From assembly GCA_027061805.1 (NCBI GenBank), contig JAMOWA010000029.1:1-48447 (forward strand): DNA of 48,447 bases, read 5' to 3'. Under the pieces are notes generated by a model, which saw only the letters and a list, made by a program, of their open reading frames with translations, was not told the DNA's origin and did not search any database. Numbering within the stretch: the first letter of the stretch is position 1; every line of letters begins with the position of its first letter. The translations under genes were made by a program, and so were the position numbers. Shown here in pieces: positions 1-48,447 of this stretch. The DNA is from Thermoanaerobaculia bacterium. GTDB lineage: Bacteria > Acidobacteriota > Thermoanaerobaculia > Thermoanaerobaculales > Sulfomarinibacteraceae.

Positions 1-59
1 AACCCCGCGAGGAACAGCGCCAGGCCAACAACAGGCACGACTCTGGATGACCGGTTCAT
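1..59 (-). CDS. Start of a secreted or membrane protein, cut by the left edge
   Basis: Only the first 19 or so codons are present. The ATG is at 59 reading leftward and is preceded by a near-perfect ribosome binding site (AAGGAGGTT on the minus strand, 63-71). The peptide starts MNRSSRVVPVVGLALFLAG: two arginines, then a hydrophobic stretch, as in a signal peptide or first membrane helix. The function cannot be told. The start is convincing because the Shine-Dalgarno site, its spacing and the signal-like residues agree. Confidence 0.6.
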   Translation of the reverse strand, partial: MNRSSRVVPVVGLALFLAG

Positions 60-127
60 GACAACCTCCTTGAACCTGGTGTGGTTCAACCAGAGAAGAG
101 GCCGTTCTCCCACAGTTTGCTCACGGG

Positions 128-298
128 GGCCATGTGCAAGACTCTCTGAAGGTCATACCCATCGGCCTGGCGTGAAATCGAACGTATACCCGGATGTTCT
201 TCCGTCTTCTTCTGGATCCGGTATATCCGTGGAATCCGTGGTCCAGTTTCCCGGGCGGCCGGGGGCCGATGCCGCGGGAATCCACCTCGATCCAGGAC
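128..298 (+). mobile_element. MITE-like repeat, copy 1 (right end missing)
   Basis: This is the first of four long copies of a dispersed element. It shares with the others the left segment (TGCAAGACTCTCTGAAGGTC), the central ATCCGTGGAATCCGTGG and the right part (CCACCTCGATCCAGGAC). The outer left end is diverged (GGGCC for GAGCC). The last 15 or so bases of the right terminal repeat are absent, so it ends against the possible gene remnant at 299-480. No target duplication can be seen. Confidence 0.7.
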
Positions 299-480
299 CA
301 GTCACCTCCACGGGGAATGTCACGGTGGGCCCGTCATCACGGGGCTCGATGGGGGCCACGCCGGCAAGGCGTGCGGTGGGCAGCGCGGTGCCGAAGGCCG
401 TGCGCACCTCGCGGGGTGCGAGGGGCCCGTCCACGGTGCCGGAGGCGCTCACCTCGATCTCCCGCCGTGGGCCGATGTCG
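299..480 (-). pseudogene. Possible truncated gene remnant beside the MITE
   Basis: The minus-strand frame has the strong G/C third-position bias of the real genes here. It reads through REIEVSASGTVDGPLAPREV and continues to PTVTFPVEV before running into the repeat, where the reading frame goes on without family-like sequence. No convincing start with a ribosome binding site is seen; the nearest ATG (518) lies inside cinA. I do not recognise the family. It could be a gene end interrupted by the element or a chance open frame upstream of cinA. Confidence 0.25.
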
Positions 481-486
481 TATGAT
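481..486 (+). promoter_or_regulatory. -10 box TATGAT upstream of cinA
   Basis: TATGAT lies 17 bases before the cinA ATG, with the GGAGGA ribosome site (495-500) between them. No clear -35 box is visible. It is one of a series of TAnnnT hexamers found close upstream of start codons in this window. Confidence 0.4.
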
Positions 487-503
487 TCACGGACGGAGGA
501 TCC

Positions 504-1766
504 ATGGGCGAGGGGCATGTCAGGACGGCGGCGTGCATTGCGGTGGGATCGGAGCTGCTGGAGGAGGACCGGCTCGACACGAACTCCCTGACGGTGACGA
601 GGGTCCTTCTGGAGCACGGGGTACGGGTCGTCGAGAAGAGGGTCGTGGGCGACGACGAGGAGGTCGTCTCCGGGGCCATCAGGGAGCTCATGGCGCGGGT
701 GGACCTGGTGGTGGTGACGGGAGGGCTCGGGCCCACCGCCGACGACGTGACGCGGGAGGCTGTGGCCCGTGCCCTGGGGGTGGAGCTGGTCCACGATCCC
801 GCGGTGGAGGCCTGGATCCGGGCACGCTACGCCGAGTTCGGCCGCGAGATGCCGGAGGTCTGCACCTCCATGGCCATGGTGGTGCCCGGCGCCAGGGTCC
901 TCCGGAACGCCCGGGGGAGCGCTCCCGGCATCCTGGTGGAGCGGGATGGTGCGATCCTCGCCGTGTTCCCCGGCGTTCCGCGGGAGATGGAGCGGATGCT
1001 CCGCGAGGACCTGGTACCCCTCCTCGAGGAGCGGGGCGGGGGCCGCAGGCGCCTGCGGCGCACCCTGCTGGTCTCCGGCCTTGTGGAGTCCGAGGTGGAG
1101 GACCGCATCCGTCACCTCTACGGGCGGTACGGGCGGGAGAACGTCACCATCCTGGCGGCCCAGGGGCTCGTCCGGCTCGTCCTGCATGCGGAAGGCACCC
1201 CCGAGGAGGCCGCCGCGCGCCTCGACGAGATGGAGCGGGCCTTTCGCGAGGGGCTCGGCGACCATGTGGCCGGGGTGGACGTGGACGGTCTCGCGGAGGT
1301 GGTGCTCGGCCTGCTCAGGGGACGGGGGCAGGGGCTCGCCACCGCGGAGTCGTGCACCGGCGGCCTCCTGGGCGCGATGCTCACCGAGGTGCCCGGTTCC
1401 TCCGATGTCTTCCGTGGCGGGGTGGTCTCGTACTCCAACGAATCCAAGGAGACGCTGCTGGGTGTTTCCCACGCCACGCTGATGGAGCACGGGGCCGTCT
1501 CGGAGCCCGTGGCCCGTGCCATGGCCGAGGGGGCCCGCTCCGTGCTCGGGTGTGACTGGGGGATCGGCATCACGGGGATCGCGGGGCCGGGCGGGGGCAC
1601 CCCTGAAAAGCCGGTGGGGCTCGTGCACTGGGCGGTGGCCGGACCCGAGGGGACCGTTCACCGGAGCAGGATCTTCCCGGGCTCGCGGTCCTTCATCCGG
1701 AGGTGGGTGGCCAACGCGGCCCTGGATCTCCTGCGGCGGATGGCCTCCGGAGCGGAGGTGCCATGA
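504..1766 (+). CDS. cinA: CinA-type protein with C-terminal nicotinamide-nucleotide amidase domain
   Basis: A full-length CinA of 420 residues. The N-terminal MoCF-like domain (about 8-175) shows GSELL near residue 15 and GGLGPTADDVTREA near 72. The C-terminal PncC domain (about 265-415) has AESCTGG near 279 with the catalytic serine, SYSNESKETLLGV near 309 and GITGIAGPGGGTPEKPVG near 355. PncC deamidates nicotinamide mononucleotide in NAD salvage; the N-terminal domain in this family is linked to ADP-ribose/COG1058 pyrophosphatase activity. The ATG has a GGAGGA site 4 bases upstream. It is the first gene of a coupled operon: its TGA overlaps the ATG of the next gene. The role in competence suggested by the name is not implied here. 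Confidence 0.95.
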   Translation: MGEGHVRTAACIAVGSELLEEDRLDTNSLTVTRVLLEHGVRVVEKRVVGDDEEVVSGAIRELMARVDLVVVTGGLGPTADDVTREAVARALGVELVHDPAVEAWIRARYAEFGREMPEVCTSMAMVVPGARVLRNARGSAPGILVERDGAILAVFPGVPREMERMLREDLVPLLEERGGGRRRLRRTLLVSGLVESEVEDRIRHLYGRYGRENVTILAAQGLVRLVLHAEGTPEEAAARLDEMERAFREGLGDHVAGVDVDGLAEVVLGLLRGRGQGLATAESCTGGLLGAMLTEVPGSSDVFRGGVVSYSNESKETLLGVSHATLMEHGAVSEPVARAMAEGARSVLGCDWGIGITGIAGPGGGTPEKPVGLVHWAVAGPEGTVHRSRIFPGSRSFIRRWVANAALDLLRRMASGAEVP

Positions 1767-2356
1767 GGGGCGGGCCCGGCGGGGGGAATGGTGTCCGGGC
1801 CTTCCTGGCCCTGGAGATCCCCGGCCCCGTGAAGGAACGTCTCGGCCGGGAGCTTGGCGGGCTGCGGCGACGGCTCGAGCCCGCCCGCTGGGTCCGGACG
1901 GAGGGCCTGCACCTCACGATGAAGTTCCTGGGTGAGACGCCTCCGGCGCAGCTGGAGGAAGTCGCCCGCGCGCTGGAGGCGCGGCTTCCGTCCCTCGGCG
2001 AGGTCACGGTGACCCTGGCCGGAACGGGCTTCTTCCCCAACGGGAGACGGCCCCGCGTGGCCTGGATCGGCGGCGAGGCGGAGGGTGCCGCCGAGGTGGT
2101 GGCGTCGGTGGAGTCGGTGACGGAGGAGATGGGATGGGCAAGGGAGCGGCGCCGGTGGACGCTCCACCTGACGGTGGCCCGTCTCCGCACACCCTGGAGC
2201 CCGGAGAGCGTGGAGACCTTCCTGCGCTGGGGCCGGGGGTATCGCGAGGAGCCCTTCGCCTGCCGGGAGCTCGTGCTCTTTTCCAGCGACCTGGGGCCCG
2301 GCGGGGCCGTCCACACGGCCCTGCGGCGGATTCCCCTGGGCGGGGGGACTCCATGA
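1763..2356 (+). CDS. thpR: RNA 2',3'-cyclic phosphodiesterase (2H phosphoesterase, LigT/ThpR)
   Basis: A 197-residue protein with both signature HxT motifs of 2H phosphoesterases, LHLTMKFLG near residue 49 and LHLTVARL near 134, spaced as in the family. The fold hydrolyses 2',3'-cyclic phosphate ends of RNA to 2'-phosphate; the in vivo substrate is uncertain. I start it at the ATG overlapping the cinA stop (ATGA) rather than at the upstream in-frame ATG at 1703, because that would add 20 low-complexity residues inside cinA, and the family starts just before RAFLALEIP. It also ends in an ATGA overlap with plsY, so translation is probably coupled. Confidence 0.92.
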   Translation: MRGGPGGGNGVRAFLALEIPGPVKERLGRELGGLRRRLEPARWVRTEGLHLTMKFLGETPPAQLEEVARALEARLPSLGEVTVTLAGTGFFPNGRRPRVAWIGGEAEGAAEVVASVESVTEEMGWARERRRWTLHLTVARLRTPWSPESVETFLRWGRGYREEPFACRELVLFSSDLGPGGAVHTALRRIPLGGGTP

Positions 2357-2985
2357 CCATGGAGTACGCCATCGTCGCCGTGGCCTACCTGCTGGGGTCC
2401 GTTCCCTTCGCGCTGCTGGTGGTCCGCGCGCTCACCGGAAAGGACATCCGGACGGTGGGTTCCGGCAACGTGGGGGCCACCAACGCCGTCCGCGCGGCCG
2501 GGATCCCGGCAGGCATCATCGTGACCATCCTGGACGTGGGGAAGGGGACCCTCCCCGTCCTGCTGATGCAGGCCTTCGACCCATCGGCGCGGTGGGTGGG
2601 GGCCACCGCCGTGGCGGCGGTGGTGGGCCACTGCTTCCCGGTCTGGCTGCGGTTCTCCGGGGGCAAGGGGGTGGCCACGGGGCTCGGTGCATTCGCCGTG
2701 ATCGCCCCCAGGGCCATCCTCGCGGCGGTGGCGGTGTGGCTCCTGGTGCTGCTCGTGACCCGGATCGTCTCGCTGGCCTCGGTGCTGGCCGTGGCGAGCT
2801 TCCCGGTGTGGGTCTTCTTCCTCGAACGGGGGTCCCGGGCCGAGGTGGTTGCAGCCTCGGTCTTCGCGGTGGTCGTGATCGTCCGCCACCGGCGGAACCT
2901 CCGCAGGCTGGCGGAGGGCACCGAGCCCAGGCTCAGGCGGGGCGGTGCTCCGTGGGATGATGATTCCGGAGGTGATGTTCCATGA
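2353..2985 (+). CDS. plsY: Acyl-phosphate:glycerol-3-phosphate acyltransferase PlsY
   Basis: A polytopic inner-membrane enzyme of 210 residues, the usual PlsY length. It transfers the acyl group from acyl-phosphate to glycerol-3-phosphate, the first step of phospholipid synthesis. The three conserved cytoplasmic loops are present: GSGNVGATNAVR (near 36), GHCFPVWLRFSGGKGVAT (near 92) and HRRNLRRLAEGTEP (near 178). Five hydrophobic segments separate them. The ATG at 2353 overlaps the thpR stop; a second ATG two codons on is an equally possible start. The next gene makes its substrate, so the pair is a functional unit. Confidence 0.95.
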   Translation: MTMEYAIVAVAYLLGSVPFALLVVRALTGKDIRTVGSGNVGATNAVRAAGIPAGIIVTILDVGKGTLPVLLMQAFDPSARWVGATAVAAVVGHCFPVWLRFSGGKGVATGLGAFAVIAPRAILAAVAVWLLVLLVTRIVSLASVLAVASFPVWVFFLERGSRAEVVAASVFAVVVIVRHRRNLRRLAEGTEPRLRRGGAPWDDDSGGDVP

Positions 2986-3983
2986 AGATCAGCGTCTTCG
3001 GCTGCGGTTCCTGGGGAACGGCCCTGGCCCACCACATGGCCCGGCACGGCCACGAGGTCCTGGCCTGGGCCCGGGAGCCCGAGGTGGTGGAGGGGATCAA
3101 CACACGGAACAGGAACCCGCTCTTCCTGAGTGACCTGGCACTCCACGAGAGCCTCCGGGCCTCCACGGGCCTGGATGCGGTGGCCGCCCACTCGGAGGTC
3201 TGGATCTGGGTGGTGCCCGTGCAGTTCTCCCGGAAGGTCATGGAGCAGCTCCGGAGTGCGCTCCGGGAGGAGGTGGTGATGGTCTCGGCCTCCAAGGGCA
3301 TCGAGACCCACACACTGCGGAGGATGGACGAGGTGGCGCGGGAGATCCTGGACCTGCCCGAGGAGCGGTTCTGCGCCCTGTCCGGCCCCACCTTCGCGCG
3401 GGAGGTGGTGCTGGGGCACCCCTCCGCGGCGGTGCTGGCCTGCCCCGAGCTCGCCACGGCCGTCCGGCTCCAGCGGGAGTTCTCGGACCTCCACGTACGG
3501 TGCTACGCCGGGAAGGACCTGATCGGGGTGGAGCTGGCCGGGGCGCTCAAGAACGTGATCGCCATCGCCGCGGGCATCGTGGACGGGCTCGGGTTCGGGT
3601 CGAACACCCAGGCCGCCCTCATGACCCGCGGCCTCCACGAGATCACGCGCCTCGGCGTGGCCCTGGGGGCGCAGGTGGACACCTTCCGTGGACTCGCCGG
3701 CATGGGCGACCTCGTCCTCACCTGCACGGGGACCCTGTCGCGAAACCGCCAGGTGGGACACCGCCTCGGGTCCGGGGAGAGCCTCCAGGAGATCCTGGGC
3801 TCCATGCGCGAGGTGGCCGAGGGGGTCCGGACGGCGCCGGCGGCGGCCCGCCTGGCCTCGGGCCTGGGTGTGGAGCTCCCCATCTCGGACACCGTGGCCC
3901 GGATCCTCTCCGGCAGGATCGAGCCCCGCGAGGCCCTGGAGGCCCTCATGCGCCGTGACCTCAAGGAGGAGAGTGAGCTGTAG
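2982..3983 (+). CDS. gpsA: NAD(P)-dependent glycerol-3-phosphate dehydrogenase
   Basis: A 333-residue cytoplasmic enzyme reducing dihydroxyacetone phosphate to glycerol-3-phosphate, the substrate of the PlsY encoded just upstream. The Rossmann motif GCGSWGTALAHHMARHGHEV lies at the N-terminus, followed by LSGPTFAREV near 132. The catalytic lysine is in ELAGALKNVIAIAAGI near 188, and GLAGMGDLVLTC is near 238. The ATG overlaps the plsY stop, closing a four-gene coupled operon. A strong hairpin about 190 bases downstream probably ends the transcript. Confidence 0.96.
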   Translation: MKISVFGCGSWGTALAHHMARHGHEVLAWAREPEVVEGINTRNRNPLFLSDLALHESLRASTGLDAVAAHSEVWIWVVPVQFSRKVMEQLRSALREEVVMVSASKGIETHTLRRMDEVAREILDLPEERFCALSGPTFAREVVLGHPSAAVLACPELATAVRLQREFSDLHVRCYAGKDLIGVELAGALKNVIAIAAGIVDGLGFGSNTQAALMTRGLHEITRLGVALGAQVDTFRGLAGMGDLVLTCTGTLSRNRQVGHRLGSGESLQEILGSMREVAEGVRTAPAAARLASGLGVELPISDTVARILSGRIEPREALEALMRRDLKEESEL

Positions 3984-4174
3984 GGAGGTGAGGACGTCAG
4001 GGAGTGAGGACGTGGGAGGTCGGGAAGGAAGTCGGGACGTGGATGACCGGCTGATGGGCAGAGGAGCAGGGGCGCTGGGGCGAGGGGGAGAGGGAACTCC
4101 AGGGGGCCGCCAGATGCCCGACGCTCTGACCTCGTATGTTGTTCCTGATGTCTGTGAATCGGGATCGTCGTCGT
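3984..4174. other. Intergenic stretch, purine-rich, no gene seen
   Basis: Between gpsA and the hairpin at 4175 the sequence is low-complexity and purine-rich (many GAGG and GGGAG runs), with no start, ribosome site or family-like peptide on either strand. It resembles decaying spacer. Confidence 0.5.
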
Positions 4175-4231
4175 GGCTGTGGAGGCTGTGGGGAACGGGG
4201 AAGGGGCCCCGTTCTCCACAACTCCACAGCC
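4175..4231. terminator. Strong inverted repeat after gpsA, probable bidirectional terminator
   Basis: The arms 4175-4200 and 4207-4231 can pair over about 24 positions with few mismatches (GGCTGTGGAG...AACGGGG against CCCCGTT...CTCCACAGCC) around a six-base loop. It lies between the plus-strand cinA-gpsA operon and the minus-strand gene pair, so it could end both. There is no clean T-run on either side, so factor-independent termination is not assured. Confidence 0.55.
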
Positions 4232-4393
4232 GGGGGCGGTGGCCAGGCTCCGCTCGAGCGCCTCGGGGTCCGTGACGGGCAGCTCGCAGGCGAAGTTCCG
4301 GCAGATCCAGGCGGTGACCCTGTCCTCGAGGGCACCATGCTCCCGTGCGAAGTGTGCCAGCTCCCTGGCGGGAACCGGCGCCGGGAAAGGGGG
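4232..4393 (-). pseudogene. C-terminal remnant of a YyaL-type (DUF255, thioredoxin-fold) protein
   Basis: Directly downstream of the stop of the 4394-4930 gene, and in the same frame, the minus strand encodes ELAHFAREHGALED followed by TAWICRNFACELPVTDPEAL. This strongly resembles the end of the YyaL/spermatogenesis-associated-20 family, whose C-termini carry a conserved aromatic-Ile/Val-C-x-N/D-F-x-C-x-x-P-x-TDPE-x-L pattern. A whole protein of this family is about 600-700 residues, so about nine tenths is missing. There is no start codon. It is a gene-end fossil left by deletion. The family assignment is from memory of the motif. Confidence 0.6.
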
Positions 4394-4930
4394 TCAGCGA
4401 ACGTCGATCCTGACCCTCCCCTCGGGGGAGTCCACGAGGAGGAAGGGGCCGCGTTCCGCCGAGGTGAGGAGTGCGAGTGCCATCCGTGGATCCAGGGTCG
4501 TGCCGTCCCACCGCTCCAGGGCGTCCCGCACGCCGGCCAGGAGGATCCGGAGCGTCACGTCGGCCTCGGGGGCCTCCACGTCCACCGAGACATCCTCGCC
4601 GGCCGTGGTGATGGAGACCCTCGCGTCGGGGGTGTCCACCCGGATCGAGGTCCCCGCGGGAGCCGTGGCGAGGGCGCTCACGATCTCCAGCATTCCCTCG
4701 CGGTCCAGGGGGAAGTCTGCCGGGAGCTCCTCCTTCGGGAAGGTGCCCTCCGGAACCGCCGACAGCATTGCCTGGAGAAAGCCCAGCGGGATGGGAACGG
4801 TGAAATCGACGGCGTCAGGGCCGTGGGTCTGGACGTCCACCACCATCCAGCCGGTGAGGAAGGCGGCGGCCACGAGGGCCGCCGCCGTGGAGACCAGGAC
4901 CACCGCGACCGTGGAGAGGCGTCCGGCCAT
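4394..4930 (-). CDS. Membrane-anchored protein of unknown function, paralogue of its upstream neighbour
   Basis: A 178-residue protein with an N-terminal hydrophobic segment (about 8-30) without an obvious cleavage site, so probably a signal anchor with the rest outside the membrane. The C-terminal half is rich in short beta-like stretches: SIRVDTPDARVSI, DVSVDVEAPEADVTL, and a final VDSPEGRVRIDVR. The same ending (VTAPDARVRIWID) closes the gene upstream, and both share a pattern of alternating charged and valine residues, so the two look like diverged duplicates. Its ATG overlaps the upstream stop (ATGA). I do not recognise a named family; the strands recall adhesin-like beta-helix repeats, only as an impression. 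Confidence 0.7.
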   Translation of the reverse strand: MAGRLSTVAVVLVSTAAALVAAAFLTGWMVVDVQTHGPDAVDFTVPIPLGFLQAMLSAVPEGTFPKEELPADFPLDREGMLEIVSALATAPAGTSIRVDTPDARVSITTAGEDVSVDVEAPEADVTLRILLAGVRDALERWDGTTLDPRMALALLTSAERGPFLLVDSPEGRVRIDVR

Positions 4931-5469
4931 CAGTCGATCCAGATCCTGACCCTGGCGTCGGGTGCCGTGACGGTCACAAGGTCCCCCACGTTGTCACGAT
5001 CGAGAGCCGCGATGAGCTGGGCCACGTCGAGCCGGTTCTCCTCGTCGATGGAGACGGCGTCCAGCACCGCGGACGGGAGCATCACGTGGACGGTGGCCTT
5101 CTCGTCCTTCGACTCCCTCACGTCGATCCGGATGGTGTCACCCATCTTGGAGATGTCGACGTTCCCCTCGTCGGATTCAACCTTCACGTACCGGGCATCG
5201 GGAGCCTCCTTGAGGGCGGCGAGGAGGGCGGGCCAGTCGACGTCGGCGTCCCTGGTGTCGATGAGGACCTTGCCGCCCGCGAATCCATCCGTGTGCACGG
5301 CGCCCAGCACCGCGCTCACCACGCTGAGGGGCACCCGGATGTTCACGCGTGCGTTGTCCTCGGTGGCGTCGACCTTCACGTTCAGCCAGCGCACGGCGGG
5401 CTCCCCGGCCATGACGGTTCCCGCGAGCAGGATGGCGGCCAGTGTGGCGATGAGACGTGTCCGTTGCAT
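4930..5469 (-). CDS. Exported protein of unknown function, first gene of a two-gene operon
   Basis: A 179-residue protein with a typical signal peptide (MQRTRLIATLAAILLAGTVMAG, likely cleaved after TVMAG or AGEPA). The mature part is acidic and beta-rich: ARVNIRVPLSVVSAVLGA, KVLIDTRDADVDW, YVKVESDEGNVDI, DTIRIDVRESKDE, and the ending VTAPDARVRIWID shared with the next gene. A GGAGGTGA ribosome site precedes the ATG by 5 bases. The RVP(L/I)...(S/A)xVL block also recurs in the downstream partner (VPIPLGFLQAML). It is divergent from the efflux operon at 5566. No enzymatic motif is seen. Confidence 0.75.
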   Translation of the reverse strand: MQRTRLIATLAAILLAGTVMAGEPAVRWLNVKVDATEDNARVNIRVPLSVVSAVLGAVHTDGFAGGKVLIDTRDADVDWPALLAALKEAPDARYVKVESDEGNVDISKMGDTIRIDVRESKDEKATVHVMLPSAVLDAVSIDEENRLDVAQLIAALDRDNVGDLVTVTAPDARVRIWID

Positions 5470-5552
5470 GCGTCACCTCCGTGTCTTCTCGCATGGCATA
5501 ACGGGGCCGGGACGAAAAGGTTCACCATGCGAACCATCGTCTCGGGCGCCCG

Positions 5553-5558
5553 TACAAT
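5553..5558 (+). promoter_or_regulatory. -10 box TACAAT before the export operon
   Basis: TACAAT ends 7 bases before the ATG at 5566, which would give a leaderless or nearly leaderless transcript. This favours 5566 over the in-frame ATG at 5557, which overlaps the box. No -35 consensus is seen. Confidence 0.4.
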
Positions 5559-5565
5559 GAAGGAC

Positions 5566-6705
5566 ATGAGCAGGGGAATCCGCTGGATCGTTGCCGTTCT
5601 CGCCGTGGTGGGTCTGGGGCTGGTCCTCCGATGGACCGTGCTGGCGCCGGAGCCCGTCGCCGTCCAGGTGGCCCGGGTTGACCGGGGGACGGTGGAGGAG
5701 ACGGTGGCCAACACGAGGGCCGGCACGGTGAAGGCACGGCTCAGGGCCAGACTGTCACCCCAGACCGGGGGGCTCGTGGTGCGACTTCCGTACCGGGAGG
5801 GGGCCCGGGTGGAGAAGGGCGACCTGCTGCTGGAGCTGGACTCCCGGACCCAGCGGGCGCAGCTGGAGGTGGCACGGCGGGAGGTGGAGACCGCCGCCAG
5901 GCGGGCGGAGGATGCGTGCCTGGCGGCCGACCTGGCGGCCTCGGAGCTCCGGAGGCTGGAGGAGCTGGCGAAGGCGGGCGTGGCCAGCGACCAGCAGCTG
6001 GACCGGGCCAGGACGGAGCACGAGCGCACCGACGCGGCCTGCGCGGCGGCGCGGGCCGCCGTGGAGCAGGCGCGGGCCGCGGTCCACTCGGCCCGGGTCC
6101 AGGTGGAGCTCACCCTCCTCAGGGCACCCTTTTCGGGCGTGGTGGCCGAGGTGAGCACCGAGATCGGGGAGTGGATCACCCCCTCTCCCCCGGGTGTCCC
6201 CCTGCCCCCGGTCATCGACCTGCTGGCACCGGAGTCGCTCCACGTGAGCGCACCCATCGACGAGGTGGACTCGGAGCGGGTGGAGGTGGGCCAGGAGGTC
6301 CGGGTGACGGTGGACTCGCGTCCGGGCGAGCACTTCACCGGCCGCGTGGCCCGTGTGGCGCCCTACGTGGAGGACGTGCTGGAGCAGAACCGCACCGTGG
6401 AGGTGGAGGTGGACTTCGCCGACCCCGGGGCGCTGGAGGGGTTGCTGCCCGGCACCTCCGCCGACGTGGAGATCGTCCTGGAGCGCCGGGAGGGCGTGCT
6501 CAGGGTTCCCACCGCGGCCGTGGCGGAGGGTGGGGTGGTCCTGGTGCTCCGGAACGGGCGCCTGGAGGAGAGGACCGTCAGGACGGGCCTCTCCAACTGG
6601 GAGTACATGGAGATCCTGGACGGACTGGAGGAGGGCGAGGAGGTCGTGACGCTCCGGGACTCCACGGACATCGCACCGGGTGTGCGGGCCGTGGCCAGGC
6701 GATGA
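5566..6705 (+). CDS. Periplasmic adaptor (HlyD/MacA-type membrane-fusion protein)
   Basis: A 379-residue protein with an N-terminal membrane anchor (about 6-26). A split biotinyl-lipoyl domain follows (GGLVVRLPYREGARVEKGD near 67). Next comes a long alpha-helical hairpin of Ala/Arg/Glu-rich heptads (about 95-180), then the second lipoyl half (LLRAPFSGVVAEV near 185) and a beta-barrel domain. Such adaptors link an inner-membrane ABC exporter to an outer-membrane channel. The gene overlaps the downstream ATPase by an ATGA, and two MacB-type permeases follow. No TolC gene is nearby, so the outer channel must be encoded elsewhere. Earlier in-frame starts (5086, 5527) are unlikely because they overlap the divergent signal-peptide gene or lack a ribosome site. 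Confidence 0.88.
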   Translation: MSRGIRWIVAVLAVVGLGLVLRWTVLAPEPVAVQVARVDRGTVEETVANTRAGTVKARLRARLSPQTGGLVVRLPYREGARVEKGDLLLELDSRTQRAQLEVARREVETAARRAEDACLAADLAASELRRLEELAKAGVASDQQLDRARTEHERTDAACAAARAAVEQARAAVHSARVQVELTLLRAPFSGVVAEVSTEIGEWITPSPPGVPLPPVIDLLAPESLHVSAPIDEVDSERVEVGQEVRVTVDSRPGEHFTGRVARVAPYVEDVLEQNRTVEVEVDFADPGALEGLLPGTSADVEIVLERREGVLRVPTAAVAEGGVVLVLRNGRLEERTVRTGLSNWEYMEILDGLEEGEEVVTLRDSTDIAPGVRAVARR

Positions 6706-7373
6706 TCCGGCTCGAGGAGGTCTGGCGCATCTACAGGGTGGGGGAGAGCGAGGTCCAGGCCCTCAAGGGGGTGAGCCTGGAGATCCGGCGCGGCGAGCAC
6801 CTCTCCCTCATGGGGCCCTCGGGATCGGGGAAGTCGACGCTCATGCACATCCTGGGGTGCCTGGACCGGCCCACCAGGGGCCGTTACCTGTTCGAGGGCC
6901 GGGACGTGGGCACGCTCTCCGATGAGGAGCGCTCCCTGCTCCGGCAGCGTGAGATCGGCTTCGTGTTCCAGTTCTTCCACCTCCTGCCTCGACTGGATGC
7001 CCTGGGGAACGTGGAGCTCCCCATGCTGTTCGCCGGCATTCCCCGTGGAGAGCGGCGGAGGAGGGCGCGCGAGGCCCTGGATGCCGTGGGGCTGTCCGAT
7101 CGCCTGGACCACCGGCCCGATCAGCTCTCGGGCGGACAGCGGCAGCGGGTGGCCATCGCCCGGGCGGTGGTCATGGAGCCCAGCCTCCTGCTGGCCGACG
7201 AGCCCACGGGAAACCTGGACCGGAGCTCGGCCGGGGAGGTGATGGAGCTGCTGGAGGCGCTCAACCGGGCGGGCAGGACCCTCGTGGTGGTCACCCACGA
7301 TCCGGAGGTGGCCTCGCGGGCGCCGCGGGTTGTGCGCATGAGCGACGGGGAGCTCCTCGAGGAGGAGGGGTGA
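6702..7373 (+). CDS. ABC transporter ATPase, LolD/MacB type
   Basis: A 223-residue ATPase with Walker A GPSGSGKST near 37, the Q-loop in GFVFQFFHLLPRL, signature LSGGQRQRVAIARA near 141, Walker B LLLADEPTGNLD near 163 and the H-loop in VVVTHDPE near 197. The EPTGNLD and THDPE variants are typical of the MacB/LolD/FtsE branch, which drives mechanotransmission-type permeases rather than classical transport. It overlaps both neighbours by 4 bases, so the adaptor, ATPase and first permease are translationally coupled. The substrate could be a macrolide, peptide, lipoprotein or other envelope molecule; the sequence does not say. Confidence 0.93.
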   Translation: MIRLEEVWRIYRVGESEVQALKGVSLEIRRGEHLSLMGPSGSGKSTLMHILGCLDRPTRGRYLFEGRDVGTLSDEERSLLRQREIGFVFQFFHLLPRLDALGNVELPMLFAGIPRGERRRRAREALDAVGLSDRLDHRPDQLSGGQRQRVAIARAVVMEPSLLLADEPTGNLDRSSAGEVMELLEALNRAGRTLVVVTHDPEVASRAPRVVRMSDGELLEEEG

Positions 7374-8569
7374 GACCGGGGGACCTCCTGGGCTTCGCCT
7401 TCGCCGCCCTCTCCGGGCACCGCCTCCGGACCGGGCTCTCCGTGGCGGGGGTGGCCGTGGGCATCTCCGCGGTGGTGGCGCTCACGGCCCTGGGCGAGGG
7501 GGCCCGGCAGTACGTGGTCCAGGAGTTCACCTCGCTGGGCTCGAACCTTGTGATCGTCATGCCCGGCAGGGTGGAGACCACGGGAGCCATGCCCTACGGA
7601 GGCGTCACCCACGACCTGACCATCGAGGACGCGGTGGCCATCGAACAGAGGGTGGCCGGCGTCGTGCGGACCGCCCCCGTCTCCGTGGCCACCGAGACCG
7701 TGCGTTTCGGGGACCGGGGCCGCTCCGTGCCGATCATCGGCACGTCGGCCGACTACCGGTTCGTCCGGCAGCTCCAGGTGGCGGCGGGGCGGTTCCTCCC
7801 CGAGGGGAGCTCCCACCTGGCCGGGAACGAGATCGTCCTGGGAACGAAGGTGGCCCGCGAGCTCTTCGTGGGGACCAGCCCCCTGGGGAAGATCGTCCGG
7901 GTGGGGCCCTACCGCTTCAGGGTCGTGGGCGTCCTGGCGCCCAAGGGCCGGTCGCTGGGTTTCGACTTCGACGACCTGGTGTTCATCCCGGTCCGCACGG
8001 GCATGCGGATCTTCAACAGGAGCTCGCTCTTCCGGATCCTGGTGGAGACCTCGTCCACGGCCGAGCTCGCGCCCGTCAGGAGGCGGGTGCTGGCGCTGCT
8101 GCGGGAGCGGCACCGCGCCGACGACGTGACCGTGGTGACCCAGGACGCCGTGCTCGACGCCTTCTCCTCCATCCTGGCCGTGCTCACCCTGGCGCTCGTG
8201 GGCATCGCGTCGGTCTCGCTGGCGGTGGCGGGGGTGGGGATCATGAACGTGATGCTGGTCTCGGTGGCCGAGCGGCGGCCCGAGATCGGGCTGCTGAAGG
8301 CCGTGGGGGCCACGGACCGCCAGGTGCTGGCGGCCTTCCTCACCGAGGCGGTGGTGCTCTCCAGCGCGGGGGGCCTCCTCGGCCTGCTGGCGGGCCTCGG
8401 GGCCATCCGCGCCTTCGTCAGGATCTACCCCACCTTCCCCGCCTCGCCTCCGCCATGGGCCGTCGCCGCGGCCCTGGGGGTCTCGGTGCTGGTGGGGGCG
8501 GTGTTCGGGGTGGTACCCGCCCGGCGGGCCACACGGCTCGATCCGGTGGCGGCGCTCACGAGGAGGTGA
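7370..8569 (+). CDS. MacB-type ABC permease, first of two
   Basis: A 399-residue permease starting with GTG that overlaps the ATPase stop (GTGA). The topology is that of the MacB/FtsX family: one N-terminal helix (RTGLSVAGVAVGISAVVALTA), a large periplasmic MacB_PCD domain (about 45-260), then three helices in the last third. GIMNVMLVSVAERRPEIGLLKAVGAT (near 285-310) is the conserved cytoplasmic coupling loop. It is clearly paralogous to the next gene. The two probably form a heterodimer powered by the single ATPase, or work as alternative homodimers. Confidence 0.9.
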   Translation: MRPGDLLGFAFAALSGHRLRTGLSVAGVAVGISAVVALTALGEGARQYVVQEFTSLGSNLVIVMPGRVETTGAMPYGGVTHDLTIEDAVAIEQRVAGVVRTAPVSVATETVRFGDRGRSVPIIGTSADYRFVRQLQVAAGRFLPEGSSHLAGNEIVLGTKVARELFVGTSPLGKIVRVGPYRFRVVGVLAPKGRSLGFDFDDLVFIPVRTGMRIFNRSSLFRILVETSSTAELAPVRRRVLALLRERHRADDVTVVTQDAVLDAFSSILAVLTLALVGIASVSLAVAGVGIMNVMLVSVAERRPEIGLLKAVGATDRQVLAAFLTEAVVLSSAGGLLGLLAGLGAIRAFVRIYPTFPASPPPWAVAAALGVSVLVGAVFGVVPARRATRLDPVAALTRR

Positions 8570-8572
8570 GGG

Positions 8573-9769
8573 GTGCTGGACCTCCTCCGCTTCGTTGCCG
8601 GGGCCCTCGCGGGACAGAGGCTCCGCTCGTTCCTGTCGGCTCTCGGCGTGGCCATCGGCGTGGCGGCGGTGATCCTGCTGACCTCGCTGGGCGAGGGGAC
8701 CCGGGAGTACGTGGTCTCCCAGTTCACGCAGTTCGGGACCAACCTCATGGCCGTGAACCCCGGCAAGGTCAAGACCCTGGGCCTCCCCGGGGTCTTCGGC
8801 GGCACCACCCACAAGCTCACGGTGGACGACGCCCTGGCCATCGCCAGGATTCCCGGTGTGGAACGCGTGGTGCCCCTGGCCATGGGGCAGGCCCGCGTGG
8901 AGGGCGGGGGGAGGGGGCGGAACGTCTTCATCTACGGCGTCAACCACGACGCGGCCCCGGCCTGGCGGTTCACCGTGGCCCAGGGACGGTTCCTCCCGGA
9001 GCTGGACCCCCACCGCAAGGCCAGCCTGGCCGTGCTGGGCCCCAAGCTCGCCCGGGAGCTCTTCGGGACGGCCTCCCCGCTGGGACGCAGGGTGCGGATC
9101 GGGGGCTGGTCGTTCCGCGTCATCGGGGTGATGGCGCCCAAGGGGCAGTTCCTGGGCTTCGACCTGGACGACGCGGCCTACATCCCCGTGGGCACGGCCA
9201 TGGCGCTCTTCAACGTGGACGAGCTCAACGAGATCGACGTCCTGGCGGCGGGCTCCGGCGCCATCGCCCCCGTGAAGGAGGGGATCCGCCAGCTCCTGAC
9301 GGTGCGGCACCGGGGCCAGGAGGACTTCACCATCACCACCCAGGACGAGATGCTGGCCACCTTCGGCCGGGTGATCGGCATCATCACGGTGGCGGTCTCG
9401 GGCATCGCGGGGATCTCCCTGCTGGTGGGCGCCATGGGGATCCTCACCATCATGTGGATCTCGGTCCACGAGCGCACGGCCGAGATCGGCGTGCTCCGGG
9501 CAGTGGGGGTGCCGCGTCGGGCCGTGGAGCGCCTGTTCCTCGTGGAGGCGATCTTCCTGGCGGGGGTCGGCGGGATGGCCGGCCTGGCGCTGGGGCTGGG
9601 CCTGGCGGCGCTGGCCGGGGCCCTCGTGCCGGGCCTGCCCGTACGGACACCGCCGGCTGCGGTGGCGGCGGCCGTGGCCATGAGCCTCGTGGTGGGCATC
9701 GCCAGCGGCTGGGTCCCCGCCCGCCGGGCCGCCCGCCTGGACCCCATCGAGGCGCTCCGGGAGGAGTAG
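8573..9769 (+). CDS. MacB-type ABC permease, second of two
   Basis: A 398-residue paralogue of the preceding permease with the same order: N-terminal helix, periplasmic domain, and three C-terminal helices with GAMGILTIMWISVHERTAEI and the coupling segment GVLRAVGVPRRAV. The ending VPARRAARLDPIEALREE is the usual end of this family and mirrors VPARRATRLDPVAALTRR in its neighbour. The GTG start lies 3 bases after the previous stop, with GAGGTGAGGGG as ribosome site. Shared motifs, including APKG(Q/R)(F/S)LGFD, indicate an old tandem duplication. Confidence 0.9.
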   Translation: MLDLLRFVAGALAGQRLRSFLSALGVAIGVAAVILLTSLGEGTREYVVSQFTQFGTNLMAVNPGKVKTLGLPGVFGGTTHKLTVDDALAIARIPGVERVVPLAMGQARVEGGGRGRNVFIYGVNHDAAPAWRFTVAQGRFLPELDPHRKASLAVLGPKLARELFGTASPLGRRVRIGGWSFRVIGVMAPKGQFLGFDLDDAAYIPVGTAMALFNVDELNEIDVLAAGSGAIAPVKEGIRQLLTVRHRGQEDFTITTQDEMLATFGRVIGIITVAVSGIAGISLLVGAMGILTIMWISVHERTAEIGVLRAVGVPRRAVERLFLVEAIFLAGVGGMAGLALGLGLAALAGALVPGLPVRTPPAAVAAAVAMSLVVGIASGWVPARRAARLDPIEALREE

Positions 9770-9783
9770 GGGTCCCGCCGGTG

Positions 9784-9789
9784 TATCAT
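9784..9789 (+). promoter_or_regulatory. -10 box TATCAT before the glycosyltransferase at 9798
   Basis: TATCAT lies just after the permease stop and ends 8 bases before the ATG, implying a very short or absent leader. Confidence 0.4.
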
Positions 9790-9797
9790 CGGAACCG

Positions 9798-10526
9798 ATG
9801 AAGCTCTCCGTGGTGATCCCCGTCTTCAACGAGGAGGCGACGCTCGCGGACCTCCTGGACCGCGTGGTCTCGGCCCCCCTGCCGGAGGGCGTGGAGGCGA
9901 TGGAGATCGTGGCGGTCGACGATGCCTCCACGGACGGCTCGGCCGGGGTCCTGGAGGGGTACACCCCACCCGGGCGGGGGGACGGCCGGCCGGTGGACCT
10001 CGTGGTGGCCCGCCACGAGAAGAACAGGGGCAAGGGCGCGGCCCTCCGGACCGGCTTCGCCAGGGTCTCGGGGGACGTGGTCCTCATCCAGGATGCCGAC
10101 CTGGAGTACGACCCTTCGGAGTATCCGATGCTGCTGCAGCCCATCCTGGACGATCAGGCCGACGTGGTCTACGGCTCACGATTCCAGGGGGGTGGGCCCC
10201 ACCGGGTGCTGCTCTTCTGGCACTACGTGGGCAACCGGTTCCTCACGACGCTCTCCAACGCCTTCACCAACATCAACCTGACCGACATGGAGACCTGCTA
10301 CAAGGTCTTCACCCGCAGTGTCCTCGACCGGCTCACCTTCAGCTCCGACCGCTTCGGCTTCGAGGTGGAGTTCACCTCCAGGGTGGCCCGTCTGGAATGC
10401 CGCATCTACGAGGTGGGGATCTCGTACCACGGCAGGACCTACGCCGAGGGCAAGAAGATCGGCTGGAAGGACGGCCTCGAGGCCGTCTGGTGCATCCTCA
10501 GGTTCAACCTGTTCTCCCGAAGGTAG
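9798..10526 (+). CDS. Family 2 glycosyltransferase, dolichyl/polyprenyl-phosphate mannose synthase-like
   Basis: A 242-residue GT-A enzyme. The nucleotide-binding start SVVIPVFNEEATLADLLD is followed by VDDASTDGS near 40, the DxD-type motif IQDADLEYDPSEYP near 100, and GSRFQGG. The segment NINLTDMETCYKVF with RFGFEVEFTSRVARL matches the DPM1-like branch, which transfers a sugar from a nucleotide donor to a polyprenyl phosphate. No membrane helix is apparent, as in the soluble members. The product could feed the GT-C membrane enzymes at 19789 and 46757, which use polyprenyl-linked sugars; that link is inference. Confidence 0.9.
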   Translation: MKLSVVIPVFNEEATLADLLDRVVSAPLPEGVEAMEIVAVDDASTDGSAGVLEGYTPPGRGDGRPVDLVVARHEKNRGKGAALRTGFARVSGDVVLIQDADLEYDPSEYPMLLQPILDDQADVVYGSRFQGGGPHRVLLFWHYVGNRFLTTLSNAFTNINLTDMETCYKVFTRSVLDRLTFSSDRFGFEVEFTSRVARLECRIYEVGISYHGRTYAEGKKIGWKDGLEAVWCILRFNLFSRR

Positions 10527-10629
10527 GTGGGTCGACGCCTTCCCCGGGATGGATCACGCCATGCTCGCCATGCGGGTGAACGGCGTGGTGTTGGGCGGAT
10601 CCTGGGGCCCGGGCCAGGGCGGATTCCTG

Positions 10630-10638
10630 TGGTAGAAT
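10630..10638 (+). promoter_or_regulatory. Extended -10 promoter (TGG-TAGAAT) before the fusion gene
   Basis: TAGAAT preceded by TGG matches the TGn extended -10 form and ends 9 bases before the ATG at 10648. The 121-base gap after the previous gene holds no other feature. Confidence 0.5.
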
Positions 10639-10647
10639 GCGCCGATC

Positions 10648-13638
10648 ATGGGAGCCGGATCATCAGGGCCGGAAGGCCCTTTGGGGGATGGGAAGGTGGG
10701 GCCTGTGCCGTCGGCTGACGGTTCGAAGGGGCCATCACCTGACACGGTTGAACTGCGACGGCGGAGGCTTCGCCTCACGCTGCGCGTGTGGTTGTACCGC
10801 CTCGCCCATCCGGTGGCAGCACTGCGTTCCGCACTTCCCCGATGGATGCCCATTCGCGCACGGCTTCGTCTCCTGCGTCTGGTCCGGGCACTGGGCCCCG
10901 GGGACCGACGCGCGGAGGGCATGGTCCCGGACGCCCTGCCCACCATTGCCATTCCTGGTGCGGAGGCCCCCCGGCCGGTCATCGTGTGCCTCCCGGCGAT
11001 CTCCTGGGGGCTCCGCAGGCAGCGCCCCCAGCACCTGCTCGAGCGGCTCGCCAGCCGCGGTTGGCCAGTGCTGTACGCCGACCTGGAGCTCGATCCCACA
11101 GTGAGGACGGCCCGGGTGGGCGAGTCCCTCGCCCCGGGTGTGCGGCGTCTGGTCCTTCCCGGAGAGACCGGCCGGCAGCCCCTCCATGAGAGGTTCAGTG
11201 TGGATGACCTCCGGAAGGCCGCGAAGGCACTCCAGGACCTCGGGGCCGCCCTTGGCATGCACCAGGCCATCCTCCTGTGCCAGGCTCCGGGCTGGGGGCC
11301 CCTGGCCCGGTGGGCCCGGCGTGAGCTTGGCTGGCGCCTCATCTACGACAGGATGGACCTGCATTCGGGGTTTCCCGGTGCCGCACGATGGATTGACGCC
11401 GAGGAGCGCCGGGTACTGGAAGAGGCCGACCTGGTGGTGGCGTCGTCAGAGGTCCTCGCGCGTGACGGTATCCCCGAAGGGTGCCGGACCTCGCTCCTGC
11501 CCAACGCGTGCGAGCCCCGGCCGTGGCGAGACGTGGAGCCGGCCCCCGAGATGGCCTCGCTGCCGCATCCGGTGGTGGGGTATTTCGGAGCCATCGCATC
11601 GTGGTTCGACACGGAGCTCGTGGAGACGCTGGCGCTCGAGCGTCCGGAGTGGAGTTTCGTACTCGTGGGTGATACGCGGGGGGCTGCCGTGGAGAGGCTC
11701 GAGCGGCTCTCCAACGTGCACTTCCTGGGCGAGCGGCCCTATGGGGAGCTGCCCGCCCTCGTTGCAGCCTGGGACGCCGCCATGGTCCCATTCCGGAGGA
11801 CCCCGCTCACCGAGGCGACCGACCCCGTCAAGGTCTATGAGATGCTCGCGGCGGGACTTCCCGTGGTGGCCACCCCTCTGCCGGAGTGCCGGCGTCACGG
11901 GGATCTTGTCGTCACCGCGGAGGATGCAGGTGCATTCCTCCATGCACTGGAGGCTGCTGTGGCGACCCGCCACGATCCCGGCGCGGTCAAGCGGCGGCAG
12001 GCTGCGGCTGCTGAAAACACGTGGGACGACCGGGCGGACGCACTCGAGCGTGAGCTGGTGGACACCTTCCCGCTGGTCTCGATCCTGGTGGTTGCCCATG
12101 GACAACGTGAATTCACCGAGCTCTGCCTGGACTCGATCACGGCGTATACGGAGTATCCGAACTACGAGGTCGTGGTGGTGGACAACGCGTCACCAGACGA
12201 CACTGGCGAATGGCTCGAAGACCGTGCTGCCCGGGATCCACGCCTCACGGTGATCCGCAACTCCACCAATCTCGGTTTCCCGGCCGCCTGCAATCAGGCT
12301 GCGACCCGGGCGCGCGGCGAGATCTTCTGCCTGCTCAACAACGACACCGTGGTCACGCGAGGGTGGTTGGGGGCCCTGGTGGCGGCGCTCGAGCGTGATC
12401 CAGAGGTCGGAATCGTGGGCCCGTCATCCAACGGCGTGGCCAACGAGGCGAGGGTCAGGCCGGAGTGTTCCAGCCTGGAAGAGCTTCCGGATTGGGCCGA
12501 GAGACGGCGCAGGCAGCTGTTCGGCCGCCAGTTCTCGATTCCGATGGTGGCGCTCTGCTGTGCCGTGATCCGGCGTGACCTCTGGGAGTCCCTCGGAGGG
12601 CTTGACGAGGCATTCGGTCCCGGGCTGTTCGAGGATGACGACCTTGCTCACCGGGTCCGGGATGCCGGGTTTGACGTTCGTTGCCTTCGTGATGCGTACG
12701 TCCACCACTGGCAGGGAGTGACCTTCGGTGCCATGCCGAGTGAGGAACACCAGGAGATCTACGAGCGCAACCGGCGCCTCCTGGCAGACAAGACGGCGGC
12801 CAACAGGTGGCGGCCCCGTCTCGCCGAGCACACCTACGACACCGAACGGGATCGGGCGGGTGTCGGAAGCTCGGTCCGGGAGCTCCTGAGGTACCGCGAT
12901 TTCGTTCGTCTCCTGGTGGTCGCCAACCTCACGGCACGGTACAAACGCTCGGTGCTCGGGGTCGCGTGGACGCTCCTGAACCCACTCCTCACGATGGCGG
13001 TGATGACCTTCGCCTTCTCGGCCCTGTTCCGGAGGCAGGTGGATCACTATCCCGTCTATGTGCTGAGTGGCCTGATTCTCTGGCAGTTCTTCGCCCTGAC
13101 CACGACCCACAGCATGAACCAGCTGGCCTCGGGCAACTCCCTGCTGCGCCGTATCTACGTTCCGGCTCTCGCATTTCCAGTGGCGGCCGTGGTCACTGGC
13201 CTCATCAATGCGATGATCTCGATCATTCCCCTGGCTGCCATCATGGTTCTCCTTGGTCATCCGTTCTCGGTGGCGCTGGTCACGCTACCGGTGACGCTGG
13301 GGATCACGGCGGTGTTCATTCTCGGGGTGAGCCTCGTGCTCTCCACCGTGGCCGTGTTCTTCACGGATGTGACCGAGATGTACGGTGCCGTCCTCAGGCT
13401 CTGGTTCTACCTCACGCCCGTGATGTACCCGGAGGATATCCTGCCCAGGAGCTTCCAGAGGTTCCTCGCCTTGAACCCCGTCTATCACCTTCTCTCGAGC
13501 TGGCGCGCGCCGATCTACTCCGGCACGGTCCCGTCTCTCTCCAACATCCTTGTCGGGGGGGCATGGGCCACCGTGGCCCTCGTGGTGGGACTGGTCGTGT
13601 TCAGCCGCTTCGAACCCGAGTTTTCCTTGAGGGCCTGA
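10648..13638 (+). CDS. Three-part fusion: GT4-like + GT2 glycosyltransferases + ABC-2 polysaccharide permease
   Basis: One uninterrupted 996-residue frame with three modules. Residues about 108-470 are a GT-B glycosyltransferase resembling the TuaH type: YDRMDLHSGFPGA near 232, LLPNACEPRPW, and the donor-site block DPVKVYEMLAAGLPVVATP. Residues about 472-740 are a GT2 domain: VSILVVAHGQREFTELCLDS, VVDNASPDDTGEWL, LLNNDTVV, and FEDDDLAHRVRDAGF. Residues about 745-996 are a Wzm/TagG-type ABC-2 permease with FVRLLVVANLTARYKRSVLG, YPVYVLSGLILWQFF and LTPVMYPEDILP. The matching ATPase starts 2 bases downstream. The fusion would place two sugar transfers on the exporter itself. The first 40 residues are low in complexity; a later start is possible. 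Confidence 0.9.
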   Translation: MGAGSSGPEGPLGDGKVGPVPSADGSKGPSPDTVELRRRRLRLTLRVWLYRLAHPVAALRSALPRWMPIRARLRLLRLVRALGPGDRRAEGMVPDALPTIAIPGAEAPRPVIVCLPAISWGLRRQRPQHLLERLASRGWPVLYADLELDPTVRTARVGESLAPGVRRLVLPGETGRQPLHERFSVDDLRKAAKALQDLGAALGMHQAILLCQAPGWGPLARWARRELGWRLIYDRMDLHSGFPGAARWIDAEERRVLEEADLVVASSEVLARDGIPEGCRTSLLPNACEPRPWRDVEPAPEMASLPHPVVGYFGAIASWFDTELVETLALERPEWSFVLVGDTRGAAVERLERLSNVHFLGERPYGELPALVAAWDAAMVPFRRTPLTEATDPVKVYEMLAAGLPVVATPLPECRRHGDLVVTAEDAGAFLHALEAAVATRHDPGAVKRRQAAAAENTWDDRADALERELVDTFPLVSILVVAHGQREFTELCLDSITAYTEYPNYEVVVVDNASPDDTGEWLEDRAARDPRLTVIRNSTNLGFPAACNQAATRARGEIFCLLNNDTVVTRGWLGALVAALERDPEVGIVGPSSNGVANEARVRPECSSLEELPDWAERRRRQLFGRQFSIPMVALCCAVIRRDLWESLGGLDEAFGPGLFEDDDLAHRVRDAGFDVRCLRDAYVHHWQGVTFGAMPSEEHQEIYERNRRLLADKTAANRWRPRLAEHTYDTERDRAGVGSSVRELLRYRDFVRLLVVANLTARYKRSVLGVAWTLLNPLLTMAVMTFAFSALFRRQVDHYPVYVLSGLILWQFFALTTTHSMNQLASGNSLLRRIYVPALAFPVAAVVTGLINAMISIIPLAAIMVLLGHPFSVALVTLPVTLGITAVFILGVSLVLSTVAVFFTDVTEMYGAVLRLWFYLTPVMYPEDILPRSFQRFLALNPVYHLLSSWRAPIYSGTVPSLSNILVGGAWATVALVVGLVVFSRFEPEFSLRA

Positions 13639-13640
13639 GG

Positions 13641-14435
13641 ATGTCTGGAGGAGGTCGACCTGCCATCGTGGTCCACGACGTGTGGCTCCAGTACAGGACG
13701 AGCCCGGACCGCGTCACCTCGTTCAAGGAGTACATCATTCGCAGGCTCCGGGGAGACCTGAGGGTCTCGGAATTCTGGGCCCTGCGTGAGGTGTCGTTCC
13801 AGGTGAACCCGGGTGAGGTCCTTGGAATCCTCGGCCGCAACGGTTCGGGGAAGACGACCCTGCTCAAGATCATCGCCCGCGTTCTCCGGCCGACCCGGGG
13901 GCGCGTCGTGGTGCGGGGTCTTGCCGCACCCCTGCTCGGACTCGGGATCGGCTTCAACAACGAGCTCACCGGGCGAGAGAACGTCTTCCTCGCAGGCGCC
14001 ACCCTTGGTTTCCCCGCAGCAGAGATGCGCCGGCGTTTCGACGAGATCGTGGATTTCGCCGGGATCGGTGAGTTCATCGACATGCCGATCCGGACCTATT
14101 CCTCCGGGATGCGTGCGCGACTGGGCTTCGCGGTCGCCACCTCGATCAGGCCCGATGTCCTGCTGCTCGACGAGGTGTTGGCGGTGGGAGATCTCGAGTT
14201 CCGGGACCGATGCACCGAACGGATCGGAACCTTCCGCGAACAGGGGATCACGACCGTCCTCGTCTCCCACAGCGTCCAGTCGATTCTCGACATCTGTGGG
14301 CGGGCCATCCTGCTCGACAGGGGCCGGATGGTGATCGAGGGAACACCCGAGGAGGTCGTCGGACGGTACCACGAGGTGTTGAAGGCCAGGCGCGGTGCCG
14401 GAACGGAGAGGGGAGACGGTCCCCCGAAGCACTGA
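13641..14435 (+). CDS. Polysaccharide ABC exporter ATPase (Wzt/TagH/KpsT type)
   Basis: A 264-residue ATPase with Walker A LGRNGSGKTTLLK near 63, LTGRENVFLAG, signature YSSGMRARLGFAVATSI near 153 and Walker B VLLLDEVLAVGD near 173. The last is the hallmark of polysaccharide and teichoic-acid exporters. It follows the permease-bearing fusion gene with a gap of 2 bases. It lacks the C-terminal carbohydrate-binding domain found in O-antigen Wzt proteins of about 430 residues, so recognition of a capped glycan end is not expected here. The ATG at 13641 is preceded by the GAGG of the fusion gene's last codons. Confidence 0.93.
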   Translation: MSGGGRPAIVVHDVWLQYRTSPDRVTSFKEYIIRRLRGDLRVSEFWALREVSFQVNPGEVLGILGRNGSGKTTLLKIIARVLRPTRGRVVVRGLAAPLLGLGIGFNNELTGRENVFLAGATLGFPAAEMRRRFDEIVDFAGIGEFIDMPIRTYSSGMRARLGFAVATSIRPDVLLLDEVLAVGDLEFRDRCTERIGTFREQGITTVLVSHSVQSILDICGRAILLDRGRMVIEGTPEEVVGRYHEVLKARRGAGTERGDGPPKH

Positions 14436-14489
14436 GGAATCCAGGAGCTCGAGCGCGTTGACGGCCCGGGCCGGTACCCATCTCCCCGC

Positions 14490-15317
14490 ATGAGAGAAGA
14501 TGGAGACATCGTGGCCCGTCCCCCGGTGATCTGCGGCATGGGCCGCAGCGGCACCACACTGATCAAGGCACTGGTGATGACAGGGGCGGACGTGGTGATC
14601 TACCCGGAGCCGCGACACACCTGCCTGGGGCGTGCACTGGACCTGCTGGAGGAGGTCCGGGAACTCTACGGGCGGAGAGGTCCGGGGTGGCAGGCGATGG
14701 GGGAGGGGCGCGTGGAGCAGATTCTGGCCTACATCCTTCGCCAGGTGTTGTGCGGCATTGCCGGGAATTCCGATCCCGTCCGGTGTTCCTCGAGGCTCCA
14801 CTGGGGTGTCAAGCAGCCCAACGGGGAACGGCACTTCGACCGCCTCGAAGGGGTCCTCGGCAACATGGCTCCGTTCTACCTCTACTGTTGCCGGGAACCG
14901 CTCGGCGTGTACGAGTCATACCTTGTGATGGAGTGGGGAGATCTCGTTCCGAAGGCATTCTTGAAGAAGCTGAAGGAGTCGCTGGAGACAGTGCTTCGGA
15001 TGTTGGAGGTGGCTCCCGGACGCACGGTGCTGCTTCCGGTCCATCTCCTTTCCGCCGAGGTCGGGTATCGCCGGCAGGCAGTGGGGCAGTTGTTCCGCAC
15101 GCTCGGCATCACCCCTGCCGACAGGACAGAGGAGTTCGTCGAGAGCTGGCCGCCGGCCAACACACGGGACCAGGCGCCGGCTCCATCGCGTGTCTTTCCC
15201 GAGAAGGTCCGGGAGCTCCTGGACAGACTTGCAAGGATGTTGATAAGCAACAGACTGGTGGAACGGTGCAACGAGCTGATCTCACGGCACAACCTGACTT
15301 CACTCCACGCTCCCTGA
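14490..15317 (+). CDS. Sulfotransferase-family protein
   Basis: A 275-residue protein with the PAPS-binding P-loop GMGRSGTTLIKALV (near 16) and the second PAPS-binding segment YCCREPLGVYESYLVME (near 130), where arginine and serine fit the 3'-phosphate-binding pattern. Placement after a glycan exporter suggests sulfation of a sugar. The start is uncertain: the ATG at 14490 has no ribosome site, whereas the GTG at 14511 has GGAGA 4 bases upstream and begins VARPPVICG, closer to the usual family start. Its last 18 bases overlap, tail to tail, the end of the minus-strand glycosyltransferase, so the two transcripts are convergent. Confidence 0.82.
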   Translation: MREDGDIVARPPVICGMGRSGTTLIKALVMTGADVVIYPEPRHTCLGRALDLLEEVRELYGRRGPGWQAMGEGRVEQILAYILRQVLCGIAGNSDPVRCSSRLHWGVKQPNGERHFDRLEGVLGNMAPFYLYCCREPLGVYESYLVMEWGDLVPKAFLKKLKESLETVLRMLEVAPGRTVLLPVHLLSAEVGYRRQAVGQLFRTLGITPADRTEEFVESWPPANTRDQAPAPSRVFPEKVRELLDRLARMLISNRLVERCNELISRHNLTSLHAP

Positions 15318-16415
15318 AGCGTCCCCCCGCCGTCTTTCCACCGTCAGCTGCACGACCTCGGCGAAGGTGGCGAGACAGCGCTCGGGATCGAACTTCTCCC
15401 TGACCCGTGCTGCTGCGGCCCGTCCGAGCGCCTTCCTCCGATCGGGGTCGCCGAGAAGATCCAGGGCGAGCTCCGCCGCCTTCTCCACGTCTCCGCTCGG
15501 ATAGAGAAGCCCGTCCACGCCGTCCCGCACCAGCTCTGGGAGAGCTCCCACCCTGGCGGTCACCAGCGGCGCCCCCGCAGCCATGGCCTCCAGTGCAGCG
15601 TACCCGAAGGACTCGTTGCGGGTCGTGAGAAGGACGATCCCGCCAGACCCGGTCAGCTCGCGATACAGACCCGGCATCGCCTTGCGGGGCAGGAGGGGCC
15701 ACCACCGGAGGGCACCGGCGACCGGGCGTCCATCCAGCGAGCGCCTGAAGCGCTCCCGCTCCTTGTCTGCCGACCGGCCCCCACCCACCATCCACAGCTC
15801 CACGTCCCGCCTGTCGAGGAGGCGGTCCCCGATGGCCAGGAAGTCACTCCAGTTCTTGAGAGGGTCGATCCGGCCCACCCATGCCACCACCGGTGCACCC
15901 CCATCCGCGGGGGCGTACCGCTCGGCGGGGGGGAACTGGTCCACTGGAATGAAGTTCGGGACCACGTGCCGCGGCACCTCGAGCCGGAGCCTCTTCGGCA
16001 GGTGGGGTTCGACGTTTGTGGCCTGGAAGTGTGAGGGGACGACGAATGCGTCCACGCGGTGTCCTTCAAGCCTGGAGAGCTCCTGGAGCGTGTGGTCGTA
16101 GGTGCTCCTCAGCTCGAACATCAGTGCCCCCGACCACCACGGAGCCTCCCGTATCCATTCGAGGACATCCAGGGTATCCACGACACTGATGATGTCGTAC
16201 TCGCGTTCGCGGAGCAGCTTGAGGAAATCCTCTTTCCTCGAGCTGAGGTACGCACGGTCATGGAGGTTCGCAAAGGACTTCCAGCCACCATAGTCGCGGA
16301 AGAACAGAGCGTCGGCCTCGATGCCGTGCCGCGGGAGCAGCTCCAGCCTCGACCGGATGCCCGTCTCGACGCCGCCCAGCGTGCAATAGCGGTAGACCAG
16401 GAGCAACCGGATCAT
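15300..16415 (-). CDS. Family 4 glycosyltransferase
   Basis: A 371-residue GT-B enzyme starting MIRLLLVYRYCTLGGVETG; the GGVE motif is typical of GT4 N-termini. The C-terminal donor domain shows VVAWVGRIDPLKNW near 205, VELWMVGGG, and the E-x7-E block NESFGYAALEAMAAGAPLVT near 305. It transfers a nucleotide-activated sugar in glycan assembly; acceptor and sugar are unknown. The ATG overlaps the stop of the large pyruvyl-transferase fusion (ATGA), so the two are coupled and probably act on the same glycan. An upstream in-frame extension to 16505 is rejected because it runs inside that gene. Confidence 0.92.
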   Translation of the reverse strand: MIRLLLVYRYCTLGGVETGIRSRLELLPRHGIEADALFFRDYGGWKSFANLHDRAYLSSRKEDFLKLLREREYDIISVVDTLDVLEWIREAPWWSGALMFELRSTYDHTLQELSRLEGHRVDAFVVPSHFQATNVEPHLPKRLRLEVPRHVVPNFIPVDQFPPAERYAPADGGAPVVAWVGRIDPLKNWSDFLAIGDRLLDRRDVELWMVGGGRSADKERERFRRSLDGRPVAGALRWWPLLPRKAMPGLYRELTGSGGIVLLTTRNESFGYAALEAMAAGAPLVTARVGALPELVRDGVDGLLYPSGDVEKAAELALDLLGDPDRRKALGRAAAARVREKFDPERCLATFAEVVQLTVERRRGDASGSVE

Positions 16416-19252
16416 GGAGTTCTCCGCATGGTGGCCAGGAGGCCGGTGACCGGGGGGGGGAGGTCTCCGGGCAGATCGAGGAGTGTTCGCCCACGTTCGA
16501 GCCATGTGCTGGAGGCGACGAAGCGGCGGGCCTCATCCCGGGGAAACGGCTCGTGGGCGGCCGCCTCGAGCGCGGCCACGAAATCCTCGTCGGCACCCAC
16601 GGCCCGAACGCCAGGATAGTCACCCACGTGGGGAACACCGGTGGCAACCACCGGCAGGCCGAGGTGCAGGTACTCGTACACCTTGATGGGATCTGCACCG
16701 GCGCTCAGGGTTCCACGCTGGAAGGGCACGATGCCCACATCCCAGTTCGCCGTGTAGGCGGGCAGGAGGTGATGCTTGACCTTTCCGAGCAGCTCCACGT
16801 TGGAGGGAAGCTGCGCGGCGGGTGGCTCTCCATAGCCGATGATGTGGAACTTCCATGTGGGACGTTTCCGGGCGGCGTCGGCGAGGAGGTTCCAGTCGAA
16901 CCACGCCTGTGCCAGATAGCCGAAGTAGCCAACGGTGACCTCTCCTCTCTGGAGAGGGACCGTCTCAACATCGTGCGAGAAGGAGTCGGGGTCCACGCCA
17001 TTCGGAACGATCGCCACATCCCTTCCGGGCACCCAGGAGCGGACCTGGTCCGCAAGGGGCGGTGCGACCACGGCCACGGCGCCTGCGTTCCGGCAGAGGT
17101 ACCGCTCCACGGCATCCTCGTACCAGATGGCCTTCCCGGCCCGATGGAACTCCGGCCAGTCGTCGATCACGTCGTAGACGGTCTTCCACCCGGCCAGGTT
17201 GAACTCGTTGATCCACTGGAAGGTCGAGGGGTGTGGGAACTCCATCACCGCCGTGCGGTGCAGATCGTTCCTGAAGGGGAACCCGAAGACCATCTCCTTG
17301 AGCCGGTCGAAGACGTCCATGGGTATCTGGAACAGGAGCGGGTGGGTCCCCCGGGGCACCGGGTCCCCACGTTCGCTCTGCCAGCGGAAGTACACGAGAA
17401 GGCAGGGTACGCCGTCCTGGGTGAGCGCCCGGACCATCTGTGTCACGCGCTGGCCCTCGCTCGCCACGTACTTCACACCGGATACCCACAGGGCCAGACG
17501 TTCGGAGTCTCCCGAATTCACGCGCTCCAGGAAGCGTTCGAGCTCGACCGCGAGTTCTCCCTCGCTCCGGTAGACCGCTGCGGCGTCCCGGGGAGGGGTC
17601 GGGGCTGACCCTTCCGGCGTGGAGACCGTCGTGGCATGTTCCTCCCCGGAGGTTCCCGCCGCACTGGCCCCGGCCCATCCCTTGACGAGTCTCTTGAGGA
17701 ACCCGGGAACCAGCCTCCAGCCCGCAAGGACCCATCTGCTCGAGGTGATCCGCACGAGGAGCCGCCAGTACGGTGAGGCCCACACCTGCTCCAGACGGTC
17801 CGATACGTCTCGCAACGTCGCACGGGTACCTTCGAGCCGCTCGGCCAGCTCTGCGCTGCGCTGGCGGGCCGTGGCGAGTTCCTGTCCCAGCTGCTCCAGC
17901 TGCGCCTGCGAGGACGCCAGGCGCCGCTCGAGATCACGCTGCCGCGACCTGCTGGCTTCCAGGTCTGTTGTGAGCTGTCTCTCACGCTCTCGAACCGTCT
18001 CCAGCGTCCTTCTGAGCTGTGCCTCGCGGTCCCGGGCGGCCTCCAGCCACCGTTCGAGGGATGCCGCCCGGGCACGGGCGCTCGGCACCGTGCCGGGAAC
18101 CACCGTCCAGGTCCTTCTCGCTGGCGTCCGGCGTTCGGCGTACGAGGCGAGCCGATCCGCAAGGGCATGGATCGCCAGCCTGGAGCTCTCGAGGTACGTG
18201 CTGCCCACGGCCGCGAGGTGTTCCGAGACCTGGTGACGGCTCTCCCAGAGGGTGGTGAGAGAGGAGACGACCGCATCGGCGTCGACGGTGTCGAGGCCGA
18301 GGCTGGGGAGGCCTGACTCCTCTGCGAAGGCCGTGACCTTGGGGTCATACGGCAATGCCAGGGTCGGAACGCCGGCCATGACGCCGAAGATGGCACCGTG
18401 AAGGCGCATTGTCACCAGCAGGGAGCACGCCCGCACCGCCTCGATGCTCCTGGAGGGTTCCGACAGGTCCTCCCGGATTGGAAGGTCCACGTTTGCCTTC
18501 TCCGCGATACGCCGAAGAGTGTCCCGGTCGTCCGACCGGCCCGCGTGCGAGAACGGCAACCCGACCAGGTCCGCCTCCACCGCCCGTGCAAGACGCGCTG
18601 TCCCGCTCAGGGTGGCCACAAGGGCATCGTCGTCCACGTTCCTGAACGACCGGAGAGCAATCCCCACCAGGGGCCGGCTTCGCACGGTCGCGGAGCCCCG
18701 GATACTGGTGGCAAGGAGCACCGCAGGATCGGGGTACACCTCCACGGGCCCGTCGAACCCGAGCTCCCTGAGCAGGGACCCGGACCCGCGGTCCCGGACA
18801 CCCACGTGTGCGGCGCCTGCAAACACCCAGCGCACCTGGCGGCGGGCAACGGGGTCGCTCAAGGGGCCCACACCCTGCCCGACGATCTCCACCGGTACCC
18901 CCAGGGACATTGCCAGGGCCGGTATCCTCAGGAAGTGACTGAGCCCCCCCCACGCGTCGTCGAGGATTGCGGCGGGGCCGTTCCACCAGTAGTCGTTGCA
19001 GAGGCCCCCTCCACCGAAGACCAGTGCGTCGGCGTCGGCCAGCGCCTCCCCGATGGCATGAATATCGAGCCGATCGAGGCTGGTGACCCCATGGATGCGG
19101 TGTGTGGTGTCCGGTTCCGCCGACAGCACGAGGAACTCGGCCGAGGGCAGGCGCTCCCTGATCCCGGCGAGCATCCCCGCAAGGATTGCCTCATCACCGA
19201 GGTTCCCGGCACCAAAGTACCCGAAGATGACGACCCGTGGAGACCGGGACAT
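16412..19252 (-). CDS. Fusion of CsaB-like pyruvyl transferase, coiled coil and glycosyltransferase
   Basis: A 946-residue protein. Residues about 1-385 match the polysaccharide pyruvyl transferase family: IFGYFGAGNLGDEAILAG near 8, LVFGGGGLCNDYWWNG, GQGVGPLSDP, and VTMRLHGAIFGVMAGVPTLAL. Residues about 390-490 are an Arg/Glu/Gln-rich heptad coiled coil ending in ASPYWRLLVR, a joint often seen in surface-glycan enzymes. Residues about 580-946 are a TuaH-like GT-B domain: YDVIDDWPEFHRA, IVPNGVDPDSF, and DPIKVYEYLHLGLPVVATG. CsaB relatives add ketal-pyruvate to wall polymers recognised by SLH domains. I place the start at 19252 (ribosome site GGAGGG, 4 bases); an in-frame ATG at 19450 would add 66 unlikely residues. 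Confidence 0.88.
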   Translation of the reverse strand: MSRSPRVVIFGYFGAGNLGDEAILAGMLAGIRERLPSAEFLVLSAEPDTTHRIHGVTSLDRLDIHAIGEALADADALVFGGGGLCNDYWWNGPAAILDDAWGGLSHFLRIPALAMSLGVPVEIVGQGVGPLSDPVARRQVRWVFAGAAHVGVRDRGSGSLLRELGFDGPVEVYPDPAVLLATSIRGSATVRSRPLVGIALRSFRNVDDDALVATLSGTARLARAVEADLVGLPFSHAGRSDDRDTLRRIAEKANVDLPIREDLSEPSRSIEAVRACSLLVTMRLHGAIFGVMAGVPTLALPYDPKVTAFAEESGLPSLGLDTVDADAVVSSLTTLWESRHQVSEHLAAVGSTYLESSRLAIHALADRLASYAERRTPARRTWTVVPGTVPSARARAASLERWLEAARDREAQLRRTLETVRERERQLTTDLEASRSRQRDLERRLASSQAQLEQLGQELATARQRSAELAERLEGTRATLRDVSDRLEQVWASPYWRLLVRITSSRWVLAGWRLVPGFLKRLVKGWAGASAAGTSGEEHATTVSTPEGSAPTPPRDAAAVYRSEGELAVELERFLERVNSGDSERLALWVSGVKYVASEGQRVTQMVRALTQDGVPCLLVYFRWQSERGDPVPRGTHPLLFQIPMDVFDRLKEMVFGFPFRNDLHRTAVMEFPHPSTFQWINEFNLAGWKTVYDVIDDWPEFHRAGKAIWYEDAVERYLCRNAGAVAVVAPPLADQVRSWVPGRDVAIVPNGVDPDSFSHDVETVPLQRGEVTVGYFGYLAQAWFDWNLLADAARKRPTWKFHIIGYGEPPAAQLPSNVELLGKVKHHLLPAYTANWDVGIVPFQRGTLSAGADPIKVYEYLHLGLPVVATGVPHVGDYPGVRAVGADEDFVAALEAAAHEPFPRDEARRFVASSTWLERGRTLLDLPGDLPPPVTGLLATMRRTP

Positions 19253-19341
19253 GTTCCCTCCGCTCGCCGATCGGTTTGATCTGGTCAGGTCGCGGGTTCG
19301 GCCCGGGATCCGGGCGCCAGTCCTGCCAGTGCTTTCACGGG

Positions 19342-19350
19342 AGTCTACCA
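19342..19350 (-). promoter_or_regulatory. Extended -10 promoter (TGG-TAGACT) for the pyruvyl-transferase operon
   Basis: On the minus strand TGG followed by TAGACT lies about 90 bases upstream of the ATG at 19252. It matches the extended -10 form seen before other genes here. No -35 consensus. Confidence 0.4.
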
Positions 19351-19477
19351 TGAGCGTGGATGGGCCCTTCAGGATCTTGTTGGTGGCGCGTTGATCCGAC
19401 ACCCTTCTGGTCCTGGGATCAGTGGTGATGCTCCCGGCGTGGACCGACAATGCCGGGCCGGGGGATCGTTCTCAATG

Positions 19478-19790
19478 GAGCCTGTTGCAAGAGTCCCGGA
19501 TCGAGGTGGATTCCCGCGGCATCGGCCCCCACCCACCCGGGAGAATGAACCACGGATTATTCGGAATTATCGGAGTCAGAAGAAGATAGAATGAATCCGG
19601 AGATACTATGGGGGACGCAACGCACCAGACCGAGCCGCCAAGGTTCCGATGGCCAGTCATCGGTGCGAGAACGCCCCGGCAATCTTGAGATTGCCAGTTG
19701 TCTGTGTCGGGATGCTTTCCTTCGCCTTAGTACCTTCGATTTCACGACTCGCCGATGGGTATGACCTTCAGAGAGTCTTGCAAGCGGCTC
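19478..19790 (-). mobile_element. MITE-like repeat, copy 2, with 4-bp target duplication
   Basis: Both terminal inverted repeats are intact: GAGCCTGTTGCAAGAGTCC at the left and, read inward from the right, GAGCCGCTTGCAAGACTCTC. The element is flanked by AATG on each side (19474-19477 and 19791-19794), a perfect 4-bp target duplication. It is longer than the other copies because about 130 bases are inserted in the middle. The right end lies inside the stop codon of the adjacent gene. No protein is encoded, so movement would need a transposase supplied elsewhere. Confidence 0.82.
19602..19732. repeat. Insertion nested inside MITE copy 2
   Basis: Compared with the copies at 33224 and 45656, about 130 extra bases separate AATCCGGA from CCTTCGATTTCACG. 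The extra DNA contains a perfect 7-bp hairpin (GGCAATC-TTGA-GATTGCC, 19678-19695) and no reading frame of note. No other copy is found in this window. Confidence 0.5.
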
Positions 19791-21384
19791 AATGGTCACC
19801 GTTGCCAGAAGGTCCCCGGGGGACGCCGAAGATGACGCCGTCCCGAAACGTCCGCAACACGGGCGGATGACCTTCGTCGACGAGTTCCTCCCGTGTGGGC
19901 AGGTACCACCTCCAGGTGATCCTGTCCAGGTAGGCGATGAGAGCCGTGCCGTTCTTACACTGACGGATCATCTCCCGCGTCTGCTCTGTGTAGTGCGGGT
20001 TCGCCTCACGGGTTGTAGGAACGACCTTGCCGGGGATGCCTGTGGTCCGGCGGTGCAGCAGGAACCTGAGGACGTCAGGGCCGTTGGTGTACAGGAGACG
20101 ATCGTCTGCAACCTTCTTCAGGTAGGTGATCACCTCCGATTCCACCCAGGCTCGTTCGGTGTATCCCTGCCCGTACTGATGCATGTGAACGACCTGAAGA
20201 ACTGCCTCCCGGACGTGGAGAACGGTCGAGAGCGAGAGGAGGACAAGGGCGATGGGCAGGACCGGCCTCCAGCGGGCCGACACGGCGATTCCGGCAACGG
20301 TGATCAGGACCAGCGCAGGTACCATGATTCTCTGGTTGATCGAGGTATGGGCGTCAAGGAACGAGATGGAGACAAGCAGGAAGGCAAGATACGAGATCAA
20401 GAACAGCATACAGACGATGACAAAGACGGTACCCGCAGCCGGCCGCCGACGAGGCCTCCTGAGGGTTTCCTTCCCGAGAACAACGAGGGTTCCGATGAGG
20501 ACGAGGAGACCGCAGCCGCCCACGAGCACGCGGATCAACGAATCGTCCGACGTGATGGGTAGGAACCACTCCCACACCGTGGTGACGAGCATCGTGACAT
20601 CGTGGGAATCGAAGGGATGAACCCGGAAGGACCGGTTTGTGGCCGAGGCGGCCACAACCAGATTGCGGGCCAACCACATGAGGAGAGGGGAGAGGGCCAC
20701 CGTGAAGTACAGGAGGGCTCTCCTCGATCTCTCCCGCAGAGGCCGGTCGCCGAAGACGAGGAGCGCGACAGCCATCGCAGGAAATGCGGCGATTCCGGCG
20801 TATCGGGTCATCACCGCGCAGCCGAGTGTGATGGCGGAAAGGAGGAGGAGGCCGGCACGGTCCTGAGCGAGGGAAACGGAAAGGAGTACGACGCTTGTGA
20901 GGAGGAACGCGAGGAAAGGAGCCTCCGACCACGCCATGGAATGCACCATCAGGAAGGATGGAGACAAGGAGAAGAACAGCACGGCGAGAAAAGTTGCAAG
21001 GCTGTTCCGACCGCTCATCAGGAATGCGGTTGCTCCGAGCAAGACGAGATTGAGGCCGAAGAGAATGACGCACAGCCAGTGTGCCGCGAGGAGGACATCG
21101 CCATCCATCACGAGCCCGACTCCGGCCAGGAGCAGCGGATAGCAGGGGGGGAAATGCGTCAGTGGCCGGCCATCGACCGAGAAACCATTGCCCGAAAGGA
21201 GGTTTCTCGCGGTCTCGAGATAGACCGTGGAGTCGGGACTCACACCGGGACCCACACTCAGGATCCAGTTCATCCACAGGGAGGCACACAGACCGCAGGC
21301 CAGGAGGAGCAACAGAAGACCGGAACGCCGGAGTGCCCTTCCTGTCGAGAGGAACCAGGATCCGGTCGCCACGAGGACGGTCAT
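19789..21384 (-). CDS. GT-C membrane glycosyltransferase (ArnT/PMT, GT39-like)
   Basis: A 531-residue integral membrane protein with about ten hydrophobic segments. The first periplasmic loop shows SPDSTVYLETARNLLSGNGF, the acidic motif and helix typical of polyprenyl-phosphate-sugar-dependent GT-C enzymes; HFPPCYPLLLAG follows. The last 130 residues are soluble. Such enzymes move a sugar from a lipid carrier onto lipid A, protein or glycan on the outer face of the membrane. The ATG overlaps the upstream stop (ATGA). The TGA stop is built from the last base of a target duplication plus the first two bases of the adjacent MITE, so the native C-terminus has probably been altered. Confidence 0.85.
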   Translation of the reverse strand: MTVLVATGSWFLSTGRALRRSGLLLLLLACGLCASLWMNWILSVGPGVSPDSTVYLETARNLLSGNGFSVDGRPLTHFPPCYPLLLAGVGLVMDGDVLLAAHWLCVILFGLNLVLLGATAFLMSGRNSLATFLAVLFFSLSPSFLMVHSMAWSEAPFLAFLLTSVVLLSVSLAQDRAGLLLLSAITLGCAVMTRYAGIAAFPAMAVALLVFGDRPLRERSRRALLYFTVALSPLLMWLARNLVVAASATNRSFRVHPFDSHDVTMLVTTVWEWFLPITSDDSLIRVLVGGCGLLVLIGTLVVLGKETLRRPRRRPAAGTVFVIVCMLFLISYLAFLLVSISFLDAHTSINQRIMVPALVLITVAGIAVSARWRPVLPIALVLLSLSTVLHVREAVLQVVHMHQYGQGYTERAWVESEVITYLKKVADDRLLYTNGPDVLRFLLHRRTTGIPGKVVPTTREANPHYTEQTREMIRQCKNGTALIAYLDRITWRWYLPTREELVDEGHPPVLRTFRDGVIFGVPRGPSGNGDH

Positions 21385-22415
21385 GCGGACCTCGCAGACC
21401 GGCAGGCCCGGACATCGTCGATGATCTTGCGGGCCCTGGGCACCCAGGTGTGCTGGCGAAGGACCCGGCGGCGGGCGCGCCGTCCCACACGTGCCCGCTC
21501 CCGATGATCGTCGAGGAGGCGGTGTGCCGCCTCCACGAGCTCGTACTCGTCACTGTAGGTGGCGATCTCCCGGCCCGGCTCGAAGAAGAGCGCGAGGTTG
21601 GCAAACGGCTCGGAGAGCGAGGGTGTGCCGCAGGCGGCGGCGAACTGCGGCCGGTTGGTGATCCGGTGGGTGCCGTCGAGTGGGGAGCCGGGAAGCTCCA
21701 CCAGGGCCGTCTCGAGCGCAAGACGGGCGGCGGAGCAGGCGCGCGCCAGCTGGTCCGGGGTCGTGAGGGGCGGATGGACCGGGACGGAGAATCGCGTCTC
21801 TCCCGTGCGTGTGTGGACCCGGACCTTGCAGTGCGTCGAGAGAGCCTCCACCAGCCGGTGCCGGTAGGGGGTCCACTTCCCCACGTAGAGCACATCGCAG
21901 GGTTCGCCTCCCGGTGTGGGGCGGTACAACCCGGGATCCACGGCCGGGAGGCAGGTCCGTACGGCGATTCCCTCCCCCTCGTAGTGGGGGATGGTGTTCG
22001 GGTCCTGGGTGTAAAAGAGATCGAACGCCTTCCCGATGACCAGGGAGGCTTCCAGACCGAGGGGGTCGGAGAGTGCGAGCCCCACGGTCACGATGCTGTC
22101 GGGCAGGCCCCGCCGCACCTCATCGGGCAGGACGAGCCCGCCCCCCAGGCAGACCACCATGTCAGGCCGGTGGGAACCGATGAGCTCCAGGAGGGGCTCC
22201 GCGGGCACGGGCGCTGGCCTCGCACCGCCGCTTCCCACGAAGCCGGGGATGCCCATGGGCTCGAGGATCTCCACGGTGCACCAGCGGGCGAAGCCGTTGA
22301 CAATGGGGAGAAGGTTGTTGCAGTACGGCTCCTGGCTGATGTTGCCCACGAGCAGGGCCACGGGTCTCCGGGGGAACGGGTTCAGGAACCTGTCGCGGAC
22401 GGAGAGGGGCACCAT
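21381..22415 (-). CDS. CgeB-like glycosyltransferase
   Basis: A 344-residue GT-B-fold protein. The C-terminal part matches the Glyco_trans_1_2/CgeB pattern: CDVLYVGKWTPYRHRLVEAL near 170, HRITNRPQFAAACGTPSLSE near 262, and FEPGREIATYSDEYELVEAA near 288, ending in the helix HTWVPRARKIIDDV. The N-terminal half carries LVGNISQEPYCNNLLPI and VVCLGGGLVLPDEVRRG. The sugar and acceptor are unknown. The start at 22415 follows the divergent promoter region shared with the aminotransferase; an extension upstream would run antisense through that gene. It is coupled to the GT-C gene downstream. Confidence 0.83.
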   Translation of the reverse strand: MVPLSVRDRFLNPFPRRPVALLVGNISQEPYCNNLLPIVNGFARWCTVEILEPMGIPGFVGSGGARPAPVPAEPLLELIGSHRPDMVVCLGGGLVLPDEVRRGLPDSIVTVGLALSDPLGLEASLVIGKAFDLFYTQDPNTIPHYEGEGIAVRTCLPAVDPGLYRPTPGGEPCDVLYVGKWTPYRHRLVEALSTHCKVRVHTRTGETRFSVPVHPPLTTPDQLARACSAARLALETALVELPGSPLDGTHRITNRPQFAAACGTPSLSEPFANLALFFEPGREIATYSDEYELVEAAHRLLDDHRERARVGRRARRRVLRQHTWVPRARKIIDDVRACRSARSA

Positions 22416-22451
22416 GGGCCGAGGTTCCCAGATCCGGGGAGGAGGGTCAAG

Positions 22452-22457
22452 TAGAAT
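22452..22457 (+). promoter_or_regulatory. -10 box TAGAAT before the aminotransferase operon
   Basis: TAGAAT lies in the 57-base gap between divergent genes, 15 bases before the ATG at 22473, with the ribosome site GGAGG (22464-22468) between. No TG extension and no clear -35. Confidence 0.45.
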
Positions 22458-22472
22458 GCCGCCGGAGGTTCC

Positions 22473-23609
22473 ATGAACGACCCCATCCACCTGTTCCGGC
22501 CCCACTACCGGACCGACGAGGTCCTGTCGGAGATCCGTGAATGCCTGGAGCGGGGCTGGACGGGCCTCGGCTTCAAGACGCTCGAGATCGAGGAGGCATG
22601 GTGCAGGTTCACCGGACTGCCCCATGCGCACTTCGTGGCCTCGGCCACCTCCGGGCTGCACCTGGCGCTCCGGATCCTTGGACGGACGGACGGGTGGCGG
22701 CCGGGCGACGAGGTGATCACCACGGCCCTGACGTTCGTCTCCACCAACCACGTGATCCTCCACGAGGGCCTCGTCCCGGTCTTTGCCGACGTGGATGAGC
22801 ACCTGTGCCTCGATCCCTCCTCGGTGGCCGAACGGATCTCGGCGCGTACGCGGGCCGTGATGTTCGTCGGTGTGGGGGGGAACACCGGTCGGCTCGAGGA
22901 GGTCGCGGCCCTCTGCAGGGAACGCGGCATCCGGCTGGTTCTCGATGCGGCGCACATGGCAGGGACGCGCCTCGGTGGCCGTCACGTTGGCGGCGAGGCG
23001 GATGCCGCGGTCTTCAGCTTTCACGCCGTGAAGAACCTGCCCACGGCGGACTCGGGCATGGTCTGCCTCGCCGACCCCGGCCTGGACCGCGAGGTCCGGC
23101 AGTGGAGCTGGCTGGGCATCGACAGGGACACCTATACCCGGACCCATTCCCAGGCGGCCTACCGCTGGATGTACGACGTACCTCACGTGGGCTTCAAGGC
23201 CCACGGCAACTCGGTCATGGCCGCCATGGCCCTGGTGGGCCTCCGGTACCTCGAGGAGGACAACGCCAGGCGCCGGGAGATCGCTGGCTGGTACGATGAG
23301 GAGCTTGCAGAGGTGGCGGGTGTGGCGACGATCCCCGTTCCGGCGGATTGCGAGTCCTCGCGACACCTCTACCAGGTCCTGGTGGAGGACCGGGACCGGG
23401 TGATGGTGGAGCTCAACCGGCGGGAGATCTACCCGGGGGTCCACTACCGGCTCAACACCGAGTACCCCATGTACCGGGACTGCCGGGGGCGGGTCCCCCG
23501 TGCGGTATCTGCGGCATCGAGGGTGATCTCGCTTCCGATGCACCTCGGGCTGGACCGCGAGCAGGTGCACCGGGTGGTCCGGGCCCTCGTGGAGGTCACG
23601 GGGCCGTGA
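22473..23609 (+). CDS. DegT/DnrJ/EryC1/StrS-family sugar aminotransferase
   Basis: A 378-residue PLP enzyme that aminates a keto-sugar nucleotide. Motifs in order: ATSGLHLALRILG near 62, GDEVITTALTFVSTNHVI near 80, VLDAAHMAGTRLGG near 157, and FSFHAVKNLPTADSGMV with the PLP lysine at residue 187. The VHYRLNTEYPMY segment lies near the end, where this family usually has VHY-x-P. It overlaps the acetyltransferase gene by four bases (GTGA). The pair recalls WecE/WecD, Per/PerB or PseC/PseH modules producing an N-acylated amino sugar; which one cannot be settled from motifs. Confidence 0.93.
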   Translation: MNDPIHLFRPHYRTDEVLSEIRECLERGWTGLGFKTLEIEEAWCRFTGLPHAHFVASATSGLHLALRILGRTDGWRPGDEVITTALTFVSTNHVILHEGLVPVFADVDEHLCLDPSSVAERISARTRAVMFVGVGGNTGRLEEVAALCRERGIRLVLDAAHMAGTRLGGRHVGGEADAAVFSFHAVKNLPTADSGMVCLADPGLDREVRQWSWLGIDRDTYTRTHSQAAYRWMYDVPHVGFKAHGNSVMAAMALVGLRYLEEDNARRREIAGWYDEELAEVAGVATIPVPADCESSRHLYQVLVEDRDRVMVELNRREIYPGVHYRLNTEYPMYRDCRGRVPRAVSAASRVISLPMHLGLDREQVHRVVRALVEVTGP

Positions 23610-24139
23610 AGCGGCACCTGGACCCCTTCACCTTCGAGGACCTGCGTTTCCGCCCCCTCACGGAGGCCGATCTGCCCATGACCCTCCGGTGGCGGAACCA
23701 GCCGAGGGTGCGGTCCATGCTGTTCCACTCGGAGCCCCTCCGGATGGAGACCCATCGGGAGTGGTTCGAGGCCTACAGGGATCGGGACGACGACTTCATC
23801 TTCGTGGTGGAGGCATCCTCCCCGTTCGACCGTCCAATCGGGCAGGTCTCCGTCTACAACATCGAGTGGGAGGAAGGCCGGGCCGAGGTCGGACGGCTCA
23901 TGGTGGGGGAGGACGATGCCCTGTGGAGGGGTTTCGGCAGAATGATGGTGGAGGGCCTCAGCCGGTACGCTCTGGGACCACTGGGCCTGCGGGAGCTCCA
24001 TGCCAGGGTGAAGGCCTGCAACGGGGCCAGTATCAGGTCCTTCCTCGCCTCGGGCTACACCCTCGAGAACCCCGGCGAGGACCCGGTACTCCTGATCCAC
24101 CGGGGATTCGGTGTGCCGACGGAAACCGGGGCCTGCTGA
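23606..24139 (+). CDS. GNAT-family N-acetyltransferase, probably acting on an amino sugar
   Basis: A 177-residue protein of the RimJ/PseH-like GNAT group: LRFRPLTEADLPMTLRWRN at the start, then IGQVSVYNIEWEEGRAEVGR and LMVGEDDALWRGFGRMMVEG at the acetyl-CoA-binding region. HARVKACNGASIRSFLASGY, the typical last motif, follows. The start is GTG at 23606, overlapping the aminotransferase stop. The coupling suggests it acylates the amino group that enzyme installs. It converges with the first SLH gene, and the hairpin beginning at 24161 lies between them. Confidence 0.9.
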   Translation: MKRHLDPFTFEDLRFRPLTEADLPMTLRWRNQPRVRSMLFHSEPLRMETHREWFEAYRDRDDDFIFVVEASSPFDRPIGQVSVYNIEWEEGRAEVGRLMVGEDDALWRGFGRMMVEGLSRYALGPLGLRELHARVKACNGASIRSFLASGYTLENPGEDPVLLIHRGFGVPTETGAC

Positions 24140-24160
24140 TACCACGGGTGGAGAGAGAAA

Positions 24161-24209
24161 GGCCGGGCCCCGAGGGGCCCGGCCGGGTCTTCGTGCCGCC
24201 GGGAGGCGG
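24161..24209 (-). terminator. Double hairpin after SLH gene 1
   Basis: On the minus strand, after the SLH stop, a small CCGCC/GGCGG hairpin (24196-24209, GGGA loop) is followed by an 11-bp GC-only stem (24161-24171 with 24174-24184) and then TTTCTCTC. The order stem plus T-rich tail fits an intrinsic terminator for the SLH gene. Nearly the same module follows the other two SLH genes. Confidence 0.75.
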
Positions 24210-24220
24210 AGGTTGTCAGA

Positions 24221-27200
24221 TCACTGGCCGACGTCGCACATGGGGAGGTCCCAGTTGACGGTGATGAAGACTGACATCTGCGCCCGGCTCGTGTTGTCGT
24301 TGGGGCAGAAGTTCCCGCCTCCGCAGCCCGCGGTGACGCCGCGGTTGTAGAGCTCCTCCACCCAGTCCGCGGCCCAGTGGGCAGGGCAGGGGACATCGGT
24401 GAAGATGCCGGTGCACGCCGGTGGCGTGTAGTCGGAGCCCTCCTTCGCAGCCAGGAGGAACACGGACATCTGCGCACGGGTCACAGGATCGTCAGGGCAG
24501 TACATGAGCGGGTCGGTGGCGCAGCCGGCCGTCACGCCCTCGTTGTAGAGGGCCTCGATGTAGTCGGCATTGGGCGTGGTGGCACAGTCCACATCGGCGA
24601 AGATGCCGGTGCAGGCGGGCGGAGTGTAGTCGGGTCCGTGCATGGCCCTGATGAGCCAGACAGCCATGATGCCGCGTGTCATGACGTCCTCGGGGCAGAA
24701 GAAGTTGTCACCGCAACCATTGCCCACTCTGGATCCGGTCAGGGCGCCGATGAAGTCGACAGCCCAGTGGTCGGCGGAGACATCGGAGAAGGCCCTGGTA
24801 AGGCACAGGGGTATGTCTGCCATGGAGTACGGGGTATCGTGGCGGATCACGATCCTGCCGCGGACCAGGCCGTGGTGGGGTGCGCCGTCCGCGACGAAGC
24901 GGCCGTTGAGGGTCAGGATGCCACCACCGGACGGAACCGTGCCCTCGACGGGCAGCGGTTCGAACCAGGGCAGGGAGGACTGACGGCAGGCCTCGCTCTC
25001 CCCGGAATCCACCTCGTAGACCCGGGAATCGGCCTGGTTGACCGCCCACAGGTGTCCGTCGCAGGAGATCCCGAGGCCGGCCGCGGAGAAATTTCCGAAG
25101 CCGGGAATGGTGAAGGAACCGAGGGTTGCGTAGCCGTTGGCCGCATCCAGCACGGTGACCGTGTCCGTCTCCGAGCTCTCGATCAGGAAGAGGTGCTCCG
25201 TGACCGGGTTGAAGGCCAGGCCCGAGATGGGGTATCCGACCTCCGCCCGTTCCAGCACCGTTCCATCACGATCGATGCGGGTGACGGCGTGGCTGTGCCA
25301 GCCACCCACGAAGAAGGTGTCGTTCATGGGGTCGTAGGCCACACCGCGTTCCGAGACCGTGGCACCCCAGCAGATGGTGCCTCCCGTGAGTGTGCCGTCG
25401 GCAGGATCGAACTCGTGGAGGCAGTCGTCGCCGTCCACGTCCACCTGCCAGAAGGTCCCGCTGGCCACGTCGAAGGCCATGTCAGCAGCGAAGATCCCCG
25501 GCCAGGTGGTCGTGTCCACGGTGGTGCCCGTGGAAGTTCCATCCCGGTTGTACTCATGGTTCAGGCCATCACCACCCCCGGGAGTGATGCTGCCCACCCA
25601 GATGGTGTCCGCGTCCTGCCGGACTCCGAGGCCCCAGGGTGAGGCCAGGCCCGTGGCCCAGGTGCCGAGGACGTCTCCGGCGGCCAGTGGTGCTCCAGCA
25701 GGGACGGGAGGAATCACCACGTCGCGGGCCGTGGGGGTGCCGAGGAGGTCCGGTGGCACGGCGTGGGCCGGGAGGGGGCGTGCTGGTGTTGCCGGCACCC
25801 AGCCCGGGGTCTCCACCGGCAGGAACGAGACATGGGCATCGGAGGTGCCGCGGTTGATGAGGTCCAGGAACTGGAGCTCCTCCTCTCCCGGACCCAGGTA
25901 GGACTCGAGTCCGGACGGGCTGGCCTCCAGGAGACCGCTTCCGAGGGCGATGTCCACGCGATTCACGGTCTCGGCGACCAGGTCCACATCCACCGGGGTG
26001 TCGGCGTAACCGTCCAGGCTGGCCGTCAAGGTCCTGTCGGTGGTGCCGTCGCCGAGGTCCACGAACAGCAGGTAGAGCCCGTCATCCACCGCGGTGTCGT
26101 CCGGTGTCGCGAAGCTCGAGGCCGAGCCGCCGGCACCGTCCGCCACCGTGACGTCCACCAGCGGATCCCCCGTGTTGGCATCGGTGGTGAAACCGGCTGC
26201 CATGGCGCCGGAGAGCTGGGTGCAGGAATAGACGTACGTCGTCAGGGAGACGTCATCGATGTGGATGTCGTTTCCGTAACCGCTGATCCCCAGGAGACCG
26301 ATCCGGACATCGCCGGTGATGCCGGTCAGCTCCACCTCGTGGTAGGCCCAGCCGGAGCTGCCGTCGTACCTGGAGATGGGATTCCCCACGTCAAGCCACG
26401 TGCTCCCTCCGTCGGGGGAGTACTGGACCTGGATCCGGTCATTGGAGGTGCTGTAGGCGGTGTCGTGGAAGACCCACAGGCCCACCACCGGGGACTCGCC
26501 CTCCGCGAGCGTGTCGTCCGTGGTCCTCTCGAGGCGCGTGGAGGTGCCGGCGACCACCGACCAGGAGTTGAAATGGGCCAGGTTCGGAGCCGAGTGGGCG
26601 TCCGAGCCCGAGGGGTGCACGGTTCCGGCGTTGGTGGTCCAGTCCCCCGGGGTGCCGCTCACGTCCACGGCGGTCCATCCGGTGGGCAGGGCCGGAGGCG
26701 ATACACCGTCGAAATCCTCCGACCAGAGCACCGTGGCCGCGGGAGGATTCGTGTCGTAGCCCGGGGCGGTACAGTCCGGAATGGTGGGTACGAAGGCGAA
26801 GCTCTCGGTGGCTCCTTCTTCGGGGAGCGTGGCGCTCCGGGTCATCGGATCGTAGCCGTCCACCAGTGGAGTGACGGTGAAGTCGTAGGTCTCGCCTGCC
26901 GGGAGACCCACGGAGTAGTACCCGGTGAAGGGATCGGTGAAGGTCGTGGCCGCGGGTGCTCCCCCGACTTCCAGATCGATCCGCGCGTACAGCCCCCAGC
27001 CGTGCCCCGCGTCGGTCACGGAGCCGTTGAAGCTCGCGGGAACCGGTGTGGGCGTGGGTGTCGGGGTTGGCGTGGGTGTCGGTGTCGGGGTTGGCGTGGG
27101 CGTGGGCGTGGGGGTGGGCGTGGGCGTCACCACTGGAGGGAGACCGTCGGTGCTCCAGTAGATGGCCAACCCGTCGTGGATGTTGGCCGCGTTGCACGAG

Positions 27201-27895
27201 TATTCGAGTCCGTAGGTGGCGTCCTGATCCTTGTCCTGGATGCCCACCGTGGCGCTGGCCCCCTGGTCGTAGAGGGGGTTGCCGAAGTCCACGTCCTCGT
27301 ACTGGAACAGGATGTGGCCGTTGTCGTAGAGGATCACCTCGAAGGTCACCTCACCGACACCGTTGTAGTGTGGCCTCTGGTACCACTCCACCACGAGGCA
27401 CTGGCCGCTGCCACCGTATGTGACGGGACAGGTGGAGAAGGTCTGGGAGTAGACGTCGCCCGTCTCTGAATCGAGGTCGTCCCAGAACACGGCGATGAAG
27501 GGGATGGACGGAGAGCTCGGCTCGAGAATGCAGACGTTCCCCGCCGGGAGGTTGCCGCCCGTGGTGAGGAGCAGGCCGCCGTTGTTCCCCACCGTCGCCT
27601 CGGTGTGGTCCACTCCATAGAAGGAGAAGGAAAAGCCGATGTCGATATCGGCCTCCCCGTCATCGCCGAGGTCCAGGGGTGTTCCCGTGGCCGTGATGTC
27701 CACGAAGTCGTACGGCGGACCCTGCGATGTCAGCCCATCCCAGTACTGGTAGCCGAAGGGGTCGGGGCCATCATGGGCCGGAACCCCGATGGGGCCCGAT
27801 CCAGACGCCGAGTCGTCACCCTTGCCGGGTTCGCCAGCCATGGCACCGAGGACGAGCAGGTGAAAGCACATGACAAGAACAAGAATTTTTCGCAT
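24221..27895 (-). CDS. Large secreted SLH-domain protein 1
   Basis: A 1224-residue protein with signal peptide MRKILVLVMCFHLLVLGAMAG. Approximate modules: nidogen-like beta domain 45-255 (GFSFSFYGVDHTEATVGNNG); Thr-Pro linker 256-283; carboxypeptidase-regulatory-like domain 287-345 (DAGHGWGLYARIDL); jelly-roll (MAM-like) domain 387-558 (FDGVSPPALPTGWTAVD); a second regulatory-like domain; a beta-propeller 750-980 (WGLGVRQDADTIWVG, DCLHEFDPADGTLTGGTICW). Three SLH repeats end the protein, about 1030-1224, each with paired cysteines (ACTGIF-DVPC, GVTAGC...FCP). SLH repeats usually anchor proteins to the cell surface. A GGAGG site precedes the ATG. Paralogous to the next two genes. No enzyme motif seen. 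Confidence 0.9.
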   Translation of the reverse strand: MRKILVLVMCFHLLVLGAMAGEPGKGDDSASGSGPIGVPAHDGPDPFGYQYWDGLTSQGPPYDFVDITATGTPLDLGDDGEADIDIGFSFSFYGVDHTEATVGNNGGLLLTTGGNLPAGNVCILEPSSPSIPFIAVFWDDLDSETGDVYSQTFSTCPVTYGGSGQCLVVEWYQRPHYNGVGEVTFEVILYDNGHILFQYEDVDFGNPLYDQGASATVGIQDKDQDATYGLEYSCNAANIHDGLAIYWSTDGLPPVVTPTPTPTPTPTPTPTPTPTPTPTPTPTPVPASFNGSVTDAGHGWGLYARIDLEVGGAPAATTFTDPFTGYYSVGLPAGETYDFTVTPLVDGYDPMTRSATLPEEGATESFAFVPTIPDCTAPGYDTNPPAATVLWSEDFDGVSPPALPTGWTAVDVSGTPGDWTTNAGTVHPSGSDAHSAPNLAHFNSWSVVAGTSTRLERTTDDTLAEGESPVVGLWVFHDTAYSTSNDRIQVQYSPDGGSTWLDVGNPISRYDGSSGWAYHEVELTGITGDVRIGLLGISGYGNDIHIDDVSLTTYVYSCTQLSGAMAAGFTTDANTGDPLVDVTVADGAGGSASSFATPDDTAVDDGLYLLFVDLGDGTTDRTLTASLDGYADTPVDVDLVAETVNRVDIALGSGLLEASPSGLESYLGPGEEELQFLDLINRGTSDAHVSFLPVETPGWVPATPARPLPAHAVPPDLLGTPTARDVVIPPVPAGAPLAAGDVLGTWATGLASPWGLGVRQDADTIWVGSITPGGGDGLNHEYNRDGTSTGTTVDTTTWPGIFAADMAFDVASGTFWQVDVDGDDCLHEFDPADGTLTGGTICWGATVSERGVAYDPMNDTFFVGGWHSHAVTRIDRDGTVLERAEVGYPISGLAFNPVTEHLFLIESSETDTVTVLDAANGYATLGSFTIPGFGNFSAAGLGISCDGHLWAVNQADSRVYEVDSGESEACRQSSLPWFEPLPVEGTVPSGGGILTLNGRFVADGAPHHGLVRGRIVIRHDTPYSMADIPLCLTRAFSDVSADHWAVDFIGALTGSRVGNGCGDNFFCPEDVMTRGIMAVWLIRAMHGPDYTPPACTGIFADVDCATTPNADYIEALYNEGVTAGCATDPLMYCPDDPVTRAQMSVFLLAAKEGSDYTPPACTGIFTDVPCPAHWAADWVEELYNRGVTAGCGGGNFCPNDNTSRAQMSVFITVNWDLPMCDVGQ
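27046..27128 (-). repeat. In-frame hexanucleotide tract encoding a Thr-Pro linker
   Basis: The coding strand repeats ACNCCN-type hexamers about 13 times, giving (TP)n ending in VPAS. Gain or loss of units keeps the frame, so length could vary without inactivating the protein. It separates the N-terminal domain from the rest and is absent from the two paralogues. Confidence 0.75.
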
Positions 27896-27951
27896 GAAAA
27901 ACCTCCTGCCTCAGGGCCTCTTCGCTGGAGACCCGGGTTTTCTGTAGGGGA

Positions 27952-27960
27952 AGTGTAGCA
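27952..27960 (-). promoter_or_regulatory. Extended -10 promoter (TGC-TACACT) of SLH gene 1
   Basis: TGCTACACT on the minus strand lies 57 bases before the ATG. A weak -35 candidate, TTCACG, is 17 bases upstream (27975-27980). The same TGCTACACT string precedes the genes starting at 40382 and 42740. Confidence 0.55.
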
Positions 27961-28071
27961 CCTGGAGATCGATTCGTGAAGAGCGAGGACGGAGGTGGGG
28001 CTGCCGCTCCGGGACGCGCGCGGCCTCACGGATCTGTGGGAACCGGAGTGGAGACTGCTGGCCGAAGAAAA

Positions 28072-28120
28072 GGCCGGGCCCCGAGGGGCCCGGCCGGATG
28101 TTCATGCCGCCGGGAGGCGG
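28072..28120 (-). terminator. Double hairpin after SLH gene 2
   Basis: Same design as at 24161: CCGCC/GGCGG hairpin (28107-28120) and 11-bp GC stem (28072-28082 with 28085-28095), followed on the minus strand by TTTTCTTC. Probable intrinsic terminator. Confidence 0.75.
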
Positions 28121-28132
28121 CAGGGTTGCGAA

Positions 28133-31100
28133 TCAGTCGACGTTGCACGTGGGGAAGTCCCAGTTGACGGTCATGAAGACCGACATCTGTGACCGCGTCG
28201 TGTTGTTGTCGGGGCAGTAGATGTCCGTACCGCAACCGGCGGTGATCCCGCGGTTGAAGAGCTCCTCCACCCAGTCCGCGGCCCAGTGTGCGGGGCAGGG
28301 GACGTCGGTGAAGATGCCGGTGCACGCAGGCGGTGTGTAACCGGTGCCCTCCTTCGCGGCCAGCAGGAACACGGCCATCTGGGCCCGGGTCACCGGGTTG
28401 TCCGGGCAGAACCTGAGCGGATCGGTGGCACAGCCCGCCGTCACTCCCTCGTTGTAGAGGGCCTCGATGTAGTCGGCGTTGGGTGTTGTCTCGCAGATCA
28501 CGTCGGTGAAGATGCTCGTGCACGGAGGCGGCGAGTAGTTTGGCCCGTGCATGGCCCTGATGAGCCACCGGGCCATGATGCCGCGGGTCATCACGTCACT
28601 CGGACAGAAGGTGGTTGCACCGCAGCCCGACGAGATCCGTGCCCCGGCCAGCGCATGGATGAACGTGTCGGCCCAGTAGCCGACCGGAATGTCGGTGAAC
28701 GCCTTTGTCAGGCAGAGGGTCACGTCGTCCACGGGGAACGCCGTGTCGTGGATGATCACCACCTTGCCCTGGACGAGGCCCCAGTGAGGGGCACCGTCCG
28801 CGATGAACTGGGTATTCACGTCGGTCTGGCCTGGAGTATCGATGGTGCCTGCGGGCACCGTTCCCATGTCGGGCGTCAGCACGTACCAGGGGAGGGAGCC
28901 GCTGAGGCAGGCGCCAGTCTCTCCGGAGTCCACCTCGTTGACGGTCTGGGCGACCTGGTTCATGGCCCAGAGATGGCCGTCGCAGGTGAACCCGAGCCCG
29001 GACCCGGCGTAGTTGCCGAAGCCCGCGATGGTGAAGGTGCCCACGACGTTGTAGTTGTCCGCCACGTCGAGGACAGTGACCGTGTCGGTGGGCGAGTTCT
29101 CCATGACGAAGAGGTGCTCTGTCAGGGGGTTGTAGGCGAGACCGGCGATGCCGATGTTCACGTTGGCCACCTGGAGCACCGTGCCGTCCCTGTCGAAACG
29201 GGTGACAGCGTTGGTGTTCCAACCGCCCACGAAGAAGGTGTCGGAGATCGGGTCATAGGCCAGGCCCCGTTCGGAGACCGAGGCGCCCCAGCAGATGGAG
29301 TTGCCCGTGTTGGTCCCCGTGGAGGGATTCCACTCGTGGATGCAGTTGTCGCCACCCACCGCCACCTGCCACATCATGCCGGTTGTGGGATCGAAGGCCA
29401 TGTCGGCTGCCCAGGAGCCCATCCAGGACGAGGTGTCCACGGTCAGGCCCGTCTGGGTTCCCGTCCGGGTGAACTCGTAGTCGAGGTCGTCACCGCCACC
29501 GGCCCCGGGATTGCCCACCCAGATGGTGTCGGCGTACTGGTTGACACCCAGACCCCAGCCGAAGGTGATGCCCGGTGCCCAGGAGGAGATCACGTCCCCT
29601 GCGGCGAGCGGAGCACCCCGCTCCGGAGCGGGTGCTGTGGCCGCCCGGGCGTTCATGTCGTTCTGGTTGTCAGCAGGGACCGCCGAGTCCTGAACCTCGT
29701 CCATGGGCAGCGAGGGAACCCAGCCGGCCTGCTCCACCGCGACGAGCCGGAAGTTGGCCACGGCGCCGCCATAGTTGAGCAGTGTGAGCGTCTGGTCGTC
29801 GGTCTCGCCGGGATAGAGGCGGGCCTCCATGTGGGTGGGGGTCACCTCGAGCCAGCCCGAGGCCAGGGCGAAGTCCACCTGGATCACGTCGTCGGGTACC
29901 ACGTCAGCCGTGACGGTCTCGTCGCTGTAGTTGGTGGCCGAGGCCGTGAAGTCGTGGGTCGTGCCTCCGCTGGTGGGGGTGAAGAGCCAGTAGTAGCCCT
30001 CCCCGATGCCTGGATCGTCAGGAGTGCCCTGGGTCGTGGCGCTCGTCCCCGCATCGCTGGTGACGGTGGCTCCGTTGATGCCGTCGAGCGTGACAGCATC
30101 GGTCACGAAGCCCTCCACGAGGCCGCCGGGAAATGGTGTGCACTCGGTGTCTCCCGCGGAATCGTAGATCCTCACGTCATCCACCAGGAAGTACCAGTCC
30201 CAGCCCGGTGCATCGTAGTGGAAACGCAGGACCACGGAGGTGGACCCGCTCACGATGGAGGTCACGTCCTGGGAGAAGGTCTTGGGCCCGCGGTCGTCCA
30301 CGCCGTCCCACTCGATGAGGTGGGTCCAGGTGCTGCCGCCGTCGGCGGAGATGTCCACCGAACCATAGTCATTGCCACCGTAGTCGTTGAAGTCGTACTT
30401 GAACTCCACCGTGACCTGGGTGAAGGCCGAGACGTCCACGGCAGGTGAGAGCAGGTCCGTGTCCATGGTGCTGCCGCTGCCACAATGGTCGGAGTCGGCG
30501 TCCGCGGCGTCACCGGTGCCTCCGGTGGAGTTGGTCCGGCCGGTGGTTGCGGTGCTCTCCCACGTGCAGTCCCCACCGTTGTCGACCACGGTCCAGCCCG
30601 CAGGCGGGAAGCTGCCCTCGAAGTCTTCGAACATGGCGTAGCTGCCCGGAATTCCATACCCGGGCGCCGTACAGTCGGGGGAGATGGCCGCCAGCTGGAA
30701 GTCCACCACGAGCCCCGAGGTCACGATGATGCCCGTCTGGGTTGCGGTCTCGTACCCGTCGATCATCGAGGTGGCCGTGAACTCGTAGGGACCGCCGTCG
30801 GGCAGCTCGACCGAGTACGTCCCATCGAAGGGTGAGGTGTAAACCGTCGCCACGGTGGAGGCGTTGAAGACCACATCGATCCGGGCGTAGAGCGGCCAGC
30901 CGTGACCGGCGTCCGTGACCGTTCCGGTGACCACCGTCGAGGGGAGTGCGGCCAGCGCGAAGTCCTGGACGATGGCGTCGCCGTCGTTCACCGTGATCCC
31001 GGTGACCGAACCCGGCGTGTAGCCGAAGGCCGACGCGGTGAGGGAGTAGGTGCCGACGGGAACGGTGAGCGAGTAGGACCCATCGGCAGCAGTGAGTGTG

Positions 31101-32848
31101 CTGATGGTGGTGGACCCATCGGTGGCGAGCACCTGGGCACCCTCGATGGGATCGCCCGTCCCCGAATCGGTGACGACACCACTGATCGTGCCCGAGGGTC
31201 CGGTGGTGCAGGCGGGGAACTTCAGTGCGCCGATCCGGGTCTGCCAGGGGGCGGACCCCGTGCTCGGCATGTACTCCGTGGTGAACCAGAAGGTGCAGTC
31301 GTCGGCGGGGTCCACACTCATGGAGGCGTAGTCACCCCAGCGTGCGGCGCTGTGGGTCTGGGAGCCAGATCCCGCGATCACCTCGGACTCGCCCTGGGCC
31401 AGCTGGCCCAGCGGATCCCCGGCGAGCCGACCGGCCCAGCGGATGCTCGGGTAGGTGGTGGAGCTGGAGACGCTGTAACCCACCAGGATGTTCCCGGAGG
31501 CGTCCATGGCCACATCGCCCATCCAGCGGTGGTCGCTGTCCGGTGCGTAGGTCCCGGCCTGGTAGAGGGTCCAGCCGGAGCCGGTGTCCCGGAGCTCGTA
31601 CCAGCGGACGCCAGCATGGTCGGACCCGTCACTGTCCACTGTGTGGGAGACGACGAGGGTCTCACGGTCCCCGAAGTTCCGGTACTGAAGCCGGTACATG
31701 AGCCGGGAGGACAGGGCATCCAGGCCCTGGGTGGTCCCCGGCTGCGGGATGCAGCTCCGGGCGTAGGCGCACAGGTCGGTGTCGAAGGGCGCAGAGCTGC
31801 TGAGGTCCAGGATGGAGGGGCCGGTGAAGGTTGAGTTGGCCGGCGTGGTCCAGTCCACGTGGAACTCGAAGAGCAGGAGCTCGTCCTTGTCGTAGGGTGC
31901 CGACTCGCCCCAGGAGTCGTCCATGAGCGTGATGAAAGGATTGGGAGCACCGGTACCCGGAGGGTTGAGGCCGTCCCAGTCAGCGGGAAGCAGGCTCCAC
32001 GCCCATGGGTTCGATGCGTTGGAGAAGAAGTACACCATCTGGGCAGGGTCGCCGGTGAGCATCTTGCTCCGCTCGAAGACCGCCGCCATGGCGCCCTGGT
32101 AGGAATTCGTGAACATGTTGGCGGAGTAGTAGTACCCGTCCGGCCAGACACCGAACTTGGGGTAATCCGGGAAGTAGCCGTTTCCGGCGTCCATGAGGTA
32201 GTCGTAGAGGTACCAGGTTCCGGTGGGGTCACCGCTCGTGGAGACGGCGATGCACTGGTGATTGGTCGTGGTGAACTGGCTCATGAACCAGCGGCCGGCC
32301 TGCTGGTCGTAGAGCACGATGGGGTCACCGTCGTTGTGGTTCTCGCAGTCGCCGCCGAATCCGGTCCACAGGGCATTGCCATTGTAGGGACCTGCGGCCA
32401 CGGTGCCGTCGGACTTGTTGAAGACCGCATAGGACAGGTTGACCCACTGCACGTAGTGGTCGATGCCCACGTCCCCGTTGGTGTCGGGGGGCAGCACGCC
32501 GTTGACGTTGCCCACGCCCTCGAAGTCGATGACCGGTGCGGGCAGGGCGAGAGGGCCCTGTCTGTCCTGCAGCCGCGTGTCCACCTGCCGCGTTGGCCCG
32601 TGGGCAGTGAGCAGGGCCGAGGGCAGCTCCGCGTTCCGCTCGTTCAGCTCACGGGGCTCGGCCTTGGACGGCTCGGCCCAGGTGTCAATCGTGGGCAGGT
32701 CCCGCAGGGCCGGTGAGATCCCGACCTTCTGCGGCATCAGCACACCCGAGGGGTGCAGGACGATATCCGCGGCGTTTCCGGCCACGGGGACCACTGTCAG
32801 GCCCACGACAAGCGCCAACAGTCCGACGAGATGTCTTCGATACTTCAT
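28133..32848 (-). CDS. Large secreted SLH-domain protein 2
   Basis: A 1571-residue protein with signal peptide (MKYRRHLVGLLALVVGLTVV, cut near GNAA). A propeller-like N-terminal domain (about 100-548) contains VLPPDTNGDVGIDHYVQWVN, FPDYPKFGVWPDGYYYS and SDHAGVRWYEL. Then come two carboxypeptidase-regulatory-like domains (550-725), a jelly-roll domain (736-905, FEGSFPPAGWTVVDNGGDC), another regulatory-like domain, a beta-propeller (1090-1325, WGLGVNQYADTIWVG) and three Cys-containing SLH repeats (1380-1571). I start it at 32848, where GAGGAGGA lies 8 bases upstream, not at the TTG at 32869. The N-terminal domain is shared with SLH protein 3 and the propeller with SLH protein 1. Role inferred: surface-anchored structural or binding protein. 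Confidence 0.9.
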   Translation of the reverse strand: MKYRRHLVGLLALVVGLTVVPVAGNAADIVLHPSGVLMPQKVGISPALRDLPTIDTWAEPSKAEPRELNERNAELPSALLTAHGPTRQVDTRLQDRQGPLALPAPVIDFEGVGNVNGVLPPDTNGDVGIDHYVQWVNLSYAVFNKSDGTVAAGPYNGNALWTGFGGDCENHNDGDPIVLYDQQAGRWFMSQFTTTNHQCIAVSTSGDPTGTWYLYDYLMDAGNGYFPDYPKFGVWPDGYYYSANMFTNSYQGAMAAVFERSKMLTGDPAQMVYFFSNASNPWAWSLLPADWDGLNPPGTGAPNPFITLMDDSWGESAPYDKDELLLFEFHVDWTTPANSTFTGPSILDLSSSAPFDTDLCAYARSCIPQPGTTQGLDALSSRLMYRLQYRNFGDRETLVVSHTVDSDGSDHAGVRWYELRDTGSGWTLYQAGTYAPDSDHRWMGDVAMDASGNILVGYSVSSSTTYPSIRWAGRLAGDPLGQLAQGESEVIAGSGSQTHSAARWGDYASMSVDPADDCTFWFTTEYMPSTGSAPWQTRIGALKFPACTTGPSGTISGVVTDSGTGDPIEGAQVLATDGSTTISTLTAADGSYSLTVPVGTYSLTASAFGYTPGSVTGITVNDGDAIVQDFALAALPSTVVTGTVTDAGHGWPLYARIDVVFNASTVATVYTSPFDGTYSVELPDGGPYEFTATSMIDGYETATQTGIIVTSGLVVDFQLAAISPDCTAPGYGIPGSYAMFEDFEGSFPPAGWTVVDNGGDCTWESTATTGRTNSTGGTGDAADADSDHCGSGSTMDTDLLSPAVDVSAFTQVTVEFKYDFNDYGGNDYGSVDISADGGSTWTHLIEWDGVDDRGPKTFSQDVTSIVSGSTSVVLRFHYDAPGWDWYFLVDDVRIYDSAGDTECTPFPGGLVEGFVTDAVTLDGINGATVTSDAGTSATTQGTPDDPGIGEGYYWLFTPTSGGTTHDFTASATNYSDETVTADVVPDDVIQVDFALASGWLEVTPTHMEARLYPGETDDQTLTLLNYGGAVANFRLVAVEQAGWVPSLPMDEVQDSAVPADNQNDMNARAATAPAPERGAPLAAGDVISSWAPGITFGWGLGVNQYADTIWVGNPGAGGGDDLDYEFTRTGTQTGLTVDTSSWMGSWAADMAFDPTTGMMWQVAVGGDNCIHEWNPSTGTNTGNSICWGASVSERGLAYDPISDTFFVGGWNTNAVTRFDRDGTVLQVANVNIGIAGLAYNPLTEHLFVMENSPTDTVTVLDVADNYNVVGTFTIAGFGNYAGSGLGFTCDGHLWAMNQVAQTVNEVDSGETGACLSGSLPWYVLTPDMGTVPAGTIDTPGQTDVNTQFIADGAPHWGLVQGKVVIIHDTAFPVDDVTLCLTKAFTDIPVGYWADTFIHALAGARISSGCGATTFCPSDVMTRGIMARWLIRAMHGPNYSPPPCTSIFTDVICETTPNADYIEALYNEGVTAGCATDPLRFCPDNPVTRAQMAVFLLAAKEGTGYTPPACTGIFTDVPCPAHWAADWVEELFNRGITAGCGTDIYCPDNNTTRSQMSVFMTVNWDFPTCNVD

Positions 32849-32978
32849 GCTGATTGTCCTCCTCCTCAATTCGGCTGCCCCCCTGGGGTGCCCTTCACCC
32901 CGGAAAGCGCCAGAATCATGATCTTCATGACGGATGATTCGATCTGGTGTGGGGAACCTCCTGGATCAAGTTTCGGTG

Positions 32979-32987
32979 ATTGTAGCA
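32979..32987 (-). promoter_or_regulatory. Extended -10 promoter (TGC-TACAAT) of SLH gene 2
   Basis: TGCTACAAT on the minus strand gives a leader of about 125 bases to the ATG at 32848. A weak -35 candidate TTCCCA is 17 bases upstream. Same motif class as the other extended -10 sites. Confidence 0.5.
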
Positions 32988-33058
32988 GAGGCGGTGAGCC
33001 GTGGGAAGAGGGTCCGTCACGAGGTCGTTGCGCTGTCCGCTGCTTTCAGGCCGTGATC

Positions 33059-33149
33059 GATGGAGCGCGGGCTTCAGCCCGCATTCTCCTGAGTCGCAGG
33101 AGGATGAGGATGGATGAGATGGTTCCTGCGGACTGAAGCTCATGCTCCA
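33059..33149. repeat. Inverted pair of CTTCAG palindromes (BIME-like), copy 1
   Basis: The unit GATGGAGCGCGGGCTTCAGC, continuing CCGC (33059-33082), is followed 45 bases later by an inverted, degraded partner (33128-33149: GCGGACTGAAGCTCATGCTC). The first unit is itself a palindrome around CTTCAG. A second such pair is at 45876. These resemble REP/BIME elements; no RAYT transposase is in the window. Confidence 0.65.
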
Positions 33150-33223
33150 GGACGTCGACCTCCACGGTGTGGCCGGTCCTCCGACTTCCGGGAAAGGCAG
33201 GCGTCGATACCATCGGATCTCCA

Positions 33224-33410
33224 GAGCCGCTTGCAAGACTCTCTGAAGGTCATACCCATCGGCCTGGCGTGACATCGAACGTGGATCCGGATCCAGTTCT
33301 ATCTTCTTCTTGGTCCGATCAATCCGTGGAATCCGTGATTCATTTTCCGGGGCGGGTGGGGGCCGATGCCGCGAGAATCCTCCTCGATCCAGGGCTCGTG
33401 CAACAGGCTC
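33224..33410 (+). mobile_element. MITE-like repeat, copy 3, with 4-bp target duplication
   Basis: A complete 187-bp copy from GAGCCGCTTGCAAGACTCTC to TGCAACAGGCTC, flanked by TCCA on both sides (33220-33223 and 33411-33414). It lies between the promoter region of SLH gene 2 and the terminator of SLH gene 3. No reading frame of note. Confidence 0.85.
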
Positions 33411-33486
33411 TCCATGTACCCGAGCATGTTGGATACAACACGGCGACCTCCGCACGGAGCATGGCCCGTGGGGAGGCACAAGAAGA

Positions 33487-33533
33487 CCGGGCCCCGAGGG
33501 GCCCGGCCGGATGTTCGTGCCGCCCGGAGGCGG
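33487..33533 (-). terminator. Double hairpin after SLH gene 3
   Basis: CCGCC/GGCGG hairpin (33520-33533, CGGA loop) and a 9-bp stem (33487-33495 with 33498-33506), followed on the minus strand by TCTTCTTG. Third member of the module seen at 24161 and 28072. Confidence 0.7.
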
Positions 33534-33544
33534 CGGTTGTCAGA

Positions 33545-36500
33545 TCACTGACCGGTGTCGCACATGGGGAGATCCCAGTTGACGGTCATGAAGACCGACA
33601 TCTGTGCCCGGCTCGTGTTGTCGTTGGGGCAGAAGTTCCCGCCCCCGCAGCCCGCGGTGATGCCGCGGTTGAAGAGCTCCTCCACCCAGTTCGCAGACCA
33701 GTGGTCAGGGCAGGGGACGTCGGCAAAGATGCCGGTGCACGCCGGTGGCGTGTAGTCGGTGCCTTCCTTGGCAGCCAGGAGGAACACGGACATCTGCGCA
33801 CGGGTCACTGGGTTGTCCGGACAGAACATGAGCGGATCGGTGCTGCAACCAGCCGTGATCCCCTCGTTGTAGAGCGCCTCGATGTAGTCGGCGTTGGGTG
33901 TTGTCTCGCAGATCACATCGGTGAAGATGCCCTCGCACGGAGGCGGTGAATATTCCGCACCGTAGCGAGCCCTGAGCAGCCACCGTGCCATGACGCCGCG
34001 GGTCATCACGTCGTCGGGACAGAAGGTGCCATACCCGCAGCCGTAGGTGATCCTGGCGCCCGCCAGCGAGTGGACGAATGCCTGGGCCCAGTAGTCGGAC
34101 TGCACGTCGTTGAATGCCTTGGTGAAGCACACGGTGACAGGGTTCACGTCGTACGGTGTGTCGTGGTTGACGGTGATCCGGGCCTGGAACAGGCCGAAGT
34201 GGTCGGCACCATCCGCGATGAAGTGGGCGTCGATGGGCAGGTTGCCCTCGTTGGCCGGAACGGGGCCGTCCTCCGGCGTGAGGACCAGCCACGGCAGGCC
34301 GCCGCCGCCGGCGAAGGACTGCACGCCCAGGGCGCACACCTCGGCACCGCTGGGGAAGGCCCCCACCAGGGTGCTGGCACCCGTGGCGGTGTCGATGACA
34401 CGGAGCTCACCCGAGGAGGTGTAGGCCGCCCAGTAGAGCACCCCGGTCACCTCATCGAAGTCCATGCCTTGCGCGTAGTTGGCGTTCGTGCCAAGAGAAC
34501 CGACGGTGGTTCCGGCACCGGTGGCGGGGTCGATCTGTACCAGGGTGTCATTCACGATGTCCACGCCGTACATCTCACCTGCCGCGTTGATGGAAATGTC
34601 GATGATGCACGGGCCGTTGGTGATGGGCCCCACCGGCGTCGCCGCGCCCGTGGCCATGTCGATGGTGTAGAGCGTGGAGGCGCTGCACGTGGTGCCGGCG
34701 GCGTACATGGTGCCGTCCACGGAGGCCGTGAGACCGGACCAGGACTCGCCACCACCGAGGGTGGCGGTGCCGATGGCGGTGAAGGCGCCGGACGCCGTGT
34801 CCAGGTACCCGAAGGCCTTGGTGTCGAAGTCGAGCACGTAGAGCTTCGAGAAGTCGCCCATGTAGAAGTCACCGGACGGGTAGAAGGCCCCGCCCAGCGT
34901 GCCGACACTGGTCCAGGTCCCCGGGTCACCTGCGAGGTCGTCCCAGTGGACCAGATCGTTGCCGGGATAGGCGTTCACCGCGTAGGCGGGAACGGGTGCC
35001 AGCGGCAGGTTGGCGCCCCGCCCTGCGGCGATCGGACCCGCCGCGTGGGGCGCACGGCCCATGGAGGTGGGCTCGGTGTTGCCGGGGAGGTTCTCCAGGT
35101 CGAAGTCCGGGGCCTGGTGATCCCAGCTCGTCATGACGGGTACCGGAATCACCTGGACGGTGGCGTCGACGCCACCGTGGTTGATGACGTCGAGGGGCTG
35201 ATGCTCCTCCTCGCCCATGTGGAGGTAGGACTCCAGATGGGTGGGCATGACCTCGAGCCAGCCTGCCTCCAGGGCAAAGTCGAGCCGGTTCACCGTGTCG
35301 GGGGCCGGGTTCATCTGCGTCTGAGCTTCGGCGTAGCCCGGGGCGTCCACGGTGAAGGTCCGTGTGGACGGGCCCTCGCCCGTGGGCAGGTTGGTGAAGA
35401 GCCAGTAGAAGCCCTCACCAAGGTTCGGATCGTCCGGTGTGCTCGCGCTGATCCCCATGTTGCCCTGATCGTCAAGGACGGTGGCGCCGATGAGGCCGTC
35501 ACCGGTGTTGGCGTCGGTGACGAAGCCCTCCATCAGGGCTCCCGAGACGGGGAGGCACTCCATGTAAGGATCGGGGGCCGGCGGCACGAAGGCGCTGCCG
35601 GGATCCTGCTCGTACACCCGGAACTCGTCCACCAGCCAGTACCAGTCCCAACCGGCGGCCTGGTAGGTCCAGCGGAACGTGACATCGCCCTGGCCCGCCA
35701 GTGCGGTGGACAGGTCGGTCAGGAAGGTCTCGGGACCGACGTCGTCGGTGTGAGAGAAGACGGAGCTCCAGGTGGTGCCGCCGTCCGTGGAGTACTCGAA
35801 CGTCGCCACGTCACTGGTGCCCAGGGCGTTGAAGTAGTGCTTGAACTCCACCCAGACCTCGGTGAGGGCACTGAAGTCGTAGCTGGGGGAGATCATGCTG
35901 GTGTCCATGGTGGTGCCGCCACCGCACTCGTCGGAATCGGCGTCGGCGGCCTCACCGGCGCCACCGGTGATGTTGCCGCGGCCCGTCGTGGCCGTGCTCT
36001 CCCACACGCAGTCACCGCCGTTGTCGACGATGGTCCAGTCCGAGGGCGGCCAGGTCTCGAAGTCCTCGCTCGCGGCGGTCGGGACGGGGGCCGGCAGCGC
36101 GAAGGTCTCCACGTCGTCGATCTGCCAGAACCACGAGGAACCGGCGTTGCAGGTGTAGCGCCAGCGGATCTGGATGGTCATCCCGGCGTAGGCCGAGAGG
36201 TCCAGCTCGTGGGTGATCCCTCCGAAGGGCTCGTCCGAGGAGGTGGTCCAGAGCTCAGTCCATGTGACACCGCCGTCGGTGCTGATCTCCACGTAGGCAT
36301 CGCCGTTGCCCGCGTAGTCCTGGAAGTTGGAGTCGAAGCGCAGCCCGAGAGCCGGGTCGTCCGGCATCTCGATCATGGGCGACACGAGGACGGAGTTCCA
36401 GGCGCCAGAGCCCCGGGCGTTTGCGATGGCACTGAAACCGTCACCACCCGGCGTGCGGTTGCTGTCACCGGCCTTGTCATTGCGCTGCCAGACGCGGTCA

Positions 36501-38791
36501 CCACCGTCGAGGTCAACGGTGGTCCAGCCGGAGGGCGGGAAGGTTGTCTCGAAGCCCTCGTGCGGGATGCCGTCGAAGTACTTGCAGATGATCCACGGCA
36601 CGGTTCCACCGGCGTTCAGCGCGAAGCTGACGATGGCACCGGCCGAGTCCAGGATCACGTCCTTCTGTGCGGGATCGTACCCCTGGATCACGGAGGTGGC
36701 GGTGATCGTGTACTCGTTGCCCTGGGGCAGCTCCACCTCGTAGTAGCCGTTGAACGGATTGGTGTAGACCGTCGCCACGTTGGTACCCATGTAACTGACG
36801 TCGATCCGTGCGTAGAGGGGCCAGCCATGGACGGCCCCCGTCACGTAGCCATCGATGAAGGCGCTGTCCACGGGCTCCAGGGCAGCGTCCTGCACCGTGG
36901 TCTCACCTTCGACGATCTGGATTCCCGTGACGCTCGCCGGGGCGAAGCCGAAGGCAGAGAAGGTCACATCATAGGTATCCTCCGGCAGGTTGATGCCGTA
37001 GGACCCATCCGCCTGGGTGTACGTGGTGTACGCCCCGGCCTGGACCAGTGCACCCTCGATGGGGTCACCGGTATCGAGGTCGGTGACGGTGCCCTCGAGT
37101 GTGCCGAAGCCAGACGGGGTGCATCCTGGCATGGAGAAGGCGCCCACGTAGGTGTCCCAGACAAAGTTGCCGCCAGTGGCCACGTACTCCGCGGTGCCCC
37201 AGAAGGTGCAGCCGTCGGGATCCGTGTGCATGGCCGCGTAGTCGCCCCACCGGTTGCCGCCGGACTGGGAGCCACCGCCCGAGACGAGGACCACCTCGCT
37301 CTGCATGGTGCCCGCCGGGTCGGTGGCCAGGCGCGCCGTGTACCCCACGGAAGGATAGGTGGTGGAGCTGGAGATGGTGTAGATGAGGCCGATGTCGCCA
37401 TTCTGATCCACGGCGGCGCTGCCCATCCAGCGGTGGTCGCTGTCCGGGGCGAAGGTGCCGCCGTCATGGATGTACCAGCCAGAGCCCTCGTTGCGAAGCT
37501 CGTACCACCGGACGCCGGCATGGTCGGAGCCGTCGACGTCCACCGAGTGGGTGATGACCATCACCTCGTAGCCCAGCGTGTCCGTGAGGTTCCGGTAGTT
37601 GGCCGGGAACATGAACCTGTCAGCGAGCGAATCGACGGACTGGCCGTTGGGCTGCGGGATGCAGTTCCTGCTGAAGCCGCAGAGGTCCGAGTCGAAGGAC
37701 AGGCCCGCGGCAGTCAGGTCGATGTACCCGGGATCGGTAGCGCTCGTGGGACAGGTGAAGGCGGAATTCGCCGGGGTGGTCCAGTCCACGTGGAACTCGC
37801 AGATCTGGATGATGTCCACGGGATTGCCCCACGCGTCATCGTAGAAGGCCAGGTTGTAGTTCGGGGAACCGGCCGGCGGGGCGGGCCCGCCATCCCAGTT
37901 GGTGGGCTGGGGGAAGGCCGGCTGCACGGACTCGATGGAGAAGTACACGGCGGCCGGGTTGGCATCGCCAGCAAGCATGGCCGTGCGGTCGAAGACCGTG
38001 GTGGCCGAGTCGGCGTTCCCGAACTCGTTGACCGTCATGTAGTAGCCATCGGGCCAGACACCGAACTTGGGATAGTCAGGGAAGGCGGACCCGTACTGGT
38101 ACTGCCAGGCGTACCACGCTCCCGTGGGATCGGCCGTCTGGGAGACAGCCAGGCACATGGCATAGGGGCTCGTGGCCATGAACTGAGCCATGAACCAGCG
38201 CCCGGCGCCGTGGTCGTAGAGCGTGATGGGATCACCGTCGTTGTTGGAGGCGCAGCTCGTGCCGGGCAGGGCGTCGGCCCAGATCTGGTTCCCGGCGTAG
38301 GGGCCGGCTGCCACGGACCCATCGCTCTTGTTGAAGATGGCCCACACCAGGTTGATCCACTGGATGTAGTAGTTCATGCCCACCGCACCCTGGGTGTCCG
38401 GCGGCATGACCCGGAAACCGACCACGGACTGGTTGGTATCGCTGTTGAGGCCGTCGAAAGCAGCCAGGGGCGACGGGGCCAGGGAGCCGTTCACCTCGGT
38501 CAGGCGGGACTCGCCCCCGGGCTCGGTCGCGGGCTTCTCACCGTCGAGATTGAGCACCGGAAGCTCGGTGGTCTCGCGGTTGGGAACCTCCCGGTCCTGT
38601 GCTCCGACGAGAGGCTCAACGGGCTTCATGTCGCGGAGCGGCTGGCTCACGCCGAAGGCCGTCGGCCGCAGGATCTTCGTGGGGTGCAGCGTTCCCCCTC
38701 CGATCGGTGTCTCGCCGGCCTGCGCCGGAACGAGCCCCGCGATCATCAGGATGGCCACCACCACGGTGACGTGTCGAACTAGTCCTCGCAT
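33545..38791 (-). CDS. Large secreted SLH-domain protein 3
   Basis: The largest gene here, 1748 residues. The N-terminus (MRGLVRHVTVVVAILMIAGL) is a signal peptide. A propeller-like domain at about 117-555 is shared with SLH protein 2 (MPPDTQGAVGMNYYIQWIN, FPDYPKFGVWPDGYYMT, SDHAGVRWYEL). Carboxypeptidase-regulatory-like domains follow (560-715), then two tandem jelly-roll domains (about 740-893 and 910-1064, the second with WPPSDWTIVDNGGDCVWES). Another regulatory-like domain, a beta-propeller (1277-1500; WSGLTASVDGTMYA) and three Cys-containing SLH repeats (1560-1748) complete it. Its propeller differs in sequence from that of the other two. GGAGGAGAAC precedes the ATG. Expected to be surface-anchored; ligand unknown. 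Confidence 0.9.
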   Translation of the reverse strand: MRGLVRHVTVVVAILMIAGLVPAQAGETPIGGGTLHPTKILRPTAFGVSQPLRDMKPVEPLVGAQDREVPNRETTELPVLNLDGEKPATEPGGESRLTEVNGSLAPSPLAAFDGLNSDTNQSVVGFRVMPPDTQGAVGMNYYIQWINLVWAIFNKSDGSVAAGPYAGNQIWADALPGTSCASNNDGDPITLYDHGAGRWFMAQFMATSPYAMCLAVSQTADPTGAWYAWQYQYGSAFPDYPKFGVWPDGYYMTVNEFGNADSATTVFDRTAMLAGDANPAAVYFSIESVQPAFPQPTNWDGGPAPPAGSPNYNLAFYDDAWGNPVDIIQICEFHVDWTTPANSAFTCPTSATDPGYIDLTAAGLSFDSDLCGFSRNCIPQPNGQSVDSLADRFMFPANYRNLTDTLGYEVMVITHSVDVDGSDHAGVRWYELRNEGSGWYIHDGGTFAPDSDHRWMGSAAVDQNGDIGLIYTISSSTTYPSVGYTARLATDPAGTMQSEVVLVSGGGSQSGGNRWGDYAAMHTDPDGCTFWGTAEYVATGGNFVWDTYVGAFSMPGCTPSGFGTLEGTVTDLDTGDPIEGALVQAGAYTTYTQADGSYGINLPEDTYDVTFSAFGFAPASVTGIQIVEGETTVQDAALEPVDSAFIDGYVTGAVHGWPLYARIDVSYMGTNVATVYTNPFNGYYEVELPQGNEYTITATSVIQGYDPAQKDVILDSAGAIVSFALNAGGTVPWIICKYFDGIPHEGFETTFPPSGWTTVDLDGGDRVWQRNDKAGDSNRTPGGDGFSAIANARGSGAWNSVLVSPMIEMPDDPALGLRFDSNFQDYAGNGDAYVEISTDGGVTWTELWTTSSDEPFGGITHELDLSAYAGMTIQIRWRYTCNAGSSWFWQIDDVETFALPAPVPTAASEDFETWPPSDWTIVDNGGDCVWESTATTGRGNITGGAGEAADADSDECGGGTTMDTSMISPSYDFSALTEVWVEFKHYFNALGTSDVATFEYSTDGGTTWSSVFSHTDDVGPETFLTDLSTALAGQGDVTFRWTYQAAGWDWYWLVDEFRVYEQDPGSAFVPPAPDPYMECLPVSGALMEGFVTDANTGDGLIGATVLDDQGNMGISASTPDDPNLGEGFYWLFTNLPTGEGPSTRTFTVDAPGYAEAQTQMNPAPDTVNRLDFALEAGWLEVMPTHLESYLHMGEEEHQPLDVINHGGVDATVQVIPVPVMTSWDHQAPDFDLENLPGNTEPTSMGRAPHAAGPIAAGRGANLPLAPVPAYAVNAYPGNDLVHWDDLAGDPGTWTSVGTLGGAFYPSGDFYMGDFSKLYVLDFDTKAFGYLDTASGAFTAIGTATLGGGESWSGLTASVDGTMYAAGTTCSASTLYTIDMATGAATPVGPITNGPCIIDISINAAGEMYGVDIVNDTLVQIDPATGAGTTVGSLGTNANYAQGMDFDEVTGVLYWAAYTSSGELRVIDTATGASTLVGAFPSGAEVCALGVQSFAGGGGLPWLVLTPEDGPVPANEGNLPIDAHFIADGADHFGLFQARITVNHDTPYDVNPVTVCFTKAFNDVQSDYWAQAFVHSLAGARITYGCGYGTFCPDDVMTRGVMARWLLRARYGAEYSPPPCEGIFTDVICETTPNADYIEALYNEGITAGCSTDPLMFCPDNPVTRAQMSVFLLAAKEGTDYTPPACTGIFADVPCPDHWSANWVEELFNRGITAGCGGGNFCPNDNTSRAQMSVFMTVNWDLPMCDTGQ

Positions 38792-38835
38792 GTTCTCCTC
38801 CTCAGATCAATCGTTACAAGAAACACCGAAACCTC

Positions 38836-38912
38836 GGAACGGACCGGTCCCGCCGTCGTGACGTGAGAGGCCCGTTCCCCGTGGACCACCCCGGATCACG
38901 GCGGGGGTGGTC
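38836..38912 (-). other. Structured 5' leader of SLH gene 3
   Basis: Two inverted repeats lie 45-120 bases upstream of the ATG: GGAACGG (38836-38842) with CCGTTCC (38872-38878), enclosing the palindrome GGACCGGTCC, and GACCACCCC (38884-38892) with GGGGTGGTC (38904-38912). They could form RNA hairpins or protein-binding sites. No known riboswitch was recognised, and no TGnTAnnnT box was found nearby. Confidence 0.35.
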
Positions 38913-39392
38913 TGCCGAAACGCGTCATCATTCTCGGGCCTTCCTTTCGCGGTCGCCGGATCGTTGATCGTGTGCGATACCTCGAATCTCCTGGGCCTCC
39001 CATCTCTGGGAACCGGACCTCGACGGCCATTCCGTGTCGGTCCTCATCCTTGATGAATGGTGCTGCCTATTGCAGCCGATTCCAATGTCCCTGTCAAGCC
39101 CCCCGGTCTGGCGAGCCGGTACCTGCGGAGTACTGCCGGCCGCCTCGCGGAACATCCCGGATGGAGTCTGCATGTCGGATGCAGTACATCGATGGAACGA
39201 TGATCTGTGTTTCCGGCTATCTCCTCTGGATACATGGGTTGTCCGAGGATCAGATGTGCGTTCTCTGTGGAGGTGGATTGCATTGACCGGGGTCTCCGGG
39301 AAGGACGATCGCCCGACCCCGGTGTTGCCTGTCCGGGGGCCGGACTCCCGGACCACTGTACCCCCGTCCGATCCGCTCCGTTCCACAGGCGG
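38913..39392. other. Intergenic region without a recognisable gene
   Basis: About 480 bases of lower GC than the flanking genes. Open frames on both strands give low-complexity, non-family peptides without ribosome sites. It probably contains the promoter of SLH gene 3, but I could not place it. Confidence 0.5.
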
Positions 39393-40382
39393 TCAGGGCG
39401 TGTCGGGAGCTGGCACATGAAGGCCGGCGAGGATCCGGCGGACCCTGGCGAAGGTCTCGGCCTCCTTCTTCGCGGCGGCGTCGGGCCGGACCGCATAGGT
39501 CCGGGCCATGACGCTGACCTTCTGGTCCAGGACCTTCACGGTCAGCTGGGTGTACCCGGAGGTGTTGATCCTCGGGGGGAGTGAGGCTGTTCCGGCCTCG
39601 AGAAGCCGGGCTGCGAGCTTCCTGACATCCTCCGGCGCCATGCGCACCTTTCGCTTGTGGACGACGCCACGGCCCAGGACCTGGGTGGCGTCCTCGAGCT
39701 CGGCGTGCTGGAGGTTGAGGATCCAGCCCTGCCCCTCCTGGCTCGGGAGCGACCGGAGCTGGGGGGCGTTGACGAAGACGGTGAGCGTCTCGGGTGCCAG
39801 GGTGCCCTCGGCGACCATCTTGAGGCCGGTGGCCAGGTCCGGGGCCCCCACGCCCCCGGCTGCGGGCTTCCTGCAGAGCTCGACGAGCCTGGAGAGCAGC
39901 GTCACGAAGGGCCGGGCCTCGGGGACCTCGGCCTCCTGGATCACCGTCCGGGACAGATCCCCCACGGTGACGGTGAGTGTCCTCAGGAGGTACCTGGGGG
40001 CCTCCCCCCGGGGCGGGTGACGGTCCAGGGGCTTCTCGTGTCCGTCGCCCTCGTCCTCCTCCTCACCGCCGATGAGCTCGGGCATGTCCGCGAAGCCCCC
40101 CTTCACGAGCAGCTCCAGGATCTCGCCGAGCTCCTCGTCCTTCAGGGTGAACTGCCGCTCCCCGTTCCAGATGCCCACGCCACGCCCGTAGACCGTGAGC
40201 GAGTGGATGTCCCTCGCCAGGCGGCCGCTGGCCTCCACGCGGATCGTGTTCCACTCGGTGGGGTTCGACACCGCCCGCTCGAGCCGGGTCCCGAATCCCG
40301 GAGCCTCGTCCTTGGCAGCGGGGCAGGGGACGGAGACGGCGATGGCCATCACTGCGGTGAGAACGGTCCTGACGGTATCCAT
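39393..40382 (-). CDS. Exported protein of unknown function
   Basis: A 329-residue protein starting MDTVRTVLTAVMAIAVSVPC, a signal peptide; the cysteine near position 20 is not in a lipobox-like context. The mature protein contains TEWNTIRVEASGRLARD, SLTVYGRGVGIWNGERQFTL and a very acidic segment (GGEEEDEGDGHE near 105), then two similar halves built around residue-level comparison of evenly spaced charged helices. The start at 40382 has GGAGG 10 bases upstream, and a TGCTACACT promoter lies inside the end of wecB, so it can be transcribed alone or with wecB (28-base gap). I do not recognise a family. Confidence 0.75.
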   Translation of the reverse strand: MDTVRTVLTAVMAIAVSVPCPAAKDEAPGFGTRLERAVSNPTEWNTIRVEASGRLARDIHSLTVYGRGVGIWNGERQFTLKDEELGEILELLVKGGFADMPELIGGEEEDEGDGHEKPLDRHPPRGEAPRYLLRTLTVTVGDLSRTVIQEAEVPEARPFVTLLSRLVELCRKPAAGGVGAPDLATGLKMVAEGTLAPETLTVFVNAPQLRSLPSQEGQGWILNLQHAELEDATQVLGRGVVHKRKVRMAPEDVRKLAARLLEAGTASLPPRINTSGYTQLTVKVLDQKVSVMARTYAVRPDAAAKKEAETFARVRRILAGLHVPAPDTP

Positions 40383-40410
40383 GCTGGGGTCCTCCGTGGT
40401 TGCAGCGGTC

Positions 40411-41541
40411 TCAGCGTGTTGCCTGGGACAGTGTAGCAGCCGCGAGCGCCGCGGCGATGCGCCCGGCGGTCCGGCCGTCACCGAACGGGTTCGGTCCGGA
40501 TTTCATGGCGGCCAGCGCCGCGTCGTCGTCGAGCAGACGCCGGGCCTCGTGGAGGATCCTCGCCGGATCCGTTCCCACGATCCGTGCCCAGCCCGCCTCC
40601 ACCACCTCGGGACGCTCCGTGGTGTCCCGCAGGACCAGGACCGGCGTGCCCACGCTCGGGGCCTCCTCCTGGATGCCACCGGAATCGGAGAGGGCGAACC
40701 GGGCCCCGGCGAAGGTCTGCAGGAGGGTGGGGTAGTCCATGGGCTCGTGGAGCTCGACGCCCGGCACGCCGCCCAGGATCTCCCGGGCCGGCCCGGAGAT
40801 GGCCGGGTTGGGGTGGACGGGATACACGATCCGCAGCTCGCCGCCACGCTCCTCGGCCAGTGTCCGGATCGCCCGCAGGACCCGCCTCGCGGGCTCGCCG
40901 AAGCTCTCCCGCCTGTGGAAGGTGACCAGGATCGTCGGCCTCCCGTCCCCTCCGGTCCGGGTGTCGGGATCGCCGACGATGAGCCGGACCGCGTCCACCA
41001 CCGTGTTGCCCACCACCAGGATGCCCTCCCGGAACCCCTCGGCACGGAGGTTGGCGGCAGCCTGCTCCGTGGGAGCGAAGTGGAGGCTGGCGGCAACCGC
41101 CAGGGTGCGCCGGTTGAACTCCTCCGGGAATGGGGCGTCCATCCGGCCCGTCCGGAGGCCCGCCTCCACGTGCCCCACGGGGGTACCGGCGTAGAAGGAG
41201 GCCACGGCGGCCGCCAGGGCCGTGGTGGTGTCCCCCTGCACCAGGGTCCAGGCCGGGTCGAGGTCCCGGAGCACGGGCTCGAGCCGCCGGAGCACCTCGA
41301 AGGCCACCCTCGTGGGGGTCTGCCCCTCCGTCATCACGTCCAGGTCCACGTCGGGCTCGAGCCCGAAGGGGGCCAGCGCCTGGCGCAGCATCTCGCGGTG
41401 CTGGGAGGTGGCCACCAGGACGGGCTCGAAACCTTCCTGGTCCTCGAGGGCCTTCACCACGGGCGCCATCTTGATGGCCTCGGGGCGGGTGCCCACCACC
41501 ACGAGGACGGGCCGGGGGGAGGGGGGGGTGGTGTTGCTCAT
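40411..41541 (-). CDS. wecB: UDP-N-acetylglucosamine 2-epimerase (non-hydrolysing)
   Basis: A 376-residue cytoplasmic enzyme interconverting UDP-GlcNAc and UDP-ManNAc, a precursor for surface polysaccharides. Family motifs: VVVGTRPEAIKMAPVVKAL near 14, TSQHREML, VQGDTTTALAAAVASFY near 97 and GHVEAGLRTG near 120. NPAISGPAREILGG, then SDSGGIQEEAPSVGTPVLVL near 287 and RDTTERPE, also match. The start sits 6 bases after a TAGAAT box, so the message is probably leaderless. It is not in an operon with the glycan genes at 9.8-24 kb but likely serves them. Confidence 0.95.
   Translation of the reverse strand: MSNTTPPSPRPVLVVVGTRPEAIKMAPVVKALEDQEGFEPVLVATSQHREMLRQALAPFGLEPDVDLDVMTEGQTPTRVAFEVLRRLEPVLRDLDPAWTLVQGDTTTALAAAVASFYAGTPVGHVEAGLRTGRMDAPFPEEFNRRTLAVAASLHFAPTEQAAANLRAEGFREGILVVGNTVVDAVRLIVGDPDTRTGGDGRPTILVTFHRRESFGEPARRVLRAIRTLAEERGGELRIVYPVHPNPAISGPAREILGGVPGVELHEPMDYPTLLQTFAGARFALSDSGGIQEEAPSVGTPVLVLRDTTERPEVVEAGWARIVGTDPARILHEARRLLDDDAALAAMKSGPNPFGDGRTAGRIAAALAAATLSQATR
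40430..40438 (-). promoter_or_regulatory. Extended -10 promoter (TGC-TACACT) inside the wecB 3' end
   Basis: TGCTACACT on the minus strand, about 48 bases before the ATG at 40382, within the last codons of wecB. Identical to the sites at 27952 and 42761. Confidence 0.5.
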
Positions 41542-41547
41542 GGGGGG

Positions 41548-41553
41548 ATTCTA
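41548..41553 (-). promoter_or_regulatory. -10 box TAGAAT directly before wecB
   Basis: TAGAAT on the minus strand is followed by six C's and then the ATG, so transcription would begin at or next to the start codon. There is no Shine-Dalgarno sequence, which supports leaderless translation. Confidence 0.45.
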
Positions 41554-41585
41554 CGGGAACCCGTCCGGGATCGGGACGCGGAGGC

Positions 41586-42740
41586 TCATCTCCGGCGGGT
41601 CCGGACCCACCCCGTGGCGGCCCGCGGCAGGCGGAGGACGGCCCCGAGCCAGGAGAGTGCAAGGCCCACCGAGCTCCGGAGAAGGCGGCCCCACGGGAGG
41701 CCGGAGGTCTTTCGGAGAACCACCGCATCCACCGCCAGCGAGGCGGCCACCGTCGTGCCGTACAGGAGCCACCCCGGCTGGCGCTGGAGGACCCCGGCGG
41801 CCGTCAGGACGATCCCTGCGCCGAGGCGCAGGGGCGCGGTGAGGGAGAGGGGGCGGCTGGCGAGCTCCGCAGCGAAGGCGAGGCCCTCGAAGGGGCGGCG
41901 CAGGACGAGACGCAGAAGCGCCCCCGGGTGGCGGAACGGAAGCTCGAGCTGACCCAGCAGCCAGCGGGAGCGCTGGCGTGCGGCCTCGCCCACGGTGGAG
42001 GGCTTCACGTCCTCCACCACCTGTCCGGGCGCGGTGAGCACCACCCTCCCGCCACGGGCGGCGAGGAGCAGCGAGGCCTCGGTATCCTCGATGGCGGTCA
42101 CGAGCTCCGGTGCCAGCGCCGCCAGCGCACCGGGCCGGTAGGCGCTGCCGGTGCCCCGGAGCCGGACGGACCATCCCAGGGCCTGCCGCCCCAGGTCCTC
42201 CCAGCGCTGGGCGGCGCGCTCCGAGAGGATCACCGCGTCCCCCACGCCCGTGCCCCGCCCGGCGAGCCACGCCTGGGCGGCGTCGGCTCCGCCGGGCAGG
42301 AGCGGCATGTGGAAGAACCCCGGCCCGAGGCTGGAGCCCACGTCGAGGATCAGCACCGCATCGAATCCCTCCAGCAGCCCACCGTGACGGTCGACCAGCC
42401 ACCGGAGGGCCGCACCCTTGGTGGGCCCGGCCGGGTCCTTGCAGAGGGCCCGGACCCCCAACCGGCGGGCCGCAGCCTCCGCCTCGGGGTCGGGCCCGTC
42501 CAGGAGCAGCACGGTCTCCACGCCGGGGCGGGCGGCCTCGAGGATGCTGGTGAGGGTGGGGAGGACCCGCCCACCCTCGTCCCTGGAGGGGACCACCACG
42601 AGGACCCTCTCGTCCGCGGTTGGCTCCCCGGACCCCTCCGGCACTGGCTGCCGCAGGGCCATCCACGCCAGCACCGCCCGGAACGCCGCATCCAGCGTCC
42701 AGGGCAGGGTCACGACGAGCAGGACGATACGCCACCACAT
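41586..42740 (-). CDS. Membrane-bound family 2 glycosyltransferase
   Basis: A 384-residue protein with an N-terminal helix (MWWRIVLLVVTLPWTLDAAF), a GT2 domain and C-terminal helices. The GT2 domain shows VLVVVPSRDEGGRVLPTLTSIL near 46, LLLDGPDPEAEAAA, FDAVLILDVGSSLGPGF with the metal-binding acidic position near 125, ELVTAIEDTEASLLL near 198, and RQRSRWLLGQ near 240. The last is the Q/R-x-x-RW motif of processive or membrane-associated GT2 enzymes. Three or more hydrophobic segments follow. It probably polymerises or attaches sugars at the inner membrane. The ATG at 42740 was chosen because a TGCTACACT promoter lies 20 bases upstream. Confidence 0.85.
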   Translation of the reverse strand: MWWRIVLLVVTLPWTLDAAFRAVLAWMALRQPVPEGSGEPTADERVLVVVPSRDEGGRVLPTLTSILEAARPGVETVLLLDGPDPEAEAAARRLGVRALCKDPAGPTKGAALRWLVDRHGGLLEGFDAVLILDVGSSLGPGFFHMPLLPGGADAAQAWLAGRGTGVGDAVILSERAAQRWEDLGRQALGWSVRLRGTGSAYRPGALAALAPELVTAIEDTEASLLLAARGGRVVLTAPGQVVEDVKPSTVGEAARQRSRWLLGQLELPFRHPGALLRLVLRRPFEGLAFAAELASRPLSLTAPLRLGAGIVLTAAGVLQRQPGWLLYGTTVAASLAVDAVVLRKTSGLPWGRLLRSSVGLALSWLGAVLRLPRAATGWVRTRRR

Positions 42741-42760
42741 GGAGGTTCCCCGGCGGGGGC

Positions 42761-42769
42761 AGTGTAGCA
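42761..42769 (-). promoter_or_regulatory. Extended -10 promoter (TGC-TACACT) of the GT2 gene
   Basis: Minus-strand TGCTACACT, 20 bases before the ATG at 42740. Same string as before SLH gene 1 and the gene at 40382. Confidence 0.5.
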
Positions 42770-42792
42770 AGCGGGGACCGTGGGGGGGGAGC

Positions 42793-42960
42793 GTGAAACG
42801 TGAAACGTGAAACGTGAAACGAAGGAGGGGTTGCAGGGGAGCAGGCAGGAAGGAGGGGGCGGTGCCGCAGGAATCCACCTCGATCCAGGACTCTTGCAAC
42901 AACGTGAAACGTGAAACGAAAGAGAGGTTCCAGGGAAGCAGGCTGGCGGGGGCGGTGCCG
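42793..42960. repeat. Tandem GTGAAAC heptamers and a duplicated 60-bp block
   Basis: Four exact GTGAAAC units (42793-42820) open a block whose second half, GTGAAACGTGAAACGAA onward to GCGGTGCCG (42807-42867), recurs with a few changes at 42904-42960, a period of 97 bases. A MITE fragment lies between the copies. No gene on either strand. Confidence 0.75.
42859..42900 (+). mobile_element. MITE fragment (right end only)
   Basis: About 42 bases match the last quarter of the MITE (GAATCCACCTCGATCCAGGA, then CTCTTGCAAC), ending just short of the AGGCTC terminus and abutting AACGTGAAACG. The left three quarters are absent. Confidence 0.7.
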
Positions 42961-42979
42961 TCCGGCCGGAGCCGGCGGG

Positions 42980-44029
42980 CTACTCCACGCCCTGCTCCCG
43001 GAGGAGGCCGGCCACGTCCCGGAGGCCCTCCAGGTCGGCCGGTTCCCCGGGAAGGAGGGGGATGGTGGCCAGGGGGTGGGAGCCCGCCAGGAGTCCCCGG
43101 AGCTCCTCGGCGCCGCGGCGGTCCCGCTCGCCGAGCCAGGACAGGAGCCGGAGCACCTCGGGAGGGGCCTGGGCGTGGGGGCCGGGCTCCGGGTGGAGGC
43201 GGTTCACCACCACGGGCCCCAGGTGGTACCCCTCCTCGGCGAGCTTGCGCGCGAAGAAGAGGGTGTCCGCCACGCGCTCCGGTCCCGGCCCGCTCACCAG
43301 GACGAAGACGGTGTCGGGGGAGCGCAGCAGCTCGCGGACCTCCAGGGCCCGTTCGCGGAAGCCGTCGAAGAGGGGGCCGAAGGCCTGGAAGAACTCGGCC
43401 ATGTCCCGGAGGAGGTCGAGGCCCACCATGCGGTCCAGGAACGCCTCCGCGCTGCGGCCGAGGGCCCCCAGGCGGGCCGTGGGGCGAAGGTGCCCGTCGG
43501 TGTCGAACCACGGCTTCAGCGCGATCTTGAGGGCGCCGCTGTCGAGGAAGGCCACGATCCGCTCCGGGGCGCCCAGGAAGTCCAGGGCCTGGCGGGTGGG
43601 CGGTGTGTCCAGGACGATGCGGCGGTCCGGCGCCTCCCGGGAGGCCTCGTAGAGGCGCTCCACGGCCATGTACTCCAGCACTCCCGCGAGGCTCCCCGCC
43701 AGGTGGTCGTAGAAGCGGTTCGCGAGGATCCGGTCCCGGCTGGCCGGGTCGGGTGCGTGGCGGTGCACCAGGGCGTCGAAGGTCCGCCGGGCGTCCAGGA
43801 GCCCCGCCTGGAGCCGGCCCGGGGCCTCCAGGGCCACCTCCACCTCGTCGGCCTCGCCCCCCGGCGCCACGCCCAGCGCATCCCTGAGCCGGAGGGAGGG
43901 GTCAAAGGTCATGACCAGGGTGTCCTCGCCGCGGAGGGCGGAGCCCACGCCCATGGCGGCGGCGATGGTGGTCTTGCCCACGCCGCCCGAGCCCACCACG
44001 ATGACCAGGCGGCGGCCGGCGGTGCTCAT
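42980..44029 (-). CDS. ArsA/Get3-like ATPase, second of a pair
   Basis: A 349-residue P-loop ATPase of the ArsA/GET3/MinD class, starting with VIVVGSGGVGKTTIAAAMG; DTLVMTFDPSLRLRDALGV (switch region) and RIVLDTPPTRQALDFLGAP (Walker B) follow. The usual deviant Walker A has lysine where this one has serine (GSGGVGKT for GKGGVGKT), so the intermonomer signature lysine is missing. The partner gene keeps it. Actinobacterial pairs such as Rv3679/Rv3680 show, as far as I recall, the same asymmetry. The ATG overlaps the partner's stop, so a heterodimer is likely. No arsenic genes or ArsB pump are near; the role is unknown. Confidence 0.88.
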   Translation of the reverse strand: MSTAGRRLVIVVGSGGVGKTTIAAAMGVGSALRGEDTLVMTFDPSLRLRDALGVAPGGEADEVEVALEAPGRLQAGLLDARRTFDALVHRHAPDPASRDRILANRFYDHLAGSLAGVLEYMAVERLYEASREAPDRRIVLDTPPTRQALDFLGAPERIVAFLDSGALKIALKPWFDTDGHLRPTARLGALGRSAEAFLDRMVGLDLLRDMAEFFQAFGPLFDGFRERALEVRELLRSPDTVFVLVSGPGPERVADTLFFARKLAEEGYHLGPVVVNRLHPEPGPHAQAPPEVLRLLSWLGERDRRGAEELRGLLAGSHPLATIPLLPGEPADLEGLRDVAGLLREQGVE

Positions 44030-44967
44030 GGGTCCTCCGGGGCGGCGGTGGCCCCGAGGCCCTCGCCGAGATGCCGGGCGAGGGCGCCAGCAAGGGCCGG
44101 GCCGGGGTCGATGGGCAGGAGGGGGAGCTCGGCCAGTGGGCCCGTCCAGGCGTCACGGAGCCGGCCGAGCTGCTCGTCGTTGATGCACCGGCGCTCGCGC
44201 CAGAGGGCGAGCGCGGGGTCGTCCGTGGCGGCCTCCGGCCCGGTGCCGGTGACGGGGGGGTAGAGGCCGTTGACCACGATGGCCTCGGGCCTGCGGGCGA
44301 GGCGCGCGTCGAGGAGCTCCACCAGCTGGAGCGTCTCGTTGACCGGCATCTCCTCGGCCAGTGTGGCGATCACGATCCCGGAGCGCCTGGCATCCGAGAG
44401 GAAGGCGGAGATGTCCCGGGCCATGCGGTGGACGGGCCCCGAATCGATCACCTCGGCCACCAGGAGGGGGGCCTGGAGGAGCGTGACGCCGTGGCCCGTG
44501 GCCGGGGCGTCCAGGATGACGGTGTCCACCTTCCGGAGCCTCCGCGGCCCGTGGCCCTCGACGATCCGCAGCGCCCGTCCCAGGATGGCGGCCTCCTTGA
44601 GCCCCGGGGCACCCTCTGCGAAGTGCTGGTAGACGGGGCTGGCCAGCACCCTGCGCGTCAGGAGGCCCACCTTGAGGCGTTCCTCCACCAGGTCGTCGAG
44701 CACGGTCCGGGGCTGGAGGTTCTGGAGGAAGAGGCGCCGGCCGGCGTCCACGATCTCACCCCCGGAGGGGGGCACGTCGAGCAGCCGGTGGAGGCTCTCG
44801 CGCGGGTCGGTCTCCAGCAGGAGCACCGTCCGGCCCGCCGCGGTCAGGAGGTTCCCCAGGGCCGCCGAGAGGGAGGTCTTGCCCACGCCCCCCTTGCCCG
44901 TCACCACGATGAGCTCGAGGGACGTGAGGCGGTCCAGGAGGCGGGCCGGCGTCCGGTGTGAAGGCAT
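44026..44967 (-). CDS. ArsA/Get3-like ATPase, first of a pair
   Basis: A 313-residue ATPase with a complete deviant Walker A, ELIVVTGKGGVGKTSLSAALG near 18, including the signature lysine. Switch I is in LLLETDPRESLHRLLDVPPSG, and VDTVILDAPATGHGVTLLQAP near 145 is the switch II/Walker B region. Unlike true ArsA it is a single half, so it probably pairs with the downstream product. In the upstream direction the frame is open into the acyl-CoA synthetase pseudogene; the ATG at 44967 is the first one giving a family-like N-terminus. The pair is probably transcribed from the promoter left in front of that pseudogene. Confidence 0.88.
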   Translation of the reverse strand: MPSHRTPARLLDRLTSLELIVVTGKGGVGKTSLSAALGNLLTAAGRTVLLLETDPRESLHRLLDVPPSGGEIVDAGRRLFLQNLQPRTVLDDLVEERLKVGLLTRRVLASPVYQHFAEGAPGLKEAAILGRALRIVEGHGPRRLRKVDTVILDAPATGHGVTLLQAPLLVAEVIDSGPVHRMARDISAFLSDARRSGIVIATLAEEMPVNETLQLVELLDARLARRPEAIVVNGLYPPVTGTGPEAATDDPALALWRERRCINDEQLGRLRDAWTGPLAELPLLPIDPGPALAGALARHLGEGLGATAAPEDP

Positions 44968-44996
44968 CGGGGCTCCCCGGGGCTCCCGCCGCCCGC

Positions 44997-45544
44997 TCAG
45001 CGGTAGAGCCGGTCCAGGACGTGGGAGAGGCGCTGCTCCACCACGTGGCGTTTCACCTTGAGCGTGGGCGTCAGGGTGCCGTCCTCCACGGTGAGCGCCG
45101 CGGGGAGCAGGGCGAAGCGCTTGACCTGCTCGAAGCGCGCCAGGCCGGCGCTGACGCTCTCCACGATCTTCACCGTACAGGTGCTGGACCTGGGGCCGCT
45201 CGATCAGGTCCTCCCGCCCGGCCACCTCGATGCCGTGCTCCGCGGCCCAGGCCTCGAGCCGCTCGAAGTCCGGGACCAGGAGGGCCACCAGGTAGGGACG
45301 CCCGTCGCCCACCACCACGGCGCTCTCCACGAAGCCGGACTTCTGGAGCGCCTGCTCGATGGGCCGGGGCGCCACGTCCGATCCCCGCCTTCTCCAGCGC
45401 CTCGGCCAGGTCCGAGGTGGTCACGAAGAAGTCGTGGGTGGCGACGGTTCGCGTGCCGCCGGGGAAGACGTGGGTGTGGTGGTCGGGCCTGGGGGAGTGC
45501 AGCACATCGCGCCGATAGAGGTCCAGGATCGTTCGGTCGCTCAC
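44997..45544 (-). pseudogene. Internally deleted long-chain acyl-CoA synthetase
   Basis: The start is intact: GTG at 45544 with GGAGGAG upstream, then SDRTILDLYRRDVLHSPRPD and TTSDLAEALEKAG. At about 45378 the frame shifts and the sequence jumps to the C-terminal end of the AMP-ligase family: APRPIEQALQKSGFVESAVV and PYLVALLVPDFERLEAW. At about 45178 a second frameshift leads into SAGLARFEQVKRFALLPAAL and GTLTPTLKVKRHVVEQRL, ending RLYR-stop at 44997. Members of this family have about 600 residues; the adenylation core (about 400 residues) is gone, so no activity is possible. The family assignment rests on both ends matching in order. Confidence 0.85.
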
Positions 45545-45565
45545 GGTCTCCTCCTGTTCGGCCAG

Positions 45566-45574
45566 ATGGTAGCA
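45566..45574 (-). promoter_or_regulatory. Extended -10 promoter (TGC-TACCAT) before the pseudogene and ArsA-like pair
   Basis: Minus-strand TGCTACCAT lies 21 bases before the GTG of the pseudogene, with the ribosome site between. No terminator is visible before the ATPase genes, so it may still drive them. Confidence 0.5.
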
Positions 45575-45655
45575 CTCGCAGGGGCGGTCCCTGGCACCCG
45601 TGGGGGTGTGGGAGAGGGTGCGGCGCCCGCCTGCCCCCCCCCGTGCGGGGAACCT

Positions 45656-45841
45656 GAGCCTGTTGCAAGAGTCCTGGATCGAGGAGGATTCTTGCCGCAT
45701 CGGCCCCCACACACCCGGGAAAATGGACCACGGATTCCACGGATTGATCGGATCAGGAAGAAGACAGCAAGAATCCGGATGTGCCTTCGATTTCACGCCT
45801 CGCCGATGGGTATGACCTTCAGAGAGTCTTGCAAGCGGCTC
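45656..45841 (-). mobile_element. MITE-like repeat, copy 4
   Basis: A complete 186-bp copy in the opposite orientation to copy 3, from GAGCCTGTTGCAAGAGTCC to CTTGCAAGCGGCTC. Flanks are ACCT (45652-45655) and ACGT (45842-45845), which match at three of four positions and may be a decayed target duplication. Confidence 0.85.
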
Positions 45842-45875
45842 ACGTTTCACGGAGGCGTCCGAGGGGGGTGGGACC

Positions 45876-45964
45876 GATGGAGCGCGGACTTCAGTCCGCC
45901 GGGCCCGCCGCTCGCCTCATCCCGTTTCGACCGCACACGATGCGGGCTGAAGCCCGCGCTCCAT
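45876..45964. repeat. Inverted pair of CTTCAG palindromes (BIME-like), copy 2
   Basis: The unit GATGGAGCGCGGACTTCAGT, continuing CCGC (45876-45899), is matched 42 bases later by its inverse GCGGGCTGAAGCCCGCGCTC, continuing CAT (45942-45964). The whole forms a long imperfect hairpin. It lies 34 bases from MITE copy 4, next to the same end of the element as the pair at 33059 is to copy 3. Confidence 0.7.
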
Positions 45965-46030
45965 GGGGCCGCCATCCCCCCCGTGTCGTTCACCGCGGCG
46001 GCCGTTGCCCGCCGGAGCTCGTCCGTCCTG

Positions 46031-46039
46031 TGGTAGCTT
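46031..46039 (+). promoter_or_regulatory. Extended -10 promoter (TGG-TAGCTT)
   Basis: TGGTAGCTT ends 9 bases before the ATG at 46049, again implying a very short leader. Confidence 0.45.
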
Positions 46040-46048
46040 GCTCCTGTC

Positions 46049-46396
46049 ATGGCACAGGCGGCCAGTGCTGATCTCGACCGGCGGGTTGCTCCCCTGGAAG
46101 GGTGGAAGGAGAGCCAGGAGCCGCTTGTCCTCTCGTTGGAGGACGACATCCGTGAGGTCCAGCAGCGGTTGACGGCGCTCCAGAGCCACATGGATCACCG
46201 CTTCTCCGACATGGAAAACGCCACCGCCGAGCTGCGCACCGAGCTCAGGATCGACATCGGGGAGCTGCGGAGCGAGCTCGAGGGTGAGATGACCCGCCTT
46301 GTCCAGCGCATGGATACCCGGACCCGCTGAATCGTGGGCGTGCAGTTCCTGACGCTCATCACCCTGATCGCCGCACTCCTCCGCCTGGCCCACTGA
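46049..46396 (+). pseudogene. Small coiled-coil membrane protein interrupted by an in-frame TGA
   Basis: The first 93 codons encode a coiled-coil protein: DDIREVQQRLTALQSHMDHR, RTELRIDIGELRSELEGEMT and VQRMDTRTR. The TGA at 46328-46330 follows at once. In the same frame the next 21 codons read IVGVQFLTLITLIAALLRLA-H and then stop at 46394. A helix-plus-C-terminal-membrane-anchor design is common in small bacterial coiled-coil proteins, where TRW followed by a hydrophobic helix is frequent. A TGG-to-TGA change of that tryptophan would explain the arrangement. So this is either a recent nonsense mutation, losing the membrane anchor, or a recoded stop. Confidence 0.65.
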
Positions 46397-46692
46397 GGGC
46401 AGACGTCCGTCTTCATCCACAACGACGTGGTGAGCCCGCCGGATGGAAACAGCACCTCAGGTCCGGAATATCGCAAATCCTCGCCCTGTCCATCCCTTCC
46501 CCGTTTCCCACAGCCCTTACAGGCTCGACGACGACGAGAGCATCACAGTGTCCACCGAACCGGGACAGGTCCAGCCCGGGATGCCTCACGTGCAGTCTTG
46601 CTGCTCCACGTGGAGTGCGCCGAGCGACAGCCGGTGCGGACAGCGCCTTTCAGGCCTTCCATACGTTGATCGGGAATCTGAACCACCTCGGG
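46397..46692. other. Intergenic region without a recognisable gene
   Basis: No family-like peptide or ribosome site is seen. The only notable item is a perfect 12-bp palindrome CTCCACGTGGAG at 46604-46615, which could be an operator site or chance. Confidence 0.45.
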
Positions 46693-46722
46693 TGGAGGCG
46701 CGTCCTTCAGGGCGCGCCTCCA
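46693..46722. repeat. Perfect 10-bp hairpin with CTTCAG-containing loop
   Basis: TGGAGGCGCG pairs with CGCGCCTCCA around TCCTTCAGGG. The loop carries the same CTTCAG core as the BIME-like units, so it may be a divergent single REP unit. It lies 23 bases before the TATGCT box of the next gene. Confidence 0.55.
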
Positions 46723-46744
46723 TGGCCGTGGCCCCGGGCTCGGC

Positions 46745-46750
46745 TATGCT
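46745..46750 (+). promoter_or_regulatory. -10 box TATGCT before the GT-C gene
   Basis: TATGCT ends 6 bases before the GTG start, with no ribosome site, as expected for a leaderless message. Confidence 0.4.
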
Positions 46751-46756
46751 GGGTCC

Positions 46757-48226
46757 GTGGAACGCCCGAGCTTCCGGCCGGCAGCGGTGGCCGCCCTGGC
46801 GGCGGGAGGCCTGGGGACCGTGGGTGCGCTGGCGGCCCGCCCCTGGCACGACGAGTTCTACACGCTGGAGCTGGCGCGGCGGCCCGTGGGGGAGATCCTC
46901 GCGGCGCTGCACCTGGACTCGGGGCCGCCCGGCTACTACCTGCTGTGCAGGCTGCTCCACCTGGCCGGGGCCGACTCGGTGCGGGCCCTGCGCCTCCTCT
47001 CGGTGGCGGGAGTGGTGCTGGGGGTGGCGCTGCTGGTGCTCGCCGTCCGGAGCACGCCCGGGCGGTGGGCGGCCGCGGCGCTCCTGGCCGCGCACCCCCT
47101 GCTGCTGGCGGCCTCGCTGGAGGCCCGCCCCTACGGGCTGCTCTTCGCCGCCGCCGCGGGGGCCGCGCTCCTGCTGGGCGGCAGGCTGGGGGGGAGGGAG
47201 GCGGTGCTGCTGGGCGCGGTCCTGGCCGCGGCCTGCTGGGTCCATTCCCTGGGCCTGGTGTTGACCCTGGCCGTGGTGGTGGCGGCGGTGCTCCTGGAGC
47301 GGCGGGAGCGGGTCCGGGCCTGGGCCGCGGTGCTGGGGGCGCTGGTGCTGCACCTGCCCTGGTTCGGCGTGATGCTGCGCCAGCCCCCGGAGAGCCTGGA
47401 GTGGATGGCCTCCGGCCGGGCGGCCATGCCGGCGTGGCAGCGGGTCCTCGCCCCCGTGCTCCAGCCCTCGCCGGTGGCGCCTCGCGGGCCCTTCCTGCCC
47501 CTGGCGGAGCTGCCGGGGCCCCTGGTGGCGGCGGGCCTCGCCGCCTGGCTGGTCCTGCTGGCCGGAGGCCTGTGGGGCGCCTCGCGGCCGAGGTGGGTGT
47601 TCTGGACCTGGTGGGCGGTGGGAGGGGGTGCCCTGGTGGCCGCCACGGCGCTGCTCCGGCCGGTCTACGCGCCGGGGCGCGCTGACCTGATCCTGCTGCC
47701 GGCCGCCGTGGTGGTGGTGGCCTCCGGGGTGGGGGGAAGGTTCCGGTGGGACCGGCTGCTCCTGGTTGGGCTGCTCCTGGGAGGGCTCGTCACCTGCGGG
47801 CTGACACTCCGGTCGTGGGCTGCGGCCCCGCCCCCGCCGGCGGAGGAGCTGGCGGCCGTGCTGGCCCGGCGGGCCGCGCCGGGGGACACGGTGGTGTGCA
47901 CCGGATGGTGGTACCTGGGGCTGCGGCAGGCGGTGGGGCCCGCGGAGGAGGGTCTCCGGTGGCGGAGCTTCCCGGCCTCCACGCTCGAGCACCCCGGCTG
48001 GTACGACGACGCGCTGGGCCTGGCGGCCCGCGGCGAGGTGGCAGGACTCGCCCGGGAGCTCGCCCGGGAGCTCGCGGCCGGCCACGGGGTGTGGCTGGTG
48101 CGGACGCCCGCCCTGGCCTCGGACCGCCTCCTGGAGCCGCTGGTGGGGACGCTGGGGCTCGAGCCGGTGGCGGCGTCGCCCGGACGGTGGGTGCTGTTCG
48201 GCCGCGGGGGGGCGCCCGCCAGGTGA
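46757..48226 (+). CDS. GT-C membrane glycosyltransferase (PMT/ArnT, GT39-like)
   Basis: A 489-residue membrane protein with about nine hydrophobic segments. The first extracytoplasmic loop starts RPWHDEFYTLELARRPVGEI; the acidic DE pair is the catalytic motif of this class. HLDSGPPGYYLLCRLLHL follows, then EARPYGLLFA and CWVHSLGLVLTLAV. A soluble tail of about 130 residues (GDTVVCTGWWYLGLRQAVGP) closes it. Such enzymes use polyprenyl-phosphate sugars outside the cytoplasm. The codon bias is extremely GC-rich. The GTG start is supported by the adjacent TATGCT box and by the membrane segment beginning soon after. A second enzyme of this class is at 19789; the two share topology but little obvious sequence. 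Confidence 0.85.
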   Translation: MERPSFRPAAVAALAAGGLGTVGALAARPWHDEFYTLELARRPVGEILAALHLDSGPPGYYLLCRLLHLAGADSVRALRLLSVAGVVLGVALLVLAVRSTPGRWAAAALLAAHPLLLAASLEARPYGLLFAAAAGAALLLGGRLGGREAVLLGAVLAAACWVHSLGLVLTLAVVVAAVLLERRERVRAWAAVLGALVLHLPWFGVMLRQPPESLEWMASGRAAMPAWQRVLAPVLQPSPVAPRGPFLPLAELPGPLVAAGLAAWLVLLAGGLWGASRPRWVFWTWWAVGGGALVAATALLRPVYAPGRADLILLPAAVVVVASGVGGRFRWDRLLLVGLLLGGLVTCGLTLRSWAAAPPPPAEELAAVLARRAAPGDTVVCTGWWYLGLRQAVGPAEEGLRWRSFPASTLEHPGWYDDALGLAARGEVAGLARELARELAAGHGVWLVRTPALASDRLLEPLVGTLGLEPVAASPGRWVLFGRGGAPAR

Positions 48227-48292
48227 AGAGGTGAAGGTGGCCCCGGGGAGCAGGGGTGCAGGGGAGCGGGGGGGCAGGGGCGAACGCGGCAT

Positions 48293-48400
48293 GGACAGGG
48301 CAACGGCCACGGTCACGGACACGGACAGGGTCACGGACACGGCCATGGCCACGGGCACGGACAGGGTCACGGACACGGACAGGGACGGGGTCGGGGGCAG
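48293..48400 (+). repeat. Hexanucleotide array (GGNCAN)n near the right edge
   Basis: About 18 consecutive hexamers of the form GGACAC, GGTCAC, GGACAG or GGCCAC, the last few degraded. One frame encodes alternating Gly-His/Gly-Gln. Another is open from a GTG at 48231 to the window edge and would give Thr-Asp/Thr-Val repeats; its ribosome site is weak. Whether it is coding cannot be decided because the window ends. The bases between 48227 and 48292 are G-rich simple sequence. Confidence 0.6.
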
Positions 48401-48447
48401 GGTCGTGGTACCCGGTGCGGGCAGGGCGCAGGGGCGCAGGGGTGCAA

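Follow-up and report, generated by a model that had tools for sequence, protein, structure and literature searches.

The window analysed here, a 48,447-nucleotide stretch of a draft assembly of a Thermoanaerobaculia bacterium, carries a locus that, in our preferred and reasonably probable reading, produces a polysaccharide which is capped with pyruvate, exported by an ABC system and probably located at the outer membrane, where SLH proteins dock on it. The case is built on domains, catalytic and SLH ligand residues, and genomic linkage, all read from sequence. A CsaB-type pyruvyl transferase, fused through a long helix to a glycosyltransferase (GT), shares the window with an exporter, sugar genes and three genes for SLH proteins, which lie 5-19.5 kb from the fusion:

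10648..13638 (+), GT4-GT2 polymerase-like protein fused to a Wzm-like ABC-2 permease, 996 aa (PF13692, PF00535, PF01061)
13641..14435 (+), polysaccharide export ABC ATPase, 264 aa (PF00005; TagH/Wzt models best)
14490..15317 (+), possible sulfotransferase (weak PF13469 match, 16 bits, E 0.014, below cut-off)
15300..16415 (-), GT4 glycosyltransferase, ATG at 16415, 4-bp overlap with the CsaB fusion (PF00534/PF13692)
16412..19252 (-), CsaB-type pyruvyl transferase–long helix–GT4 fusion, 946 aa (TIGR03609, PF04230, PF13692, AF2 model)
19789..21384 (-), membrane GT-C/PMT-like protein (PF13231, 28.5 bits)
21381..22415 (-), PF13524-type glycosyltransferase, true start near 22415 (PF13524, 79 bits)
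22473..23609 (+), DegT/DnrJ aminotransferase, amino-sugar synthesis (PF01041, 282.7 bits)
24221..27895 (-), secreted 1224-aa protein, C-terminal SLH triplet (PF00395, 50.3 bits; signal peptide by eye)
28133..32848 (-), secreted 1571-aa protein, C-terminal SLH triplet, start ATG 32848 (PF00395, 41.1 bits; PF13620)
33545..38791 (-), secreted 1748-aa protein, C-terminal SLH triplet (PF00395, 50.6 bits; PF13620)
40411..41541 (-), wecB/mnaA UDP-GlcNAc 2-epimerase, UDP-ManNAc supply (TIGR00236, 384.9 bits; cut-off 210)
41586..43511 (-), GT2 glycosyltransferase, 5' limit uncertain (PF13641, 42.5 bits)

The CsaB-type fusion and its neighbours

The open reading frame of the fusion begins with TTG (16412-19450, minus strand), and its best start is the ATG at 19252. 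The preliminary description proposed a CsaB-like domain joined through a coiled coil to one glycosyltransferase and coupled to another, and this architecture is borne out: the protein consists of a CsaB-type domain (residues 1-374), a long helix (392-492) and a GT4 glycosyltransferase (564-930, PF13692), and the downstream GT4 gene overlaps it. SMC/tropomyosin-type profiles match the coiled coil, and in the AF2 model (pLDDT 76.7) the ~100 residues between the two folded parts form a single unbroken predicted helix, with a pLDDT of ~60.

Residues 6-321 match the CsaB profile TIGR03609 over positions 1-297 of 301 with 206.6 bits, compared with 33 bits for the WcaK model. This score is 6.5 bits under the curated cut-off of 213.1. 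CsaB from Paenibacillus antarcticus, standing in for the characterised enzyme of P. alvei, scores 182.7 bits and E. coli WcaK 88; because the Paenibacillus CsaB also fails the cut-off, we dropped the cut-off as a basis for decision. Among CsaB rows, the domain falls inside a clade of 41-43 rows with SH-aLRT values of 97-98; the trees come from short searches, and they have long branches and few outgroups. Profile scores and trees together lead us to reject a WcaK/EPS-type identity and support assignment of the domain to the CsaB clade, apart from exopolysaccharide and LPS pyruvyl transferases, as a predicted pyruvyl transferase. The PEP-binding residues R148, R207, R306, H308 and K328 are all retained; they are retained in WcaK also, and thus indicate pyruvyl transfer rather than acceptor choice. 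When the fusion was searched against PDB folds, the matches listed included GT-B folds and a capsule multienzyme and no pyruvyl transferase chain. The locus carries the only PF04230 gene in the genome.

Among the neighbouring genes named earlier, the glycan exporter and wecB are confirmed, the permease part of the exporter scoring 81 bits with Wzm/RfbD vs 28 with KpsM. The amino-sugar pair is solid for DegT only, since the ORF that follows it (23689-24258) has no Pfam match, and the sulfotransferase is a candidate with a match below cut-off. A 729-aa reading of the PF13524-type protein (P0007) was rejected because the stretch coding for residues 1 to ~385 runs antisense to the DegT gene.

Destination of the polymer

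We propose a mechanism in which we infer which sugar accepts the pyruvate, that capping is terminal, that the helix acts as a ruler, where the polymer is finally anchored, and binding. With PEP as donor, the CsaB domain would place pyruvate on the sugar at the non-reducing end, probably ManNAc provided via wecB, and the terminal pyruvate ketal would complete the polysaccharide. The long helix would space the capping domain from the GT4 module, like the coiled-coil ruler of WbdD and WbbB; because the capping domain would be kept at a distance, we propose that chains are capped once their length is reached. Export would fall to the Wzm/Wzt-like ABC system, whose permease is fused to the polymerase-like protein, and the chain would most likely be placed on the outer membrane in the manner of an O-polysaccharide. 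The secreted SLH-triplet proteins would then hold its pyruvate cap.

Why the outer membrane and not the wall? LCP ligases (PF03816) were found neither in the source genome nor in any of the 13 CsaB-bearing relatives, in a search that was positive in the SLH diderms Thermus, Deinobacterium, Synechococcus and Thermotoga. LptD, WaaL-family proteins and the Wzm/Wzt-like exporter, in contrast, are present. These results speak against the wall polymer that the preliminary description had assumed. A classical secondary cell-wall polymer of the Bacillus and Thermus kind, with a pyruvylated glycan on peptidoglycan that would hold SLH proteins at the wall or within the periplasm, would fit the CsaB and SLH families, which belong to the wall system, as well as the presence of wecB and an identical CsaB-fusion/SLH layout that we found in Chloroflexota. 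We nevertheless consider it unlikely, given the missing ligases and the three window SLH proteins, in which a Pfam scan found no outer-membrane barrel family. The absence of LCP may leave room for another ligase, and the Wzy_C matches may be polymerases. A peptidoglycan-linked wall polymer is doubtful, and the system seems closer to machinery for capping O-antigens than to the wall-polymer systems of Gram-positives.

The locus shares with the CsaB-SLH systems of Bacillus anthracis and Paenibacillus alvei the pyruvyl transferase family and its PEP residues, the Trp/Gly/Arg groove of the SLH triplets and a UDP-GlcNAc 2-epimerase for ManNAc. In those species, however, CsaB is a stand-alone protein of ~400 aa and the polymer is peptidoglycan-linked, whereas the window CsaB forms one protein with a long helix and a GT, the locus includes a Wzm/Wzt-like exporter, and no LCP ligase was found in the genome. 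The order terminator enzyme–coiled coil–glycosyltransferase is that of WbbB (O12) and ORF6-O7 of K. pneumoniae (PMC11231755), and an ABC exporter lies nearby, as for the chain terminators WbdD, WbbB and ORF6-O7. The fusion had been called unusual; in fact it makes up most of the Acidobacteriota and Chloroflexota CsaB genes found, and it matches known O-antigen terminator-ruler-polymerase proteins. An ABC exporter adjoins CsaB at 20/36 fused loci vs 1/33 single-domain loci (p 1e-6). In contrast to WbdD, WbbB and ORF6-O7, which transfer methyl, phosphate or Kdo, the window terminator is a predicted ketal-pyruvyl transferase. Profile searches of the window's 264-aa ATPase found neither Wzt_C nor SLH as a cap-binding module; the system is therefore not a full member of the WbdD/WbbB type and would only work like one.

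A terminal pyruvate on an ABC-exported polysaccharide, as proposed here, is also found with WbbZ of Klebsiella pneumoniae O1, but WbbZ is placed by that study in a clade other than CsaB, does not set chain length and has no SLH partners described (PMC10629545). SLH domains in diderm bacteria are known from the SlpA/OmpM tethers of Deinococcus and Negativicutes, which combine SLH with a membrane barrel, unlike the C-terminal triplets in the window. Non-covalent retention of a surface protein by LPS polysaccharide, proposed for the window, has a counterpart in Caulobacter RsaA on LPS O-antigen (PMC6978808), although RsaA is anchored via its own N-terminal domain rather than SLH (PMC8559796).

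Linkage of CsaB to SLH proteins and their ligand grooves

We surveyed 60 relatives from the class Thermoanaerobaculia. Full-length CsaB occurs in 13, spanning five families, and all 13 encode SLH proteins; with 18/60 relatives SLH-positive, the hypergeometric value for co-occurrence is 1.7e-9, uncorrected for kinship. Counting against our reading, five SLH-positive relatives (G004, G019, G021, G045 and G056) have no full-length CsaB. An SLH gene lies within ~7 kb of CsaB in 9/13 CsaB-bearing genomes, and in one genome the single match for the SLH tail is 3.8 kb from CsaB. Homologues of the PF13524-type glycosyltransferase adjoin SLH genes in relatives. Co-occurrence and adjacency across genera and phyla support the earlier view of CsaB and SLH genes as one locus and rule out a chance neighbourhood. 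It is very unlikely that the product of the fusion is a pyruvylated O-antigen or exopolysaccharide unrelated to SLH, with the neighbourhood due to coincidence or general clustering of surface genes. Such clustering is frequent, and a Pseudomonas plasmid carries a fusion of the same architecture with an ABC exporter and a Wzt_C ATPase and no SLH on that plasmid, which means that SLH docking need not follow from the fusion; yet this explanation must contend with the 13/13 co-occurrence in five families, with the repeated adjacency and with SLH repeats fused to exporter ATPases beside CsaB-GT (below).

The three giant SLH proteins are as first described: their whole-protein PF00395 scores of 41-51 bits exceed the cut-off of 20.8, and a local profile finds three repeats in each. 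The best PDB sequence match of the 33545..38791 protein is the S-layer protein Sap. The genome encodes further SLH proteins elsewhere, so they do not all come from this cluster.

In SpaA, Trp13, Gly29 and Arg43 bind pyruvyl-ManNAc at the non-reducing end of the chain (PMC6081394). With grooves assigned by analogy with SpaA, G2 and G3 are complete (Trp13/Gly29/Arg43) in all three window proteins, and G1 is without Trp; the residues that bind pyruvylated sugars are thus present. We regard it as highly improbable that these Cys-containing triplets have lost sugar binding in favour of another contact, such as protein-protein docking: TRAE is mostly replaced by TRAQ or TRGxM and repeat 2 is without Trp13, but Arg43 and Gly29 are retained in 9/9 repeats, and SpaA repeat 3, also TRAQ, contributes its Arg to a ligand groove (PMC6081394).

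SLH repeats on exporter ATPases

An S-layer review finds no widespread anchoring domain among Gram-negative surface-layer proteins (PMC8559796), and a pyruvate O-chain terminator with a ruler has been predicted, not biochemically proven (PMC10629545). The locus joins these two questions in one gene set of pyruvyl terminator, exporter and protein readers, a pairing of CsaB fusion and SLH that recurs in phyla beyond Acidobacteriota.

In relatives L100, L111 and L137 the exporter ATPase carries Wzt_C. In two related loci, L050 and L108, from Thermoanaerobaculia and Nitrospirota, the ATPase beside CsaB-GT itself carries SLH repeats, which apparently stand in for the cap-reading module; this replacement would be new, if confirmed. 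The ATPase part of the model is good, and the SLH part (pLDDT <50) was taken only for its helix pattern. Such fusions were found in 1/396 Acidobacteriota and 1/148 Nitrospirota genomes sampled, which rules out a common design. For a genomic hint, they point with unusual directness to SLH repeats as readers of what the CsaB-GT enzyme makes. Tentatively, we suggest that LPS-bearing Acidobacteriota may hold SLH proteins outside the cell not at the wall but by the pyruvate that caps an O-polysaccharide exported by the ABC system, and that the exporter has also taken up SLH, in the cytoplasm, as the module that reads the cap. Because SLH would then act both on surface proteins and on the exporter ATPase, one recognition fold would license export and anchor proteins.

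Identity of the CsaB-like domain and its fusion

The CsaB-like domain of the window belongs to a long fusion protein:

16412-19252, minus strand: CsaB-like gene (best start ATG at 19252, 946 aa)

The TIGR03609 (CsaB) model matches residues 6-321 with 206.6 bits, compared with 33 bits for the WcaK model. This is 6.5 bits under the curated cut-off of 213.1, which is not decisive, because CsaB of Paenibacillus antarcticus reaches 182.7 and WcaK of E. coli 88. In two trees, both from short searches with long branches and few outgroups (the public scan relied on one CsaB-like motif), the domain falls within a clade of 41-43 rows (SH-aLRT 97-98), mostly fused proteins of Acidobacteriota and Chloroflexota, which lies among Bacillota CsaB rows and separate from WcaK and the Rhizobium/Streptomyces EPS-type enzymes. 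Equivalents of all five P. alvei CsaB residues that were tested or docked (R148, R207, R306, H308 and K328; PMC10435577) are present and argue for pyruvyl-transfer activity in the window domain; since WcaK also retains them, they do not speak for the choice of acceptor. The fusion is the sole PF04230 gene in the 3.1-Mb draft genome.

An AlphaFold2 model of the fusion (mean pLDDT 76.7) shows residues 1-374 as a folded part, 392-492 as a single helix and 564-930 as a GT-B part, and the start of the downstream GT4 gene sits within the stop codon of the fusion gene. The preliminary description held such a union of CsaB with a sugar transferase to be rare, which we could not support. In its order, terminator - coiled coil - glycosyltransferase, the fusion matches the O12 and O7 proteins of K. 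pneumoniae, and the coiled coil is an established length ruler in O9a/O3 and O12 (PMC11231755). Pyruvate as such a chain terminator has been proposed, without proof, for other bacteria (PMC10629545).

A pyruvyl transferase - coiled coil - GT4 protein of the same architecture is encoded on a conjugative plasmid of Pseudomonas sp. BYT-5 (L137, 2953-6015), which carries an ABC permease and a Wzt_C-bearing ATPase, and on which no SLH was found. Bacillaceae proteins (L090, L105, L106, L110) have the reversed order, with GT4 ahead of CsaB, and form their own clade.

Genomic linkage of CsaB and SLH proteins

Among 60 genomes of Acidobacteriota (class Thermoanaerobaculia and kin, the window's own included), full-length CsaB (139 bits or more) is found in 13 and SLH in 18, and all 13 CsaB genomes are also SLH-positive (hypergeometric 1.7e-9, kinship not corrected); five SLH-positive relatives lack full-length CsaB. 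The pattern is repeated in families f1, f2, f5, f10 and f11, all of which except f10 also have members lacking both. No more than about 7 kb separates an SLH gene from CsaB in the window genome (G000) and in relatives G008, G013, G022, G023, G025, G048, G051 and G054. The proximity is uninformative in G051 (L048/L063, same class), because the window's SLH tail hits this genome >100 times; one profile-detected repeat is present in the SLH neighbour at both G025 and G054, and in G023 the single genome-wide match for the tail is 3.8 kb from CsaB. In Chloroflexota, CsaB-GT fusions adjoin SLH-triplet proteins, several of them Pfam-confirmed (L057, L066, L084); at L083, L086 and L094 only the local profile and inspection by eye show the repeats. 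Among loci with enough flank, a protein with at least two SLH repeats is found within 10 kb of CsaB in 18/36 fused versus 6/33 single-domain cases (p 0.011, optimistic because the sequences are related). The 13/13 co-occurrence and the proximity support well, as genomics, the initial idea that one locus provides the polymer and the SLH proteins that dock on it.

The three window SLH proteins (1224, 1571 and 1748 aa) each have a signal peptide and a C-terminal SLH triplet. Alignment to the SLH profile shows Trp13, Gly29 and Arg43 retained in repeats 1 and 3, and Pro at position 13 of repeat 2 in all three proteins. A SpaA groove combines Arg of one repeat, Gly of the next and Trp of the third (PMC6081394); by analogy with this arrangement, grooves G2 and G3 are predicted to have all three residues and G1 to be without Trp. 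TRAQ in place of TRAE is no obstacle, because SpaA repeat 3 is itself TRAQ (PMC6081394). The window genome has a few further multi-SLH proteins besides this trio. On other contigs it also encodes a family of about eight secreted proteins (L001-L008) that are around 230-300 aa long and carry a single SLH repeat, of the CGGGNYCPDDPxTRAQM type, at the C-terminus.

Proposed capping, export and destination of the polymer

SpaA binding is restricted to the pyruvylated residue at the non-reducing end (PMC6081394), the kind of end expected from the action of a chain terminator. We propose that the CsaB fusion would act as such a terminator, leaving a pyruvate cap at the non-reducing end for SLH to read.

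Among the loci with enough flank, fused CsaB has an ABC polysaccharide exporter no more than 10 kb away in 20/36 cases, versus 1/33 for single-domain CsaB (p 1e-6, again optimistic because the sequences are related). The window's permease is part of a composite protein:

10648-13638, plus strand: single-frame fusion of a GT4-GT2 protein with a Wzm-like ABC-2 permease (Wzm 81 bits, KpsM 28)

At L042 and L043 the permease is fused to a GT2-like domain by local profile, Pfam detecting the permease alone. No binding module was found on the window's exporter ATPase, so the cap probably does not gate export in this system. Export ATPases with SLH repeats occur at two other loci:

L050:7050-8636 (= L074:8409-9995), plus strand: export ABC ATPase with C-terminal SLH repeats, Thermoanaerobaculia MAG (ABC_tran 74 bits, SLH 36 bits)
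L108:8772-9968, plus strand: export ABC ATPase with C-terminal SLH repeats, Nitrospirota MAG (ABC_tran 77 bits, SLH 32 bits)

Each gene directly adjoins a CsaB-GT fusion gene, and Proteobacteria with the same enzyme type (L100, L111, L137) have Wzt_C where these ATPases have SLH. As sequence evidence, this arrangement is revealing about a candidate reading of the cap by SLH. The ATPase-SLH fusions are rare, their copies have lost part of the groove residues, and the SLH part is poorly modelled in the predicted structure. Among the papers covered by our search, Wzt together with SLH appeared in one, a Klebsiella O1 paper with a single SLH mention.

LCP proteins attach such polymers to peptidoglycan. 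None was found in the window genome or in any of the 13 CsaB-bearing genomes by a search that was positive in Thermus, Deinobacterium, Synechococcus and Thermotoga; LptD is present, as are Wzy_C/WaaL-family proteins, which may instead be polymerases. From this gene content we consider an outer-membrane glycan more likely than a wall polymer, and the wall attachment suggested at first is not supported. We consider it possible, if rather less than probable, that SLH docks on a pyruvate-capped O-polysaccharide and also reads the cap for export. The wecB gene, 21 kb from CsaB in the window and near CsaB in few relatives, supports ManNAc as a candidate building block.

Two adjacent ArsA/GET3-type ATPases are encoded at 42980-45375 (minus strand); the start of the second reading frame is an AMP-binding C-terminal stretch, perhaps part of an upstream gene.
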